From the NCBI RefSeq assembly GCF_003008515.1, contig NZ_CP027668.1:3327001-3391000 (forward strand): DNA of 64,000 nt. The letters are read 5' to 3'. This DNA is from Phreatobacter cathodiphilus. GTDB taxonomy: Bacteria > Pseudomonadota > Alphaproteobacteria > Rhizobiales > Phreatobacteraceae. Within the stretch, counting starts at the first letter, position 1, and each line of letters opens with the position of its first letter. A model generated the notes under the pieces. The model made no database searches. It saw only the letters and a program-made list of their open reading frames with translations, and was not told the DNA's origin. This document shows, piece by piece, positions 1 through 64,000 of this stretch. Position numbers and translations under genes: made by a program.

Positions 1-3
1 GCA

Positions 4-249
4 GTGGCTCTCTTGGTGGGGCTTTGCACGGCCCTGATTGGGCTGGGGCTTTACCGGGAAGCCCAATTGCGGAACGCGGAGATCCGCACGGCTGAATCCG
101 AGGCCAGCAATCTCGCACGCTCTCTCCTCCAGCACGCCGAAGAAAGCATCGAACTGGCGGACACTGCCCTGATCGGCATAGTCCACCGGCTGGAATCAGA
201 TGGGTTGGCCCGAAGGCGGTCGCCCGCCTGCAAAGCTTTCTCGACCTGA
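4..249 (+). pseudogene. N-terminal fragment of a dCache-type diguanylate cyclase, cut off by a frameshift
   Basis: This frame gives a membrane segment (about residues 2-18) and the start of a periplasmic sensor helix, then stops at 247-249. The natural continuation, reading ARLQSFLDLRKATLP, lies in another frame over about 216-270 and runs straight into the next entry. A one-base loss near 200-216 would explain this. The other frame has a stop near 90 and no good start codon before 270, so the two pieces were once one gene. The true start is probably at or before the window edge. Confidence 0.6.
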
Positions 250-269
250 GAAAGGCGACCCTGCCGCGC

Positions 270-1931
270 GTGCGGGGCCTCTTCGTTTATGCTGCCGACG
301 GATCGTGGGTTGCCACATCCGAAAAGGTCGACATTCAAGGCCTTAACAATGCCGATCGGGACTATTTCCGGCACCACCGCGCCACCCCAGATCGGACGCC
401 GTTTCTAGGGCCTCCGATCCGAAGCCGGTCGGGAGGTCAGTGGATCCTAACTGTCTCGCGCCGTGTCGACGGTCCTGATGGCGCATTCGCCGGGGTAGTG
501 CTCGCTACTCTAGATGTTGACTACTTCGTACGGGGTTTTGCCAAATTCGACGTGGGATCCGCGGGTTCGCTCTCTCTGTTATCTTCAACAGGAGTTCTGG
601 TCGCCCGCTATCCGTTCGACGACAACGTGATCGGGCGTGATTTCAACGGGTCGCCGTTTATGCGCCATGCGGCTAATAACCATTCGGGGACAGTCCACTT
701 CCGGAGCGTCCTCGACGGCGTAGAGCGGATCAGCTCTTACCATAAGAGCGAGCGCTTGCCGCTCCTGATGCTTATCGCTCGCGGCAAGGATGAGGTTCTC
801 GCTCCATGGCGCTCTGAAGCATCGTGGCGCATGAACATGGTCTTTGGCTTGACGCTGCTCATAGCTGGTCTAGGCGCACTGATGCTGAGGGAACTCGCCT
901 CCCGCCAGCGTCTACTCAGGGTCATTTCTTGTCAGGAGGCAGACTTCCGACTCCTGGCAGAGGCTTCCAGCGACATGGTCACGCGCATCGGGTTTGACGG
1001 CCGGCTCACCTATGTGTCCCCCTCCTCCCTACGCATCCTCGGCTGGGGTCCCGATGAACTGATCGGAGGACAAGCGCTGGCAGGCCTCCACAGGGAAGAC
1101 CGGAACGCCGTTGAAACCGTCGTGGAGCAAATGCGGAAAGGTGAGCGGTTGGAGGCCCTGATCGCCTACCGCACCCGCCACCGCACCAGCGGTACCGTTT
1201 GGCTGGAATCGTCCCTCTCAGTAACCCGCGACCCGGAGACCGGCCGCATAGATGGCGTCGTTGCGGTCTCGCGGGACGTGACCGAGCACAAGCAACTCGA
1301 GGGTCACCTCTCCCGCCTGGCTACCCTCGACAGCCTGACCGGCCTGGCCAATCGGCGCTTTCTCGATGATCGCGCAGAGCGCGAACTTGTTCTCGCACGC
1401 CAACACGGTCGGCCGCTGGCCATGCTTCTGATCGACGCCGATCACTTCAAGGCCTTCAATGACACCTATGGACACCAAGCTGGCGATCACTGCCTGCAGC
1501 AGATTGCGGCTGTCATCCAAGCCCATGCTGCGCGGCCGGGTGACCTTGCCGCGCGCTATGGCGGTGAAGAGTTTGCGCTCCTGTTGGCCGACACGAACGA
1601 AGAGGGCGCCGGGACAGTCGCGGAGCGAATTCGTACCTCTGTCGAAGCGCTTGCGATACCGCACATGGGGAATGCTGCCCACCGGGTGGTCACAATTAGC
1701 GCTGGAGGAGCTTGCGTCATCCCGCAAGCGTCGGGAGCGACCGTGGGTGAATTGGTCCGGGCAGCGGACCGCAATCTCTATATCTCCAAGGCGGAGGGGA
1801 GAAATCGCTCTACTGTCTCCGCATGCATCAGCCTGACAGGATATCCGCCTCTACTGATCCCTTCCCCGGCAATGCAGACCCCAATCATTCCGGCTTTGGG
1901 GCCAGCACAAGTCGCGGAACGCCACTCGTGA
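270..1931 (+). CDS. Sensor diguanylate cyclase (Cache-PAS-GGDEF), main part of a frame-disrupted gene
   Basis: The protein would make cyclic di-GMP in response to a periplasmic signal. In order it shows the rest of a Cache sensor domain (about 1-180), a membrane helix (about 188-206), a PAS domain (about 222-340) and a GGDEF domain (about 345-515). The active-site motif is GGEEF (residues 431-435), and an RPGD inhibitory I-site lies five residues before it, so the cyclase half looks intact and feedback-inhibited. The GTG at 270 has no visible ribosome site; the real N-terminus, with the first membrane helix, is in the other frame upstream (4-249). As sequenced, the sensor is probably broken unless the shift is a sequencing error. 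Confidence 0.75.
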   Translation: MRGLFVYAADGSWVATSEKVDIQGLNNADRDYFRHHRATPDRTPFLGPPIRSRSGGQWILTVSRRVDGPDGAFAGVVLATLDVDYFVRGFAKFDVGSAGSLSLLSSTGVLVARYPFDDNVIGRDFNGSPFMRHAANNHSGTVHFRSVLDGVERISSYHKSERLPLLMLIARGKDEVLAPWRSEASWRMNMVFGLTLLIAGLGALMLRELASRQRLLRVISCQEADFRLLAEASSDMVTRIGFDGRLTYVSPSSLRILGWGPDELIGGQALAGLHREDRNAVETVVEQMRKGERLEALIAYRTRHRTSGTVWLESSLSVTRDPETGRIDGVVAVSRDVTEHKQLEGHLSRLATLDSLTGLANRRFLDDRAERELVLARQHGRPLAMLLIDADHFKAFNDTYGHQAGDHCLQQIAAVIQAHAARPGDLAARYGGEEFALLLADTNEEGAGTVAERIRTSVEALAIPHMGNAAHRVVTISAGGACVIPQASGATVGELVRAADRNLYISKAEGRNRSTVSACISLTGYPPLLIPSPAMQTPIIPALGPAQVAERHS

Positions 1932-2018
1932 TGCAATGGCGCGCCCCGTTGGGTGGAAGGCGCAGTCTGCCCGCGGACCTTTCGGCAGATGTTAACGAGG
2001 CTCTGGTAGCGCGTAGAC

Positions 2019-2318
2019 ATGCCTGGTCATCAGAAAACTGTTCCCCCGGCGGAGCGTGAGCGTTTCCGCCGCTGGCTTTCGAAACTCTCAGCGTGCGTCG
2101 AAGAGGCCCTCGATAATCCCGGGGATGTTGAGGCCGCCGCCGAACTGCGCGCCATGATCCTGGCAGCTCTCGCCGCGGTAGGCTCCATGGACCGACGGGC
2201 GCAAATGACGCTCGATCGACGAGAGCGTCAGCTGCGGAAGGCGATCGACACGATAAACGGGGTCAAGAACATCCCCGCAGAATGCTCCGAACGTCGCTCC
2301 TCAAAATCCGGATGCTGA
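2019..2318 (+). CDS. Small hypothetical protein
   Basis: A 99-residue charged, mostly helical protein with no family I recognise. It has no membrane segment or signal peptide. A central ALAAVGSMDRRAQ stretch and an arginine-rich C-terminal helix are all that stand out. The ATG at 2019 has no clear ribosome site. It lies between the cyclase and a convergent small membrane protein. Coding status is uncertain; it is kept because no longer frame competes with it here. Confidence 0.4.
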   Translation: MPGHQKTVPPAERERFRRWLSKLSACVEEALDNPGDVEAAAELRAMILAALAAVGSMDRRAQMTLDRRERQLRKAIDTINGVKNIPAECSERRSSKSGC

Positions 2319-2322
2319 GCTG

Positions 2323-2673
2323 CTATGGCTGCTCGGCCAGTCCGTGCAATCCGGGCGCGAAGACCACCACCACAACGAACGCCGCCACCCCCATGGTGAT
2401 GCCGAGGATGATCCAGTTGTGCCGAGGCACATAGCCGTCGACGGCACCGCGGGCGGTGAGGTGCAGCACCCCGCCCATGAAGGAGAGCATCAGGAACAAC
2501 AGCAGCACGTGGCTGGTCAGCATGGCTTGTGGCTGGTCGAGGCCGCGCCAGACGATCGACCAGATGCGCTGCCCGATCTCGGCGCACCAGGTGCCGCCGA
2601 TGCCGAGGGAAAGCGCGTCCGGCCCGTTCAGCCGCTCCTTGCGCAGCGTGCGCAGCCAGGCCGGCGCCGACAA
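2323..2673 (-). CDS. Small two-helix inner-membrane protein, unknown function
   Basis: This 116-residue protein has a basic N-terminus and two clear hydrophobic helices: about residues 53-73 (LTSHVLLLFLMLSFMGGVL) and about 88-107 (WIILGITMGVAAFVVVVVF). They are joined by a short polar loop, which fits a small integral membrane protein. I recognise no domain name. It ends just after the preceding plus-strand gene, so the two converge. No operon partner is visible on its strand. The membrane pattern makes coding likely, but nothing indicates a function. Confidence 0.6.
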   Translation of the reverse strand: MSAPAWLRTLRKERLNGPDALSLGIGGTWCAEIGQRIWSIVWRGLDQPQAMLTSHVLLLFLMLSFMGGVLHLTARGAVDGYVPRHNWIILGITMGVAAFVVVVVFAPGLHGLAEQP

Positions 2674-2835
2674 AAGGGACCAACGGGCTATGCTCTCTTG
2701 TGCCAGTCATAAAGCAACTCACGCATGAGCTGGTCGCCTCATGCTGATGAGTAAGGCGGCTGGTGCACAGCCAGGATGGGGATGGGCCTCAGCAGGACCG
2801 AACCCTCGAACCTGCGCGATGCGAGGGGGGCCGAA

Positions 2836-4263
2836 ATGAACCTTTCGCCCACTCCCGAGTTACCGCCGACGCAAATCTGCAAGCCAACGAAGCTAGGTTC
2901 GACCTTGACGGATAATCATGCCCTTGCAGCTCTCGCCGAGTGCTCGCCGGCCATGCTTTGGCGAGGCGACGTCAACGGCCGATGTGTTTATCTCAATGCT
3001 GCGATGAGGGAGTTCTGGGGTTTGGACCCCGAGGACTGCGCGACCTTCGATTGGGCGACGAGCCTGCTTGAGGCTGATCGAGAAAAGGTATTTGGACCGT
3101 TTTCCGAGGGCATGGCGCAGCAGAAGGGATTTTCCTGCGAAGGGCGGTATCGGCGCTGCGACGGCGCAGTGAGGATCTTGCGCACCCGGGCCGTTCCCTC
3201 GTTTGACGGGAGCGGCCACTTCACCGGCATGATCGGTGTCAACGACGACCTCACCGATCTGAGAGTTGCGGAGGCCGAACTCGAAACCACTAACCGGGCT
3301 CTTGCCGTTGGATTGTCGCATCAGCAACGGCTCAACGAGAGGCTTAAGCTCGCGACCAGTATTTCCGGTCTCGCGATGTCCGAACACGACGAAGAGCTTC
3401 GATATACCTGGGCTCACAACCTCCCGGCAGATGTGCTCGGAAAAACACCCGAAGATCTGGTGGGAGCCGACGTCGGAGGCCCGATCCACGGGATGTTGAG
3501 GCGAGCCCTGACCGGCTCGCCTCAATCGGAGGAGCTCCTACTGTCGATCAACGGAGTCCCGCGCTGGTTCCACATCCAGACGGCACGGATCCTCCATCCC
3601 GACGGAGCTCGCGGAGTCGTCGCAAGCGCCCTCGACGTGACCTCGCACCGGCTCAACCAGCAGAAACTGGAGGTTCTTGCCCGAGAACTTAGCCACCGGG
3701 TGAAAAACGTCTTCGCGGTGGTTCAAGCCATAGTCCGGCAGTCGGCCAAGGCGAGTGGGGCGCCGAAGGATTTCGTCTCCAGCATTGAGGCTCGCCTTCA
3801 GGCACTTGCGCATGCCCAAGATGCGCTGATCGCGACAGGGGAAAACCAGGTCGAGCTGGGTGATCTCCTCAGGCGCCAACTCGCGCATGTCTCCGGGGTG
3901 ACGATTGAGGGACCCGAGCTGCATATTCCAGGCCTTGTAGCGCCATACATCGCTTTGGCGACCCATGAATTGAGCACCAACGCACTGAAATACGGCGCGC
4001 TCAGTTGCCCGAGCGGCTATGTGAGCGTCACCTGGAAGCTGACCCAAACAGACATTCTGCAGATCGTCTGGCGAGAAGCGGGGGGACCGAGATATTCCAG
4101 GGGAGGGAAAGCGGGTTTCGGCTCGGTGCTCCTGACCCAGATCTTCGCGGCCGCAACAGGTGGTCAGGTCGAACTCGTGCCCGCAAGTGAAGGCCTCACT
4201 TGGCGCGCCGAATTTCCTATCAAGCCCCACGTCGAAATGGGTGTCCCGCACGGGGGCCGGTGA
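2836..4263 (+). CDS. PAS-domain sensor histidine kinase, HWE family
   Basis: A soluble 475-residue kinase. It has two PAS sensor domains (about 30-140 and 165-275), then an HWE-type kinase core. The phospho-accepting histidine is H287 in ELSHRVKNVFAVVQ, followed by the N-box HELSTNALKYGA and the family-defining WRE, then a GFGS glycine motif. HWE kinases are common in Rhizobiales and often feed general stress or light responses; no response regulator is encoded next to it. I chose the ATG at 2836 because AGGGGGG lies six bases upstream; an in-frame ATG at 2776 would add 20 residues without a ribosome site. No membrane helix is seen, so sensing is probably cytoplasmic. Confidence 0.88.
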   Translation: MNLSPTPELPPTQICKPTKLGSTLTDNHALAALAECSPAMLWRGDVNGRCVYLNAAMREFWGLDPEDCATFDWATSLLEADREKVFGPFSEGMAQQKGFSCEGRYRRCDGAVRILRTRAVPSFDGSGHFTGMIGVNDDLTDLRVAEAELETTNRALAVGLSHQQRLNERLKLATSISGLAMSEHDEELRYTWAHNLPADVLGKTPEDLVGADVGGPIHGMLRRALTGSPQSEELLLSINGVPRWFHIQTARILHPDGARGVVASALDVTSHRLNQQKLEVLARELSHRVKNVFAVVQAIVRQSAKASGAPKDFVSSIEARLQALAHAQDALIATGENQVELGDLLRRQLAHVSGVTIEGPELHIPGLVAPYIALATHELSTNALKYGALSCPSGYVSVTWKLTQTDILQIVWREAGGPRYSRGGKAGFGSVLLTQIFAAATGGQVELVPASEGLTWRAEFPIKPHVEMGVPHGGR

Positions 4264-4582
4264 AAAACCCTAGTCAATGGAATTAGCCTTTACGCGCCAA
4301 CAACCCTTCTGCCGGACGCCGATAGCTGCCGGTCCGCAGACAGCCAGCCTTGCTCGTTGCTACCCGGTGGCCAAACTAGGGAACGTCGGCTCACGGCATC
4401 AACGGCAGCCGGAAACCGGACGTTGCCAATTTCCGCAATGGGCCCAAAAGCAGACTGCAACGAACATCCAGGCGGTCACAAATTCCTGCCGTGCTAGTTG
4501 GGCAATCAGGTCGACATCTCTACCCGAAAGGGCCCCCTGCAGAGTTCTCACCAGTGATTATTCGCAGCGTCCATGGCCATCG
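4264..4582. other. Gap without a convincing gene
   Basis: Between the histidine kinase and the first recombinase, both of which end here. Only short frames without motifs or ribosome sites are present. I see no tRNA, no clear terminator and no repeat. It could hold an attachment site for the recombinase, but none can be recognised by eye. Confidence 0.4.
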
Positions 4583-5743
4583 TCATTTCAACTGTTTACG
4601 AAAGACATCGCTTAGTGCTTCCAGCGCCTTGAGAGCGTCACGAGCAATCGTAGGATCATTTTTGGCTCGCGGCATGCATATTGTTGTGAGCAACTTGGCT
4701 TGGTGATCGCGCTCCAAGCGCCCATAGTGAACCCGGGTCACCGCGACGTCTTCGTGCCCCAGGTTCTGTGATAGGGCTTTCAGCTCTTCTTCGGTCGGGT
4801 TGAGGCTGTGCAACCACCGGACCTGCATCGCCCTCATCGTATGCGGGTTGTAATAGGGCAGACCAGCTGATTTGCACGCACGTGCGAAGATGATCCGGAC
4901 TGACTGGCTCGTCGCCCAGCAGCGGCGCTCAAAGCCATCGTGCTGGAAGAGTCCATCGTCGCCGTAACGGTTGGTAAGCGCGGGAAACAAGGGATCGTCC
5001 GGACCCCACCCGTGGTCGCGGATCAGCTCCCGGCACCAGCCATGCACAATGGCGCCCGCCGAGGGAACGATCGCAACGAGGTAACTGATGATGGTTTTGC
5101 CAAATTTGGTGCGAACCTGGTCGCTGCTTTGAATGATGCAGTTTTTGGCAAGGTCGACATGCTTGATCCGCAGCGTCGCGATCGCATCGGCACGAGCGGC
5201 TGTCGCGATCGCCAAGGCAACGACGGCTCGGTCGCGGCGCTGGATCGGCGTCGTGGCAGGCATGGTGTCCAAAACCAAGGCCATCTGCTCAACCGACGGC
5301 ACCGCTCTTTCTCGCCTCGATCGCGACCGGGTCACGTCTTTGTTTGAAGGCGTAAGATAGGCGGCTGCAGACCGATCAATCTTCGACCGAAAACTGGGAA
5401 GGCCGGGTAACCAGCTGAAGAACTCCCGCACGGGATGCAGGGTCGCCAGCACCGTGCTTTTCGCCAGCGGTGCACCGGTTCGCTGATTTGTCTCGGCCAA
5501 AAGCGCAGCCTTGAAGCTGATCGCCTGATCCTTGTCGAAGGCCGTGAAAGAGGCCCCGCCGGTATGCCACTCGAAGCGTGCAAGCGCCTGTGCGGCGCGG
5601 TCAACGGTGGCGGGATCACGGCCTAAAGCCTCAGCCATGTATTCGAAAAACTGCCGCTTCAGCTGCTCATTGTCGAGCCTCGGCTTTGGGCGTCCCGAAT
5701 CCGACAAACTGATCCTGCAGTGAGAGACGCTCTGCTGTGTCAT
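4583..5743 (-). CDS. Tyrosine recombinase / site-specific integrase
   Basis: A 386-residue integrase with an N-terminal SAM-like core-binding domain (about 25-125) and a C-terminal catalytic domain. The catalytic set is visible: R184 (TAARADAI), H301 and R304 (HTMR), H330 (LGHEDV) and the nucleophile Y340 (RVHYG); K213 or K216 may be the active-site lysine. It cuts and rejoins DNA at short recognition sites to move an element. Its start overlaps the stop of the upstream HTH/zinc-ribbon gene by ATGA, so the two are co-translated. It is only distantly similar to the second integrase at 8751-10109, so two recombination modules sit in this island. Confidence 0.88.
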   Translation of the reverse strand: MTQQSVSHCRISLSDSGRPKPRLDNEQLKRQFFEYMAEALGRDPATVDRAAQALARFEWHTGGASFTAFDKDQAISFKAALLAETNQRTGAPLAKSTVLATLHPVREFFSWLPGLPSFRSKIDRSAAAYLTPSNKDVTRSRSRRERAVPSVEQMALVLDTMPATTPIQRRDRAVVALAIATAARADAIATLRIKHVDLAKNCIIQSSDQVRTKFGKTIISYLVAIVPSAGAIVHGWCRELIRDHGWGPDDPLFPALTNRYGDDGLFQHDGFERRCWATSQSVRIIFARACKSAGLPYYNPHTMRAMQVRWLHSLNPTEEELKALSQNLGHEDVAVTRVHYGRLERDHQAKLLTTICMPRAKNDPTIARDALKALEALSDVFRKQLK

Positions 5744-6159
5744 TGCGAAGCACCAGATTGGATGTCGACGTTTGGCATGATGAGAGGCAGGCGATCACGC
5801 CGGGCGAGCCGGCGCATGATGCGACTGCAGACTGGACAGAGCGCTTCGAGGTAGCCTGGCTTTGGCGGCCGGTGATGAAATTCCACCATTGCGCCAGCGG
5901 GCTCGCGAAAATCACGGCATGGAATGCAGTAGAGCATTCCATCCGGGCATCTGCGCTTTTTGGACGAGTTGCGCTGCTTCAGGAACGCGACCACAGCGGC
6001 CCCGTGGTAGAGCCGCGGCGAACCGCCGAGGGCGGGCAGGCCAGCCTTCTCCCAGTTCAGAATCGTACCGTAGCTAACGTCCAGCTTCGAGCAGAGTTCA
6101 TCGCGCGTGTAGCTGCGATACTGGCTGATGGGATTGGGATTGATGCGTCGAGCTCCCAT
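5740..6159 (-). CDS. HTH (MerR/excisionase-like) protein with a zinc ribbon, coupled to the integrase
   Basis: A 139-residue protein. The N-terminal half (about 15-60) is a winged-HTH region of the MerR/Xis type (TRDELCSKLDVSYGTILNWE). The C-terminal half has two CxxC pairs, C78-C81 and C108-C111, spaced like a zinc ribbon. It overlaps the integrase start by four bases, which suggests a recombination directionality factor or repressor made together with the integrase. That role is inferred from position and fold only. It is longer than a classical excisionase because of the added metal-binding part. Confidence 0.7.
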   Translation of the reverse strand: MGARRINPNPISQYRSYTRDELCSKLDVSYGTILNWEKAGLPALGGSPRLYHGAAVVAFLKQRNSSKKRRCPDGMLYCIPCRDFREPAGAMVEFHHRPPKPGYLEALCPVCSRIMRRLARRDRLPLIMPNVDIQSGASQ

Positions 6160-6260
6160 GATCAGGACCTCAGGCGAGTGGGCAGCGATCGCGCAACCGC
6201 GAAAGTGGGTCGCCTAGTCGGAGTCGGACGGATGAGCGTGCTGGCGTATGAAGCCATGGC

Positions 6261-6515
6261 TCAGCCCTCCCCAGACATGTCGGAGGTGGAGAGACGGGGG
6301 CGGCCAATTCGAACCATGGCCCACGAGTCGAGATCGACCGGAGCGTAGAGCGGCACACGTCCTGCCTTATGAAAGACGGGTCCGCCACCGACCACAGCCA
6401 GCTTCGCGAGCCACTGCCGCGAGCAGGGGAAGCCGTAAGTTGCACGAACATAGGCCGCGGCATCCGAACGCCGCAAATAGCGTGGCTGAACCGCTGTGTT
6501 GCGGAGGGTATCCAT
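6261..6515 (-). CDS. AlpA/excisionase-like small DNA-binding protein
   Basis: An 84-residue protein whose middle (RYLRRSDAAAYVRATYG through SRQWLAKLA) is a helix-turn-helix like those of AlpA and excisionases, followed by a short beta-wing region (AGRVPLYAPVDLDSW). Such proteins bind near attachment sites or activate integrase genes. I chose the ATG at 6515 because GGAG lies six bases ahead; in-frame ATGs at 6521 and 6527 would add two or four residues. It reads toward the HTH/zinc-ribbon gene and the integrase, so the three probably form one module. Confidence 0.65.
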   Translation of the reverse strand: MDTLRNTAVQPRYLRRSDAAAYVRATYGFPCSRQWLAKLAVVGGGPVFHKAGRVPLYAPVDLDSWAMVRIGRPRLSTSDMSGEG

Positions 6516-6612
6516 TCGCATCTCCATCTGCCTGCCGGTCGCCCGGCTTGGACGGGGAAGGAATGAGGTGAACAGCGGCCCCGAAAAAGACGCCTGATAT
6601 TGCCCCGATATT

Positions 6613-7326
6613 TTATTTTCGGGGCTTTTCGTATTTGCGGTGCGCAGGGCCAATCTTGTTTGCGATCGTCTTGGTGCTTGGCTGGGGGACCATCGGATAG
6701 GTGCGAGCGAGCCAATCGGCGAGGCAACTGGCCTCATCAGAGAGTCCACGAAGGGCTTCCCCTGAAGCCATCCGACGTTGGTGTTCCGCGAGAACGAGAT
6801 GCATCCCTGACGGCCGCCCTGGCGCTCCAGTCCGGGTTAGGGCGAAGGCCTCAGTTCGGCGTATGTCATCGAAAGGCCATAGCTTCAAAATGTCCGCGCG
6901 ATTAACCCGCAGAAGACCCCAGTAAGTCTGTGAACGGTCGGCGAGGCTGTCGTCGAAGCCATCTGCCCAGATTGCATCATCGTCGTAGGCCCAGGAGCGC
7001 AGAACCATCTGTTCGCTCGCTGCTCGCTCCTCGCCGACCGCGCTCGGCAGATAGGCAATCGGGCAGGAAAACAGGTGAGCCGGAACCAGGTCCGGCTTCC
7101 CATCACGGTAGCCCACGACCCTGATATCTCCGGATGAAATCTGGTCTGCCAATTCCTCAAGAGCAGCTGTGATTGCCGCCTCATCGTAAGGGTCGACCTC
7201 GACTAGCAACCCCTTGGTGGCAATCCACATCGCAGCGCCACAGAGCGGCATATAGCCGGGTCCTCGCGGGTCTACTGTCCAAGTTGCGCCAGACGTCTGG
7301 ATATCTTCCTCGACCGCAAGTGCCAT
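6613..7326 (-). CDS. Hypothetical island protein
   Basis: A 237-residue soluble protein with no recognised domain. The N-terminal half is acidic and rich in aromatic residues; the C-terminal 70 residues (from about RTGAPGRPSG) are basic and end in a lysine-rich tail. Similar C-termini are common, to my memory, in proteins coded beside alphaproteobacterial integrases, but I cannot assign a role. The ATG at 7326 is preceded by AGGAAG, a good ribosome site. It may be co-transcribed with the AlpA-like gene about 100 bases downstream. Confidence 0.7.
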   Translation of the reverse strand: MALAVEEDIQTSGATWTVDPRGPGYMPLCGAAMWIATKGLLVEVDPYDEAAITAALEELADQISSGDIRVVGYRDGKPDLVPAHLFSCPIAYLPSAVGEERAASEQMVLRSWAYDDDAIWADGFDDSLADRSQTYWGLLRVNRADILKLWPFDDIRRTEAFALTRTGAPGRPSGMHLVLAEHQRRMASGEALRGLSDEASCLADWLARTYPMVPQPSTKTIANKIGPAHRKYEKPRK

Positions 7327-7437
7327 TGTAGATCTTCCTGTCTGATGAAAGCGTGAGGCAATTCGCCTGCCGAATATTCCTAATCGCTGTCTTCAATTCG
7401 CCGCAAAATATCTGGGTCGCCAGCCCTGTCTAAGTAC

Positions 7438-7536
7438 TCAACAATGGCTCGGCTGGCCATCGTCGAGTTCCCAATGGCGGCCTGGATACTCGTAAGGCGA
7501 GCTCAGTATCGGCCGTTCGAAGAACTGCTCGCTCAC
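7438..7536 (-). pseudogene. N-terminal stump of a type III-like restriction/helicase protein
   Basis: Only 32 codons remain, from a GTG start with a strong ribosome site (GAGGGGGAA, 7539-7547 on this strand). The peptide contains FFERPILSSPYEYPGRH, which I recognise from memory as the conserved first residues of a family of large restriction-endonuclease/helicase proteins (type III Res-like, near 1,000 residues). The frame stops right after WELDDGQPS. No helicase motif follows, so the rest of the gene is gone. The overlapping plus-one frame encodes a 26-codon tail (from ATG, ending IEDSD) that may be the scar of the deletion. Confidence 0.5.
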
Positions 7537-7749
7537 GCTTCCCCCTCGGATGCCTCGCCATCGTCTCAGCGGACGATGGGCGCATTTGGCGGAAATGGAG
7601 CAGACTTTCACAACCCTATCAACTGACAGCACTCGGCTACCGTGTGCACAACCTCGGGCGGGTTGAAGCCCGGCCTAGGTCGACTTCTCCTGAAGTCTGC
7701 AAGAGCAGGACAATGGGGCCCCGATGCTGGAGCTTCGCCGATTTCCTGG
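7537..7749. other. Short gap, nothing recognised
   Basis: Sequence between the restriction-gene stump and the end of the next minus-strand gene. Apart from the ribosome site of the stump I see no gene, RNA or repeat. It probably holds the promoter of the lost restriction gene. Confidence 0.3.
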
Positions 7750-8661
7750 TCAGAGACACCGATATCGAATGGATAGCGCGCCGGTGGCGTCCAGCCCAAA
7801 GAACGTGTTGTTCATTTCGAAGTCATGCGCATAGGTTGCCGGATCGATAAGGGCGGTCTTGAGCTCCTCGACACTCCGGGCCCCGCTGGACCTTCGCAGA
7901 TACTGGACATAGGTCGACCGGGGCCTGTACGTGCAGCACCAATGCAGGACTAGGAAGCGATGGACGTCATCGTCGCCGCCTTCGGAGCCGGGATCGGAGA
8001 ACCGATAGACGGGCATGCCGAGCGCATTTTGAAGCTTCTCCGCTTCGGGTCGGATTGCATCCCGCCACTGGGCAAACGGGTTGAACCCCTGTCGCCAGTC
8101 GTCCTTCCACCAATCCCATTCAAGGTCGAAATACCACGGACCGCCTGCAGCGCCCGGCAGGAACTCCATCATGGCTTTCCGAGGTGGTGGGTCTGGCAAG
8201 GTCTCGAGTGACCAAGGGCTGCCTGCATTGTCCGGACCCTCAAACATTGGTGTTTTGGTCGCTTCAGCAGCCGCTGCCAGGAGAAAACCTACCGTGTCAC
8301 TGGTCAGGTACCTCGCACTCCATGGTGAAGCCACGAAATCGCTCATCCGGATGCAGCCCGGCGAGGCCGGCGAGAAATGATCAAGGTAGTAGACGCATCG
8401 ATCGGCTGAAACGATGGCCCTCAATTCCCCGAGCGCTTCTCCGATGTTCAGTTGAGGGATGACATGCTTTCGCAGCACCTCGATGGCTTCGACCGGGTCG
8501 AGATAGGGCTCTCGCTGGCCGCAAGGTGGTTCGAGCAGAGTGATGGCGCCTTTCGGCGCGCATTCATCATTCTCACTGCCCCATCCGGAAAGGCGAGCTA
8601 CAACGTTTGGTTCCAAGGCCGACACGGGAAGGGCGCGGAGAAGCGCTTCAGAATTGACCAT
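7750..8661 (-). CDS. Hypothetical protein, unknown family
   Basis: About 303 residues from the ATG at 8661; an upstream in-frame ATG at 8754 would make 334 but would run into the integrase gene. The protein is soluble, rich in Trp, Asp and Pro, with a cluster of aromatics in the middle (WYFDLEWDWWKDDW). I recognise no domain and no catalytic pattern. It sits directly downstream of the P4-type integrase on the same strand, so it is island cargo. The lack of a clear ribosome site leaves the start uncertain (8667 is also possible). Confidence 0.65.
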   Translation of the reverse strand: MVNSEALLRALPVSALEPNVVARLSGWGSENDECAPKGAITLLEPPCGQREPYLDPVEAIEVLRKHVIPQLNIGEALGELRAIVSADRCVYYLDHFSPASPGCIRMSDFVASPWSARYLTSDTVGFLLAAAAEATKTPMFEGPDNAGSPWSLETLPDPPPRKAMMEFLPGAAGGPWYFDLEWDWWKDDWRQGFNPFAQWRDAIRPEAEKLQNALGMPVYRFSDPGSEGGDDDVHRFLVLHWCCTYRPRSTYVQYLRRSSGARSVEELKTALIDPATYAHDFEMNNTFFGLDATGALSIRYRCL

Positions 8662-8750
8662 CGGCATTCTAAGCCAAGTTATTGCTGACCACCTCAAACA
8701 CCATTGAGTCAGCGGGTGATCCGGATTGGGTTTCGGTTTGCAGTTCGGCC

Positions 8751-10109
8751 TCATCCACCAGCCTTGTTGAGAACTGTGTCCGGCCGCCTCTCCATCGCAG
8801 CACTCAACGATGAGCCCACCGCATTTGCCGCCCTCCGGAGCGGGTCTGCGTCAAGGTGACTGTACCGATTTGTGGTTTTCACATCGGCATGGCCCAGAAG
8901 CCGTCCAACGACCGTGAGTCCCATACCCGCAGCTGCGCCGTGGCTTGCAAATGTATGCCGCAGGTCATGCAGGCGGACACCATCGAGTCCGGCTGCGCGA
9001 CGCACCATCGACCATGGCCGCTTCAGATCGGCCCTCGGCTTCAAGGGCTGCTCGCCCGCAATGACAAAGGGACAGCCTTCAATCCTTGGAATGGCGGACA
9101 GCACCTCCACTGCTGGCGCGCCAAGAACAACAACCTTACGGCCCGTTTTGGAGTCCGGGAGCATGAGCAGCCCGCGCTCGAGATCAACTTCTGACCAGCG
9201 GAGCTTCAGCACCTCGCCGAGACGGCAACCTGTGAGGATCAGTAGGCGTATGGCCGCGGCCGCATGGGGGCTAATGACGCTGCGCCGACTGGCATCATCC
9301 TTGGGGAGGTGTTTCGCTCCCGGCCGGTCCAGCTTCACGTTCCATGGCACTCCGGCATCGGTCGCTTGCCGGAGAGCTTCGCCCAACCGGGCCAGTTCTT
9401 CCGAGGACAAGAAGCGCTCGCCCTGCTGGTCGGCGAACTTGCGAACCCCGTGGGTGGGATTGTCCTGCCGCAGTTTCTGCTGGATTGCATAGGCGAAGAG
9501 CCCACCAAGCAGCCGGACGGTCCGCGTGGCGGTGCCTTTGCCGCCGGTGACGATCGCGCGGCCCCGCTTTCCCGTTTTTACATTAGTAGCGGTCTTGCCG
9601 TTGGCAACGTCTCGCAAAAATCGCTCAATGTCCGAACGGGTCACGTCGCGAACGGGCTTGGACCCGAGTAGCGGGAGGATGTGACGAACGATCCGGCCCC
9701 GGTCCGAGACGAGGGTCGAAGCCTTCTTCACCGACCCGCGTCGAGTGATTATGTTTCCCTTCTCTGCTTCTGCTAGGTAGGCCGTGCAGAGATCAGCCAT
9801 TGAGAGCGCGGCGCGCCGCTCTGCCTTGACGGCAACGGGGTCGGCGCCTGCATGGACCTGAGCCAAAGCATCCTTGGCGAGTTGGCGGGCCTCGTCTGGT
9901 GTAAGCGCTCCAAGCTTCCCGAGTGTGAGCCTTCGCTTTGCGGCGCCGCGTCCGCCCATTCCGACCCGGTACTCAACGAGCCAAGTCATCACGCCAGAGG
10001 GCTCAACCTTGAGACCGAACCCTTTGAGGTCAGTGTCGAACCATATGGTCCTGGCACCGTCCGGCCGGATGGCATCGACGGTCCTCTTGTTCAGCTTCGC
10101 CGTCGGCAT
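8751..10109 (-). CDS. P4-type tyrosine integrase (DUF4102 arm-binding)
   Basis: A 452-residue integrase that should insert the island into a tRNA gene. The N-terminus (residues 1-90) is the arm-binding domain typical of P4-like integrases (LNKRTVDAIRPDG, then FGLKVEPSG). The catalytic residues are R296 (TGCRLGEV), K321, H381 and R384 (HDLRHTF), H407 (LGHADV) and Y416 (NRYSHL). The ATG at 10109 is preceded by AAGGTAAGG; a longer reading to 10199 has no ribosome site. The gene starts about 170 bases from a tRNA 3' fragment (10281-10326) and reads away from it, the usual arrangement for this family. Confidence 0.93.
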   Translation of the reverse strand: MPTAKLNKRTVDAIRPDGARTIWFDTDLKGFGLKVEPSGVMTWLVEYRVGMGGRGAAKRRLTLGKLGALTPDEARQLAKDALAQVHAGADPVAVKAERRAALSMADLCTAYLAEAEKGNIITRRGSVKKASTLVSDRGRIVRHILPLLGSKPVRDVTRSDIERFLRDVANGKTATNVKTGKRGRAIVTGGKGTATRTVRLLGGLFAYAIQQKLRQDNPTHGVRKFADQQGERFLSSEELARLGEALRQATDAGVPWNVKLDRPGAKHLPKDDASRRSVISPHAAAAIRLLILTGCRLGEVLKLRWSEVDLERGLLMLPDSKTGRKVVVLGAPAVEVLSAIPRIEGCPFVIAGEQPLKPRADLKRPWSMVRRAAGLDGVRLHDLRHTFASHGAAAGMGLTVVGRLLGHADVKTTNRYSHLDADPLRRAANAVGSSLSAAMERRPDTVLNKAGG

Positions 10110-10142
10110 GACCTTACCTTTTTCTGCCGTGGTGATCCGGCT

Positions 10143-10164
10143 GAATAGCCACCGAATAGCCACG
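10143..10164. repeat. Tandem 11-bp direct repeat upstream of the integrase
   Basis: Two adjacent copies of GAATAGCCACC/G lie between the integrase start and the tRNA fragment. P4-type integrases bind short direct repeats (arm sites) in exactly this interval, so these are candidate arm-type binding sites. The repeat is seen directly; the role is inferred. Confidence 0.5.
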
Positions 10165-10280
10165 CCGGAGAAACTAATGGGAATGTCGAGAAGTCGCAAG
10201 GAACGCCAATCATCGCATTATCAATGGGTTATGCTGAATCAGGCACTTTCAGGCATCCGGCAGGAACTTATTACCATCGC

Positions 10281-10326
10281 CCTCCGAAGGCAAAGGTCGC
10301 ACGTTCGAATCGTGCCGGGTGCGCCA
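10281..10326 (+). repeat. Attachment site: 3' half of tRNA-Arg(CCG), lacking the 5' half
   Basis: The sequence starts at the anticodon loop (CTCCGAA, anticodon CCG), carries a complete T arm (stem GCACG/CGTGC around TTCGAAT) and ends with the acceptor strand and an encoded CCA. Upstream there is no D arm or matching acceptor strand, so this is not a whole tRNA. It is the duplicated core left at the distal end of an element that integrated in the tRNA 3' end. The orientation places the intact tRNA at the far left end of the island. Confidence 0.75.
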
Positions 10327-10776
10327 GCCTTCCTTGCCCCTTCTGATCACCAGCGTCGCGGCGAGCGCGGCGAAGGCCCCAGCCTCCCGGGTTCCCCCCC
10401 GCGACGCCGGGCTTACGGCATCGGAGCCCCTCCTTCCGCACCCGACGGGGTAAGTGCCGGGGCTGTCCGTCACACGTCCTCACAGGGTAAGCGCGGAGGA
10501 TTCCCAACGGCGTTGCCTTTCAGCAACAGTGAGAATTCACTGGAACACACATGTCGAAGTTGGAATAAAAATGCCAATGAACAGCCGTTTGGATAACAAT
10601 ATTTCAACAGATGGCCGTTTTAGTTTCGAGAGACTCTAAACAAGATATACTTCGAACGATTCCAGAATATGTCGATCTGGAACGGCTCAATAGTATGTTT
10701 CGCACGGTTTCACTGCATTGACGCTCCGCGATTGCGGTGCATTTTCGGCACTCTTCGCCAGAATGAGTGCAGACCC
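10327..10776. other. Gap between island border and TonB receptor gene
   Basis: The first 200 bases after the attachment site are very GC-rich; the last 250 become AT-richer and hold the likely promoter of the receptor operon. No convincing gene is present; frames here lack motifs and ribosome sites. A TTTAG/CTAAA palindrome and a TATACT-like -10 are described separately. Confidence 0.5.
10618..10651 (+). promoter_or_regulatory. Candidate iron-responsive operator and -10 box
   Basis: TTTTAG (10618-10623) and CTAAA (10636-10640) form an interrupted palindrome, followed at 10646-10651 by TATACT, a good -10. Irr-type iron control elements of alphaproteobacteria have a TTTAGA..TCTAAA form, so this may be an imperfect one placed over the -35 region. 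The similarity is partial and by eye. Confidence 0.3.
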
Positions 10777-12996
10777 ATGCGAGTCCCCCGCCCCCTCCGT
10801 CTCTCGCCCCGTAGCCTCGCCGCCGCAGCCGTCGGAACGCTCGCCTGGATACCGACCGCGACGGCGCAGCAGGAACCGATCGCGCTGTCCGAGATCACCG
10901 TCACGGCGACGCGCGCGGAACGTCCGATTGAACAGGTGCCCACCACCGTGCGGGTGGTCGAGCGGGCCGAGATCGAGCAGCAGCTGCAGTTCTCGCCGAG
11001 CCCGGCCGCCGCCCTGTCCAAGCTGATCCCCGGCTATTCCGCCTCCACCGAGACGATTTCGGGCGCCTCAGAGAGCTTTCGCGGCCGCGACCTCCTGGTG
11101 ATGATCGACGGCGTGCCGATGAACACGCCCCTGCGCGACGTCAGCCGCCTCCTGTCGATGATCGACATGAACGCCGTCGAGCGCATCGAGGTCGCCTCCG
11201 GCGCATCGAGCCTCTACGGCGCCGGCGCCACCGGCGGCACGGTCAATTTCATCACGCGGCGGCCGGTGGAGGGAAAGCCCGAGGTGACGGTCTCCACCGC
11301 GCTGCGCGCCTTCACCGCCAACGCCCCCGCCTCCCTGGCGCCCGAGACATCGGTGAGCATCCGCGGCGGGCAGAACGGTTTCGACTACACCATCATCGGC
11401 ACCGGCCGCATGGCCGGCCGCACCTATGACGGAGCCGGGCGGGAACTGCCCTCGGACGCCATGCTGGGCCAAGGCGGCGGCGATCGCTACTGGAGCGGCA
11501 ATCTCTTCGGCCGCCTCGGCTACACCTTCACCCCCGGCCGGCGCTTCGAGGTCCAGGGGATGATGATCGGGCTGGAGCAGAATCCGCAGTACAACACGCT
11601 CTATTCCGGCACTTATGCGCAGCCGAACTTCAACTCGCTCTACAGCGGCCGCAGCGTCTCGGAGAAGACGGCCTCGTTCCAGGCACGCTATACGGATTCG
11701 GGCTTCGTGCTGGGCAGCCTGTCGCTGCTCGCCTTCTACAACGACACCAACAAGCGCTTCAATTATTCGGACTATTCATACCCCTACAACAGTCTGGTCT
11801 ACTATTCCGGCAACCCCTCCTCGCCGACCAGCGCCTTCAACCAGACCACCCTGCACTCGCGCCGCTACGGCCTGAACGCCACGGTCGACACGCCGCTCGA
11901 CATGCTGCGCCAGGGCGCGAAGCTGACCTGGGGCGCCGACGTCAGCCGCGACAACACCTCCCAGGAACTGACCGACGGCCGCGCGGTGTTCACGCCGCTC
12001 GCCCAGACCGGCCTCGCCGGCTTCGCCCTGCTGCAGGTTCCGGTCACCGACCGCCTGACCATCCGCGGCGGAATCCGCTACGAGCAGTTCGACCTCACCG
12101 TCTCCGACTTCATCCGCCCGGACGTCTATTACGGCGTCAGCCCGTCGCTGGCCTATATCCTGCCGGCGCTGAACGTCACCGGCGGCCGGTTCCGCTATTC
12201 GGCGCCGACCTACAATCTCGGCGCCACTTTCAAGCTGACCGAGACGATCGACATCTACGGCGGCTTTTCCCAGGGCTTCGCCCTGCCGGACGTCGGCGCC
12301 TTCACCCGCCGCGCCGGCCTGAGCACCGCCTATGCGTGCCCCGTCTCGCGGCCGAACTGCCTGCCGGTGGGGACGACCATCAGCTATGCCAGCATCGCTC
12401 CGCGCGCCCAGCTCGTGAACAATTACGAGCTCGGCATCCGCGGCCGCATCGGCGCCTTCCGCGGCAGCATTGCCGGCTTCATCTCCACCTCCGAGAACGG
12501 GGTGACTTTCGATTCCGTCACCAATCAGCTCTCCCAGCAGAAGGAGATGATCTACGGCGTCGAGGTCACCGGCGAGATGGCGGTGACCGAAGCGCTGACC
12601 CTCGGCGGCAACTTCACCTGGCGCGAGGGCCGCTACGATTCCAACAAGGACGGCCGCCTCGACAGCGCGCTGCCCAACAACCGCATCGCCAACCCGTTCC
12701 GCGGCACGCTCTACGGCACCTACCGCTTCGAGAACGGCGTCGCCGTGCGCCTCGAGGGCGTCGGTTTCTCCGGCCGCAACGAGCCCATCAACATCGCCGG
12801 GACGATCTATCCGATCCGCGCCGGCTTCACGATGAACGCCTCGGTCTCCGCGCCGGTGGCGGGCGGCCAGGCTTTCCTGTCGGTCAACAACCTGTTCGAC
12901 GCGCTCTACGAAAATCCCACCGCCACCTCCGTGCGCAACCTCACGAGCTATGCCTGGGGCCGCACCGTGACCGCCGGCTTCCGCCGCAGCTTCTGA
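10777..12996 (+). CDS. TonB-dependent siderophore receptor
   Basis: A 739-residue outer-membrane receptor. The N-terminus is a signal peptide ending near TATAQQ; next come a TonB-box-like stretch (EITVTATRAE) and a plug domain (about 40-165) with DLLVMIDGVPM and GAGATGGTVNF. A long beta-barrel follows and ends with the terminal phenylalanine needed for barrel assembly. It takes up a ferric siderophore using TonB energy. I chose the ATG at 10777 since it begins the signal peptide. The two genes after it are tightly packed (12-base gap, then an overlap), and the third is an RhtX-like siderophore permease, which supports an iron role. Confidence 0.92.
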   Translation: MRVPRPLRLSPRSLAAAAVGTLAWIPTATAQQEPIALSEITVTATRAERPIEQVPTTVRVVERAEIEQQLQFSPSPAAALSKLIPGYSASTETISGASESFRGRDLLVMIDGVPMNTPLRDVSRLLSMIDMNAVERIEVASGASSLYGAGATGGTVNFITRRPVEGKPEVTVSTALRAFTANAPASLAPETSVSIRGGQNGFDYTIIGTGRMAGRTYDGAGRELPSDAMLGQGGGDRYWSGNLFGRLGYTFTPGRRFEVQGMMIGLEQNPQYNTLYSGTYAQPNFNSLYSGRSVSEKTASFQARYTDSGFVLGSLSLLAFYNDTNKRFNYSDYSYPYNSLVYYSGNPSSPTSAFNQTTLHSRRYGLNATVDTPLDMLRQGAKLTWGADVSRDNTSQELTDGRAVFTPLAQTGLAGFALLQVPVTDRLTIRGGIRYEQFDLTVSDFIRPDVYYGVSPSLAYILPALNVTGGRFRYSAPTYNLGATFKLTETIDIYGGFSQGFALPDVGAFTRRAGLSTAYACPVSRPNCLPVGTTISYASIAPRAQLVNNYELGIRGRIGAFRGSIAGFISTSENGVTFDSVTNQLSQQKEMIYGVEVTGEMAVTEALTLGGNFTWREGRYDSNKDGRLDSALPNNRIANPFRGTLYGTYRFENGVAVRLEGVGFSGRNEPINIAGTIYPIRAGFTMNASVSAPVAGGQAFLSVNNLFDALYENPTATSVRNLTSYAWGRTVTAGFRRSF

Positions 12997-13008
12997 GGGG
13001 GGCGGGCC

Positions 13009-13383
13009 ATGGTCAGTCTCGAGGACGGCGCGGACGGCATCGTGACGCTGCGCTTCGTGACGCCGGTCGCCGAGGGCGACGAGCGCGCCTATCTCGACGC
13101 GCTGCACCGCATCGGGGCCATCACGCGCCCCTTCGCGCTGCTGACCGTGTTCGGCGGCGCGGGTGCCCTCGGCCGCGAGGGCGAACGCGAGCAGGCGCTC
13201 TGGTTCAAGGCGACGCGCCGGCACATGAACGAGGTCTGCCGCGGCCTCGCCATCGTGCGTCCGGGCGCGACGCAGGCCATGGCCGACACCTTCGGCAAAC
13301 TCTGGACCTTTCCCGTCACGCTCGAGGCCGACGAGACCTCGGCCCGTCGCCGCCTCGCCACCTATCTGGGAAGCCAGCCATGA
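13009..13383 (+). CDS. Small hypothetical protein of siderophore operon
   Basis: A 124-residue soluble protein with no family I can name. The start at 13009 is preceded by GAGGGGGGCGG, a strong ribosome site. Its last bases overlap the start of the MFS gene by ATGA, so the two are translationally coupled. The middle is basic (FKATRRHMNEVCRGL), with the C-terminus helical. Position between receptor and permease suggests a role in handling or modifying the incoming siderophore, or in regulation, but this is a guess from context. Confidence 0.75.
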   Translation: MVSLEDGADGIVTLRFVTPVAEGDERAYLDALHRIGAITRPFALLTVFGGAGALGREGEREQALWFKATRRHMNEVCRGLAIVRPGATQAMADTFGKLWTFPVTLEADETSARRRLATYLGSQP

Positions 13384-14612
13384 CAGCCGTTCCCGCCGCT
13401 GCCGCCCCGCGCCCCGGCCGCATGCGCCTCTTCGCCGTCCTCGCCGGTCTCTACGTGGCGCAGGCCATCCCCTCCTATCTCTTCGCCGCCGCCATTCCGC
13501 CGATCATGCGCGAGCAGGGCGTCTCGCGCACCGCCATCGGCTATGTCTCGATCCTGTTCCTGCCGCTGGTGCTGAAGTTCCTCTGGGCGCCGTGGGTGGA
13601 CCGCATCCGCCCCGTCGCGCGCGCCCACCGGGCGAGCTGGGTCATCATCACCCAGTCCGGCATCATCCTGTCCATCCTGGCCCTGCTCTGGGTCGACGTG
13701 CGCGACGTCCGCGCCGTGCTCGCCATCGGCATGGTGGCCTCGCTCCTCCTGTCGACCCAGGACATCGCCACCGACGGCTATGCGGCCAAATACCTGCCGG
13801 AAGAGGACCGCGCCGTCGGAAACGCCATCCAGGGCGGCTCTGTGGCGCTCGGGGTGGTGGTCGGCGGCACGCTCGGTCTCGTGCTCTACCACCACGTCGG
13901 CTGGACGTGGATGCTGCTGACCATCGCCGCCGTCTCCACCCTGCCGCTGGTCGCCGCCTTCATGATGCGCGAGGACGACGGGCCCGCCGGCGCGGCACCC
14001 GCTCCGCGGCCCTCGATCATGGCCTTCCTGCGCCGTCCCGAGGCGAGGCAGATCCTCTGGATCGCCCTCGTCTACCGGGCGAGCGAGGGCTTCGTGAAGG
14101 CCATGGAAGGCCCCTATCTCGTCGATGCCGGCGTGCCGCTCAACCAGATCGGCTATCTCTCCGGCCTCTCCGCGGCGACCGCCGGCCTTGCGGGATCGGC
14201 CATCGCAGCCTGGATCATCCGCACCCGCGGGCTCTCCTTCGTTCTCAGCCTGCTCGGCGGCATGCGCACCCTCTGCTTCCTGCTCTTCGCCCTCCACGCC
14301 TTCGGCGTCGTCACGGGAAAGGAAGCGCTGTTCGGAGCAGCCGGATTCCAGACGCTGATCCGCTACATGGAGATCGTTGCGCTCTACAGCCTGTTCATGG
14401 CCGTCTCGTCCTCCGAACAACCCGGAACGGACTTCACCATCCTCGCCTGCGCCCAGCTCGTCGTCTATCTGGCGGGTTCGCTATTGTCCGGGCGCATCGC
14501 CGACTGGATCGGTTACGGCTGGCTCTTCGCCATCTCGACGGCCCTCTCGGCGGTGGCGGTCATCGCGACGCTGCACCTCCTCGGCAGGGCGAGGCCCTCG
14601 CCTAGTCGGTGA
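13380..14612 (+). CDS. MFS transporter, RhtX/FptX-like siderophore permease
   Basis: A 410-residue inner-membrane protein with about twelve hydrophobic segments and a basic central loop (about residues 195-215). The family of RhtX, FptX and AmpG-like permeases moves intact siderophores or muropeptides across the inner membrane; the pattern LLLSTQDIATDGYAA is typical of this group. Context (TonB receptor two genes upstream) points to siderophore uptake. The start ATG overlaps the previous stop. The same frame is open far upstream, across the receptor gene, but only the part from 13380 has membrane character. Confidence 0.85.
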   Translation: MTAVPAAAAPRPGRMRLFAVLAGLYVAQAIPSYLFAAAIPPIMREQGVSRTAIGYVSILFLPLVLKFLWAPWVDRIRPVARAHRASWVIITQSGIILSILALLWVDVRDVRAVLAIGMVASLLLSTQDIATDGYAAKYLPEEDRAVGNAIQGGSVALGVVVGGTLGLVLYHHVGWTWMLLTIAAVSTLPLVAAFMMREDDGPAGAAPAPRPSIMAFLRRPEARQILWIALVYRASEGFVKAMEGPYLVDAGVPLNQIGYLSGLSAATAGLAGSAIAAWIIRTRGLSFVLSLLGGMRTLCFLLFALHAFGVVTGKEALFGAAGFQTLIRYMEIVALYSLFMAVSSSEQPGTDFTILACAQLVVYLAGSLLSGRIADWIGYGWLFAISTALSAVAVIATLHLLGRARPSPSR

Positions 14613-14928
14613 GCCAGGTCATCTCCGTCATGATGAGGAGCCCCGGCGCGTCGTCGGGCGATCCGTCGAGGCGCAGGGTCCCCTCGCCGGCGGCGCCGCG
14701 CAGGACGAGCCGCCCGTTGTCGGCGCCGAAAATGGTCTGCACCGCCGGATTGGCCGTGTGACGCTCGGTGGTCACCACCAGTTCGACCATGCCGTCGGCC
14801 TCGGCGATCGCCCCCGTGTAGAAGATGACGCCGTCGCCGCCCCAGACCCTGCCGCCGGCCATGTAGAGAACCCCGGATCCCCAGCCGCGCGCCGACTGGA
14901 ACCTGAGGCGATAGAGGCCGTCGCGCAT
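14602..14928 (-). CDS. GrlR-like regulatory protein
   Basis: A 108-residue small beta-rich protein. The start (MRDGLYRLRFQS) and the GGRVWGGDGVIFYTG segment match, from memory, the GrlR fold first known as a repressor of type III secretion in enteropathogenic E. coli; relatives in alphaproteobacteria are uncharacterised and not linked to secretion. No type III genes are nearby. Its end overlaps the end of the MFS gene by 11 bases, so the two are convergent. I chose 14928 over 14988 because the added 20 residues are arginine-rich and non-conserved in character. Confidence 0.6.
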   Translation of the reverse strand: MRDGLYRLRFQSARGWGSGVLYMAGGRVWGGDGVIFYTGAIAEADGMVELVVTTERHTANPAVQTIFGADNGRLVLRGAAGEGTLRLDGSPDDAPGLLIMTEMTWLTD

Positions 14929-15292
14929 CTGCCGTCCTGCTCGTTTCGATCTGGCCGACCGAATGCCGCGAAGCCGCCGGCAATTCAAGGTGTTCGGTGG
15001 ACCGCGCGGCCATGCATCGCCGCCATGACCAAAGCCGGGGCCACGAAAAGGGGGGGCGCCACGTCCCGGTCGGTTCCGGAGCCATGACGGGCCGCCCTTG
15101 ATGGCAGGCGCGGGGGTTCTTTCGCCGCCCGGCTACACTCCTGACGCGAAAAGAAGACGCTTGGGTATGGGCCGGAAACGGTCCGCGCCGCAGCCTCGCC
15201 GGAAGGCGTGGCAGGTCAGTTCGCGCTTCAGACCTCGCCGGCTGCGGCCCGATCCGCAGACGAGACGAGCCGTCGAACAGGGAGGATGTTCA
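14929..15292. other. Divergent intergenic region before the transport/catabolism locus
   Basis: It must hold the promoters of the GrlR-like gene and of the substrate-binding-protein gene. A TACACT at about 15131 could be a -10, but no good -35 is spaced with it. GGAGG at 15281-15285 is the ribosome site of the next gene. No coding region is convincing. Confidence 0.4.
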
Positions 15293-16561
15293 ATGCGAAA
15301 AGCAGTTCTCGCCGTCGTATCGGCCTTTGCCTTCATGCTGCCCGGCGCCGCCATGGCCCAGAGTGGCGGCACCATCAGGATCGGCATTCTCGTCGCGCTC
15401 GAGGGCGCCTTCGCCGCCGGCGGCGCCGACGGCGTGCGCAATGTCGAACTCGCGCTCCGGCAGGTGAACAACACCATCGCCGGCCGCCGCATCGAGACCG
15501 TGGTGGCGCCCACCGACACCCGTCCGGACACCACCGTCCGCATGGCCCGCAAGCTCATCGAGCAGGACAAGGTCGACATCATCATCGGCCCGCTGTCCGG
15601 CTCCGAAGGCATCGCCATGCGCGACTTCGCCAAGACCATTCCCGGCAACGTCGTGATCAACGGCATTTCCGGCGCGCTGGAGACCACCTGGGTCGATCCC
15701 GCCCCGAACTTCTACCGCTTCAACCTCGACGGCGCGCAGTGGGGCTACGGCCTCGGCAGCTATGTGGTGAAGCAGAAGAACTGGCGCCGCGTCGTCACCA
15801 TCGCCGCGGACTATTCCTTCGGCTACACCAATTTCATGGGCTTCGCCGTCGACTACTGCAAGGCGGGCGGCGACATCGTCCAGCGCTTCTGGCAGCCCCT
15901 CGGCCAGTCGGACTTCGGCGCCATCATCGCGCAGCTCCCCGACAACATCGACGCCATCTATCTCGGGCTCGGCGGCACCGACGCCATCAACTTCCTCAAC
16001 CAGTACCAGCAGGCCGGCGAGCGTACGCGCCTCATCGGCGGCACCATCATGGCCGACCAGACGGTGCTGACCGCGCGCGGCCGCGCCAAGGAGGTGCTCA
16101 CGGGCACGCCGACCTCGGGGCCCTTCGCCATCGACAACCCCGATCCGGCCTGGCAGTCCTATGTGAAGCTCTACCAGGACGCCTTCCCGGCCAACCAGCG
16201 CTTCCCGACGCCCTCGCTCTTCGGCCTCGGCTACTACGTCGCGACCCTCGCGGCCATCCGCGGTCTCGAGGCGGTGGGCGGCGACCTGGGCAACGGTCAG
16301 GCGCGGTTCAAGGAAGCCCTGAACAAGCTGCAGCTCGACAGCCCGATCGGCCGCATCACCCTCAACGAGAACCGCCAGGCCACCGGCACCGTGTTCATCA
16401 CCGAGGTGGTCGAGGGCTCCGACGGCAACCTGACCAGCAAGATGGTCGGGCGCGCCGACAACGTCACCCAGACCCTCGGCATGACCGCCGAGCAGTTCCG
16501 GGCCCTCGGGCTGCCGTCCCGCACCGTGGTCGACTGCGCCAGGCTGCGCGCCGGCGGCTGA
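15293..16561 (+). CDS. ABC transporter substrate-binding protein, branched-chain amino acid type
   Basis: A 422-residue periplasmic binding protein. A clear signal peptide (MRKAVLAVVSAFAF..AMAQ) is followed by a Peripla_BP_6/LivJ-like fold beginning TIRIGILVALEG. It delivers a solute to the LivHMGF-type importer encoded at 18831-22430. The Liv family carries amino acids, amides, urea and many aromatic acids, so the ligand cannot be read from sequence. The ATG at 15293 has GGAGG at ideal spacing. A strong hairpin just after its stop may stabilise its message relative to the downstream genes. Confidence 0.9.
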   Translation: MRKAVLAVVSAFAFMLPGAAMAQSGGTIRIGILVALEGAFAAGGADGVRNVELALRQVNNTIAGRRIETVVAPTDTRPDTTVRMARKLIEQDKVDIIIGPLSGSEGIAMRDFAKTIPGNVVINGISGALETTWVDPAPNFYRFNLDGAQWGYGLGSYVVKQKNWRRVVTIAADYSFGYTNFMGFAVDYCKAGGDIVQRFWQPLGQSDFGAIIAQLPDNIDAIYLGLGGTDAINFLNQYQQAGERTRLIGGTIMADQTVLTARGRAKEVLTGTPTSGPFAIDNPDPAWQSYVKLYQDAFPANQRFPTPSLFGLGYYVATLAAIRGLEAVGGDLGNGQARFKEALNKLQLDSPIGRITLNENRQATGTVFITEVVEGSDGNLTSKMVGRADNVTQTLGMTAEQFRALGLPSRTVVDCARLRAGG

Positions 16562-16576
16562 CCCCTCGCGACCGTC

Positions 16577-16608
16577 CGGGGGCGGCCGGCCCGTGCCGTC
16601 CGCCCCCG
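16577..16608 (+). other. Hairpin between binding-protein gene and next gene
   Basis: A perfect 9-bp stem (CGGGGGCGG at 16577-16585, CCGCCCCCG at 16600-16608) with a 14-base loop, starting 15 bases after the stop. No T-run follows, so it is more likely an mRNA stabiliser or partial terminator than a full terminator. Such elements often raise the amount of periplasmic binding protein over the transporter subunits. Confidence 0.5.
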
Positions 16609-16665
16609 CCGCCCGCTGTGCGGAAAGTCCCGGGGCCTCGGCCCTGGGGTGACGAGGCGGCCCGC

Positions 16666-17721
16666 ATGACGTTGATCGGCTATCTCACGCGAACCCAGTT
16701 CGCCGATGGCGCCATCGACGACGCCCTGCCCGAGGAAGCTTCTCGCCTGGGCAAGGCGCTGGCGCTCATCGACACCGAACCTGCCGCGGCCCAGACCCTG
16801 GCCCGCGTCGCGGATGCCCTGCCGCGCGTCCGCCTCGCCACCTGTTCCGTCGGCGGCGGAGCGCCGTTGCGGGGCGAGGTGGCGCGCGTCGCCGCGGCGC
16901 TCCAGCGGGCCGAGGCCTCCACCATCATCGCCGTCGGCGGCGCCGCCGCCATCGGTCAGGCGCGGCTGGTCGCCGAGGCCTCCGTCCGCCGCGGGGCGCC
17001 CTGCGCCGTCATCGCCGTGCCGGCGAACCTGTTCGACCTCGGCCTCGGCCGCCAGGTGCGCCCCCGCGACGGCGAGCCGATCCCCTGCCCGCGCCCGGAC
17101 CGGGTGATCGCCGATCCGACCGCCCTCGCCCAGGTGCCGCCACGGAGGCTGGCGGCAGCCGGCATGGAGATCCTCGTCCACGCCATCGAGGCCTATGCCA
17201 GCCCGACCTACAATCCGCCCGCCGACGGCCTCGCCCTGGAGGCCGTGCGGCTCCTCGCGCGGTGGCTGCCGGTCGCCGTCGCCGCCCCCGGCAATGCCGA
17301 AGCCCGGCGCGAGGCCCTGGCCGGGGCCCTCACCGCCGGCCTCGCCATGGAGAAGGGCACCGGCGGCGTCGACGCCCTCGCCCATCCGCTCGAGGACGAC
17401 CTCGCCGACGCCGCCCTCCCCGGCGAACTCCACGCGCCGGTCCTCGCCGCCTTCGTCGCCTTCAACGCCCGCGCCGTCGGCGCCCGCTACGGCGCCCTGT
17501 CCGACACGATGGGCCAGGGCCGCGGGGCGGCCGGGCTCGAGGTCCAGCTCGCCGCCTTCGCGCGGGTGCTCGGCCTGCCCGCGGCGCTGCGCGAGACGGC
17601 GACCGACCCCGCCCGCTTCGCCGCCGTCGCCGAACGGGCGGCCGACGATCCCGCATCCCTCGCCAATCCGCGCCTGCTCACCCGCGGCGACTGCGAACGC
17701 ATCCTGGAGGCCGCATGGTGA
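16666..17721 (+). CDS. Iron-containing alcohol dehydrogenase family, maleylacetate-reductase-like
   Basis: A 351-residue protein with the two-domain Fe-ADH fold: nucleotide-binding half with VGGAAAIGQAR in place of the usual GGGS motif, and a helical half with GMEILVHAIEAYAS, DALAHPLED and GELHAPVL. Fe-ADHs use Asp-His-His-His to bind iron; here the first ligand position is Glu. Maleylacetate reductases have Asn there and need no metal, so this is a divergent relative. Those enzymes finish aromatic ring degradation. It lies between a binding protein and an AraC regulator. Exact reaction unknown; the substituted motif leaves some doubt that it is a dehydrogenase at all. Confidence 0.75.
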   Translation: MTLIGYLTRTQFADGAIDDALPEEASRLGKALALIDTEPAAAQTLARVADALPRVRLATCSVGGGAPLRGEVARVAAALQRAEASTIIAVGGAAAIGQARLVAEASVRRGAPCAVIAVPANLFDLGLGRQVRPRDGEPIPCPRPDRVIADPTALAQVPPRRLAAAGMEILVHAIEAYASPTYNPPADGLALEAVRLLARWLPVAVAAPGNAEARREALAGALTAGLAMEKGTGGVDALAHPLEDDLADAALPGELHAPVLAAFVAFNARAVGARYGALSDTMGQGRGAAGLEVQLAAFARVLGLPAALRETATDPARFAAVAERAADDPASLANPRLLTRGDCERILEAAW

Positions 17722-17872
17722 TCCCCGCACCCGCAAGCCCTGTCCGCCCGCGCGGCCCGGCGCGCCGACGCGGCGAATCGCCCGTTGCCTGCGCCGTCGC
17801 CTGCGATAAGCTCGTCAAGAAGAGACCGACACGAAAACAAGAAAAGACGCCCGTTCATCAGGGAGGAGCGTT

Positions 17873-18712
17873 GTGAGTGTTGCTCACGCTGTCGCGCACG
17901 GCGTGTTTGGTCGCGTCTGCCTCTACGTGATGGACAAGGCCATGGCGCCCCATGCGCATCGGGAAGGCCATCTCATCTTCCACATTCTCGGCCCCCCGGC
18001 CGAAGTGGTGGTGGAGGGCCGGCCCTATCCCCTGTCGCCCGGCCAGGCGGTCGCGATCAGCCCCTGGCAGCCGCACTACTACCGGCCGCTCGACCATCGC
18101 GACAACGTGCTGGTCCTCGTCCTCTACATCCGCCCGGGCTGGTTCGTGCAGGCGAGCCGCCAGGCCTCGGAAATCCTCCGCTTCGGACGCGTCGGGGTCG
18201 AGGTCACCGATCGCCTCGCCCGGCTGGTCACCGATACCGGGCACCTCCTCTCCGCCCATGGCGGCACCGACGGAGGTTTCGAGGACCGCCTGAGCGCCCT
18301 GACCCAGGCCTCGTTCGACCAGACCTGGCAATGGACCGCGGAAGGCCAGCACTTCATCGGCCAGGAGCGCCCGCTGCGCGACTTCCGCATCCGCCGCGCC
18401 CTGCGTCTGCTCGACGAGACGCTGGGCGAGCCCATCGACCTCGCGCGGCTGTCGCGCGCCGCAGGCCTGTCGCGGCCGCATTTCTTCAAGCTCTTCCGCG
18501 AACAGCTCGGCCTGCCGCCGACCATCTATCTCAACGCGCTCAGGATGGAGCGCGCCATCGAGCGGCTGGCGCTGGGCAAGGAAACGGTGGCCGATATCGG
18601 CCTCGACCTCGGCTTCTCGACGCCGGCGAGCTTCTCGCGCTTCTTCATCGCCAACGGGGTCGTCCCGCCCAGCACCTATCGCCGCAGCGTCATGGCCCAC
18701 GCCACCCAGTGA
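17873..18712 (+). CDS. AraC-family transcriptional regulator
   Basis: A 279-residue activator with an N-terminal cupin-like sensor (histidines in APHAHREGH and PWQPHYY) and a C-terminal AraC domain with two helix-turn-helix motifs (LARLSRAAGLSRPHFFKLF and VADIGLDLGFSTPASFSRFF). It begins with GTG preceded by GGGAGGAG. It sits inside the locus, after the dehydrogenase-like gene and just before the permease genes, on the same strand. This suggests it is the local regulator, activating transport and catabolic genes in response to the substrate. Confidence 0.88.
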   Translation: MSVAHAVAHGVFGRVCLYVMDKAMAPHAHREGHLIFHILGPPAEVVVEGRPYPLSPGQAVAISPWQPHYYRPLDHRDNVLVLVLYIRPGWFVQASRQASEILRFGRVGVEVTDRLARLVTDTGHLLSAHGGTDGGFEDRLSALTQASFDQTWQWTAEGQHFIGQERPLRDFRIRRALRLLDETLGEPIDLARLSRAAGLSRPHFFKLFREQLGLPPTIYLNALRMERAIERLALGKETVADIGLDLGFSTPASFSRFFIANGVVPPSTYRRSVMAHATQ

Positions 18713-18830
18713 GGGGGCGGCGCGGGCCGCGAAAGAAAAGACCCTCGGTAAAGCCGGCCTCGCGCGGTCGGCATAGCCTTCCCCTGACGGGCGGGGACGA
18801 GACCGCGGAATTCGGGTGTCGACGGGTGTG

Positions 18831-19847
18831 ATGGAAAAATTCGCCAAGAACCATCCTGTCTGGGCTCTGGTGATCGCGATCGTGGTGGTGGCCTTCCTCT
18901 GGCTCGTCGTCGCGCCATGGCCGGCCGAGCTCGAGGCGGCGATCGGGCGCAAGCGCGTGTTCCTCAACGCGCTGCTCGGCGGCATCACCCTCGGCGCCCT
19001 CTATTTCCTCGTCGCCTCCGGCTTCACGCTGATCTTCGGGCTGATGCGCACGGTCAATCTCGCCCACGGTTCGCTGTTCCTGCTCGGCGGCTATCTCGGC
19101 TACGAAATCGCCACCTGGTCCGGATCCTGGCTGCTCGCCTTTCCCATCGTCTTCGTCGTGGTCGGCCTCGTCGGCCTCGCCATGCAGCGCTTCATCTTCG
19201 CCCATATGGAGGGAGAGGAGTTGCGCCAGACCCTGGTGAGCATCGGCCTGTCGGTGGTGCTGGCCGACCTGATGCTCTGGTACTGGGGCGGCCAGTCCTA
19301 CACCACCCTGGCCCCCGCCTTCCTGCGCGGCCCGGTGGAACTGCCCCTCATCTCCTCCATCAATCCAACCAGCGGCGAGGCCATCTTCATCCGCTATCCC
19401 TCGGTGCGCGTCTGGATCCTGGTGGCGGCCATCGTCATCGGCATCGCCATGTGGCTGGTGCTCAACCGCACCTCGCTCGGCATGCTGATCCGCGCCGGCG
19501 TCGACGACCGCGAGATGCTGGCCGCGTCGGGCGTGCGCATCCAGCTCGTCTTCCTCGCCGTCTTCGTCTTCGGCGCAGGCCTCGCCGGCATGGCCGGCAT
19601 CGTCGGCGGCACGTTCCAGTCGCTGTCGCCGGGCGAGGACACCCGCTTTCTCCTCGCCAGTCTCGTCGTCGTCATCGTCGGCGGCATGGGCTCCATCGTC
19701 GGCGCCGCCATCGGGGCGGCGGTGATCGGCGTCACCGAGCAGATGGGGCTTGTCTACGCGCCGACCTATTCGGTGGTCTTCACCTTCCTCATCATGGCGG
19801 CGGTGCTCGCCTTCCGGCCGCAGGGCCTTCTCGGCGCGGGGCGGTGA
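18831..19847 (+). CDS. Branched-chain amino acid-type ABC transporter permease (LivH-like)
   Basis: A 338-residue integral membrane protein with about eight hydrophobic segments. The LivH signature is visible (LGGITLGALYFLVASGFTLIF and VNLAHGSLFLLGGYLG). It forms half of the membrane channel together with the LivM-like protein that follows three bases later. The first start codon is unsure: GTG at 18816 and ATG at 18831 are both in frame and neither has a strong ribosome site. Confidence 0.9.
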   Translation: MEKFAKNHPVWALVIAIVVVAFLWLVVAPWPAELEAAIGRKRVFLNALLGGITLGALYFLVASGFTLIFGLMRTVNLAHGSLFLLGGYLGYEIATWSGSWLLAFPIVFVVVGLVGLAMQRFIFAHMEGEELRQTLVSIGLSVVLADLMLWYWGGQSYTTLAPAFLRGPVELPLISSINPTSGEAIFIRYPSVRVWILVAAIVIGIAMWLVLNRTSLGMLIRAGVDDREMLAASGVRIQLVFLAVFVFGAGLAGMAGIVGGTFQSLSPGEDTRFLLASLVVVIVGGMGSIVGAAIGAAVIGVTEQMGLVYAPTYSVVFTFLIMAAVLAFRPQGLLGAGR

Positions 19848-19850
19848 GCG

Positions 19851-20924
19851 ATGGCGCTGGCTGACCAGGCCCCCCTCGGGGCGCGCATGACCACCGCCGC
19901 GGCGCCGGGCCGGTCCTGGATCGAGCGCATCCCCGCGGGTTGGTGGATCACCGCCTTCATCCTCCTCGCCCTGCCGCTGGTCGCCAACAATTTCTGGCTC
20001 TTCCAGGTGATGGGCTGGAGCTTCATCCTCGGCATGATCGCCGTGAGCCTCACCTTCCTCGCCGGCTATGGCGGCATGGTGAGCCTGTTGCAGATGAGCA
20101 TTGCCGGTCTCGCCGGCTACATGGTGGCCATCCTCGGCCCCTCGGGCACCACCTCCATCAGCCTCGGCCTCGCCTGGTGGATCGTGCTGCCCGCCGCCTT
20201 CCTCGTCGCGGCGATCGCCGCCACCCTCTTCGGCGCCCTGGCGGTCCGCACGGAGGGCATCTACACGATCATGATCACGCTCGCGATCGCCGCCGCCTTC
20301 TTCTACTTCACCCGCCAGAACTACACGATCTTCAACGGCTATTCCGGCTTCAACCTCGTCCTGCCGCCGCGGCTCTTCGGGGTGAACTGGCGCGATCCCG
20401 TGCCGTTCTACTACCTGTGCCTCGGCTGTGCGACGCTGTGCTACGGCGCCGTCGTCTACATCTCCCGCTCGCCCTTCGGCCTCGCCCTCCAGGGCGTGCG
20501 CGACAACCCGCGCCGCATGGCCGCCCTCGGCTTCAACGTCACCGCCCACCGCGTCGCCGCCCATGCGCTCGCCAGCGTCTTCGCCTCCACCGGCGGCATC
20601 CTGCTGGTCTGGCAGAACGCCCAGATCGCACCTGGCACCATCGGCATCCCGGCCGCCATCGACGTCCTCGTCGTCGCCGTCATCGGCGGCATGCGCCGGC
20701 CGCTCGGCGCCTTCGTCGGCGCCTTCATCTATGTCATCCTGCAGGTCTTCTCGCCCGACGTGCTCGGCGCCTTCGGTTTCTCCGCCGAGCGCTTCAAGCT
20801 GATCATCGGCATCGGCTTCCTCGCGGTCGTCCTGTTCTCTCCCGACGGCGTGCTCGGCCTCTGGGACCGCTGGCGCGCCCGCACCGCCCGCCGCGTCGAT
20901 CCCCTGACGGGGGTGCCGCGATGA
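19851..20924 (+). CDS. Branched-chain amino acid-type ABC transporter permease (LivM-like)
   Basis: A 357-residue membrane protein, the second channel half. It has about nine hydrophobic segments and the LivM features: SLTFLAGYGGMVSLLQM near the N-terminal third, SPFGLALQGVRDNPRRMAALG in the cytoplasmic coupling region, and DVLVVAVIGGMRRPLGAF. The start is three bases after the LivH stop, and its own stop overlaps the LivG start by ATGA, so the importer genes are translated as a block. Confidence 0.9.
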   Translation: MALADQAPLGARMTTAAAPGRSWIERIPAGWWITAFILLALPLVANNFWLFQVMGWSFILGMIAVSLTFLAGYGGMVSLLQMSIAGLAGYMVAILGPSGTTSISLGLAWWIVLPAAFLVAAIAATLFGALAVRTEGIYTIMITLAIAAAFFYFTRQNYTIFNGYSGFNLVLPPRLFGVNWRDPVPFYYLCLGCATLCYGAVVYISRSPFGLALQGVRDNPRRMAALGFNVTAHRVAAHALASVFASTGGILLVWQNAQIAPGTIGIPAAIDVLVVAVIGGMRRPLGAFVGAFIYVILQVFSPDVLGAFGFSAERFKLIIGIGFLAVVLFSPDGVLGLWDRWRARTARRVDPLTGVPR

Positions 20925-21709
20925 CCCTCGCCGAAGCCGCCGACCGCCCGGTACAGATGAACACCGGCAATGCCCTGGAGCTGCGCGGCATCACCAAGAT
21001 GTTCGGGGCGCTCGCCGCCATCGCCGACGTGACCCTGTCGGTGCGCCCCGGCGAGCGGCGGGCCGTGCTCGGCTCCAACGGCGCCGGCAAGACGACGCTG
21101 TTCAACTGCATTACCGGCGATTTCCCCGCGACCTCCGGCATCATCCGCTTCTTCGGCGAGGACGTCACCGCCTTCCCCCCCTACGAGCGGATCCGCCGGG
21201 GGCTTCGCCGCACCTACCAGATCTCCTCCCTCTTCGCCGGCCTGACGGTCATCGACAACGTCTACCTCGCCTGCCGCGGCGTCTCGCGGAACCGCTATTC
21301 GCTGCTGCGCCCGCGCGCCGACGACGCCCTCGTCCATGCCGCGGAGACGCTGGTGGAGGCGGTGCATCTCACCGCCGTGCGCGACCGCCTCGTGGGCGAA
21401 CTCGCCTATGGCCAGCAGCGCCAGCTCGAGATCGCCCTGGCCATGTCGGGTGCGCCGCGCTTCATCCTGTTCGACGAGCCGGCGGCCGGCCTGTCGCCCA
21501 CCGAGCGCCGCGACCTCGTCGCCATCCTCACCTCGCTCCCCGCCCATATCGGCTACATCATCATCGAACACGACATGGACGTGGCGCTGCGCGTCGTCGA
21601 GAGCGTGACGATGATGCACAACGGCCGCATCTTCAAGGAAGGCCGGCCCAGCGAGATCGAGGACGACCCGGAGGTCCAGGAACTCTACCTGGGGGGCGGC
21701 CATGGCTGA
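20921..21709 (+). CDS. ABC transporter ATP-binding protein (LivG-like)
   Basis: A 262-residue ATPase of the importer. Walker A (GSNGAGKTT), a signature in the LivG form ([12 protein letters not shown]), Walker B ([11 protein letters not shown]) and the switch histidine (IIEHDM) are all present, so it should hydrolyse ATP. It overlaps LivM upstream and the LivF fusion downstream by a few bases. Confidence 0.92.
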
Positions 21710-23933
21710 GCGCTTCCCCGTGCCGCCCAAGACGGGCGCCCCGGTCCTGCAATTGCAGGGCGTCAACGTCTTCTACGGCCGCAGCCACGCCGTGCAGGGC
21801 GTCGACCTGACGCTGCAGTCCGGCGTGCTGTCGGTGGTCGGCCGCAACGGCATGGGCAAGACGACCATGTGCAAGGCGATCATGGGCCTCGTGCCGATCG
21901 CCTCCGGCTCGATCCGCTTCATGGGCGAGGAGATCGCCGGCCGCGCCCCGGCCGACGTCGCCCGGCTCGGCATCGGCTACGTCCCCCAGGGACGCCGCCT
22001 CTGGCGCTCGCTCACCGTCCACGAGCACCTCAGGCTCATGGCGCGGTCCAAGGGGCGGTGGACGCCGGAGCGCATCTACGAGGTCTTCCCGCGTCTCGCC
22101 GAGCGGCGCAACAATGGCGGCGCCCAGCTCTCCGGCGGCGAGCAGCAGATGCTGGCGATCAGCCGCGCCCTGCTGATGAACCCGCGCCTCCTCATCATGG
22201 ACGAGCCGACCGAAGGGCTGGCGCCGGTCATCGTCGCCCATGTCGAGGAGACGCTGGTGCGCCTGGCGGCGGAGGGCGACGTTTCGATCCTCGTCATCGA
22301 GCAGAACATCGGCGTCGCCACCCAGATGTCGGACCCGGTGGCGATCATGGTCAACGGCCGCATCAACCGGGTCATCGCCTCGGCGACGCTGGCCGCCGAC
22401 CGCGACCTCCAGCAGCGCCTGCTCGGCGTCGGCCGCCACGGCCACGAGGACCCCGCCTTCACCGAAGACGCCCCGTCCGGATCCGCCGCCGCGCCGGCGC
22501 CCGTTCCGGAGGGGCCGATCCGCGTCTATGTGGCCAATCCCGCCATCCCCACGCGCTGGTCGAAGGACGTGCCGGCCGCCCAGATCGAGGCCGCCGCGCG
22601 CACCGTCTCCAGGCCCACCCTGGCGACGATCGACGGCCGGCGCATCGGCGACACCTCGGCCCTCGCGGCCCGCGGCCCCGGCGAGCCCCATGTCGTCATC
22701 GCCGGGACGCTCGACACCAAGGGCGAGGAACTCCGCTACATCCGCGACATCATCCAGGCGGCGGGCCTGCGCACGCGCCTCGTCGACGTCTCGACCCAGG
22801 GCCGCAACCACGGCGCCGACGTCTCGCCGCAGGAGGTGGCGCTCGCCTCGCCCCGCGGCCTGCCGGGCCTCGCCTCCGGCGACCGCGGCGCCGCCGTCGC
22901 CGCCATGACCGACGCCTTCGCCGCCTGGATCGGAGCCCAACAGGGCGTCGCCGGCCTGATCTCGGCCGGCGGCTCCGGTGGCACCGCCATCGCCACCGCG
23001 GCCATGCAGGTCCTGCCGGTCGGGGTCCCCAAGCTCATGGTCTCCACCATGGCGGCCGGCAATGTCGCTGAGTATGTCGGCTCGGCCGACATCACCATGA
23101 TGCACTCGGTCACCGACGTTCAGGGCCTGAACCGCATTTCGCGCGCGGTGCTCGGCAATGCCGCCCATGCCATGGCGGCCATGGCCAAGGCGCATCTGGC
23201 GACCGCGCATCTTGCGGCCGCGCGGCCGGCTACCGCCCAGGAGCGGCCCCTCGTCGGCCTCACCATGTTCGGCGTCACCACCCCCTGCGTCCAGCAGGTG
23301 GCGCGGCTCCTCGACCCCGAATGGGAGGCGCTGGTGTTCCACGCCACCGGGGTGGGCGGGCGCTCCATGGAGAAGCTCGTCGATTCCCGCCTGCTCCAGG
23401 GCGTCATCGACGTCTCGACGACGGAAGTCTGCGACATGCTGCTGGGCGGCATCCTGCCGGCGAGCGAGGACCGGTTCGGCGCCGTGATCCGGACGAAGCT
23501 GCCCTATGTCGGCTCGGTCGGCGCCCTCGACATGGTCAATTTCGCAGCGCCCGACACGGTCCCCGCGCACTATCGCGGCCGCAACCTCTACCCGCACAAC
23601 CCGCAGGTCACGCTGATGCGGACCACGCCCGAGGAGAACGCCCGCATCGGCCGCTGGATCGGCGAGCGCCTCAACCTGATGGAGGGGCCGGTGCGGTTTC
23701 TCATTCCGGAAGGCGGCGTCTCCGCCCTCGACGCGCCGGGCAAGCCCTTCTTCGATCCCGATGCCGACGCGGCGCTCTTCGAGGCGCTGGCCGCCACCAT
23801 CCGCCCCACCGCGAACCGGCAGCTCCTCCGCCTGCCCCATCACATCAACGATCCCGCCTTCGCCCAGGCGCTGGTGCGCGAATTCCTCGCGCTGCACCAG
23901 GGCCGCCGCGGCGCCGCGCGCAGGAGGCCCTGA
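21702..23933 (+). CDS. Fusion of LivF-like ABC ATPase with Tm-1-like UPF0261 domain
   Basis: A 743-residue protein, three times the usual LivF length. Residues 1-245 are a complete LivF ATPase: Walker [10 protein letters not shown], signature LSGGEQQML, Walker [12 protein letters not shown], switch His replaced by Gln (VIEQNIG), as is normal for LivF. After a 25-residue linker, residues 270-735 form a UPF0261 domain ([42 protein letters not shown]). UPF0261 is the ATP-binding N-terminal half of the plant virus-resistance protein Tm-1. The C-terminal half of Tm-1 is a TIM barrel, and the next gene encodes just that. Whether the fusion links transport with a metabolic step is an inference. Confidence 0.88.
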
Positions 23934-23934
23934 C

Positions 23935-24765
23935 ATGGCGCGCTTCGACAAGTCCGAACTCCTCGCCCGCTACCGCGCCATGATCGCCCGCGGCGAGCCC
24001 ATCGTCGGCGGCGGCGCCGGCACCGGCCTCTCGGCCAAATGCGAGGAGGCCGGCGGCATCGACCTCATCGTCATCTACAATTCCGGCCGCTTCCGCATGG
24101 CCGGCCGCGGCTCGCTGTCTGGCCTGATGCCCTATGGCGACGCCAACCAGATCGTCATGGAGATGGCGGGCGAGGTCCTGCCGGTGGTGAGGAAGACGCC
24201 GGTCATAGCCGGCGTCTGCGCCACCGATCCGTTCCGCCAGATGGACGCCTTCCTCGACGAGGTGAAGCGCATCGGCTTCTCCGGCGTGCAAAATTTCCCG
24301 ACCGTCGGCCTCATCGACGGCGTCTTCCGCGCCAATCTCGAAGAGACCGGCATGGGCTACGACCTCGAGGTCGAGATGGTCGCGCTCGCCAACGCCAAGG
24401 GCCTGCTGACCACCCCTTACGTCTTCTCCGAGGAGGACGCCCGGCGGATGGCCGGCGCTGGCGCCGACATCATCGTCTGCCATCTCGGCCTCACCACCGG
24501 CGGTTCCATCGGTGCCGAGACGGCGCTGAAGCTCGCCGACTGCCCGGCCATGGTCGACGCCTGGGCGGCGGCGGCGCTGGCGGTCAAGCCGGACGCCATC
24601 ATCCTCGTCCACGGCGGGCCGGTGGCCGAACCGGCAGACGCCGACTTCATCCTCAAGAACACCCGCCACTGCCACGGCTTCTACGGCGCCTCCTCGATGG
24701 AGCGCCTGCCGGTGGAGGTGGCGATCCGTGACCAGACCCGCGCCTTCAAGATGATCAGCCGCTGA
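23935..24765 (+). CDS. TIM-barrel 'phosphoenolpyruvate hydrolase' family protein (Tm-1 C-terminal half)
   Basis: A 276-residue TIM-barrel protein. Motifs [34 protein letters not shown] and [16 protein letters not shown] are typical of the family annotated as PEP hydrolase or the barrel half of Tm-1. The true reaction of most members is unknown. It starts right after the UPF0261 fusion, with AGGAGG as its ribosome site. The two adjacent products together equal a Tm-1 protein and likely act as a complex. Confidence 0.85.
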
Positions 24766-24819
24766 GCCGGCACAGCAGACAGACGACGCGGACAGAAGAA
24801 ACGTCGGGAGGACCATACC

Positions 24820-27438
24820 ATGACGGGACAGCTCATCGGAGCCCTCATCCTCTGGCTGATCGTGGCCGTGATCGCCATCGCGATCATCGTCTATCTCGTC
24901 AACTGGCTGTACCGGCGCTCCTCCAAGGAGGTCTCCTTCGTCCGCACCGGCCTCTTCGGCGAGCGCGTGGTGATCAACGGCGGCGCCTTCGTCCTGCCGA
25001 TCATCCACGACGTCACGCCGGTGAACATGAACGTGCTGCAGATGGCGGTGACGCGGGCCAAGGACACGGCGCTGATCACCCGCGACCGCATGCGCGTGGA
25101 CATCGACGCCGAGTTCTACGTGCGGGTGCGGCCCGACCGGCCCTCGGTCGCCATCGCCGCGGCGACGCTCGGCCGGCGCACGCTCCAGCCGGACCAGCTC
25201 AACACACTTCTCTCCGGCAAGTTCATCTCGGCGCTGCGCACCGTCGCCGCCGAAATGTCGATGGAGGAGATGCACGAGCAGCGCGGCATCTATGTCCAGC
25301 GCGTCAAGGAGGCCGCTGCCGAGGCCCTGGACCAGAACGGACTCGTGCTGGAGTCGGTCGCCATCACCGACCTCGACCAGACCGACCTGCAATATTTCAA
25401 CCCGTCCAACCGGTTCGACGCGGAAGGCCTGACGCGGATCATCGAGGAGATCGAGGAGAAGCGGAAGGTCCGCAACGACATCGAGCAGGACTCTATGATC
25501 CGGATCCGCAGCCGCAACCTCGAGGCCGAGCGCCAGGCCCTCGACATCGAGCGGGAGAGCGAGGCCGCAAGGCTCGAACAGCAGCGCGAGATCGAGATCA
25601 AGCGCGCGATGCAGCGCACAGAGATCGCCCGCGAGCGGGCCGCCCGCGACACCGAGGCCGAACAGGCGCAGATCATCTCCCGCGAGGAGATCGAGAAGGC
25701 GCGCATCGCCAACGAGCGTGCCATCAGCGAGGCGCGCATCGCCTCCGAACGCGACATCCGCCAGCAGGAGATCGCCCGCACCAAGGCGGTGGAGGCCGCC
25801 GAGATCGCGGCACGCGAGGAGATCGAGAAGGCGCGCATCGCCAACGAGCAGGCCATCCAGGCCGCCCGCATCGCCTCCGACCGCGAGACCCGCCAGAAGG
25901 AGATCGAGCGGACCAAGGCGCTCGAACAGGCCGAGATCGCCGCCCGCGAGGCGGTGGAGCGCTCGCGCATCGCCCAGGAGGCGCAGGTCAGCGCCGAGCG
26001 GATCGACCGCGAGAAGGAGATCAAGAACCTCGAGATCGCCCGCAACAAGGCCCTCGACGAAGCCGAGATCGCCGCCCGCGAGGCGGTCGAGAAGGCCCGC
26101 ATCGCCCAGGACAACGCCCTCACCGCCGAGCGCGTGGCCTCCGACGAGGGCAAGCGCAAGCTGGAGATCGCCCGCAACCGCGCCATCGAGGAGGCGGAGA
26201 TCGCCGCCCGCGAGGCGACGGAGGCCTCGAGGATCGCCCAGGAGAAGGCGACGGCGGCCGAGCGCATCGCCTCCGAGCTCGCCACCCGCCAGCTCGAGAT
26301 CCGGCGCACCGAGCAGCTTGAGGCGGCCGAGATCCAGCGCCGCGACGCGGTCGAGCGCCAGCGCATCGCCGCCGAACTGAAGATCGAGGAGGAACGGATC
26401 GCCGCCTCCCGCGCCCGCGAGGTGCTGCAGATCGAGCAGAAGAAGGCGGTGGAGGTGGCGGAGGAAGACCGCGCCATCGTCATGGCCGCCAAGCGGGCCG
26501 AACGCACCGATGCCGACAAGGCCCTGCGCCAGACGGAGATCGTCGCCAAGCAGGAGGTGGAGAAGGCCGACGTCGCCCGCGAACAGGCGCTGGAGGCGGC
26601 CCGGCTGGAGCGCCGCCGGGCCATAGAGCAGCTCGAGATCGCGCGCGCCCAGGCGCTGCAGGAATCGCAGATCGCCTCCAACGAAGAGGTCGAGCGCGCC
26701 CGTATCGCCTCAGACCGCGGCCTGGACGAGGCCCGCGTCGGCCGCCAGCGCGACCTGCGCAAGCTGGAGATCGAGCGCGAGCGCGACGTGGAGAACGCCG
26801 CGATGGACAAGGCGATCACCCTCTATGTGAAGTCGCTGGAGGAGAGCGCCGCCGCCGTCCAGGCCGAGATCGCCCGTGCCAAGGCGACGGAAGCCGCCGA
26901 GCTCGTGCAGACGGTGAAGGAGAGCGAGGCCGCCAAGAGGCGCAAGACCGTCGAGGTCATCAACGCCGAGCGCGAAGCCGAAGAGGTCCGCATCGCCGCC
27001 GAAGCCGACAAGGTGCGCAAGGCGGTGGACGCCGAGGCGCAGAAGCTTCTCTACGAAGCGGAGAACCTGCTCACCGACGGCGCCCGTTACGGCCTGTTCC
27101 GCCGCCGCCTGCTCGACCGGATCGAAGGCATCGTGCGCGAGAGCGTCAAGCCCATGGAGAAGATCGAGGGCATCCGCATCCTCCATGTCGACGGGTTGCA
27201 GGGCATGGGCGGCGCGGGCGGCGGCGGCTCCTCCCGAACCCCCACCGACGAGGTCATCGAATCGGCGCTGCGCTACCGCGTCCAGGCACCGCTGATCGAT
27301 CAGGTGCTGAAGGAGATCGGCATCGAGGGCGGCAATCTCGCCAAGATGGGCGGCCTCATGCGTGAGGCCTCCGACATGCAGCGCGTCGCCAAGGACGCCC
27401 AGCCGCCAAAGCCCAAAGACGACGGCGAGAAGAAGTGA
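24820..27438 (+). CDS. Giant flotillin-like SPFH protein with hendecad coiled coil
   Basis: An 872-residue membrane-anchored scaffold. One N-terminal helix (about 6-28) is followed by an SPFH/Band 7 domain (about 35-200) and a very long charged rod (about 220-690), then a flotillin C-terminal region. The rod contains six tandem 44-residue units (residues 288-551), each made of four 11-residue repeats of the form IAxxxxxIxxA. This hendecad period differs from the usual heptad coiled coil. Bacterial flotillins (YqiK, FloA) organise membrane microdomains. It has a good ribosome site (GGGAGG) and lies between the importer and the Mo-hydroxylase genes, so it may hold these membrane-linked parts together. 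Confidence 0.88.
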   Translation: MTGQLIGALILWLIVAVIAIAIIVYLVNWLYRRSSKEVSFVRTGLFGERVVINGGAFVLPIIHDVTPVNMNVLQMAVTRAKDTALITRDRMRVDIDAEFYVRVRPDRPSVAIAAATLGRRTLQPDQLNTLLSGKFISALRTVAAEMSMEEMHEQRGIYVQRVKEAAAEALDQNGLVLESVAITDLDQTDLQYFNPSNRFDAEGLTRIIEEIEEKRKVRNDIEQDSMIRIRSRNLEAERQALDIERESEAARLEQQREIEIKRAMQRTEIARERAARDTEAEQAQIISREEIEKARIANERAISEARIASERDIRQQEIARTKAVEAAEIAAREEIEKARIANEQAIQAARIASDRETRQKEIERTKALEQAEIAAREAVERSRIAQEAQVSAERIDREKEIKNLEIARNKALDEAEIAAREAVEKARIAQDNALTAERVASDEGKRKLEIARNRAIEEAEIAAREATEASRIAQEKATAAERIASELATRQLEIRRTEQLEAAEIQRRDAVERQRIAAELKIEEERIAASRAREVLQIEQKKAVEVAEEDRAIVMAAKRAERTDADKALRQTEIVAKQEVEKADVAREQALEAARLERRRAIEQLEIARAQALQESQIASNEEVERARIASDRGLDEARVGRQRDLRKLEIERERDVENAAMDKAITLYVKSLEESAAAVQAEIARAKATEAAELVQTVKESEAAKRRKTVEVINAEREAEEVRIAAEADKVRKAVDAEAQKLLYEAENLLTDGARYGLFRRRLLDRIEGIVRESVKPMEKIEGIRILHVDGLQGMGGAGGGGSSRTPTDEVIESALRYRVQAPLIDQVLKEIGIEGGNLAKMGGLMREASDMQRVAKDAQPPKPKDDGEKK
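25681..26472 (+). repeat. Six tandem 132-bp (44-codon) repeats in the flotillin gene
   Basis: Units begin at 25681, 25813, 25945, 26077, 26209 and 26341, each opening with an R-[ED]-x-[IVT]-E codon pattern such as REEIEKARIAN. The first two units are the most alike, the last the most diverged. Each unit is four hendecads. The DNA repeats could recombine, so copy number may vary among strains. Confidence 0.8.
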
Positions 27439-27450
27439 GGCAGACGGATC

Positions 27451-27888
27451 ATGGCCCGCGTCTACGTCTCCACCGTCGTCAATGCCCCCGCCGCCCGCGT
27501 CTGGTCCCGGGTGCGCGACTTCAACGGCCTGCCCAACTGGGTCCCCCCGGTGGCAGAGAGCCGCATCGAGAACGGCGAGCCCGCCGACAAGGTGGGCTGC
27601 GTCAGGGCCTTCTCGCTGCGCAACGGCGACAAGCTGCGCGAGAAGCTGCTCGGCCTGTCGGACTTCGACATGTTCTGCACCTATTCGATCCTCGACAGCC
27701 CCATGCCGCTCACCAACTACGTGGCGACCCTTCGGCTGACCCCGGTCACCGATCAGGACCGCACCTTCCTGGAATGGTCGGCCGAGTTCGACTGCGCTCC
27801 CGACAAGGAGCAGGAGCTCGTCAGCGGCATCGGGGCCAACGTCTTCCAGGCGGGTTTCGACTCGCTCAAGCGCGCCTTCGGAGGCTGA
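27451..27888 (+). CDS. SRPBCC family protein (first of a tandem pair)
   Basis: A 145-residue START/Bet v 1-like fold protein (polyketide-cyclase type) with a hydrophobic ligand cavity. Typical features are VNAPAARVWSRVRDFNGLP at the N-terminus and LEWSAEFD near the end. CoxG, an SRPBCC protein of carbon monoxide dehydrogenase clusters, carries quinones or anchors the enzyme at the membrane. This gene lies just before a Cox-type Mo hydroxylase, so a like role is possible but inferred. It is clearly a paralogue of the next gene (shared IGCVR/VGCVR, LLxLSD, NYVAxLRL). Confidence 0.82.
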   Translation: MARVYVSTVVNAPAARVWSRVRDFNGLPNWVPPVAESRIENGEPADKVGCVRAFSLRNGDKLREKLLGLSDFDMFCTYSILDSPMPLTNYVATLRLTPVTDQDRTFLEWSAEFDCAPDKEQELVSGIGANVFQAGFDSLKRAFGG

Positions 27889-27889
27889 C

Positions 27890-28342
27890 GTGCCGAAGGT
27901 CGTCCGCAGCACCATCATCGACGCGCCGGTGGACCGCCTCTGGGCGGTCCTGCGGGATTTCAACGGGCACGACCAGTACCACCCCATCGTCGCCGCCAGC
28001 GCCATCGAGCGCGGCCATCCCTCCGACAGGATCGGCTGTGTGCGCCGCTTCACCCTCCAGGACGGCAGCGAGCTGCGCGAGCAGCTCCTGTCCCTCTCGG
28101 ATCTCGAGATGGCCTACAGCTACTGCCTGCTCGACACGCCGATCCCGCTGTTCAACTACGTCGCCCACCTGCGCCTCCTGCCGGTGACCGACGGCAACCG
28201 CAGCTTCTGGCACTGGGAAAGCCGCTTCACCACGCCGCCCGGGCGCGAGGCGGAGCTGGCCGAGAAGGTCGGCAACGACGTCTATGCCGCCGGCATGGAC
28301 GCCGTGCGCCAACTCCCCGAACTCCAGGGTGGAGCGCCCTGA
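27890..28342 (+). CDS. SRPBCC family protein (second of a tandem pair)
   Basis: A 150-residue SRPBCC protein, starting with GTG one base after the stop of its paralogue. It shares with it the RDFNG, IGCVR, LREQLL-LSD and NYVAHLRLLPVTD segments, so the pair arose by tandem duplication. It has its own C-terminal proline-containing tail (QLPELQGGAP). Two copies may form a heterodimer or bind two ligands. Its stop is two bases before the FAD-subunit gene, placing it firmly in the Mo-hydroxylase operon. Confidence 0.82.
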   Translation: MPKVVRSTIIDAPVDRLWAVLRDFNGHDQYHPIVAASAIERGHPSDRIGCVRRFTLQDGSELREQLLSLSDLEMAYSYCLLDTPIPLFNYVAHLRLLPVTDGNRSFWHWESRFTTPPGREAELAEKVGNDVYAAGMDAVRQLPELQGGAP

Positions 28343-28344
28343 CC

Positions 28345-29166
28345 ATGCCCATCGAAATCCGCACCGCCTCCACCCTCTCGGAAGCCGCCGGCGTGCTGGC
28401 CGGCGACCGCGGCTCCCGCCTCCTGTCGGGGGGCACGCTGCTCATGCGCGAGGTCAACGAGGGACGCCTGACCGAGGGGCTGATCCTGCGTGTCACGGAC
28501 CCGGCCTACCGGCAGATCAGCCTCTCCGGCGCCCGAGCCGAGCTCGGCGGCGGCGTCACCATGGCCGCCGTGCTCAAGCGCCGGGAGCTCGCCTGCCTGC
28601 ACGCGCCGGCACGGGCGATCGGCGGCCCCGCCGTTCGCACCATGGCGACCGTCGGCGGCAATCTCTTCGCCGAGACGCCCTATGGCGACTTCACCGTGGC
28701 GCTCCTCGCCCTCGACGCTCAGGTCATGGTCATGCAGGGCTACGGCGCCCCGCGGGCCGTGCCGCTGGAGGAGTTCCTCGCCGCCCGTGCGCGCGGCAGC
28801 CAGGGCCTGGTGGTGGCGGTGCAGGTCAACCTGCCGCAGAACCCCGGCGACTTCCGCTTCAGGAAGGTCAGCCGCGTCAAGCCGAAGGGCATGGCGGTGC
28901 TGTCCATCGCCGCCCTCCTGCCGACGTCGGGCGGCCGCGTGACCGGCGCCCGCATCGCCCTCGGCGCCATGGGCCCGACACCGATGCGCGCCAAGGCGGC
29001 CGAGCGCGCCGTGGAAGGCAAGGCGCTGGACACTGCCACCATCGCCGCCGCCCGCGCTGCGGCCGCGGAGGGCACGCGCCCGGCGACGGACGCGATCGCC
29101 AGCGAATGGTACAGGCGCGAGGTCCTGCCGGTGCATCTGGCGCGGCTGCTCTCGGGCCAGGAATGA
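28345..29166 (+). CDS. Molybdenum hydroxylase FAD-binding subunit (CoxM-like)
   Basis: The 273-residue medium subunit of a xanthine-dehydrogenase/CO-dehydrogenase family enzyme. It binds FAD with the two usual glycine motifs (LLSGGTLLM and MATVGGNLFAE) and passes electrons from the iron-sulfur subunit to an acceptor. The C-terminal CO_deh_flav_C domain begins near FRFRKVSRVKP. The gene is followed after 10 bases by the 2Fe-2S subunit, giving the M-S-L order typical of CO dehydrogenase operons. Confidence 0.9.
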   Translation: MPIEIRTASTLSEAAGVLAGDRGSRLLSGGTLLMREVNEGRLTEGLILRVTDPAYRQISLSGARAELGGGVTMAAVLKRRELACLHAPARAIGGPAVRTMATVGGNLFAETPYGDFTVALLALDAQVMVMQGYGAPRAVPLEEFLAARARGSQGLVVAVQVNLPQNPGDFRFRKVSRVKPKGMAVLSIAALLPTSGGRVTGARIALGAMGPTPMRAKAAERAVEGKALDTATIAAARAAAAEGTRPATDAIASEWYRREVLPVHLARLLSGQE

Positions 29167-29176
29167 GGAGGCTGAC

Positions 29177-29659
29177 ATGGCCAAGATCCCCGTCCAGTTC
29201 CGCCTGAACGGCTCCGAGCGCGCCGCCTTCGTCGGCCCCGCCGACAATCTCCTCACCCTGCTGCGCCGGGGGCTCAACGACTTCGGCCCCAAATACGGCT
29301 GCGGCCAGGGCACCTGCGGCACCTGTACGGTGCTGGTCGACGGCGAGCTGCAGCTCTCCTGTCTGACGCTCGCCGCGACCTGCGAGGGCCGCCACGTGGA
29401 GACGGTCTCCGGCATGGCGGACGGGCCGGTGCTGCACCCGCTGCAACAGGCCTTCATGGACCATTTCGCCGCCCAGTGCGGCTTCTGCACGCCGGGCATG
29501 CTCACCGCGGCACGGGCGCTCCTCGCCGAGAACCCGAACCCGACGCGCGAGGAGGTGATCGACGGCATCTCCGGCAACATCTGCCGCTGCACCGGCTACG
29601 AATCCATCATCGAGGCCATCCTGGCCGCCGCCCGCTCCGGGCAGGCCAGGCGCGCCTGA
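29177..29659 (+). CDS. Molybdenum hydroxylase 2Fe-2S subunit (CoxS-like)
   Basis: The 160-residue small subunit. The N-terminal plant-type ferredoxin has its cysteines in YGCGQGTCGTCTV and LQLSC; the C-terminal [2Fe-2S]-binding domain has QCGFCTPGM and ICRCTGYE. All eight cluster ligands are present. It relays electrons from the Mo site to the FAD subunit. A good ribosome site (GAGGAGG) precedes the ATG. Length is normal for the family. Confidence 0.93.
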   Translation: MAKIPVQFRLNGSERAAFVGPADNLLTLLRRGLNDFGPKYGCGQGTCGTCTVLVDGELQLSCLTLAATCEGRHVETVSGMADGPVLHPLQQAFMDHFAAQCGFCTPGMLTAARALLAENPNPTREEVIDGISGNICRCTGYESIIEAILAAARSGQARRA

Positions 29660-29669
29660 GGAGGGCACC

Positions 29670-31421
29670 ATGCTGGACTTCCGCAAGGACCTCTTCGCCG
29701 CCGAACGGGACGACAACCTCAACGTCGTCGGCAAGGGCACGCAGCGCCAGGACATGCCGGGCCACGTGACGGGCCGCTCGCCCTTCTTCGACGATCACGC
29801 CTTCGAGGGCCTGCTGCATCTCAAGGTGGTGCGCAGCCCGCACCATCACGCCCGCATCCGCCACATCGACACGGCGGCGGCCGAGCGCGCGCCCGGCGTC
29901 AAGCGCATCCTGCGCGGCGCCGACGTGCCGGTGAACAGGAACACGCTGCTCAGCCTCATCAATTTCGGCAAGGACGACGAGCCGACGCTGGCGGTCGGCA
30001 AGGTCTCCTACAAGGGCGAGCCCGTCGTCGCCATCATCGCCGAGACCGAGCACCAGGCCCTCGCTGCGCGGGCCCTGGTGCGCGTCGACTACGAGGTGAT
30101 GCCGCATGTCTTCGACGTCGAGGAGGCGCTGAAGCCCGGCGCCCCCGTCGTCAACGAGACCTACCCGCACAACTACTTCGAATATCACGACCGCTACGAC
30201 CATTCGAAGCTGCGCTTCGGCGACGTCGAGCGCGCCTTTGCCTCGGCCGATTTCATCGTCGAGGACCGCTACCAGATGTCGCCGATCGAGCACGCGCCGA
30301 CGGAGACCAACGGCTCCATCGCCGCGCCCGAGCAGAACGACCGCTTCGTCGTCCATTCCTGCGCGCAGGGGCTGTTCTTCTCCCTCGGCACGGCCGCCAA
30401 GATTCTCGACCTCGAATCCAACCGCCTGCACTTCGTCGGCGGCACGGTCGGCGGCGGCTTCGGCGGCAAGGTCGATTCCCTCACCGAGCCCCTGTCGATC
30501 CTCGGTGCGATGATGACCGGCCAGCCGGTCCGCTACGTGCTCGATCGCGAGGAGGAGATGCTCTACGGCTCGCCGCGCGGCGCCGAGCGCATCTACATCA
30601 AGGACGGCATCATGCGCGACGGGCGCGTCGCCGCCCGCCGCATCCGCAGCTATTTCGACGCCGGCGCCTATACGCGGCTGTCGAGCTACGCCGCCATCAA
30701 GTGCACGGCGCACCTGCCCGGCCCCTACACGATCCCGAACGTCAGCGCCGACGTCTACGTCGCCTATACGAACCGCTGCCCCTCCACCGCCATGCGCGGC
30801 TTCGGCATCACCGCCGTCGACTTCGCCCTTGAGGTCCACATGGACAAGGGCGCCGAGGCCTGCGGCCTGGACCCGATGGAGTTCCGCATTCTCAACGCCT
30901 ATCGCGACGACGACATGAAGGCGCACCGGCGCGTGGCCAAGAACACCGCGCTGATCGAATGCGTGCAGGTCGTCGCGGAGAAGACAGGCTGGCCGCTTTC
31001 CGACGAGGCGCGCCGCCAGTCCTCGCTCACCGGCGGTGGTGGCGCCCGGGCGCTGATCCCGGCGACGCCCATCGACGACAACGGCCGCATCGGCCGGCCG
31101 GAGACGCGTGTCGGCCCCGCCACCGAGACGTTGCCGGCGGGCACCACCCGCATTCCGCTGACCAAGCAGCCGGTCATGGAAGGGGCGGCCGAGAGCCGAC
31201 CGGCGCCGGCCGCCGTCCCGCAATACGAGCCCTACCGGCCGACGCCGCCGAGCGCCCCGCCCGCTTACCAGCCGGCCTACCAGCCGATGCCCGCGGCCGC
31301 CCCACAGCCCGCCCAGGCTGCGCCCCCGCCGCCACCTCCCGCGCCCCCACCGCCGGCTGCGCCACCGACGCAGCACGGCGCGGTGCGCTTTTCCTCCGTC
31401 TTCGGCACGAGGAGGCGCTGA
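29670..31421 (+). CDS. Molybdenum hydroxylase large subunit, N-terminal half with proline-rich tail
   Basis: 583 residues covering the aldehyde-oxidase a/b-hammerhead domain and the first molybdopterin-binding domain: GGTVGGGFGGK and the active-site loop STAMRGFG are present. The usual large subunit is about 750-800 residues and single-chain; here it ends near residue 460 of the fold and adds a long low-complexity tail rich in Pro, Ala, Gln and Tyr (about 500-575). The rest, with the catalytic Glu, is in the next gene. The CODH form I loop AYXCSFR is absent, so the substrate is not CO; an organic ring or aldehyde is more likely. Confidence 0.85.
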   Translation: MLDFRKDLFAAERDDNLNVVGKGTQRQDMPGHVTGRSPFFDDHAFEGLLHLKVVRSPHHHARIRHIDTAAAERAPGVKRILRGADVPVNRNTLLSLINFGKDDEPTLAVGKVSYKGEPVVAIIAETEHQALAARALVRVDYEVMPHVFDVEEALKPGAPVVNETYPHNYFEYHDRYDHSKLRFGDVERAFASADFIVEDRYQMSPIEHAPTETNGSIAAPEQNDRFVVHSCAQGLFFSLGTAAKILDLESNRLHFVGGTVGGGFGGKVDSLTEPLSILGAMMTGQPVRYVLDREEEMLYGSPRGAERIYIKDGIMRDGRVAARRIRSYFDAGAYTRLSSYAAIKCTAHLPGPYTIPNVSADVYVAYTNRCPSTAMRGFGITAVDFALEVHMDKGAEACGLDPMEFRILNAYRDDDMKAHRRVAKNTALIECVQVVAEKTGWPLSDEARRQSSLTGGGGARALIPATPIDDNGRIGRPETRVGPATETLPAGTTRIPLTKQPVMEGAAESRPAPAAVPQYEPYRPTPPSAPPAYQPAYQPMPAAAPQPAQAAPPPPPPAPPPPAAPPTQHGAVRFSSVFGTRRR

Positions 31422-31422
31422 C

Positions 31423-32454
31423 ATGGCCCGCCACCGGGGACGCGGCATGGCGTCCGTCAACTATCCCATCGGCATGAACCTCGGCGGCGACCCGAGCCAG
31501 GCGCTGATCCACTCCAATCCCGACGGCAAGTTCACCGTCGCCCTCTCCGCCATCGACCTCGGTCAGGGGATGAAGCAGGTGACCCGCCAGGTGGCCGCCG
31601 AGACGCTCGGCGTGCCCATGGAGGACGTCTATGTCGACACCGCCGACAGCGACACCGGGCCCCACGACATGGGCAGCTTCGCCTCGCGCGGCACCCACCG
31701 CATGGGTAATGCCGTCATCGCCGCCGCCCGCGAGGCGCGCGGCGTCCTCCTGGAGGCGGCGGCCGAGGAGCTCGAGGTCAATGCCGGCGACCTCGTCACC
31801 GACGGGCGCGGCAACATCCACGTGAAGGGAGCGCCCTCCCGCTCCATCACCGTCAAGGCCACCGCCCAGGCGGCGCAGTTCAAGCAGGGCAAGACCATCG
31901 CCGGACGCGGAATTTTCCTGATCCCGCTGTCGACCGTCGATCCGCAGACCGGAGAGATGAACCCCAACACCGCCTTCGCCCATGCCAGCCTCGTCGCCGA
32001 CGTGGAAGTGGACGACGAGACCGGCGAGGTCACCGTCCTGAAAATGGCCTCGGCCTATGAGCTGGGACGGGCGATCAACCCGAAGATGGTCGAGCAGCAG
32101 CTCGTCGGCGGCGCCTGGATGGGCATCAGCCACGCCCTCTACGAGACGCCGGAGCCCTACTATCCCGATCCCAGCCACGGGCCGCGCGACTTCAACGAAT
32201 ATCTCATGCCGGGTCCCGGCGACATCGCGCCCTATTCCGTGACCATCCTCGAACGGCCGGCGCCGGACGGCCCCTTCGGCGGCAAGGGCCCCGGCGAGAT
32301 GTGCGCCAATCCGGTGCTGCCGGCCATCGCCAACGCCGTCTACAACGCCGTCGGCGTGCGCGTGAACGACCTGCCGATCACGCCGGAGAAGATTCTGCGC
32401 GGCATCAAGGCCAATGGCGGCGCACGGCCGCAGCCACGCCGCGGCGGGGGCTGA
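31423..32454 (+). CDS. Molybdenum hydroxylase large subunit, C-terminal half
   Basis: 343 residues with the second molybdopterin-binding domain: LGQGMKQVTRQVAAETLG, the SFASRGTHRMGN loop, and GGKGPGEM near the end, where the Glu is the predicted catalytic base of the xanthine-oxidase family. It starts one base after the previous stop with its own ATG and RBS-like GGAGG. The MASVNYPIGMNLGG junction restarts the fold without repeating it, so the two proteins together make one large subunit. This could be a stable natural split, since both halves keep clean frames and good starts. Confidence 0.85.
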   Translation: MARHRGRGMASVNYPIGMNLGGDPSQALIHSNPDGKFTVALSAIDLGQGMKQVTRQVAAETLGVPMEDVYVDTADSDTGPHDMGSFASRGTHRMGNAVIAAAREARGVLLEAAAEELEVNAGDLVTDGRGNIHVKGAPSRSITVKATAQAAQFKQGKTIAGRGIFLIPLSTVDPQTGEMNPNTAFAHASLVADVEVDDETGEVTVLKMASAYELGRAINPKMVEQQLVGGAWMGISHALYETPEPYYPDPSHGPRDFNEYLMPGPGDIAPYSVTILERPAPDGPFGGKGPGEMCANPVLPAIANAVYNAVGVRVNDLPITPEKILRGIKANGGARPQPRRGGG

Positions 32455-32458
32455 CGCC

Positions 32459-33343
32459 ATGGCGCTGCAACCGCCCATCGCCGGCCTGTCGAGCCCGGAG
32501 GCGCTGGCCGAGGCGCTGCGCTCGGCGCTCTACCTCGCCGACGACGGCATCGCCACGGCGGCCTTCCTCGCCCTCGCCCTCGGTAAGCCGCTGCTGCTTG
32601 AGGGCGCACCGGGCGTCGGCAAGACCGAGGCGGCCAAGGCCCTCGCCGGCATCCTCGGGCGGCAGCTCATCCGCCTGCAATGCTTCGAGGGGATCGATGC
32701 CTCCGCCGCCCTCTACGAGTGGAACTATCCGCGCCAGATGCTCGCCATCCGCCAGGCCCGCGAGGGCGAGAGCGTCGACATCTACCGCGATGACTTCCTC
32801 ATCGAGCGGCCGATGCTCGCCGCCCTGCGCCGCCCCGACTCCACCGTGCTGCTGATCGACGAGATCGATCGCTCGGACCACGAGTTCGAGGCCTTCCTGC
32901 TGGAGTTTCTCTCCGACTTCTCGATCTCCATTCCCGAGCGCGGCACGCTCAGGGCTGCCGACCGGCCGGTCGTCGTCCTCACCTCCAACCGCACCCGCGA
33001 CCTGCACGAGGCGCTGCGGCGACGCTGCGTCTATCACTACATTCCCTATCCCGAGCCGGCGCGGGAGGCGGCCATCATCATGCTGCGCGCCTCGGCCGTG
33101 GCCGAGGGAACGGCCCGCGCCGTGGTCCACGCCGTCGGCCTGCTCAGGCAGGAGCCGCTGACCAAGCCGCCGGGCGTCGCCGAGGCCGTCGACTGGGCGG
33201 AGGCGGCAACCGCCCTCGCCCGCACCGGCGCGCCCTGGCCGGAGGCGTTCCGCCGTTCCATCGGCACGGCGCTGAAGGACGAGGAGGACCTCGCCCTGAT
33301 GCGCCCGCGCATGGACGCCTTCATCCGGGCGGTGGCGGCATGA
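32459..33343 (+). CDS. MoxR-type AAA+ ATPase (CoxD-like)
   Basis: A 294-residue AAA+ ATPase with Walker A GAPGVGKTEAA, Walker B VLLIDEIDRS and a sensor-1 region (VVVLTSNRTRD). CoxD-type MoxR proteins help insert or complete the metal centre of Mo hydroxylases and work together with a VWA protein, which is encoded next with a 4-base overlap. I chose the ATG at 32459, since the upstream in-frame ATG (32414) lies inside the previous gene. Confidence 0.9.
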   Translation: MALQPPIAGLSSPEALAEALRSALYLADDGIATAAFLALALGKPLLLEGAPGVGKTEAAKALAGILGRQLIRLQCFEGIDASAALYEWNYPRQMLAIRQAREGESVDIYRDDFLIERPMLAALRRPDSTVLLIDEIDRSDHEFEAFLLEFLSDFSISIPERGTLRAADRPVVVLTSNRTRDLHEALRRRCVYHYIPYPEPAREAAIIMLRASAVAEGTARAVVHAVGLLRQEPLTKPPGVAEAVDWAEAATALARTGAPWPEAFRRSIGTALKDEEDLALMRPRMDAFIRAVAA

Positions 33344-34470
33344 CGACCCCGCCCGCCCTTCCAAGGCTCCCCGCCGCGACACGGCCCCTCGTCGCCTTCG
33401 CCGGCCTGCTGCGCGCAAACGGCTTCGCCGTGGCGCCGGAGCAGACCGTCGCCTTCCTCGCCGCCGTCGACCTGCTCGGTCCCCGCTCCATTGATCACGT
33501 GCGCCGCGCGGCCGCAGCCACCCTCGCCCCGCCTCTCGAACGACGGGAGACCTTCGACGCTCTCTTCGACGCCCATTTCCTCGGCGCGGCGGGTGAACCC
33601 GGCGAGGACGAGGAGTTCCAGCCGGACGACGAGATAAAGGTCGAAGAGGAGGGTGCCCATCAGGAGATCCTGATCGGCGAGGAGATCCACGAGACCGGCC
33701 GCGAGGCGACGGCGGCGGAGGCCCTGGCCGTGCGCCGCCTCACCCCGCCCGACGAGGGCGAGACGCTCCGCCGCTTCGCCCGCGACCTGCCAGACGCCCT
33801 GCCACGCCGCCGCGGCTATCGCCGCCGCAGCGCCCGGCGCGGACCCGGCTTCGACCTCGCGGCGAGCCTCAAGGCCGCCATCCGCAACGACGGCGAGGTC
33901 ATGGCGCTGAAGCGCTGGCGGCGGAACACGCGGGTCCGGCCGGTCCTGCTGCTCATCGACGTCTCCGGCTCGATGAAGCAACGCACCGACGCCAATCTCG
34001 CCTTCGCCCATGCGCTGGTGCACGGGACGCCGCGCGTGGAGGTCTTCACCTTCGGCACGCGGCTGACGCGGCTCACCACCGTGCTGAAGCGCCGCAACCG
34101 CGCCCGGGCGCTCGCTCTCGCCGCCGATCTCGTCGCCGACTGGGACGGCGGCACCCGCATCGGCGACGCGCTGCAGGCCTTCCTCGCCGTGCCGCGCTTT
34201 GCCGGCTATGCCCGCGGCGCCGTGGTCCTCGTCCTCTCCGACGGGCTGGAGCGCGGCGACCCCCGCGCCATGATCCAGGCGGTGGGGCGGCTGGCCGCCC
34301 GCGCCCATCGCATCGACTGGCTCTCGCCGCTCGCCGCGGATGGCGCCTATCGCCCGGAAACCGAGGGCCTCGCCGCCATCCGGCCGCTTCTCGCCTCGCT
34401 GACGAACGGCGGCTCCACCGCCGCCGTCTGCCGCCACGTCCTGTCACTCGGCCGGGAGCGCGCCGCATGA
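33340..34470 (+). CDS. VWA domain protein (CoxE-like)
   Basis: A 376-residue protein with a C-terminal von Willebrand A domain carrying an intact metal-binding MIDAS motif (DVSGSM) and a later threonine in WDGGTRIGDAL. The middle is acidic then strongly arginine-rich. CoxE proteins partner with CoxD ATPases to mature the enzyme. It overlaps the ATPase gene upstream and the amidohydrolase downstream by four bases each, so translation is coupled. Confidence 0.9.
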   Translation: MTTPPALPRLPAATRPLVAFAGLLRANGFAVAPEQTVAFLAAVDLLGPRSIDHVRRAAAATLAPPLERRETFDALFDAHFLGAAGEPGEDEEFQPDDEIKVEEEGAHQEILIGEEIHETGREATAAEALAVRRLTPPDEGETLRRFARDLPDALPRRRGYRRRSARRGPGFDLAASLKAAIRNDGEVMALKRWRRNTRVRPVLLLIDVSGSMKQRTDANLAFAHALVHGTPRVEVFTFGTRLTRLTTVLKRRNRARALALAADLVADWDGGTRIGDALQAFLAVPRFAGYARGAVVLVLSDGLERGDPRAMIQAVGRLAARAHRIDWLSPLAADGAYRPETEGLAAIRPLLASLTNGGSTAAVCRHVLSLGRERAA

Positions 34471-35336
34471 TCGACGCCCATTTCCACATCTGGCGGCAGG
34501 CGGACCTGCCCTGGCTCACCGGCCCCATGCAGCCGCGCATCTTCGGCCCCTACGAGCCGATCCGACGCGACTATCCGATCGCTGAATACGTGGCCGACGC
34601 GACCTCGGCCGGCATGACCGGCGCCGTCTATGTCCAGGCCAACTGGCCGGTCGACCGCTATGTCGATGAGGCGGCCTTCGTGGCCGAGGCGTCGGACCAA
34701 AGCGGCTTTCCCATCGCCATCGTTGCCTATGCCGACATGCTGGCGGGGGATGCGCGACCGCAGCTCGACGCCCTCGCCGCCAACGCCCGCGTCCGCGGCG
34801 TGCGCATGCAGCTCCACTGGCACGAGAACCCGCTCTACCGTTTCGCCGCCGGGCCGGACCTCGCCCGCGATCCCCTGCTCCAGAGCAACGTCGCACGGCT
34901 CGCCGACTACGGCTGGAGCTTCGATCTCCAGGTCTTCCCGGGCCAGATGGCGGGAGCGGCCGAACTCGCCGACGCCTGTCCCGCCGTGACCTTCGTGCTG
35001 CAGCATGCCGGGATGCTGGAGGACCTGACCCCGGAGGGCATCGCAGCCTGGCGCGCCGGCATGGCGCGGCTCGCCGAGCGGCCAAACGTCGTCAGCAAGC
35101 TCTCCGGCCTCGGCACCTTCCTGCGCCGCAACGATGCCGCCCACGTCGCCATGGTCGCCCGGGAGACGCTGGCGCTGTTCGGGGCCAACCGCTGCCTCTT
35201 CGGCTCGAACTTCCCGATCGAAAAGCTCTGGACGAGCTACGCCGACCTCTTCGCCGCCCATCGGGCCGCCGTTCCCCAGGGGGACCGCGCCGCCGTCTTT
35301 TCTGCAACCGCCAAGCGGGTCTACCGGCTGGCCTGA
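34467..35336 (+). CDS. Amidohydrolase/lactonase family protein (COG3618-like TIM barrel)
   Basis: A 289-residue metal-dependent hydrolase. The family starts with HxH (IDAHFHIW), has QLHWHEN on a central strand, QHAG later, KLSGLG, and ends with LFGSNFPIEK. Relatives include 2-pyrone-4,6-dicarboxylate and sugar lactonases. It is the first of three consecutive enzymes of lactonase type, so a lactone or cyclic ester is a likely intermediate of this pathway. Start overlaps the VWA gene. Confidence 0.82.
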   Translation: MIDAHFHIWRQADLPWLTGPMQPRIFGPYEPIRRDYPIAEYVADATSAGMTGAVYVQANWPVDRYVDEAAFVAEASDQSGFPIAIVAYADMLAGDARPQLDALAANARVRGVRMQLHWHENPLYRFAAGPDLARDPLLQSNVARLADYGWSFDLQVFPGQMAGAAELADACPAVTFVLQHAGMLEDLTPEGIAAWRAGMARLAERPNVVSKLSGLGTFLRRNDAAHVAMVARETLALFGANRCLFGSNFPIEKLWTSYADLFAAHRAAVPQGDRAAVFSATAKRVYRLA

Positions 35337-35353
35337 CACATTCGGAGGGAACG

Positions 35354-36202
35354 ATGCCACTCGAGATCAAGGTCCTCGACTACGGCGACATCGAACTGGA
35401 ATCGAGCTTCCTGGTGCTCGGCCGCGGCTGCGGCCAGCGCAAGCGCACCTATACCTACGGCTTCCTGATCCTCGGCGGCCCCTGGCCGGTCGTCGTCGAT
35501 ACCGGCTACCGGCACAACCAGATCATGGAGAGCCTGGGCATGCGCGGGCTCCAGTTCCACGAGAACATGATCGAGAACCAGCTGATGAAATACGGCGTGC
35601 GCATGGGCGACGTCCGCTATGTCGCGCACACCCATCTGCACATCGATCATGCCGGCAAGGACGAACTCTTCCCGATGAACACCACGGTGATCGTCAACCG
35701 CCGCGAACTCGAATACTCCGTCTCCGGCCTGATGCACCCGCAATATCCGGCGCCCGACATCAAGCACCTGATCGACCGGCTGCACACGAAACACGCGCTG
35801 CGCCTCGAGGATCTGGAACTCACCGGCATGATCGAGCTCTTCCCCGGCTGCTATCTCGAGGCTGCCGGCGCCCATACCGAGGGTTCGATGAACGTGCATG
35901 TGGACACGGTCGAGGGCCGGGCGACGATCTGCGGCGACGTCATCTACGACTTCAACGACCAGATCATCAATCCGTACCACGAGATCCACGCCGACGAGCC
36001 CCGCGTCACCGGCAACCACGGCACCACCAAGCGCCAGGAGAAGGCGGCGATCAAAAAGCTGCTGAACTCCTCCCGCTTCCTCCTGCCGGTGCACGACAAA
36101 CCAGCCAAGGTCGAGGCCGGTCAGGTCGTGGCGCGCCTCGACATGGCCGTGCCGGGGCCGGTGACCCAGTCCCTGCCGGCGCGGTCCTGGTTCCCCGCCT
36201 GA
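35354..36202 (+). CDS. Metallo-beta-lactamase-fold hydrolase, N-acyl-homoserine-lactonase-like
   Basis: A 282-residue zinc hydrolase. The HTHLHIDHAG motif supplies four or five metal ligands; further ligands are H in AAGAHTEGS and D in CGDVIYD. The family includes quorum-quenching lactonases, but here the operon context argues for a catabolic lactone or ester. A CGGAGGGAACG ribosome site precedes the start. The long internal loop (residues 70-110) is typical of lactonases rather than true beta-lactamases. Confidence 0.85.
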   Translation: MPLEIKVLDYGDIELESSFLVLGRGCGQRKRTYTYGFLILGGPWPVVVDTGYRHNQIMESLGMRGLQFHENMIENQLMKYGVRMGDVRYVAHTHLHIDHAGKDELFPMNTTVIVNRRELEYSVSGLMHPQYPAPDIKHLIDRLHTKHALRLEDLELTGMIELFPGCYLEAAGAHTEGSMNVHVDTVEGRATICGDVIYDFNDQIINPYHEIHADEPRVTGNHGTTKRQEKAAIKKLLNSSRFLLPVHDKPAKVEAGQVVARLDMAVPGPVTQSLPARSWFPA

Positions 36203-36244
36203 GACGCCCCGCCCGTCGGAGTTCCCCCGCAAGCGAGATCGCCC

Positions 36245-37852
36245 ATGACCACCCATGTCGCCGTCACGCAGGCCTTCGAGACCCTCATCGACCCCTGGGC
36301 CCCGGTGCGCCAGCTCGGCACCGGATTCCAGTTCACCGAGGGGCCCATCTGGCATCCGAAGGAGGGGTTCCTGCTGTTCTCCGACATGCCCGGGGACGTG
36401 CGCCGGCGCTGGGACCGGACGGGCATCCGTGAGGTCATGCGCCCCGCCAACAAGTGCAACGGCATGACCTATGACGCGGACCTCAACCTGATCGTCTGCG
36501 AACATGCCACCTCGACGCTGGTGCGCGAACGTCCGGACGGACGGCGCGAGGTCCTCGCCTCCCATGTCGACGGCCGCGAGCTCAACAGCCCCAACGACGT
36601 CGTCGTGAAGTCCGACGGCGCCATCTATTTCTCCGACCCCTGGTACGGCCGCATGCCGGTCTACGGCGTCGAGCGCCCGCGCCAGCTCGGCTTCCAGGGC
36701 GTCTATCGCATCGCCCCCGGCGGCGGCCCGCCGCAGCTGCTCGTCGACCGATACCTGTTCGAGCAGCCGAACGGCCTCTGCTTCTCGCCCGACGAGAAGC
36801 GGCTCTACGTCAACGACACCGTCCAGCAGCTCATCCGCGTCTTCGACGTGCTGCCCAACGGCTCGCTCGGGGTCGGCCACGTCTTCGCCTCCGGCATCGC
36901 CTCCCCCTCCGAGCCCGGCGTGCCCGACGGCATGAAATGCGACGCGAGGGGCAATGTCTGGGTCTGCGGGCCCGGCGGCGTCTGGGTCTATGCGCCCGGC
37001 GGCGAGCTCATCGGCAAGGTCAGGGTGCCCGAGCTCGTCGGCAACCTGACCTGGGGAGGACCCGATTTCCGCACGCTGTTCCTCACCGCCACCCATTCGC
37101 TCTATGCCGTCGAGACCAGGGTCGGCCCGCGCGCCGAGCCCTACATGATCGCAGCCGGAGGCGGCCGACGATCGGGCACCGCGGCGAAGCCGGGCGGGCA
37201 GGCCGCTGCATCGGTCGCCCGCAACGGCGCGCTGAAATGCGCCCCCGGCTACGTCCTCGACCCCGGCCGTTGCGCCGTCATCGTCCAGGACATGCAGAAC
37301 GACGTGGTGATGGAGGGCGGGGCCTTCGCCGCCTCCGGCTCGCCCGCCCATTGCCGCGAGCAGAACGCCGTCGCCAATGCCGCCCGCCTCGCCGCCGCGG
37401 CGCGGGCCAAGGGCGTGCCGATCATCCACGTCTGGTTCATCGTCGAGGCGGGCTGCCCGGGCGTGACCATGAACGCGCCGCTCTTCGAGGGCCTCGCCGA
37501 CGCCAAGGCCATGGTGCGCGGCACCTGGGGCGCGGCGCCTGTGCCGGGACTGGAGGCGGTGGCCGGCGACCACGTGGTCGAGAAGCAGCGCATGAGCGCC
37601 TGGGAAGGCTCGCGGCTCGAAACCGTCCTCAAGGCGCTCGGCCGCGACATCGTCGTCGTCACCGGCGCCTGGACCAACATGTCCATCGAGCACACGGCCC
37701 GCACCGGCGCCGACAAGGGCTATTACATGATGGTGCCGGAGGACTGCTGTTCGACCATGAACGCCGAATGGCACACCGCCTCGGTCAACTACGCCCTGCA
37801 GAACGTCGCCGTGGTGACCGACGCCGACGCCCTCATCGCCGCCTGGCAATGA
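36245..37852 (+). CDS. Fusion of SMP-30/gluconolactonase with a Ser-variant isochorismatase-like domain
   Basis: 535 residues. The first 300 form an SMP-30-type six-bladed lactonase with metal ligands in FTEGPIWHP, LNSPNDVVV and VPDGMKCD. From about 335 an isochorismatase-like cysteine hydrolase follows: Asp in VQDMQND, Lys in EKQRMSAW, but the nucleophile position in VTGAWTNMSIEHTAR is Ser where most members have Cys. So it either uses another mechanism or binds without cutting amides. Fusion of a lactonase with this fold suggests two consecutive steps. It is the last gene of the block, 42 bases after the previous one. Confidence 0.85.
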   Translation: MTTHVAVTQAFETLIDPWAPVRQLGTGFQFTEGPIWHPKEGFLLFSDMPGDVRRRWDRTGIREVMRPANKCNGMTYDADLNLIVCEHATSTLVRERPDGRREVLASHVDGRELNSPNDVVVKSDGAIYFSDPWYGRMPVYGVERPRQLGFQGVYRIAPGGGPPQLLVDRYLFEQPNGLCFSPDEKRLYVNDTVQQLIRVFDVLPNGSLGVGHVFASGIASPSEPGVPDGMKCDARGNVWVCGPGGVWVYAPGGELIGKVRVPELVGNLTWGGPDFRTLFLTATHSLYAVETRVGPRAEPYMIAAGGGRRSGTAAKPGGQAAASVARNGALKCAPGYVLDPGRCAVIVQDMQNDVVMEGGAFAASGSPAHCREQNAVANAARLAAAARAKGVPIIHVWFIVEAGCPGVTMNAPLFEGLADAKAMVRGTWGAAPVPGLEAVAGDHVVEKQRMSAWEGSRLETVLKALGRDIVVVTGAWTNMSIEHTARTGADKGYYMMVPEDCCSTMNAEWHTASVNYALQNVAVVTDADALIAAWQ

Positions 37853-37931
37853 GTGCCGGAGGTCCGGCCGGAACGGCGGCCGCGGCAACGCGTTGTCGAG
37901 GTCGGGGCGAGGGTCGGAACCGGGCGGAGCC

Positions 37932-38756
37932 ATGGCGAGAGGCAGGCGGGCGGCGCCCGGCGACACCGAGACCTTCAAGCTCGCCACCTTCAACATCAAC
38001 GGCGTCAACCGCCGCCTGCCCAACCTCCTGGCGTGGCTGGAGGCGGCAAGGCCGGACGCCGTCTGCCTCCAGGAGCTGAAGGCCGAGCAGGACCGCTTTC
38101 CGGCATCAGCGCTGGAGGAGGCCGGCTACGGCGCGGTCTGGCGCGGGCAGCGGACGTGGAACGGCGTCGCCATCCTCGCCCGCGACGCGGTGCCGGTGCA
38201 GACCGCCGACCGCCTCCCCGGCGACGCGGACGACGACCAGAGCCGCTACATCGAGGCGGCGGTGGGCGGCATCCTCGTCGGTTGCATCTACCTGCCGAAC
38301 GGCAATCCGCAGCCGGGACCGAAATTCGCCTACAAGCTCGCCTGGTTCGAGCGGCTGCGCCGCCATGCGGCGCGGCTGCGCAAGGCCGGCCATCCCGTGG
38401 CGCTGGCTGGCGACTACAATGTCGTGCCCACCGACGCCGACATCTATCCCACTCGGTCCTGGGACGACGATGCCCTGCTCCAGCCGGAGAGCCGCGCCGC
38501 CTTCGCCCGGCTGGTGAAGGCGGGCTGGACCGACGCGCTCCGCAAACTGCATCCAGACGCTCCGCTCTACACGTTCTGGGACTACAAGCGGAACCGCTGG
38601 CCGCGCGACGCCGGACTGAGGCTCGACCACATCCTGCTCTCGCCGGCCCTCGCCCCGCGGCTCGTCGGCGCCGGCGTCGACCGGGCGGTGCGCGGCGAGG
38701 AGGGCGCGAGCGATCACGCCCCCGCCTGGATCACCCTCGCCCGCTCCGGCTCGTAG
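37932..38756 (+). CDS. xthA: Exodeoxyribonuclease III
   Basis: A 274-residue AP endonuclease/3' exonuclease for base-excision repair. Signature residues are in TFNINGVN, LQELKAEQ (metal-binding Glu), AGDYNVVP (Asp-Asn pair) and SDHAPAWI (catalytic His near the end). The ATG at 37932 has GGAG close upstream; GTG at 37893 is an alternative. It is transcribed separately from the metabolic locus, 80 bases after its end, and converges with the glycosidase gene, overlapping it by 26 bases. Confidence 0.92.
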   Translation: MARGRRAAPGDTETFKLATFNINGVNRRLPNLLAWLEAARPDAVCLQELKAEQDRFPASALEEAGYGAVWRGQRTWNGVAILARDAVPVQTADRLPGDADDDQSRYIEAAVGGILVGCIYLPNGNPQPGPKFAYKLAWFERLRRHAARLRKAGHPVALAGDYNVVPTDADIYPTRSWDDDALLQPESRAAFARLVKAGWTDALRKLHPDAPLYTFWDYKRNRWPRDAGLRLDHILLSPALAPRLVGAGVDRAVRGEEGASDHAPAWITLARSGS

Positions 38757-39870
38757 GCTGGGCGAAGCGGGCCTGCTGGTGCGCCAGCTCCTCGGCGAAC
38801 TCGGCGTGCAAGCTCCGCTCGCCCCGCGCGTCGGGCATGGTGAGAAGGCCCGTCTCGCACAGCCGCCCGTCGTCCCAGCCGGGATAGTCCAGCACCGGAT
38901 AGAGGCAGATGCCTTCCACCGGCACGCCCTCCGCCCGGGCCCGCCGCACCTCGGATGAGACATAGTGCAGCCAGGACGACCGGGCGCTTCGCTCCGCCCC
39001 GGTCTCGGCGATGATGATGGGGCGGCCGTAGCGGGCGAATGTCTCCTGCAGGATCTCGGAGAAGGGGCGGTAGCCGTGATGGCCGAGGGGGAGCGTCGAG
39101 CTGCGGTGCAGCCACTGGTTCCGCGGGTAGTAGTTCAGCCCGACGATGTCGACGAGGTCTTCGCGACCGCCGAGTTCCGGCGCCACGCGGCCGGCCATCA
39201 TGTCGAGGGCCTCGAACTGGGCCAGGCGGTACGTCTCCGCGGCCCGGCGCACCGCGGCGCTGCGCGAATAGCTGTGGATGTGGATGGCAGGCTCCGCGGA
39301 GAGGAACCGGCTTGAAGGCTGAACCGCCCTGATCGCGTCGATCGCCGCCACCGCGGCCCGCACGAGCTGTTCCTTCAGCGGCCGGCCGCGCTGCCGGGCA
39401 CAGGGATTGATCGCCGCCACATCACCGCCCGCCCAGGCGAGGAACGACATCTCGTTGGCCACGCAGAAGAGCGGAATGCCGTCGCTCTCGGCGACCACGA
39501 GTTCGGCCGCGGCCGCCGAGAACCGGGCGAAGCGCTCGACGAAGTCCGGTGACCAGATGTCGAGCCCGTCCGGCCAGCCGAAATGGAAGAGGTCCCAGAT
39601 CACTTGGACATCGGCCTCCCGCGCGGCGCGCAGCATCGGCAGGGCGCTGGACCAGTCGTAGACGCCCGGGGCCTGTTCGATGAGGTGCCAGCGCAGCCCG
39701 TCGCGGACGGTCCGCAGCCCGAGGCCTGCCATCGTCCGGTAGTCGCCCGCCGCCAGCCGGTCGTGGCCGGTCGCGGCCAGGAGGTCGAGCCTCCGGCCGT
39801 CCCGGCGTCGGTGCGTGGCACATTCGAACCCCGCCATGAAGAAGCTCTTGAACAGGGGCGCGTCTGCCAA
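38731..39870 (-). CDS. Beta-glucosidase-like clan GH-A glycoside hydrolase
   Basis: A 379-residue TIM-barrel glycosidase. The acid/base Glu is in CVANEMSF and the nucleophile Glu in IIIAETGAE, on the strands expected for clan GH-A. No signal peptide is seen, so it acts in the cytoplasm. Similar proteins are often annotated as family 1-like and sit near glycan synthesis genes; here the divergent neighbours are a glycosyltransferase and a UDP-galactopyranose mutase. The natural substrate is unknown. In-frame start alternatives (M12) could shorten it slightly. Confidence 0.82.
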   Translation of the reverse strand: MADAPLFKSFFMAGFECATHRRRDGRRLDLLAATGHDRLAAGDYRTMAGLGLRTVRDGLRWHLIEQAPGVYDWSSALPMLRAAREADVQVIWDLFHFGWPDGLDIWSPDFVERFARFSAAAAELVVAESDGIPLFCVANEMSFLAWAGGDVAAINPCARQRGRPLKEQLVRAAVAAIDAIRAVQPSSRFLSAEPAIHIHSYSRSAAVRRAAETYRLAQFEALDMMAGRVAPELGGREDLVDIVGLNYYPRNQWLHRSSTLPLGHHGYRPFSEILQETFARYGRPIIIAETGAERSARSSWLHYVSSEVRRARAEGVPVEGICLYPVLDYPGWDDGRLCETGLLTMPDARGERSLHAEFAEELAHQQARFAQPTSRSGRG

Positions 39871-40103
39871 GCGGCCAGTGCCTTTCGGGAGGGAACGACG
39901 GACCCCTCGACAACGAGAACCTGGCCGACCCGTTCCTTTTGGGGTGCCGACCAGAGCGGGCGGCTGCCCGGCGGACGCTTCGACCGCGGGCTTCCATCAA
40001 TAGGAACTCCGCTGCCCCGCCCCCCGTTCACCCCACGGCCGAGGACCACAGCCCCGCGACCGGATCACCCAGTTATCAGCTGTAGTGAATGTGAAGGTTG
40101 CGC

Positions 40104-41279
40104 ATGAACGCCATCAATCGCCGCCCCCAGCTCGTGTGCTTTTCCCACTTGCGGTGGGATTTCGTCTTCCAGCGCCCGCAGCATCTTCTGTCGCGTGCCG
40201 CGCTGGATCATGACGTATACTTCATCGAGGAGCCGCTCTTCGACGACGGCGCCTGCCCGCAGTTGCAGGCGAGCCGCCGCCCCGAAGGCGTCACCGTCCT
40301 CGTTCCGGTCTTGCCCCCCTCCGACGAGGATACGGCGGCGTCCCTCATCGCCGGCCTTCTGAAGCCGATCCTGCAGCCGTCGAGCCGGCAAAGGATCCTC
40401 TGGTATTACACCCCGATGGCCATGGCGTTCAGCCGCGATCTGGAAGCCGACGTCGTCGTCTACGACAACATGGACGAACTCTCCGCCTTCCGCGGCGCGC
40501 CGCCGCGTCTCCTCGACCTTGAGGCCGAACTCTTCTCGCGCGCCGACATGGTCTTCACCGGCGGCATGAGCCTCTATGCCGCCAAGCGGCGGCGCCACCG
40601 CAACGTCCATCCCTTCCCGTCGAGCATCGACGTCGCCCATTTCGACCAGGCGCGCCGCAGGCCCGCTGAGCCCGCCGACCAGGCTGTCATCGGCGGTCCG
40701 CGGGCCGGGTTCTTCGGCGTCATCGACGAGCGCATGGATCTCGACCTCGTCGCCGAGACGGCGCGGCTGCGGCCCGACTGGCAGTTCGTGATGATCGGCC
40801 CTGTAGTGAAGATCGATCCGGCGAGCCTGCCGAGGGCCGCGAACATCCACTGGCTCGGCGGCAAGTCCTACCGCGAGCTTCCCGCCTATCTCGGCGGCTG
40901 GGACGTCGGCCTGATGCCCTTCGCGCTGAACGAATCCACCCGCTTCATCAGCCCCACCAAGACCCCCGAATTCCTCGCCGCCGGCCTTCCCGTGCTCTCC
41001 ACCGCCATCGCCGACGTGATCTCTCCCTATGGCGAGCGCGGCCTCGTCGACATCGTCTCCGACGCAACCGGCCTCGCCGATGGCCTCGACCGGCTCCGTG
41101 CCCGGCCGAGGGGTTCCTGGCTCGCCGCCGTGGACGCGCACCTCGCCGGCATGTCCTGGAACCGGACCTGGGCCGGCATGCAGCGTCTCATCCAGGGTAC
41201 GCTCCAGTCCCGGCGCCAGCCCACGGGCCTTCGCGGCCGGTCGCTCCCGACCCTCGTCGGGGAAACCGCCCATGTTTGA
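40104..41279 (+). CDS. Glycosyltransferase (GT4-like)
   Basis: A 391-residue GT-B fold protein. It opens with LVCFSHLRWDFVFQRPQHLL, a pattern common in transferases encoded beside UDP-galactopyranose mutase, and has the late donor-binding motif (KTPEFLAAGLPVLSTAI). It probably transfers a sugar, maybe galactofuranose, to a surface glycan. The ATG at 40104 is preceded by GAAGG. Its end overlaps the mutase gene by eight bases, so the two are made together. Confidence 0.88.
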   Translation: MNAINRRPQLVCFSHLRWDFVFQRPQHLLSRAALDHDVYFIEEPLFDDGACPQLQASRRPEGVTVLVPVLPPSDEDTAASLIAGLLKPILQPSSRQRILWYYTPMAMAFSRDLEADVVVYDNMDELSAFRGAPPRLLDLEAELFSRADMVFTGGMSLYAAKRRRHRNVHPFPSSIDVAHFDQARRRPAEPADQAVIGGPRAGFFGVIDERMDLDLVAETARLRPDWQFVMIGPVVKIDPASLPRAANIHWLGGKSYRELPAYLGGWDVGLMPFALNESTRFISPTKTPEFLAAGLPVLSTAIADVISPYGERGLVDIVSDATGLADGLDRLRARPRGSWLAAVDAHLAGMSWNRTWAGMQRLIQGTLQSRRQPTGLRGRSLPTLVGETAHV

Positions 41280-42441
41280 TTGGCTTGTGGTGGGGGCCGG
41301 CTTCGCCGGTTGCGTCCTCGCCGAACGTCTCGCCACCCAGCGTGGCGAGCGCGTCCTCATCGTCGACCGGCGGCCGCATATCGGCGGCAACGCCTATGAC
41401 CGCTACAACGAGGACGGGCTCCTCATCCACGAATACGGGCCCCACATCTTCCACACCAATTCGGACATGGTCCTCAGCTATCTGTCGCAGTTCACCACCT
41501 GGCGGGACTACACGCACCGGGTGCTGGCGGAGGTCGACGGGCAGCGCGTGCCGATCCCGATCAACCGCACCACCGTCAACCGGCTCTACGGCCTGTCGCT
41601 CGGCACGGACGAGGAGATGGAGGCCTGGCTCGCCGCGCGCGCCGAGCCGGCCGAACGGATCGAGACCTCCGAGGACGTGGTGGTCAGCAAGGTGGGGCGC
41701 GAGCTCTACGAGAAGTTCTTCCGCGGCTACACCCGCAAGCAATGGGGCCTCGACCCCTCCGAACTCGACAAATCCGTGACCGCCCGCGTTCCCACCCGCA
41801 CCGACACGGACGACCGCTACTTCGCCGACAAGCACCAGGTCATGCCGGAGCACGGCTACACGCGCATGTTCCAGGCGATGGTTGCCCACCCGAACATCAC
41901 CGTCATGGTGCAGGCCGACTACCGGGACATCCGCCACCTGATCCCGCACCGGCGGGTGATCTATAGCGGCCAGATCGACGAGTTCTTCGACTTCCGATTC
42001 GGCCGGCTGCCCTATCGGTCCCTGCGCTTCGACCATGTGACGCTGGACACGCCGCGCCACCAGAACGTCGCGGTGGTGAACTATCCGCAGACCGAGGATT
42101 TCACCCGCGTCACGGAGTACAAATACCTGACCGGCCAGGAGCACGCGAAGACGGCCATCACCTACGAATATCCGACCGCCGACGGCGATCCCTATTATCC
42201 GGTGCCGCGGCCGGAGAACCAGGAGCGCTACGGCCTCTACGAGGCCCTGGCGCGGGCGACCCCTGACGTCTGGTTCGTCGGCCGTCTCGCCACCTACCGC
42301 TACTACAACATGGACCAGGTCGTCGGGCAGGCGCTCGCCACCTTCCGCCGCATCGACGAGAAGCTGCCGCGCGAGGACCGCGCCCGCGCCGCCGGCCGGT
42401 CCTGGAACGGCGCCGTGGCGGAGATGCCCGCCGTGCCCTGA
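41272..42441 (+). CDS. glf: UDP-galactopyranose mutase
   Basis: A 389-residue FAD enzyme converting UDP-galactopyranose to UDP-galactofuranose. The N-terminal dinucleotide motif (VVGAGFAGCVLAERLA) and family motifs HIGGNAYD, YGPHIFHTN, GYTRKQWG and FVGRLATYRYYNMDQV are all present. Length is normal. It gives galactofuranose for surface polysaccharides and is coupled with the upstream glycosyltransferase. A strong terminator hairpin follows. Confidence 0.96.
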   Translation: MFDWLVVGAGFAGCVLAERLATQRGERVLIVDRRPHIGGNAYDRYNEDGLLIHEYGPHIFHTNSDMVLSYLSQFTTWRDYTHRVLAEVDGQRVPIPINRTTVNRLYGLSLGTDEEMEAWLAARAEPAERIETSEDVVVSKVGRELYEKFFRGYTRKQWGLDPSELDKSVTARVPTRTDTDDRYFADKHQVMPEHGYTRMFQAMVAHPNITVMVQADYRDIRHLIPHRRVIYSGQIDEFFDFRFGRLPYRSLRFDHVTLDTPRHQNVAVVNYPQTEDFTRVTEYKYLTGQEHAKTAITYEYPTADGDPYYPVPRPENQERYGLYEALARATPDVWFVGRLATYRYYNMDQVVGQALATFRRIDEKLPREDRARAAGRSWNGAVAEMPAVP

Positions 42442-42480
42442 CCGGAACGCCGGCGGCTGCCACAGCCGGCTTTTCCGGTC
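42441..42480 (+). terminator. Rho-independent-like terminator after glf
   Basis: A nested hairpin starts at the stop codon: outer arms ACCGGAA and TTCCGGT, inner stem CGGCTG (42454-42459), loop CCA, CAGCCG (42463-42468), then TTTT at 42471. The T-run lies partly inside the outer arm. Position and structure fit termination of the glycan operon. Confidence 0.65.
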
Positions 42481-42804
42481 CGCGAACCTCGAATGGTCAC
42501 GCCGCGCCAGCGAGAAGGCGCTGCGGCGGAAGTCGCGACATGGGCCGAGTCCATGATAGGCGTCGCGACGCAGCCGCCGAGGCCGCTAAGGACGAGTCTG
42601 CCGTCGCTCGACGGGACGGTCTCACTGCGTCACGCTCGGGCCGGTGTCGAGGAAGGCCGGCGTCATCACGGGGCGGCCCTTGCATCTGGCCCACGGCAGG
42701 GCTCGCGGGGAGCATGGCGGATCGCGGCGATGTCTGCCCGGCGGCTCCGGCATGCGAGCGTCAACCGGACGGGAAACCGGTTGTTCCTTTGTCGATCCCG
42801 ACGC
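42481..42804. other. Gap between convergent genes, one small hairpin
   Basis: No credible gene: frames here have no ribosome site or motif. CAACCGG (42762-42768) and CCGGTTG (42777-42783) form a 7-bp hairpin 20 bases past the SDR stop on the minus strand; it may end that transcript, though no T-run follows. I see no RNA gene. Confidence 0.4.
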
Positions 42805-43590
42805 TCAGCGCTTGCCGGATCCCGGTTCCGCCATGCGCCGGTGCTGCTCGGCCAGAAGCCCGGCGGGCGTGATGTTGGCCATGGCGCTCTGCAGCTTGTT
42901 CTTCCAGCCGGCCACCACGTCGCCCTCGCCGTTCATCATGGCGTCGAAGCCCACCCGCGCCACGAAGGCCGGGTCGTCTTTCTCCTGCTGGCCCACCTTG
43001 GTGTCCATCAGGTCGGCCCGGCGGAAGAAGTTGGTTTCGGTCGGGCCGGGCATCAGGCAGGTCACGGTGACGCCGCTGTCCTTGATCTCGTTGCGCAGGG
43101 CGAAGGAGAAGGAGTCGATGAAGGCCTTGGTGCCGTTGTAGACCGCCTGGAACGTGCCGGGGATGAAGCCGGCGATGGATCCGGTGATCAGGATCCGGCC
43201 GCTGCCCTGGGCGCACATCTCGGGTCCGAGCTGCTGGATCAGGTAGATGGTGCCGGTGATGTTGGTGTCGATCACGTGGCGCCAGTCCGCCACCGGCTGG
43301 TCGAAGAAGGCGTGGCCGAGACCGTGGCCGGCATTGGCCATCAGGAGCTCCGGCACCCGGCCGCCGCTGCGCACGGCCGCACAGAGCCGGTCTACGCCCT
43401 CGATGGTGGAGAGATCCCCCACCACCGTCTCGACCTCGCTCCCCGTCCCGCGCAACTCGTCCGCCACCGTGTCGAGGCTTTCGTCGGCGGCGAGGACGAG
43501 GTCATAGGCGTTCTCCGCGGCGAGCCGCGCCAGTTCCAGCCCGATGCCGGAGGAGGCGCCGGTGACGACGGCGAGAGTGCGATGGGCCAT
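42805..43590 (-). CDS. SDR family NAD(P)-dependent oxidoreductase
   Basis: A 261-residue classical short-chain dehydrogenase. The cofactor motif TGASSGIGLELA lies at the N-terminus, MANAGHG near residue 85, the catalytic Ser in ITGSIAGF and Tyr-Lys in YNGTKAF. It would reduce a carbonyl or oxidise an alcohol; substrate unknown. It lies ten bases downstream of the zinc dehydrogenase gene on the same strand, so the two form an operon, likely for aldehyde detoxification. Confidence 0.88.
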   Translation of the reverse strand: MAHRTLAVVTGASSGIGLELARLAAENAYDLVLAADESLDTVADELRGTGSEVETVVGDLSTIEGVDRLCAAVRSGGRVPELLMANAGHGLGHAFFDQPVADWRHVIDTNITGTIYLIQQLGPEMCAQGSGRILITGSIAGFIPGTFQAVYNGTKAFIDSFSFALRNEIKDSGVTVTCLMPGPTETNFFRRADLMDTKVGQQEKDDPAFVARVGFDAMMNGEGDVVAGWKNKLQSAMANITPAGLLAEQHRRMAEPGSGKR

Positions 43591-43600
43591 GGTGATCTCC

Positions 43601-44770
43601 TCAGGGCTTCAGCACGACCTTGATGCAGCCGTCCTTCTTGTCCCGGAACGTCTTGTAGAGCTCGGGTCCGTCCTCCAGCGTGCCGCGATGGGTGATGACG
43701 AAGGACGGGTCGATCTGCCCTTCCTCGATCCGTCGCAGCAGGTCCGGCAGGTAGCGCTGCACGGGCGTCTGGGCCATCCGGAAGGTGAGCCCGCGGTTGA
43801 TCGCCGAGCCCATGGGAATCTTGTCGAGGAAGCCGCCGTAGACGCCGACGATCGACACCGTCCCGAAATTGCGGCAGCAGTGGATCGCCTGGCGCAGCAC
43901 GTGCGGCCGGTCGGTGCCCATGAAGGTGGCGACCTTGACCCGGTCCAGCATGGAATCGAAGCTCGCCATGGTCTCGGCCTCGGTTCCTACCGCGTCGATG
44001 CAGGCGTCGGCGCCGCGGCCGCGGGTGAGGTCCTGAATTCGCTCGTAGACGTCCTCGTCCATGAAATCGATGGTGATGGCCCCCGCGGCGCGGGCGAGCT
44101 CGAGCCGCTCCGGCACCGTGTCCACGGCGATCACCCGCTCAGCCCCCAGCAGGAAGGCGCTGCGGATCGCCATCTGCCCGACCGGGCCGCAGCCCCAGAT
44201 GGCGATCGTGTCGCCGTTCTGGATGTTGCAGAAATCCGCCGCCATGAAGCCGGTGGGGAAGATGTCCGAGAGGAACAGCACCTGCTCGTCGGTGAGATGG
44301 TCGGGCACCTTGATGGGGCCGACGTCGGCGAAGGGCACCCGCAGATATTCCGCCTGACCGCCCGCATAGCCGCCGAGAAGATGCGAATAGCCGAACAGGC
44401 CGCCGGGCGCATGGCCCCACAGCTTCTCCGCCTTGGAGGCGTCGGGATTGGTGCGCTCGCAGCCGGAGAAGAAACCTCGCCGGCAAAAGAAACACTCGCC
44501 GCATGAGATGGTGAAGGGCACGACGACGCGGTCGCCGACCTTCAGCGCCTTGTTGTCCTTGCCGACCTCGACCACCTCACCCATGGTCTCGTGGCCGATC
44601 ACGTCGCCCGAGCGCATCTCCGGAATGATTCCGCCGTAGATGTGGAGATCGGAGCCGCAGATGGCGCAGGCGGTGACCTTGATGATGGCGTCGCGACCGT
44701 CCTGGATCGTCGGGTCCGGAACGCTCTCGCAGCGCATGTCGCCTTTGCCGTGCCAGGTCAGTGCCTTCAT
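43601..44770 (-). CDS. Zinc-dependent alcohol dehydrogenase, glutathione-independent formaldehyde dehydrogenase type
   Basis: A 389-residue MDR enzyme. Catalytic zinc ligands are in CAICGSDLH and GHETMGE; the structural zinc cysteines are in [16 protein letters not shown]. The Rossmann motif is [10 protein letters not shown]. The long insert with [14 protein letters not shown] is typical of formaldehyde dehydrogenase-like members. AGGAGCTCCCG before the ATG at 44770 fixes the start; a longer reading adds 64 non-conserved residues. It is probably stress related together with the neighbours. Confidence 0.9.
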
Positions 44771-44840
44771 TCGGGAGCTCCTGTGTCCGGCCACCAACGG
44801 GCCGTCGTCGATGCTGTTCCATGCCTGAAGAGCAGGGGGA

Positions 44841-45350
44841 TCAGTGCTTGGCGGTCTGGCCGCTCGCCTCGCGCTCCAGATAGCGCAGCGTCGTCGGTCC
44901 GAGATGGTCCGCGAGCCAGTCCGCCATCTCTTCCTCCTCACGGAGGATGGCCTGGCAGGCATCGCGCGTCTCGGTGTCGCCGGCGCGCTCGGCGGTCGCG
45001 ATCAGCACCCTGTAGGCGGCGATCTCCATGTGCTCGAAGGTGTAGCCGGCCATCGAGCCCTTGACGATTTCGTCGCCGGCGACGAGCCCGCTGAGGCCCT
45101 GGCCGATCCCCATGAACTTGCCGGCCATGTCCTTCAGCGTCGACACGTCGCTGCCCCGCCGCTTCAGGCAATCCTCAAGGCTCGCCGCCTGCAGGCGCGT
45201 CTCCTCGGCATGGCGGGCGATGCGTGCCTTGAGCTCGGGATAGTTCTCGATCCGCCCGGCCATGCTGTCGAGCATCTTCACCGCCTGCTGTTCCATGGCG
45301 TGGGCATCGCGCAGCCACTGGTCCAGGCGTTCGTCATCGTTCTGCGACAT
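44841..45350 (-). CDS. Ferritin-like DUF892 (YciE-type) protein
   Basis: A 168-residue four-helix bundle of the YciE/DUF892 family, with conserved acid/histidine residues in [29 protein letters not shown] and [11 protein letters not shown] that could bind a di-iron centre. The family is stress induced in many bacteria, with uncertain function. The ATG at 45350 has a GAGGA ribosome site. It is divergent from the small DUF883-like gene and upstream of the zinc dehydrogenase. Confidence 0.85.
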
Positions 45351-45474
45351 GGGGGTCCTCCGGTGATGGAGGGCCAACCTGTGCCGGGTCCGACTGTTCC
45401 TATCCGTCCGGCCCCCGCCTTAGGAACGGGTAGCCCCGCCCGCCGTTCTCCCTGACGAACCCAGGAGCGAGACG

Positions 45475-45732
45475 ATGATCGACACACCCGATATGCGCGA
45501 CACCCCCGACATGCGCGGAAATGCCGACAGTGGCGCGAACGCCGACAGGGGCGGGAACGCCACGGACGCGGGCGCGACCTCTCAGCTCAAGTCCGTCGGC
45601 ATCGACACCGACCGCATGGCCTCGCGGGCCGGCGAGCTGACGCAGGTGCTCAAGGACGAGGTCGCCGCGCGACCGTTTCAGGCGATCATGGCCGCCGCCT
45701 TCGTCGGCTATGTCTTCGCCCTCCGCAGGTAA
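45475..45732 (+). CDS. Small DUF883-like membrane-anchored protein
   Basis: An 85-residue protein. The first half is low-complexity, rich in Asp, Asn, Gly and Ala with repeated DTPDMR and GGN units. The second half has an amphipathic helix (GELTQVLKDEVAARP) and a C-terminal hydrophobic anchor (FQAIMAAAFVGYVFAL), as in the DUF883/ElaB family. Such proteins tether to the inner membrane under stress. AGGAG precedes the start. Confidence 0.65.
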   Translation: MIDTPDMRDTPDMRGNADSGANADRGGNATDAGATSQLKSVGIDTDRMASRAGELTQVLKDEVAARPFQAIMAAAFVGYVFALRR

Positions 45733-45735
45733 TCC

Positions 45736-46140
45736 ATGGCGGAACCCTCCCAGGAGGGGAGCGACTGGCCCCGGCTGAGCCCGTTCGCTACGGGCGTCCG
45801 CGGCCGGTGTCCGCGCTGCGGACGCGGTCATCTCTTTTCCGGCTTTCTCACCATCGCGCCGCGCTGCGACGTCTGCGGTCTCGACTTCTCCTATGTCGAC
45901 ACCGCCGACGGCCCGGCCTTCTTCGTCATGATGTTCGGCTGCCTGCCGGTGGTGATCCTCGCGATCATGCTGGAGGTGCAATATCAGGCGTCGCTCACCA
46001 CCCACCTCCTGGTGACGCTGCCCTTCGGCCTCGTCACCTGCATCCTGCCGCTGCGCCCCCTGAAAGGCTGGCTCGCGGCCAGCCAGTACTATTTCAAGGC
46101 CCGGGAGGGCCGGCTGTGGCGGCCCGGCGACCCCGACTGA
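45736..46140 (+). CDS. DUF983 family membrane protein
   Basis: A 134-residue protein with a zinc-ribbon-like N-terminus (GRCPRCGRGHLFSGFLTIAPRC split by CDVCGLDF) and two membrane helices (about 55-75 and 88-108). It belongs to DUF983, widespread in alphaproteobacteria and of unknown function. It follows the DUF883-like gene after three bases, so both form a small operon. Confidence 0.85.
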   Translation: MAEPSQEGSDWPRLSPFATGVRGRCPRCGRGHLFSGFLTIAPRCDVCGLDFSYVDTADGPAFFVMMFGCLPVVILAIMLEVQYQASLTTHLLVTLPFGLVTCILPLRPLKGWLAASQYYFKAREGRLWRPGDPD

Positions 46141-46161
46141 GCCGCCGCGCCCCTGGCACCG

Positions 46162-47127
46162 TCAGTAGCCGCCGATGATCGGCAGGATCTCGCCGGTGAT
46201 GTAGCTGGAGCACTGCGGCGAGGCGAGGAAGACATAAGCCGGCGCGATCTCCTCCGGTTGGGCCGGCCGCTTCATCGTCGTCTGGGCACCGAACTGCGCC
46301 ACCTTGTCGGCCGGGCGGTCGGAGGGGTTGAGCGGAGTCCAGACCGGACCCGGCGCCACGCAGTTGACGCGGATGCCCTTGCCGATGAGGTTGCCCGACA
46401 GCGCGCGCGTGAAGGCGTGGATGCCACCCTTGGTCATCGAATAATCGATCAGTTCCTTCGATCCGTCGATGCCGGTGATCGAACCGGTGTTGATGATGGC
46501 CGAGCCCGGCTTCATGTGCGCCACCGCTTCCTGGGCCATGTGGAAATAGCCGTAGAGGTTGGTCTTCAACGTCGTGTCGAAATGCTCCTCCGTCAGATCC
46601 TCGAAATCGGTGGTGTGGATCTGGAAGGCGGCGTTGTTCACCAGCACGTCGAGCCCGCCGAGCTGCCTCACCGTCTCCTCCACCGCCTGGCGGCAGGCGG
46701 CGCGCTGGCTGACGTCGCCGGGCAGGAGGATGCACCGCCGGCCCTCGGCCTCCACCGCCGCCTTGGTTGCCTCGGCGTCCTCGTGCTCGTCGAGATAGCT
46801 CACGGCGACGTCGGCCCCCTCGCGCGCGAAGAGCACGGCCACCGCCCGTCCAATGCCGGAATCGCCACCGGTGATCAGCGCCACTTTGCCCTCGAGCTTG
46901 CCCGAGCCCTTCCAGAACGGAGCGTCGTAGAGCGGCGCGGGATCGATGCGTGATTCGAGGCCGGGCTTGGCGTGGTGCTGTTCGGGAAAGGGCGGCTCGG
47001 GATAGCGCCGCGCTCCTGCCTGCATGGCGGCGGAGGAGGAAGACCCGCCGCCGCTCTCGCGATCCCGTGCATCGACTTGCGCCTGGATGGCGCGCTGCTG
47101 CTCGGAAGCCTGGCGGGTGTCGGACAT
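46162..47127 (-). CDS. SDR family oxidoreductase (YghA-like)
   Basis: A 321-residue SDR with a 60-residue N-terminal extension (PEPPFPEQHHAKPG) typical of the YghA group. Cofactor motif ITGGDSGIGRA, catalytic Ser in NTGSITGI and Tyr-Lys in YSMTKGG. The group is linked to general stress regulons in Rhizobiales. I chose 47127, which has GGAGACGAG upstream. It converges with DUF983. Confidence 0.88.
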   Translation of the reverse strand: MSDTRQASEQQRAIQAQVDARDRESGGGSSSSAAMQAGARRYPEPPFPEQHHAKPGLESRIDPAPLYDAPFWKGSGKLEGKVALITGGDSGIGRAVAVLFAREGADVAVSYLDEHEDAEATKAAVEAEGRRCILLPGDVSQRAACRQAVEETVRQLGGLDVLVNNAAFQIHTTDFEDLTEEHFDTTLKTNLYGYFHMAQEAVAHMKPGSAIINTGSITGIDGSKELIDYSMTKGGIHAFTRALSGNLIGKGIRVNCVAPGPVWTPLNPSDRPADKVAQFGAQTTMKRPAQPEEIAPAYVFLASPQCSSYITGEILPIIGGY

Positions 47128-47319
47128 CGTCTCGTCTCCGGTTTGGGGGAAAGGCCGGGCGCGCACGGCCGCCCTGCGTCGCCGACCCAACGCCACGGGA
47201 GAGGCGGCCGTTCCTTTGGCAGGCGCCCGAACGGCGACGGGGGCGGCCGTGGCCGCCCCCGTTTGGAGAAGATTCCGGAAGGCCGCGCGCCGTGGCGGCG
47301 GCCTCGATGAGCCGCCCTC

Positions 47320-48807
47320 TCACGCGATGGAGCGCGAGGCCTCGCGCACCTTGCGGGCGGCCATGTCGATATCCGTCGTCGAGCGGGCGATGGCGCCCAT
47401 CGACTGGGAAATCGCCGTCACGCCCTCGGCCGCCGTGCGCATGTTGGACGACATCTCGGCCGTCACCGCGCTCTGCTCCTCCACCGCCGTGGCGATGGCC
47501 GTGGCGATCTCGCTGATGGTCGAGATGGTCGAGGAAATGTCGCCGATTGCCTGGACCGCGCCCTCCGTCGACGACTGCACCGAGGCGATCTGCGCGCTGA
47601 TCTCGTCGGTCGCCTTGGCCGTCTGGCTGGCGAGGCTCTTCACCTCCGAGGCGACCACCGCGAAGCCCTTGCCGGCCTCGCCGGCGCGGGCCGCCTCGAT
47701 CGTGGCATTGAGCGCGAGCAGGTTGGTCTGGCCGGCGATGTTGTTGATGAGCTGCACAACGTCGCCGATGCGCTGGGCGGCGACCGAGAGGCCGGCGACG
47801 ATGTCGTTGGTCTTGCGCGCCTGATCGACCGCCTGAACGGAGATCTCGCGGGAATGGGTGACCTGCCGGCTGATCTCGCTCACCGAAGCGGCGAGCTCCT
47901 CGGCGCCGGCGGCGACCGCCTGCACGTTGCCGCTGGTCTGGGTCGAGGCCGCGGCGGCTTCCGTCGCCTCGCCGGTGACGCTGGTCACGGCCTCGCCGAT
48001 GGACTCCAGGTCGGTATCGATCTGCCCCTGGACCTGCTTGCGGCGCTCGTCCTCGAACACCTTGGCGGTGATGTCGGTGGCGAACTTCACGACCTTGAAC
48101 AGTTTGCCGTTCATGTCGAAGATCGGGTTGTAGGTGGCCTGGATCCAGACCTCGCGGCCGCCCTTGGCGATGCGTTTGTACTGCGCCGTCTGAAACTCGC
48201 CCTTGTTCAGCATCGCCCAGAAGTCGCGGTAGGCGGGCGTATCCCGTTCGGCCTGGTGCACGAAGATCCGGTGGTGCTGGCCGACGACCTCGTCCAGCCG
48301 GTAGCCCAGCGTGTTCAGGAAATTGTCGTTCGCGGTGAGGATCTTGCCGGTCAGGTCGAAGGCGATCACCGCCTGTGACCGGTCGATGGCGGCCAACTGG
48401 CCTTCGATATCGGCGTTCCTCAGCTTTTCGGCGGTCACGTCGGTGGCGTATTTCACCACCTTGTAGGTCTTGCCGGACGCGTCGAGCAACGGATTGTAGG
48501 TGGCCTGGATCCAGATCTCCTTGCCGCCTTTGCCGATACGCTTGTATTCGGCCTGCTGGAACTTGCCGGCCCTGAGATCATCCCAGAAGCGACGATAGTC
48601 CTGGCTGTCGCGCTCTTTGGCATCGACGAACATCGAGTGATGCTTGCCCTGCACCTCGGCGAGCGAATAGCCCAGCGCGTCGAGGAAGTTGCGGTTGGCC
48701 GTGACGATCGTGCCGTCGGGCCTGAACTCGATGACCGCCTGCGACCGATCAAGCGCCGCCACGGTCGCAGCGGCGTCTCCGCCCGATAGCCACTTCATTC
48801 CGAACAT
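47320..48807 (-). CDS. Soluble chemoreceptor with two PAS domains (methyl-accepting chemotaxis protein)
   Basis: A 495-residue cytoplasmic MCP. Two PAS domains (about 15-130 and 137-250) are near copies of each other (shared [19 protein letters not shown]), so an internal duplication gave rise to them. No membrane helix. The signalling domain shows the hairpin-tip motif [24 protein letters not shown] in part ([18 protein letters not shown]), needed to bind CheA and CheW. The PAS pair likely binds haem or FAD for redox or oxygen sensing. No che genes lie nearby. GGGAGG precedes the chosen ATG. Confidence 0.92.
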
Positions 48808-49252
48808 TGTTTGCCTCCCGCTAGATGCGCCGGTCAGATAGACCAAAATTGCTTGAAAACACGTTAAGTCCCCGTGTTTTCCTTGAGGAACCGCTTAGAC
48901 ATTCGACGAATATACAGGACATGACGCAGCTCCTTTTCAGAAAGAAACGGTCTCCTGCTGTATCCCTCGCCCGTATCCGGCACCCATGCCCAAGAGGGCG
49001 TGGCAAATAAGACAAGTTCGGGGATAGTCAACGCCGCGGCCGCTACAGAGAAAACGGATTGCCGTTCTATGACTGTAAAAACCGCCGCGGCCGGTTCGGA
49101 CTTTGTTGACTCTGTCGGGCGCCGGCCGGACTTCGTGAAGCTCCGGCAGGGACGGCGGACCCCATTGCCCGGAATTGCTCTGCGAAACTAGCAGGGCAGA
49201 TCGGTAATTTGTGCGATGCTCGGCGGCGGTGCGGGTCGTCCGCCGGCGAGCG
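48808..49252. other. Intergenic region upstream of the chemoreceptor gene
   Basis: About 445 bases with no convincing gene. It carries the 9-bp perfect inverted repeat described separately and, further away, only mixed sequence. It separates the MCP promoter from the end of the EAL gene. I find no RNA gene or clear terminator. Confidence 0.4.
48855..48881. promoter_or_regulatory. Perfect inverted repeat upstream of the chemoreceptor gene, candidate operator
   Basis: GAAAACACG (48855-48863), a 9-base spacer, then CGTGTTTTC (48873-48881). It lies 48 bases before the MCP start. The arms are AT-rich in a GC-rich background and the symmetry is exact, which fits a dimeric regulator site. No T-run or gene end supports a terminator reading. 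Confidence 0.45.
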
Positions 49253-49987
49253 CTAGGCTGCCATGCGCGGCGCTTCGAACCGTTCGAAAGCCGGGCGGGC
49301 CAGCACATAGCCCTGGATCAGGTCCACACCGAGATCCCGCAGAGCCGCCAGCTCGCCCGGCGTCTCCACGCCTTCGCAGATGGTGGTGATGCCGAGGTCG
49401 GCGAGCATGGCGAGCGTATGCCGGACCAGAATCCGCCTCGCGCCGTCCGTATCGATGTCGCGGATGAGGTTCATGTCGAGCTTGACGATGTCCGGCTGGA
49501 AGCGGGTCAGAAGGCCGAGCCCGGCATGACCCGCGCCGAAATCGTCGATCGCCGTGGCGAAGCCGATGTCCCGATACGTCCGGACGATGTCGGCGACATG
49601 CATCGGATCCATCTGCTCGTTCTCGGTGAATTCGAAGATGATGCGGTCGAGGGGAAAGCCGACCCGCTCCGCCGTCGCCAGGGTCAGGCGGATGCACGCG
49701 CGGGGCTCATAGACGGCATTGGGCATGAAGTTGATGGAGAGCCGTGCCGACGCCGGTGCGCCTGCCGCGGCCAGTTCGATGGCCTTGACGCGGCACTGCT
49801 GGTCGAAGGCGTAGCGGTTGCCCGCATCGACAGCGCCGAGAACCGTGGCAGCGCCCTCTCCCGCCGCCCCCCGCACCAGCGCCTCATAGGCGAAGACCTC
49901 GCCGCTTCCGGCATGGACGATCGGCTGGAAGGCCATGGAGAAAGCGAGGGGGAAGGCGCGCCCGTCGCGGCAGCCGGCACAGCTCAT
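49253..49987 (-). CDS. EAL-domain cyclic di-GMP phosphodiesterase
   Basis: A 244-residue stand-alone EAL protein. Catalytic residues are seen in YEALVRG (the EAL Glu), SINFMPN, FEFTENE, DDFGAGHAGL, VKLDMNLI and CEGVET, so it should be active. The N-terminus has CAGC, a possible redox or metal site. It lowers cyclic di-GMP and thus favours motility, which suits the nearby chemoreceptor. GAGG precedes the start at 49987. Confidence 0.9.
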   Translation of the reverse strand: MSCAGCRDGRAFPLAFSMAFQPIVHAGSGEVFAYEALVRGAAGEGAATVLGAVDAGNRYAFDQQCRVKAIELAAAGAPASARLSINFMPNAVYEPRACIRLTLATAERVGFPLDRIIFEFTENEQMDPMHVADIVRTYRDIGFATAIDDFGAGHAGLGLLTRFQPDIVKLDMNLIRDIDTDGARRILVRHTLAMLADLGITTICEGVETPGELAALRDLGVDLIQGYVLARPAFERFEAPRMAA

Positions 49988-50021
49988 GGGGGGCCTCAAC
50001 GAGCGTTGACACCAAGCCGTT

Positions 50022-50978
50022 CTAGGGTGCGGTCCTTAACGTTCCCTGCTGCGCCTCGCCCGGGCCGAGCCCCGCATGAATCCGCCGCATGGTCTCGGCG
50101 GAGCGGCGCACCACCTCGGCGATGGCGCTCAATTGGCGGGACAGAGGGCTGGTCGCTCGCCAGATCATGCCGATGGTCCGCGACGGCCGCGGCTCGCCGA
50201 AGCGGGCGACGGAGACCGGGGCCGAGCGGGTCTCCACCGCCACGGCCATATCGGGGATCAGCGTCACACCGACGCCGGCGCCAACCATCTGCACCAGCGT
50301 CGACAGGGTGCTGCCGTCGAGCATTTCCTTCGGCCTGGTGGTGCTCAACCCGCAGAAGGACAGCGCCTGGTCGCGGAAACAGTGCCCCTCCTCGAGCAGC
50401 AGCAGCCGCATCTCGCGCAGCATTTCCGGGCTCGGCACCGGCTCCGCCGAATCGCCCTGCGGGCGCACCAGCACGAAATCCTCGCGGAACAGCGCCACCT
50501 CGGTCATCGACGGCTCGGAGACCGGCAGGGCGACGATGGCGGTGTCGAGCTTGCCATCGGTCAGCTCCTGGATGAGCTTTGGCGTCTGCGTCTCCCGCAC
50601 GCTGAGGTCGAGCCCGGCGTGGCTGCGGCTAAGATCGCCGATCACCGCCGGCAGCAGATAGGGCGCGACCGTCGGGATGATGCCGATGCGAAGGCGCCCC
50701 ACCAGCCCCGCCTTCGAGGCCCGCGCCAGATCGCCCAGCTCGTCGACGGCGCGCAGGATGTCACGGGCGCGCGCCGCGAAAGCCTCGCCGAGGGAGGTCA
50801 GCCGCACCTGCCGGGCTCCCCGCTCGAACAGCACCGCCCCCAGCCCCTCCTCCAGCTCGCGGATCTGCATGGAGAGCGCGGGCTGGGAAATGGCGCAGGC
50901 CTCGGCGGCGCGGCCGAAGTGGCCGTGGCGTGCCAGCGCGTCGACGTAGCGCAGCTGCTTGAATGTGATGTTGATCAT
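50022..50978 (-). CDS. oxyR: Hydrogen peroxide-sensing LysR regulator OxyR
   Basis: A 318-residue LysR protein. The N-terminal winged HTH is FGRAAEACAISQPALSMQI. The redox-active cysteines are C200 and C209 in GHCFRDQALSFCG, the hallmark of OxyR: peroxide forms a disulfide between them and turns on target genes. It is divergent from katG, its classic target, with a 239-base shared region. Confidence 0.95.
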   Translation of the reverse strand: MINITFKQLRYVDALARHGHFGRAAEACAISQPALSMQIRELEEGLGAVLFERGARQVRLTSLGEAFAARARDILRAVDELGDLARASKAGLVGRLRIGIIPTVAPYLLPAVIGDLSRSHAGLDLSVRETQTPKLIQELTDGKLDTAIVALPVSEPSMTEVALFREDFVLVRPQGDSAEPVPSPEMLREMRLLLLEEGHCFRDQALSFCGLSTTRPKEMLDGSTLSTLVQMVGAGVGVTLIPDMAVAVETRSAPVSVARFGEPRPSRTIGMIWRATSPLSRQLSAIAEVVRRSAETMRRIHAGLGPGEAQQGTLRTAP

Positions 50979-53434
<2,456 letters not shown>

Positions 53435-53483
53435 CCCTCGCAGCGTCCGCGCGCCGCTTCACGGCGGCCGCGGGCGCGGCTCC

Positions 53484-54134
53484 TCACGCCGGCCGCCGGA
53501 CCCTTTCGGCGACCGGCGCGGCAGCGCCGCGATAGGCGCTGAACTGCGCTCCGATCGCCGCCGTGCCGCGGGCCACCAGGTCGAAGCGCCGGCCATATTT
53601 CAGCCAGTCGACGATGATGCCCTGGAGCAGCCAGTGGAAGGTGGCGGCCGCCGCCTCGGACGTCCAGCCGGGCGCGAGGGACCCGCGCCGCGCCGCCTCC
53701 GCGAAGGCGCCGGCGAACTGGGCATGCGCCCTGTCCATGGTTTCGGTCTTGCGCTGGAGGACCGGGCCGAGGTCGTCGCGATACTCGCACAGCATCAGGA
53801 TCGTATAGACGCGCTGGCGCCGCTCGTCGGCGGCCAGCAGAGTCAGGGCGTCGACCGCGAGCCGCTCCACCAGCGCCAGGGGGTCCGGATGGTCGCCCAG
53901 CGCCTGCGGCGCCAGCAGGTCCTCGTGGATCAGCGGCGCGTCCTCGAACAGCGCCATGATCAGGTCGGCCTTGTTGGCGAAGTGCCAGTACACCGCGCCG
54001 CGCGTCACACCCGCCTCGCTGGCGATCTCCTCCAGCGAGGTCGTCGCCACCCCCTTGGCGTGGAAGATACGCTCGGCGACTTCGAGGAGCCGGCGGCGCG
54101 TCTCCTCCGCCTCCGCCTTGGTGCGCCGGGCCAT
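53484..54134 (-). CDS. TetR/AcrR-family repressor of the efflux operon
   Basis: A 216-residue TetR regulator. The N-terminal HTH (TSLEEIASEAGVTRGAVYWHFANK) is of the AcrR/TtgR type, split here by the turn residues SEAGVTRG; the ligand domain follows. It starts five bases after the RND gene stop on the same strand, so it is the third gene of the operon, an arrangement allowing self-control. The likely operator is the palindrome at 58519-58538. Confidence 0.9.
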   Translation of the reverse strand: MARRTKAEAEETRRRLLEVAERIFHAKGVATTSLEEIASEAGVTRGAVYWHFANKADLIMALFEDAPLIHEDLLAPQALGDHPDPLALVERLAVDALTLLAADERRQRVYTILMLCEYRDDLGPVLQRKTETMDRAHAQFAGAFAEAARRGSLAPGWTSEAAAATFHWLLQGIIVDWLKYGRRFDLVARGTAAIGAQFSAYRGAAAPVAERVRRPA

Positions 54135-54139
54135 CGGCC

Positions 54140-57100
54140 CTAATGCCCCGGTTCCGGCGCGGACGGCGCCGCCGGCGTGGGCGCAGGCTTGTCGCGCCCG
54201 CCCATCAGGCGGGTGACCACCACGAAGAAGACCGGCACGAAGAACACCGCCAGCACGGTGGCCGAGATCATGCCGCCGAGCACGCCCGTGCCGAGCGCCT
54301 GCTGGCTCGCGGCGCTGGCGCCCGAGGCGATGGCGAGCGGCAGCACGCCGAGCGCGAAGGCGAGCGAGGTCATGATGATCGGTCGGAAGCGCAGGTGCGC
54401 CGCCTCGATCGTCGCCTCGAGGAGGCCCTTGCCCTCCGCCCTCAGGTCCTTGGCGAACTCGATGATGAGGATGGCATTCTTCGCCGACAGGCCGATGATC
54501 GCCACGAGGCCGACCATGAAATAGACGTCGTTCGGCATGCCGCGCAGCGTCACCGCCGCCACCGAGCCGATGACGCCGAGCGGCACCACAAGCAGCACCG
54601 AGATGGGGATCGACCAGCTCTCGTAGAGCGCGGCGAGACAGAGGAACACGAGGATACAGGACAGCGCGATGAGGAGCGGTGCCTGCGAGCCCGCCTGGAT
54701 CTCCTGCAGCGACTGGCCCGTCCATTCGTAGCCGAAGCCCGGCGGCAGGTCGGCCGCGAGGCGCTGCATCTCGGCGATGGCGTCGCCCGACGAGAAGCCC
54801 GGCGCCGCCGCGCCCGACATGCGCACCGAGGGATAGCCGTTGTAGCCGACGATCTGCGAGGGGCCGCGCTGCCATTCGGCGCGCGCGAAGGCCGAGAGCG
54901 GGACCATGCCGCCGTTGGAGTTGCGCACGTTGAGGTTCAACAGGTCCGCGATCTGCATGCGCGAGGCGGTATCGCCCTGCACGAGGACACGCTGGAGACG
55001 GCCCGCATTGGGGAAGTCGTTGACGTAGGACGAGCCCAGCGTCGTCGAGATCGTGGCGTTGATGTCGGCGAAGGTGACGCCGAATGTATTGGCCTTCTCG
55101 CGGTCGATGATGAGGGCGATCTGGGCCGCGTCCGGCAGGCCTTCGACGAAGACCTGGGCGAGCTTCGGACTGCGCATGGCGGCGCCGACGAGCTGGTCAC
55201 GCGCGGCGGCCAGTTGCTGCTGCGTCTGGCCGCCGCGCGCCTGCAGGCGGAATGCGAAGCCGTTGGAATTGCCGAGGCCCTGGATGGGCGGCGGCGATAG
55301 CGAGAAGACGATGGCGTCCCGCAGTTGCGACAGGGCGATCGTCCCGCGCAGCGCGATGGCGGAGGCGGCCTGAGCCGGTCCGCGCTCGCTCCAATCCTTG
55401 AGCGTGACGAAGGCGAGCGCAGCATTCTGGCCTTGGCCGAAGAATGAGAAGCCGCGCACGGTGACGATGCGCGCGACCCCCGGCTCGGCCATGAAGTGCT
55501 TCTCGGCCGCCTCGATGGCCGCCATGGTGCGGTTGACCGTGGCGTCCGAGGGCGCCTGGAAGTTCACGATGATGTAGCCTTGATCCTCGTTCGGCAGGAA
55601 CGAGGTGGGCAGGCGCACATAGAGCCAGCCGAGGCCGATCAGCAGCGCCAGATAGATGATCATGTAGCGCCCGCCGCGGCGGACCAGGTGGCCGACCACG
55701 GCCGAATAGCCGTGCGACGTCCTGTCGAAGCCGCGGTTGAACCAGCCGAAGAAGCCGCGCTTGGCGTGGTGGTGACCGGCCTGGACGGGCTTGAGGAAGG
55801 TCGCGGCGAGCGCCGGCGTCAGCGACAGTGCCAGGAAGGCCGAGAACAGGATCGACACCACCATGGTCAGGCTGAACTGCTTGTAGATGACGCCGACCGC
55901 TCCGGGGAAGAAGGCGAGAGGAATGAACACCGACACCAGCACGGCGGTGATGCCGATGACGGCGCCGGTGATCTGGCCCATGGCCTTGCGGGTCGCCTCC
56001 TTCGGCGACAGCCCCTCCTCCGACATGATGCGCTCGACGTTCTCCACGACCACGATGGCATCGTCGACGAGAATGCCGATGGCGAGCACCATGGCGAACA
56101 TGGTGAGCACGTTGATGGAGAAGCCCGTGGCGTACATCACGGCGCAGGTGCCGAGCAGGGCCACCGGCACCACGATCGCCGGAATCAGCGTGTAGCGCAG
56201 GTTCTGCAGGAACAGGAACATCACCAGGAAGACGAGCACCATGGCCTCGGCCAGCGTGTGCAGCACCTTCTCGATCGACACCTTGACGAAGGGCGAGGTG
56301 TCGTAGGGCACCGCAAACTCGACGCCGGGCGGGAAGCTGGTCGACAGCTCGGTCATCCGCTTCTTCACAGCTTCGGCGGTGGCGAGCGCATTGCCGGTGG
56401 GCGAGAGCTGCACCGCGATGGCCGCCGCCGGCTTGCCGTTGAGGCGCGCCGACGTCGCGTAGGCCTGGGCGCCGACCTCGATGCGGGCGACGTCGCGCAG
56501 CCGCACCAGCGAACCGTCGCGGTTGGCGCGCAGCACGATGGCGCCGAATTCATCGGGCGAGACGAGCTGCCCCTTCACCATGACGGTCGCGGTGACCTGC
56601 TGGTTGATGGGGTTCGGCAAGGCGCCGATGGAGCCGGCTGCGACCTGCGCGTTCTGTGCCGTCACCGCGGCCGTGACGTCGGCGGCGGTGAGGTTCAGGC
56701 CCACCATCTTGTCCGGATCGAGCCAGATCCGCATGGCCCGTTCGGAGGCGAAGAGCTGGGCGCGGCCGACGCCGGGCACGCGGCGAATCTCGCCGAGGAT
56801 GTTGCGGCTCATGTAGTCGCCGAGGCCGATATCGTCGAGCGTGCCGTCGGTCGAGGTCAGCGTCACCACCAACAGGAAGTTCGACCGGGCCTGGTCGACC
56901 TGCACACCCTGCTGGCTCACGGAGCGGGGCAGGCGGGGCTCGACCCGGCGCACGCGGTTCTGAACCTCTACCGCCGCGGCGGCGCCATTGGTGCCGGGGC
57001 GGAAGGTGACGGTGATCTGGATGGAGCCGGTCGTGTCGGCGACGGATTCGAAATAGAGGAGGCCTTCGATGCCGTTGAGCTCTTCCTCGATGGGCCGTGT

Positions 57101-57283
57101 CACCGCCTGATAGGCATCCTCCGGCGCGGCCCCTGGATAGGCCGTGTTGATGGTGATCTGCGGCGGGGCGACGTCCGGATATTGGGCGATGGGGAGCTGC
57201 GGGATCGCGAGCACGCCGCCGAGCATGATCAGGATGGCGACGACCCAGGCGAAGATGGGCCGGTTGATGAAGAATTGCGGCAT
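54140..57283 (-). CDS. RND multidrug efflux pump, inner-membrane transporter (AcrB-like)
   Basis: A 1047-residue proton-driven exporter of the hydrophobe/amphiphile family. Twelve membrane helices and two large periplasmic loops; the proton-relay aspartates lie in LAIGILVDDAIVVVEN, and FFINRPIFAWV opens the protein as usual. It works as a trimer with the adaptor encoded upstream. No outer-membrane TolC gene is in this operon. Spacing of 10 bases from the adaptor gene. Confidence 0.95.
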   Translation of the reverse strand: MPQFFINRPIFAWVVAILIMLGGVLAIPQLPIAQYPDVAPPQITINTAYPGAAPEDAYQAVTRPIEEELNGIEGLLYFESVADTTGSIQITVTFRPGTNGAAAAVEVQNRVRRVEPRLPRSVSQQGVQVDQARSNFLLVVTLTSTDGTLDDIGLGDYMSRNILGEIRRVPGVGRAQLFASERAMRIWLDPDKMVGLNLTAADVTAAVTAQNAQVAAGSIGALPNPINQQVTATVMVKGQLVSPDEFGAIVLRANRDGSLVRLRDVARIEVGAQAYATSARLNGKPAAAIAVQLSPTGNALATAEAVKKRMTELSTSFPPGVEFAVPYDTSPFVKVSIEKVLHTLAEAMVLVFLVMFLFLQNLRYTLIPAIVVPVALLGTCAVMYATGFSINVLTMFAMVLAIGILVDDAIVVVENVERIMSEEGLSPKEATRKAMGQITGAVIGITAVLVSVFIPLAFFPGAVGVIYKQFSLTMVVSILFSAFLALSLTPALAATFLKPVQAGHHHAKRGFFGWFNRGFDRTSHGYSAVVGHLVRRGGRYMIIYLALLIGLGWLYVRLPTSFLPNEDQGYIIVNFQAPSDATVNRTMAAIEAAEKHFMAEPGVARIVTVRGFSFFGQGQNAALAFVTLKDWSERGPAQAASAIALRGTIALSQLRDAIVFSLSPPPIQGLGNSNGFAFRLQARGGQTQQQLAAARDQLVGAAMRSPKLAQVFVEGLPDAAQIALIIDREKANTFGVTFADINATISTTLGSSYVNDFPNAGRLQRVLVQGDTASRMQIADLLNLNVRNSNGGMVPLSAFARAEWQRGPSQIVGYNGYPSVRMSGAAAPGFSSGDAIAEMQRLAADLPPGFGYEWTGQSLQEIQAGSQAPLLIALSCILVFLCLAALYESWSIPISVLLVVPLGVIGSVAAVTLRGMPNDVYFMVGLVAIIGLSAKNAILIIEFAKDLRAEGKGLLEATIEAAHLRFRPIIMTSLAFALGVLPLAIASGASAASQQALGTGVLGGMISATVLAVFFVPVFFVVVTRLMGGRDKPAPTPAAPSAPEPGH

Positions 57284-57293
57284 TGCGCGGTCC

Positions 57294-58463
57294 TCAGCGG
57301 GAGGCCGGCGCGGCGCCGGGGGCCGCCTGGCCCGGCGGAGCCCAGGGCCGCGGGGTCACCTTGGTGCCGGGGCGCAGGCGCTGGAACCCGTCCACCACGA
57401 CCCGGTCGCCGTGGGCGAGGCCGTCGTCGATCACCGCATTGGTGCCGACCACGCGCGAGGTACGCACGACGCGGACCTCCGCCGTATCGTCGGCCTTCAC
57501 CACCCAGAGCTGCGCACGCCCCGCCGTGTCGCGCTGGATCGCCTGCTGCGGCACGGTGATGGCGTTCTGCTGGATGCCCTGCTCGATCAGCACGCGCACA
57601 TACATGCCCGGCAGGAGGTCGCCGTTCGGATTGGGGAACTCGCCGCGCAGCGTCACCTGTCCGGTGCCGGCGTCGACGGTGGCCTCGGAGAACAGCAGCC
57701 GGCCGGTGTGCGGATAGGGGCTGCCGTCGTCGAGGATCAGCTTCACCGCGGCCTCGTCCGTCTTGTCCGGCGTCACCGCGCCGGCCTGCATGGCGCGGCG
57801 CAGGCGGATGAGGTCGGTCGCCGACTGGGTGAAGTCGGCATAGATCGGGTCGAGCTGCTGGATGGTCGCCAGCGCCTCGGCACCGTTGGCCGCCACCAGG
57901 GCGCCCTCGGTGATGAGGGCACGGCCGATGCGGCCGCTGATCGGCGCGGTGATGTCGGCATATTTCAGGTTGAGCTCGGCCGAGGCGAGGCCGGCGCGGG
58001 CGCTGGCGACGTCGGCCTCCGCCTGGGCGAGGGTCGCCACCGCGCTGTCGAGCTGCTGCGGGCTGGCGACGTTGCGCTCGCGGAGCTGCTCGACGCGGTC
58101 GCTCTGCTGCTGGGCGAGCAGCCGCGTCGCCTGAGCGCGCTGCAGCGTCGCCTTCGAGCGCTCGACCTCGACGCGGAACGGCTCGGGATCGATGCGGTAG
58201 AGGACGTCGCCCTCCTTCACCAGGCTGCCCTGTTGGAAGACCCGGGCGATGACGATGCCGGAGACACGCGGGCGCACCTGCGCGATGCGCGTCGGCGCGA
58301 TGCGGCCGGGCAATTCGCTGATGATCGGCACCGGGCCCGCCGTCACCGTGACGATGCCGACCGGCGGCGGCGGTGCCTGGCCGGGAGCCTGGGCTCCGGC
58401 AGGTGCGGCTGCGGCGAGGCCGACGAGAATCGCGGACACGGCAAGAAAGCGATTGAACGACAT
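57294..58463 (-). CDS. RND efflux periplasmic adaptor (AcrA-like)
   Basis: A 389-residue membrane-fusion protein. The signal peptide is followed by proline-rich QAPPPPVG, a lipoyl half (PGRIAPTRIAQVRPRVSG), a coiled-coil hairpin (about 95-160) and a beta-barrel. A lipobox Cys is lacking, so it is a soluble or helix-anchored adaptor. The ATG at 58463 begins the signal peptide. First gene of the efflux operon. Confidence 0.93.
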   Translation of the reverse strand: MSFNRFLAVSAILVGLAAAAPAGAQAPGQAPPPPVGIVTVTAGPVPIISELPGRIAPTRIAQVRPRVSGIVIARVFQQGSLVKEGDVLYRIDPEPFRVEVERSKATLQRAQATRLLAQQQSDRVEQLRERNVASPQQLDSAVATLAQAEADVASARAGLASAELNLKYADITAPISGRIGRALITEGALVAANGAEALATIQQLDPIYADFTQSATDLIRLRRAMQAGAVTPDKTDEAAVKLILDDGSPYPHTGRLLFSEATVDAGTGQVTLRGEFPNPNGDLLPGMYVRVLIEQGIQQNAITVPQQAIQRDTAGRAQLWVVKADDTAEVRVVRTSRVVGTNAVIDDGLAHGDRVVVDGFQRLRPGTKVTPRPWAPPGQAAPGAAPASR

Positions 58464-58518
58464 GTGGGGGCCCCAGTCCCCGCCCCTCCGACGGGGCGGA
58501 TCGCCAGACAAGCGAAAA

Positions 58519-58538
58519 TACATACAGCGGCGCATGTA
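58519..58538. promoter_or_regulatory. Palindromic operator upstream of the efflux operon
   Basis: TACAT and ATGTA arms face each other over ten bases, 56 bases before the adaptor start. AcrR/TtgR operators in other bacteria have the same TACAT...ATGTA layout. The TetR protein at the end of this operon is the natural ligand. The palindrome is seen; the binding is inferred. Confidence 0.6.
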
Positions 58539-58718
58539 AACGACCCGCTGCACTGCGGCAAGGCCACCGCGGTAACATCACCCGGATGTGAGGGCGGCCG
58601 CGGCGTCATGGTGAACACCACGTCAACACCGCCGGCACCATCATGCATGGGCACGAGCCCCGTCATGGCAGCAGCCCACCTGCTGGACGGGGAGCGCCGG
58701 CGGGTTCACCATCGTCCC

Positions 58719-58982
58719 ATGGCCCAGGACCTCGACGATCCCCTGGTGAAGAAGCGGCTCGTGAAGGTGCTGCTGGTGCTGACGCCCGTCGCCTTCGTGC
58801 TGTGCTGGGTGCTGGCCGCGCTGCAGGGGGCCTCGGCGCGGGACAGCACGATCATCGGCGGCGTGGCCGCGATCGGAACCTTCGGCGCCGCGCTCAGCAT
58901 CGGCTTCCTCGGGTCCGGTGCCCGCTGGGTCCTCACCGCCGTCGTCGTCATTCTCGCTTTGCTGCAACTTCTGAGCCGCTGA
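58719..58982 (+). CDS. Small two-helix membrane protein
   Basis: An 87-residue protein with two hydrophobic segments (LVKVLLVLTPVAFVLCWVL and a second one around WVLTAVVVILALLQLL, with a glycine-rich stretch GGVAAIGTFGAALSIGFLG between). No family recognised. The ATG at 58719 is followed by a charged start; an in-frame ATG at 58665 is possible. Divergent from the efflux operon. Confidence 0.55.
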   Translation: MAQDLDDPLVKKRLVKVLLVLTPVAFVLCWVLAALQGASARDSTIIGGVAAIGTFGAALSIGFLGSGARWVLTAVVVILALLQLLSR

Positions 58983-59103
58983 CTTTCGGCCATCCCCCGC
59001 TCGGCCGATTGACCCGGCGGTCATCGCTGACAAAGGTGCGGGCCGCATCGAGACATCAGGGCGCGACGCCCGGCCTGACCGGCAAGCGCGGGAGAACGAC
59101 ACC

Positions 59104-59865
59104 ATGGACGCACGGGGTTCGGCAGCGATCATCACGGGAGGAGCCTCGGGCCTCGGCGGCGCCACGGCGACGCGCCTGGCGAAGGCCGGCGCCAAGGTCA
59201 CCATCTTCGACCTCAACGAGGATCTGGGGAAGAAGCTCGCCGCCGAGATCGGTGGCCACTTCGTCAAGGTCAACGTCACCGACGAGGCCGCCGTCGACGC
59301 CGCCCTCGCCGAGGCCGAGGGCCTGCACGGCAAGGCGCGCATCTGCGTCAACTGCGCCGGCATCGGCCCGCCCGCCAAGGTCATCGCGCGCGACGGCTCG
59401 CCCCTGCCGCTCGCCGACTTCAACAAGATCATCCAGGTGAACCTCCTCGGCACGTTCAACGTGCTGTCCAAGTTCGCCGCCCGCCTGCACACCGCCGACC
59501 CGCTCGGCGAGGAGCGCGGCGTCATCGTCAACACCGCGTCCGTCGCCGCCTTCGACGGCCAGATCGGCCAGCCGGCCTATGCGGCCTCCAAGGGCGGCAT
59601 CGTCGGCATGACCCTGCCGATCGCCCGCGAGCTCGCCCGCTTCGGCATCCGCGTCGTCACCATCGCGCCGGGCCTCTTCCTCACCCCGCTCATGGGGTCG
59701 CTGCCGAAGGAGGCGCAGGACTCCCTCGGCGCCCAGGTGCCCTTCCCCTCGCGCCTCGGCCACCCGGACGAGTACGCCATGATGGTCGAGGCCATCGTCG
59801 CCAACCCCATGCTGAACGGCGAAACCATCCGCCTCGACGGCGCCATCCGCATGAGCCCGAAATGA
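59104..59865 (+). CDS. SDR family 3-hydroxyacyl-CoA dehydrogenase-like
   Basis: A 253-residue SDR resembling type II 3-hydroxyacyl-CoA dehydrogenases (HSD17B10-like): cofactor motif ITGGASGLGGATA, NCAGIG, catalytic Ser in VNTASVAAF and Tyr-Lys in AYAASKGG, and late LTPLMGSLP. It would oxidise a 3-hydroxyacyl-CoA in beta-oxidation. Its stop overlaps the acyl-CoA dehydrogenase start by ATGA. First gene of the acyl-CoA operon. Confidence 0.88.
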   Translation: MDARGSAAIITGGASGLGGATATRLAKAGAKVTIFDLNEDLGKKLAAEIGGHFVKVNVTDEAAVDAALAEAEGLHGKARICVNCAGIGPPAKVIARDGSPLPLADFNKIIQVNLLGTFNVLSKFAARLHTADPLGEERGVIVNTASVAAFDGQIGQPAYAASKGGIVGMTLPIARELARFGIRVVTIAPGLFLTPLMGSLPKEAQDSLGAQVPFPSRLGHPDEYAMMVEAIVANPMLNGETIRLDGAIRMSPK

Positions 59866-61058
59866 GCGCCCATGCCGCCGTCGAGCCCGCCGGCGCCACG
59901 CCGCGGGCCAAGGCCATCGCGGCGAAGGTCGAGGCCTTCGTCCGTGACGTGATCGTGCCCTACGAGAAGGATCCGCGGCAGGGCCCGCACGGGCCGACCG
60001 AGGAGCTCGTCCACGAAATGCGCGCCAAGGCGCGCGCCGCGGGCGTTTTGACCCCCCACATCCTCGGCGACGGCGACCACCTGACCCAGGCGGAGACGGC
60101 CTATGTGCTGATCCGCTCGGGGCTCTCCATCCTCGGCCCGACGGCGGTCAACACCGCAGCTCCCGACGAGGGCAACATGTACCTCCTCGGCAAGGTCGGC
60201 TCGGACGCGCAGAAGGAGCGCTTCCTCAAGCCTCTGGTCGAGGGTCGCGCCCGCTCCGCCTTCTTCATGACCGAGCCCGCCCTCGATGGCGGCGCCGGCT
60301 CCGATCCCTCGATGATGAAGACCACCTGCCGGCTCGACGGCAACCACTGGGTGATCAACGGCCGCAAGGCCTTCATCACCGGGGCCGAGGGCGCGAAGGT
60401 CGGCATCGTCATGGCCAAGTCCGACGAGGGCGCCTGCATGTTCCTCGTCGACCTGCCGGACCCCGCCATCCGCCTCGAGCGGGTGCTGGACACCATCGAT
60501 TCCTCCATGCCCGGCGGCCATGCCGTCGTCACCATCGACAATCTGCGCGTGCCGGCCGACCAGATGCTGGGGGCGAGCGGCGACGGCTTCAAATATGCCC
60601 AGGTGCGCCTGTCGCCCGCCCGCCTGTCGCATTGCATGCGCTGGCTCGGCGCCTGCACCCGCGCCAACGAGATCGCCACCGACTATGCCTGCCGCCGCGA
60701 GGCCTTCGGCAAGACGCTGATCGACCACGAGGGCGTCGGCTTCATGCTGGCCGAGAACCTCATCGACCTGAAACAGGCCGAGCTGATGATCGACTGGTGC
60801 GCCGGCGTCCTCGACGGCGGTTCGCTCGGCACCGCCGAGAGCTCCATGGCCAAGGTCGCCGTCTCCGAGGCGCTGATGCGCATCGCCGACCGCTGCGTGC
60901 AGGTCATGGGCGGAATGGGCGTCTCCGGCGACACCATGGTCGAACAGGTGTTCCGCGAGGTCCGCGCCTTCCGCATCTATGACGGCCCGACCGAAGTGCA
61001 CAAATGGTCGCTGGCGAAGAAGATCAAGCGCGATTGGAAACACGCACGCGCCGGCTGA
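59862..61058 (+). CDS. Acyl-CoA dehydrogenase
   Basis: A 398-residue flavoprotein. The FAD/substrate region AFFMTEPALDGGAGSD, a middle beta domain, and the C-terminal helical domain with VQVMGGMGVSGDTMVEQVFR and YDGPTEVHKWSLAKK are typical; the GPTEVH form points to the ACAD10/11-like group. It puts a double bond into an acyl-CoA chain and passes electrons to ETF. Overlaps the SDR gene. Confidence 0.92.
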   Translation: MSAHAAVEPAGATPRAKAIAAKVEAFVRDVIVPYEKDPRQGPHGPTEELVHEMRAKARAAGVLTPHILGDGDHLTQAETAYVLIRSGLSILGPTAVNTAAPDEGNMYLLGKVGSDAQKERFLKPLVEGRARSAFFMTEPALDGGAGSDPSMMKTTCRLDGNHWVINGRKAFITGAEGAKVGIVMAKSDEGACMFLVDLPDPAIRLERVLDTIDSSMPGGHAVVTIDNLRVPADQMLGASGDGFKYAQVRLSPARLSHCMRWLGACTRANEIATDYACRREAFGKTLIDHEGVGFMLAENLIDLKQAELMIDWCAGVLDGGSLGTAESSMAKVAVSEALMRIADRCVQVMGGMGVSGDTMVEQVFREVRAFRIYDGPTEVHKWSLAKKIKRDWKHARAG

Positions 61059-61105
61059 CGCGGCAGGATGAAGACGCCACAACCGGCGCCCATGGAGGAT
61101 CGACA

Positions 61106-62266
61106 ATGGCCGAGGCCTATATCGTTGAAGCCGTCAGGACCGCAGGCGGCCGCCGCGGCGGCAAGCTCGCAGGCTGGCACCCGGCCGATCTCGGCGGCGA
61201 GGTGCTGAACGCCCTTGTCGACCGCACCGGCATCGACCCCGCCGCCGTCGAGGACGTCGTGGTCGGCTGCGTCAGCCAGGGCGGCGAGCAGGCCTTCCAC
61301 ATCGGCCGCAACATGGTGCTCGCCTCCAAGCTCCCCGAGAGCGTGCCGGCGGTCAGCATCGACCGCCAGTGCGGCTCCTCCCAGCAGGCCATGCAGTTCG
61401 CCGCCCAGGCGGTGATGTCCGGCACCCAGGACCTCGTCATCGCCGCCGGCGTCGAGAGCATGACCCGCGTGCCCATGGGCTCGGTCACCGGCCTCTACGC
61501 CAAGGCCGGCATCGGCGAGGGCCCCTTCTCCAAGCGCATCCAGCAGCGCTTCGGTGTCGAGGGCTTCAGCCAGTTCACCGGCGCCGAGATGATCGCGAAG
61601 AAATACGGCTTCACCCGCGACGAGCTCGACCGCTTCGCGCTGGAGAGCCATCGCCGCGCCATCGCCGCGACCGAAGCCGGCGCCTTCGACCGCGAGATCG
61701 TCGCGGTGGACGTCGACGGCGAGCCGCACCGGCGCGACGAGGGCATCCGCTTCGACGCGACGCTGGAGGGCATCGGCTCCGTGAAGACGCTCGTCGAGGG
61801 CGGCGTCATCACCGCCGCCAACGCCAGCCAGATCTGCGACGGCGCCTCAGGGGTCCTCATCGCCAACGAGCGCGCGGTGAAGGCCCACGGCCTGAAGCCG
61901 ATCGCCCGCATCCACAACCTCACGGTCACCGCCGGCGACCCCGTCATCATGCTGGAGGAGCCCCTTCCCGCCACCGACCGCGCCCTGAAGCGCGCCGGCA
62001 TGCGGATGGAGGACATCGACCTCTACGAAGTGAACGAGGCCTTCGCGCCGGTGCCGCTCGCCTGGCTGCGCCACACCGGCGCCGACCCGTCGAAGCTCAA
62101 CGTCAACGGCGGTGCCATCGCGCTCGGCCATCCGCTCGGCGCCTCCGGCACCAAGCTGATGGCGACGCTGATCCATGCGCTGAAGGCCCGCGGCAAGCGC
62201 TACGGCCTGCAGACCATGTGCGAGGGTGGCGGCATCGCCAACGTCACCATCGTCGAGGCGCTCTGA
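61106..62266 (+). CDS. Acetyl-CoA C-acyltransferase (thiolase)
   Basis: A 386-residue thiolase. The nucleophile Cys is in DRQCGSSQQA, the active-site His in NGGAIALGHPLGASG, and the second Cys in TMCEGGGIAN. It cleaves 3-ketoacyl-CoA with CoA. The first half also shows SMTRVPMGS. GGAGGATCGACA before the ATG at 61106 supports the start. It sits between the dehydrogenase and the CoA ligase. Confidence 0.93.
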   Translation: MAEAYIVEAVRTAGGRRGGKLAGWHPADLGGEVLNALVDRTGIDPAAVEDVVVGCVSQGGEQAFHIGRNMVLASKLPESVPAVSIDRQCGSSQQAMQFAAQAVMSGTQDLVIAAGVESMTRVPMGSVTGLYAKAGIGEGPFSKRIQQRFGVEGFSQFTGAEMIAKKYGFTRDELDRFALESHRRAIAATEAGAFDREIVAVDVDGEPHRRDEGIRFDATLEGIGSVKTLVEGGVITAANASQICDGASGVLIANERAVKAHGLKPIARIHNLTVTAGDPVIMLEEPLPATDRALKRAGMRMEDIDLYEVNEAFAPVPLAWLRHTGADPSKLNVNGGAIALGHPLGASGTKLMATLIHALKARGKRYGLQTMCEGGGIANVTIVEAL

Positions 62267-62272
62267 CGCCCC

Positions 62273-62300
62273 CGCCGCGGCGGATCGACCCGCCGCGGCG
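62273..62300 (+). other. Hairpin between thiolase and acyl-CoA synthetase genes
   Basis: An 11-bp perfect stem, CGCCGCGGCGG and CCGCCGCGGCG around the six-base loop ATCGAC, starts seven bases after the thiolase stop. No T-run follows. It may limit read-through or protect the upstream message. Confidence 0.5.
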
Positions 62301-62365
62301 CAGCCACCAAGAGCAGCGCCAAGCTGCCGCTTGAGGAACCACCTCCCGAGAGGATCTTTGCGTCC

Positions 62366-63907
62366 ATGTACGCCACCCATCCGTGCGCCCATGCGGCAGC
62401 CCATCCCGACAAGGTCGCCTATCGCATGGCCGGCTCGGGCGATGCCATCACCTACGGCGCGCTGGACCGCCGCTCCAACCAGGGCGCCCATCTGCTGCGC
62501 TCGCTCGGGCTGAAGGCCGGCGACCACATCGCCCTCATTATGGAGAACGGCATCCCCTTCATGGAGGTGTGCTGGGCCGCCCAGCGCGCAGGCATCTACT
62601 ACACCGCCATCAGCCGCTACCTCACGCCCGACGAGATCGGCTACATCGTCCGCGACTGCGGCGCCCGGGCCCTGATCGTCACGTCGCAGACGGCCGGCCA
62701 GGCCGCCCCGCTCGCCGGCGAGCCCGGCCTGGCGCTCTTCATGGCGGGCGGTGCCGCCCCCGGTTTCCGCGACTTCGACGCCGAGCGGGCAGGGATGCCG
62801 CAGACGCCCATCGCCGACGAGACGGCCGGCTGGGACATGCTCTATTCCTCGGGAACGACGGGACGGCCGAAGGGGGTGAAGAAGCCCTTCGCCCTGGAAC
62901 CCATCGACAAGCTGAACCCGCTGCTCAAGGTCCTCTGCCAGGACATGTCCGGCATGGGGCCTGACAGCGTCTATCTCTCGCCGGCACCGCTCTATCACGC
63001 GGCTCCGCTGCGCTTCAACATGATGGTCGCCGCTCTCGGCGGCACCTCCATCATCATGGAGAAGTTCGACGCGGAGGAGTTCCTGCGCCTCGTCGAGGTC
63101 CATCGCGTCACCCATTCGCAGCTGGTGCCGACCATGTTCGTGCGCATGCTGAAGCTGCCCGAGGAGGTTCGCGCCCGCTACGACGTCTCCTCCCTCAAGG
63201 CCGCGGTGCATGCGGCAGCCCCCTGCCCGCCGGACGTCAAGCAGGCGATGATCGCGTGGTGGGGTCCGATCCTGCTCGAGTACTATGCCGGCACCGAGGC
63301 CAACGGCGTCACGGTCATCAACTCCGCCGAATGGCTCGGCCATCGCGGCAGCGTCGGCCGCCCCTTCGTCGGCAAGGTGAAGATCCTCGGCGATGACGGT
63401 GCCGAAATGCCCACGGGCGAGATCGGCGCGGTCTATTTCGCCGACGGCCCGGCCTTCGCCTATCACAACGACCCGGTGAAGACGGCCGGCGCCCACAACG
63501 ACCGCGGCTGGTCGACCCTCGGCGACATCGGCTTCGTCGACGCCGAGGGCTATCTCTACCTCACCGACCGCAAGGCCTACATGATCATCTCCGGCGGCGT
63601 GAACATCTACCCGCAGGAGACCGAGGACGTGCTGATCCTCCATCCGGCGGTCGCCGACGTCGCCGTCTTCGGCATCCCGAACGCCGAGATGGGCGAAGAG
63701 GTGAAGGCCGTCGTGCAGCCGCGCGACATGAGCCTCGCCGGCCCGGACCTCGCCGCCGAGCTCCAGGTCTTCTGCCGGTCGCGGCTCTCGGCCATCAAGT
63801 GCCCGAAGAGCATCGAATTCCTCGCCGAACTGCCGCGCACGCCGACCGGCAAGCTGGTGAAGCGCCACCTCGCCGACCGCTACAAGGCGGCCGCCGCCAA
63901 GGCCTGA
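62366..63907 (+). CDS. Acyl-CoA synthetase (AMP-forming)
   Basis: A 513-residue ANL-family ligase. The phosphate loop is YSSGTTGRPKGVKKP, the adenine motif includes EYYAGTEANG, then STLGDIGFVDAEGYLYLTDR in part (GDIGFVDAEGYL) and the C-terminal lysine in RTPTGKLVKR. It activates a carboxylic acid to its acyl-CoA, feeding the three upstream enzymes. The acid is unknown. Confidence 0.93.
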   Translation: MYATHPCAHAAAHPDKVAYRMAGSGDAITYGALDRRSNQGAHLLRSLGLKAGDHIALIMENGIPFMEVCWAAQRAGIYYTAISRYLTPDEIGYIVRDCGARALIVTSQTAGQAAPLAGEPGLALFMAGGAAPGFRDFDAERAGMPQTPIADETAGWDMLYSSGTTGRPKGVKKPFALEPIDKLNPLLKVLCQDMSGMGPDSVYLSPAPLYHAAPLRFNMMVAALGGTSIIMEKFDAEEFLRLVEVHRVTHSQLVPTMFVRMLKLPEEVRARYDVSSLKAAVHAAAPCPPDVKQAMIAWWGPILLEYYAGTEANGVTVINSAEWLGHRGSVGRPFVGKVKILGDDGAEMPTGEIGAVYFADGPAFAYHNDPVKTAGAHNDRGWSTLGDIGFVDAEGYLYLTDRKAYMIISGGVNIYPQETEDVLILHPAVADVAVFGIPNAEMGEEVKAVVQPRDMSLAGPDLAAELQVFCRSRLSAIKCPKSIEFLAELPRTPTGKLVKRHLADRYKAAAAKA

Positions 63908-63945
63908 TCGTCCGCCCCCGAGACCACATCCAAGGAGATCCCGTG

Positions 63946-64000
63946 ATGTTGAAGACGTTGTTCCGGCATTGCGCCGGCGCCGCCCTATTGGCGGCGGCAG
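63946..64000 (+). CDS. Start of a secreted or periplasmic protein (cut by window end)
   Basis: Eighteen codons after a strong AAGGAG ribosome site (63932-63937) read MLKTLFRHCAGAALLAAA, the start of a signal peptide. GTG at 63943 is an alternative start. Position right after the acyl-CoA synthetase suggests a substrate-binding protein for the same acid, but the rest is outside the window. Confidence 0.6.
   Translation, partial: MLKTLFRHCAGAALLAAA

Follow-up and report, generated by a model that had tools for sequence, protein, structure and literature searches.

We found that some twenty genes of Phreatobacter cathodiphilus form a conserved and transferable bacterial set: a platform built around a giant flotillin is joined here to a split molybdenum (Mo) hydroxylase. 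We give about an even chance to the reading that this is a flotillin-scaffolded catabolic platform, on which the Mo hydroxylase would dock via its tail and its product would be opened by lactonases. In the window (the whole stretch of DNA analysed, 64,000 nucleotides), all 20 genes of the unit, from 15293 to 37852, lie on the forward strand (Table 1). The parts listed in the earlier note were all found on this strand where it had placed them or close by, with Pfam matches above the curated cut-offs and coding-type GC3. The tight packing in one direction that it described was also borne out: the 17 genes from LivH to the last are spaced by -8 to +54 bp, and gaps of 128, 151 and 103 bp follow the 3' ends of LivK, Fe-ADH and AraC, respectively. 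It knew of no pathway with such parts, and none was found described in the literature searched.

Table 1. Features of the unit, in positions of the window
Feature	Position	Strand	Basis or remark
LivK-type periplasmic binding protein, Peripla_BP_6	15293..16561	+	Pfam
Iron-containing alcohol dehydrogenase (Fe-ADH), optional member of the unit	16690..17721	+	Pfam
AraC-family regulator	17873..18712	+	Pfam; same place in other loci
LivH permease (BPD_transp_2)	18816..19847	+	Pfam
LivM permease (BPD_transp_2)	19851..20924	+	Pfam
LivG ATPase	20924..21709	+	Pfam
LivF ATPase::UPF0261 (Tm-1 N-terminal half) fusion	21702..23933	+	Pfam
PEP_hydrolase-like TIM barrel (Tm-1 C-terminal half)	23935..24765	+	Pfam; structure relative 2p10
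Giant flotillin, 872 aa (SPFH, coil, Flot domain)	24820..27438	+	Pfam
SRPBCC protein 1, 145 aa	27451..27888	+	Pfam; AlphaFold2 model
SRPBCC protein 2, 150 aa	27890..28342	+	Pfam
FAD subunit (CoxM-like)	28345..29166	+	Pfam
[2Fe-2S] subunit (CoxS-like)	29177..29659	+	Pfam
MoN, N half of Mo subunit (hammerhead, MoCoBD_1, disordered tail)	29670..31421	+	Pfam; AlphaFold2 model
Disordered tail of MoN, residues 475-583	31092..31418	+	AlphaFold2 pLDDT
Conserved tail end RFSSVFGTRRR, last 11 codons of MoN	31386..31418	+	Comparison among loci
MoC, C half of Mo subunit (MoCoBD_2), with GxKGxGE	31423..32454	+	Pfam
MoxR-type AAA ATPase (CoxD-like)	32459..33343	+	Pfam
VWA_CoxE protein	33340..34470	+	Pfam
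Amidohydro_2 hydrolase	34467..35336	+	Pfam; nearest NCBIfam model L-fuconolactonase, below cut-off
Metallo-beta-lactamase-fold (MBL) hydrolase, lactonase-like	35354..36202	+	Pfam; NCBIfam
SMP-30/gluconolactonase domain::isochorismatase-like domain fusion	36245..37852	+	Pfam; alignment

Loci are called type A when the Mo genes are joined to the flotillin platform and type B when the Mo genes occur without it; the platform carries a quinone-reductase-like enzyme in type C and an aldehyde dehydrogenase in type D (locus L180). The earlier note had proposed a survey of co-occurrence, and the whole set was found again in distant genomes with its order kept. This order is common to Hyphomicrobiales, Rhodobacterales and other Alphaproteobacteria, plasmid copies included, while the flanks differ. 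Because many genomes have the identical order, the unit is more than chance. The Mo genes and the platform each occur without the other, as chance neighbours might, but such an origin for the grouping of importer, flotillin and Mo enzyme is contradicted by an order kept across families, plasmids and changed flanks, and is extremely improbable. LivK is again the first gene in flanks taken from other genomes; in two Bradyrhizobium flanks, L099 and L101, no Fe-ADH gene separates LivK from AraC, and the TIM-barrel gene was not found in locus L029.

In a sample of the taxonomic order, 45 genomes have a MoC that is at least 78% identical, and 38 of them carry a flotillin gene no more than 9 kb upstream of it; none of the 12 with a more distant MoC does. 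The other seven of the 45 are draft assemblies of 120-550 contigs; five hold a flotillin frame of 889-1023 aa on a separate contig, the sixth has two shorter frames (601 and 525 aa), and the seventh has none. A flotillin is present somewhere in type B genomes of two samples (5/6 and 5/12). Since most of the type B genomes in these samples carry a flotillin elsewhere, only its placing is specific to type A. In a tree of the Mo-gene loci, for which 24 type B loci were used, type A is a single clade, and it looks as if the Mo genes joined the platform in an apparently single event.

The left half of the unit is an exchangeable platform consisting of the importer, LivF::Tm-1, the TIM barrel, the flotillin and the twin SRPBCC proteins, a feature that the earlier note had not recognised. 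The split Tm-1 module reported earlier stands in so far as both domains of this family, UPF0261 and the PEP_hydrolase-like TIM barrel, were detected by Pfam in two separate genes; the N half, however, is not free but fused to LivF. The fusion is a single frame of 711-796 aa in all 26 type A loci examined and is common to type C loci as well. Tomato Tm-1 likewise consists of a UPF0261 half and a TIM-barrel half, whereas in the unit the halves are split and the first is joined to LivF. LivF::Tm-1 and SRPBCC adjoin the flotillin in 17 of 18 further contexts, where the payload is Mo (5), quinone-reductase-like (10) or an aldehyde dehydrogenase (1), one context being cut by a contig end. The aldehyde dehydrogenase payload, known from L180 only, is accompanied by both SRPBCC genes, detected by Pfam, and by a weak Tm-1 half. 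With five loci found earlier, the quinone-reductase-like payload occurs in 15, and in 14 of these the oxidoreductase and the second SRPBCC were read as a single frame; in L172 the frame was not called.

It is difficult to establish which proteins are clients of a bacterial flotillin. The flotillin of the window has both the SPFH/Band_7 and Flot domains by Pfam and a coil of about 513 residues with an 11/44-residue period, and it is the only PF15975 match of the genome. The stalk of platform flotillins measures 491-785 residues and shifts in 11-residue steps; Mo loci mostly have a longer stalk than quinone-reductase loci. Nineteen type A flotillins form one clade against 14 other flotillins of type A and type B genomes. 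Bacterial flotillins are described as a scaffold for protein complexes in PMC5718613. FloT/FloA microdomains share the SPFH and flotillin domains, whereas the flotillin of the unit has this long stalk and its own gene within a catabolic unit. PMC11260169 gives the human Flot1/2 cage, which has the domain family in common, a width of 32 nm, narrowing to 19 nm, and a height of 22 nm; the flotillin of the unit differs in being bacterial, with one subunit gene and a longer coil.

The domain set of the xanthine dehydrogenase (XDH) family is complete (FAD, [2Fe-2S], hammerhead, MoCoBD_1 and MoCoBD_2 by Pfam), and the Mo subunit is split in two chains in the loci of types A and B that were read. The GxKGxGE motif, whose Glu we take to be the conserved active-site residue, is kept in 25/25 type A MoC and aligns with 3hrd, 1rm6 and 8uem. 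The best structure match of both MoN and MoC is 3hrd, the nicotinate dehydrogenase NdhFSLM of Eubacterium barkeri, whose Mo subunit is likewise two polypeptides cut at the identical domain border. We know of no tail, flotillin or SRPBCC partner for that enzyme, and the unit adds the CoxD/E pair, importer and hydrolases. The unit shares FAD, Fe-S and Mo subunits, MoxR, VWA (CoxD- and CoxE-type genes by Pfam) and a nearby SRPBCC gene with the cox operon of aerobic Mo-CO dehydrogenase (CoxMSLDEFG), whereas its large subunit is split and the flotillin and importer are extra. No CoxF/XdhC-type domain was matched within the unit by Pfam. The Cys loop, which is part of the CuSMo site in aerobic CO dehydrogenase, is absent, as the ACSFR region of 8uem aligns to MRGFG of the window protein, with no Cys there.

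The earlier note had tied the Mo enzyme to a flotillin-organised membrane site; the platform survey, and a tail seen only in flotillin-linked forms, strengthen this idea. Segments with pLDDT below 50 cover 87 of the 109 residues of this MoN tail in the AlphaFold2 model. Its end, with a consensus of about RFSSxxGxRRR, closes MoN in 25/25 type A loci, in L014 and L020, and in 5/5 later loci, one of which (L182) is from the same genome as L032. The motif is absent from 26 split MoN outside type A and from the type C enzymes and the type D aldehyde dehydrogenase. The linker is Pro-rich in most loci and charged in L168; among 18 chosen loci its identity is 0.48, a value calculated over the shorter sequence and inflated by composition, and thus not far below the 0.65 of the last nine residues. 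From this pattern the conserved tail looks like a candidate docking tag, and the SRPBCC::quinone-reductase-like fusion is proposed as a covalent tether that would replace it. Because type A is one clade, the association of tail and flotillin is one origin with conservation, not repeated independent gain. Such a correlation can be hitch-hiking, and the MoxR and VWA genes adjoin the tailed subunit, so that the tail could serve maturation or subunit assembly, the flotillin being kept for general membrane organisation. We regard this as doubtful, as MoxR and VWA genes also occur in tailless relatives and the flotillin remains with the platform when the payload differs.

CoxG is an SRPBCC protein for which PMC4240915 and PMC13240472 propose a role in bringing CO dehydrogenase to the membrane, where its electrons would pass to quinone. 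By analogy, the SRPBCC proteins of the unit might draw quinone from the membrane and so connect the FAD subunit of the Mo enzyme, as electron source, with the respiratory chain; the flotillin would then supply no more than a suitable patch of membrane. This is possible, though on the unlikely side. It agrees with the SRPBCC genes that adjoin the Mo genes wherever type A loci could be viewed and in half of the type B loci (12 of 24, several others being short contigs), and with the Pfam-detected fusion of an SRPBCC 2 relative to the quinone-reductase-like enzyme in type C. On the other hand, the AlphaFold2 model of SRPBCC 1 (pLDDT 93.9), confirmed as an SRPBCC fold by fold comparison, is closest to 7tmu, XoxI and similar SRPBCC proteins, with no protein named CoxG in the 50 fold matches listed. 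Both proteins are nearly filled by the domain, with no space for the membrane segment reported for CoxG. Two SRPBCC genes are also kept in L180, and the aldehyde dehydrogenase family normally uses NAD(P).

The three lactonase-type hydrolases of the earlier note are present, but the third is fused to an isochorismatase-like domain and each of the first two is missing from some loci. Among 22 loci, Amidohydro_2 (L016, L022) or MBL (L009, L029, L030) is missing singly, never both together, while the SMP-30::isochorismatase-like fusion is kept in 22/22 with the gene in view. Isochorismatase-like cysteine hydrolases use a nucleophilic Cys; here a Ser (TNMS), kept in the same 22 loci, stands where the aligned 3kl2 has Cys. 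In the lactone operon attKLM/blcABC of Agrobacterium, a lactonase-fold hydrolase, an Fe-ADH and an aldehyde dehydrogenase are grouped as they are in the unit (the last in Yoonia), whereas Fe-ADH, MBL and aldehyde dehydrogenase are each missing from some loci of this larger unit. Fe-ADH matches the 4-hydroxybutyrate dehydrogenase model of NCBIfam far below cut-off.

In the model of the earlier note, the Mo enzyme hydroxylates an aromatic or N-heterocyclic ring, and lactone opening follows. The nearest structures agree with this (nicotinate dehydrogenase and 4-hydroxybenzoyl-CoA reductase for both halves, and quinoline 2-oxidoreductase for MoN), but a substrate cannot be read from membership of an enzyme family. 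For the FAD and Fe-S subunits the best fits are glyceraldehyde dehydrogenase models, below cut-off, and Pfam matched no ring-cleaving oxygenase domain within the unit. Several type B loci also adjoin sugar-type ABC importers or binding proteins, and we consider the proposal unlikely. Because these platform-free relatives adjoin sugar-type importers and the nearest named hydrolase models in NCBIfam are sugar or lactone enzymes, all below cut-off, an oxygen-ring or lactol substrate appears at least as likely as an aromatic or N-heterocyclic one.

We picture the flotillin-scaffolded catabolic platform as a transferable cassette of two modules. The platform comprises a Liv-type importer with LivF::Tm-1, its TIM-barrel partner, the flotillin with its long stalk and the SRPBCC pair as proposed carriers of hydrophobic ligands; the payload consists of the split XDH-family Mo hydroxylase, the CoxD/CoxE-like maturation pair and putative ring-opening hydrolases. 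The importer would take up a small cyclic compound, probably fairly hydrophobic, which the SRPBCC pair may receive at the membrane, unless it receives a quinone there. The short conserved end of the disordered tail would keep the Mo hydroxylase near the flotillin assembly, where it would oxidise the imported compound. Its product would be opened and processed first by Amidohydro_2 or MBL and afterwards by the SMP-30 and isochorismatase-like domains. The survey establishes the parts with their order and conservation, the modular make-up, and the tail with its restriction to platform-linked Mo enzymes; what we infer is that the tail docks, what the SRPBCC pair does and that lactones are involved. 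A bolder version, tentative and rather improbable, is that these are flotillin-based catabolic compartments: a membrane-attached cage or vault fed by the importer and SRPBCC, with exchangeable oxidoreductases loaded by tethers (the RFSSxxGxRRR-type docking peptide or the SRPBCC fusion), the stalk length setting cage size to payload.

If confirmed, the scaffolded platform would show bacteria assembling a membrane-bound catabolic station in a new way. Conserved gene order ties one flotillin to a single importer, a pair of proposed ligand carriers and a single enzyme complex. As the enzyme also bears a short candidate docking peptide, what the flotillin scaffolds, and how, becomes testable by one tail deletion. 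Exchangeable payloads on a constant platform would be a modular design without precedent in the literature searched, and UPF0261 and the PEP_hydrolase-like TIM barrel, both uncharacterised families, would gain a functional setting.

The unit comprises 20 genes on one strand of a 4.49-Mb genome in a single contig, and the gene identities were taken from Pfam and NCBIfam. From LivH to the SMP-30 fusion, 17 genes are spaced by -8 to +54 bp, which would fit a single transcript but is not proof of one. Gaps of 128, 151 and 103 bp follow LivK, Fe-ADH and AraC, respectively, and a promoter and terminator scan gave no signal exceeding that of shuffled sequence. A putative exonuclease III (xth) gene, read from its translation, begins 40 bp past the unit and had no relative in the downstream flanks read from other genomes. 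On the other side, the TonB-dependent receptor and MFS transporter pair did not recur in the upstream flanks compared. Since the flanks outside the LivK and SMP-30 ends vary among the genomes read, the borders set by the earlier note proved about right. Farther upstream, the low GC content and the two integrase-family genes suggest an integrated element.

Coordinates of the unit and of features observed in the window and in loci fetched from other genomes (L numbers)
Sequence	Position	Strand	Feature
Window	1-12000		GC ~60-63%, vs ~67-74% from there to 48 kb
Window	4586-5743	-	Phage-integrase-family gene
Window	8754-10199	-	Phage-integrase-family gene
Window	10669-14612	+	TonB-dependent receptor and MFS transporter, immediately upstream of the unit
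Window	15293-37852	+	The unit
Window	38734-39870	-	379-aa frame, no Pfam match at E 0.001
L011, Sinorhizobium sp. BG8	18001-20384		MoN frame stops at 377 aa; homology runs on in another frame
L013, haloarchaeal plasmid	13652-18758		Split Mo genes with SRPBCC gene and cyclase-family hydrolase
L041, Pseudaminobacter soli	2701-5425	opposite to the type B locus	Second, distant Mo hydroxylase and Fe-S subunit, adjoining the type B locus
L168	14418-16481		MoN tail charged, not Pro-rich; motif at its end unchanged
L171	16187-18304		Second TIM-barrel gene (43%) and unfused Tm-1 gene (38% identity), after the quinone-reductase locus

The neighbourhood survey that the earlier note had called for indicated that the whole set is conserved: a Yoonia plasmid has nearly all of these genes in unchanged order and adds an aldehyde dehydrogenase, a pair of short-chain dehydrogenases and a fumarylacetoacetate-hydrolase (FAH)-family gene, and a Shinella plasmid carries the unit minus the metallo-beta-lactamase-fold hydrolase (MBL) gene. 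Species genomes were scanned with MoN, the N half of the split Mo subunit, and the best 80 of at least 582 loci were kept, which is a survey and not a census; among these, the nearest named relatives of the window's Mo subunit were Hyphomicrobiales. The near loci were sorted with a tblastn matrix into types that we defined in this analysis. Type A loci hold the importer, the LivF::Tm-1 fusion, a TIM barrel, the flotillin and two SRPBCC genes (the platform), followed by FAD, FeS, MoN, MoC (the C half), MoxR, VWA, Amidohydro_2 and/or MBL, and SMP-30::isochorismatase. They were found in several groups, namely a Beijerinckiaceae MAG, Pseudolabrys, Bradyrhizobium, Shinella, Rhodobacterales, a Roseomonas MAG (cut inside MoN) and a Methylocystis MAG. 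Type B loci hold FAD, FeS, MoN and MoC, plus MoxR, VWA and Amidohydro_2 where the contig permits, and are also present in actinobacteria. Those of Mesorhizobium, other Rhizobiaceae and Phyllobacteriaceae have an AraC gene and one SRPBCC gene, and two (L045 and L051) have an EthD protein. The Mo split recurs in the loci of types A and B that were read, which ruled out an assembly error as its source.

In a sample of 397 genomes spread evenly over the order, MoC matched at E <= 1e-140 in 58 genomes (own genome counted), which belong to 24 of the 141 genera; of 11 other genomes listed for the window's genus, 5 have it. At an identity of >=78%, MoC occurred in 45 genomes, own genome excluded, and a flotillin gene lay <=9 kb upstream on the same strand in 38 of them, the one in G127 being cut at a contig end. 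The other seven genomes are drafts in 120-550 contigs: in five, a flotillin frame of 889-1023 aa sits on a different contig, in one there are frames of 601 and 525 aa, and in the last there is none. Below 78% identity, no upstream flotillin was found (0/12 genomes). Some flotillin gene was present anywhere in 19 of 20 genomes checked, type B ones included, so that it is the adjacency to the Mo genes, and not the presence of flotillin, that is specific. In a quick tree of the MoN core and MoC (49 rows, 25 A and 24 B, with the partial type A loci L014, L020 and L049 omitted), the type A rows formed one clade with SH-aLRT 100 and a long stem, nested in type B.

A second mark of type A is the disordered C-terminal tail of MoN. 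AlphaFold2 gave a mostly folded core, with confidence <50 in segments covering 87 of the 109 residues at 475-583; residues 1-38 had low confidence as well. The tail varies in length and letters and ends in RFSSxxGxRRR or a shortened form (for example SGFRRR, SGSRRR or RFSSVFTRRR). This motif was present in 25/25 type A loci, in L014 and L020, and in 5/5 of the later-fetched type A loci; of these, L182 comes from the same genome as L032, its flotillin being identical and its contig of equal length. Each of the 26 split MoN outside type A whose frame is complete lacks it; some of these are on contigs too short for a platform to be visible, and L011, whose MoN copy looks broken or misread, was excluded from them. 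In the 4,889 frames from type A loci plus the window, a loose pattern matched one further frame (69 residues). In the 3,772 frames from later-fetched loci, it matched three more, of 235, 74 and 141 residues, all lacking RFSS. Across 18 tails, picked from 30 so as to avoid near-copies, mean identity was 65% in the last nine residues vs 48% in the linker by a generous measure, so the ending is the more strongly constrained of the two, though the contrast is moderate. By eye, no relation was seen between linker length and flotillin length. In five loci with a quinone-reductase-like enzyme (L138, L140, L142, L144 and L183), the amidohydrolase N-terminal parts are Gly/Ser-rich with a GSSRF stretch slightly like the tail motif; this likeness may be chance, and it is absent from the other such loci printed.

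The window flotillin is the sole PF15975 gene of the genome, and its coil shows a repeat period of 11 and 44 residues. Coil length ranged from 491 to 785 residues across 26 loci, with coil borders taken as BLAST ends, and the differences were multiples of 11 with a constant shift in four Rhodobacterales. Modulo 11, 22 of the 26 lengths fell in class 7 and the four Rhodobacterales in class 4 (remainders computed for 18 loci and read off the lengths for the other 8). An unbroken coiled coil would be expected to vary in such steps. Among the quinone-reductase loci (n=15), 14 have a coil of 212-369 residues and one has a coil of 493.

The platform was also found with other payloads. In five type B genomes, a flotillin that groups as sister to those of type A lies apart from the Mo genes, beside LivF::Tm-1 and two SRPBCC genes, the second of which is fused to an MDR enzyme, often through a Pro/Ala-rich linker. 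The NADPH:quinone reductase model was nearest to this enzyme, with a score under the cut-off, and Amidohydro_1, FAH-family and alpha/beta-hydrolase genes lie near the fusion. A related SPFH half was present in 40/385 genomes of a class sample (E <= 1e-55) and 43/398 of a phylum sample (E <= 1e-50), and LivF::Tm-1 and the TIM barrel precede the flotillin in 18/18 short loci of the best hits. Eighteen wider contexts were chosen by hand from the best class and phylum hits, leaving out two class hits of >=59%, G770:C20:113040 and G600:C100; LivF::Tm-1 and SRPBCC adjoin the flotillin in 17 of them, and L184 has neither. The payload in the 17 was Mo in 5, quinone-reductase-like in 10 (type C), aldehyde dehydrogenase in one (type D, L180) and cut in one (L177). 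L180 also has an MBL relative at 74%; its Tm-1 half matches weakly, and its two SRPBCC genes were detected by Pfam only.

In the flotillin tree, the Mo rows formed one clade (98/93); the aldehyde dehydrogenase row falls within it and the quinone-reductase rows do not. The comparison of type A flotillins with those elsewhere omitted seven near-identical Bradyrhizobium flotillins, and the flotillin tree with the payloads omitted these and L030. The simplest history would be that the platform came first, and that the Mo module joined once and was lost once. This order depends on an imperfect root, because L127, a member of the outgroup in the latter tree, joined the ingroup with a long branch.

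The Mo enzyme lies closest to split nicotinate dehydrogenase and 4-hydroxybenzoyl-CoA reductase, and GxKGxGE is kept. Aerobic CO dehydrogenase was ruled out, as the aligned region is without the Cys loop, and scores for a nicotinate, purine or 4-hydroxybenzoyl-CoA enzyme were far under the NCBIfam cut-offs, so we gave the enzyme no substrate name. Where the end of a type A locus was visible (22 loci), Amidohydro_2 was absent in two and MBL in three (two of them Shinella zoogloeoides), and both were never absent together, as if each could open the same product. In the isochorismatase-like domain, Ser replaces Cys in 22/22 loci, which makes amide hydrolysis of the thiol type doubtful. Sugar-type binding proteins adjoin the type B loci L035, L042 and L059, MR_MLE and AP_endonuc_2 enzymes lie alongside another (L064), and the FAH-family hydrolase at the Yoonia locus is of rhamnonate type (412 bits vs a cut-off of 500). 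We conclude only that a lactone, or a ring like it, is the probable product, and there are hints, as a lead, of a sugar-lactone pathway.

PMC4240915 and PMC13240472 put forward the SRPBCC protein CoxG as the factor that brings CO dehydrogenase to the membrane so that electrons can be transferred; a fold search with SRPBCC 1 did not single out CoxG. PMC11260169 describes human flotillins as a membrane-attached cage with a hole-free wall, and PMC5718613 describes bacterial flotillin as a scaffold. We propose that the tail end may bind flotillin or its SRPBCC partners, and that the SRPBCC carriers would pass on substrate or quinone. We lean to substrate carriage because the aldehyde dehydrogenase locus L180, a single example, retains both carriers. 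The literature searched, largely without subscription papers, contained no report joining flotillin with a molybdenum hydroxylase, xanthine dehydrogenase or molybdopterin operon, or with SRPBCC, nor a platform with an exchangeable payload; for Tm-1, the papers among the matches listed were all on flotillin. The component families are known, whereas the platform with its exchangeable payload is undescribed within the reach of this literature.
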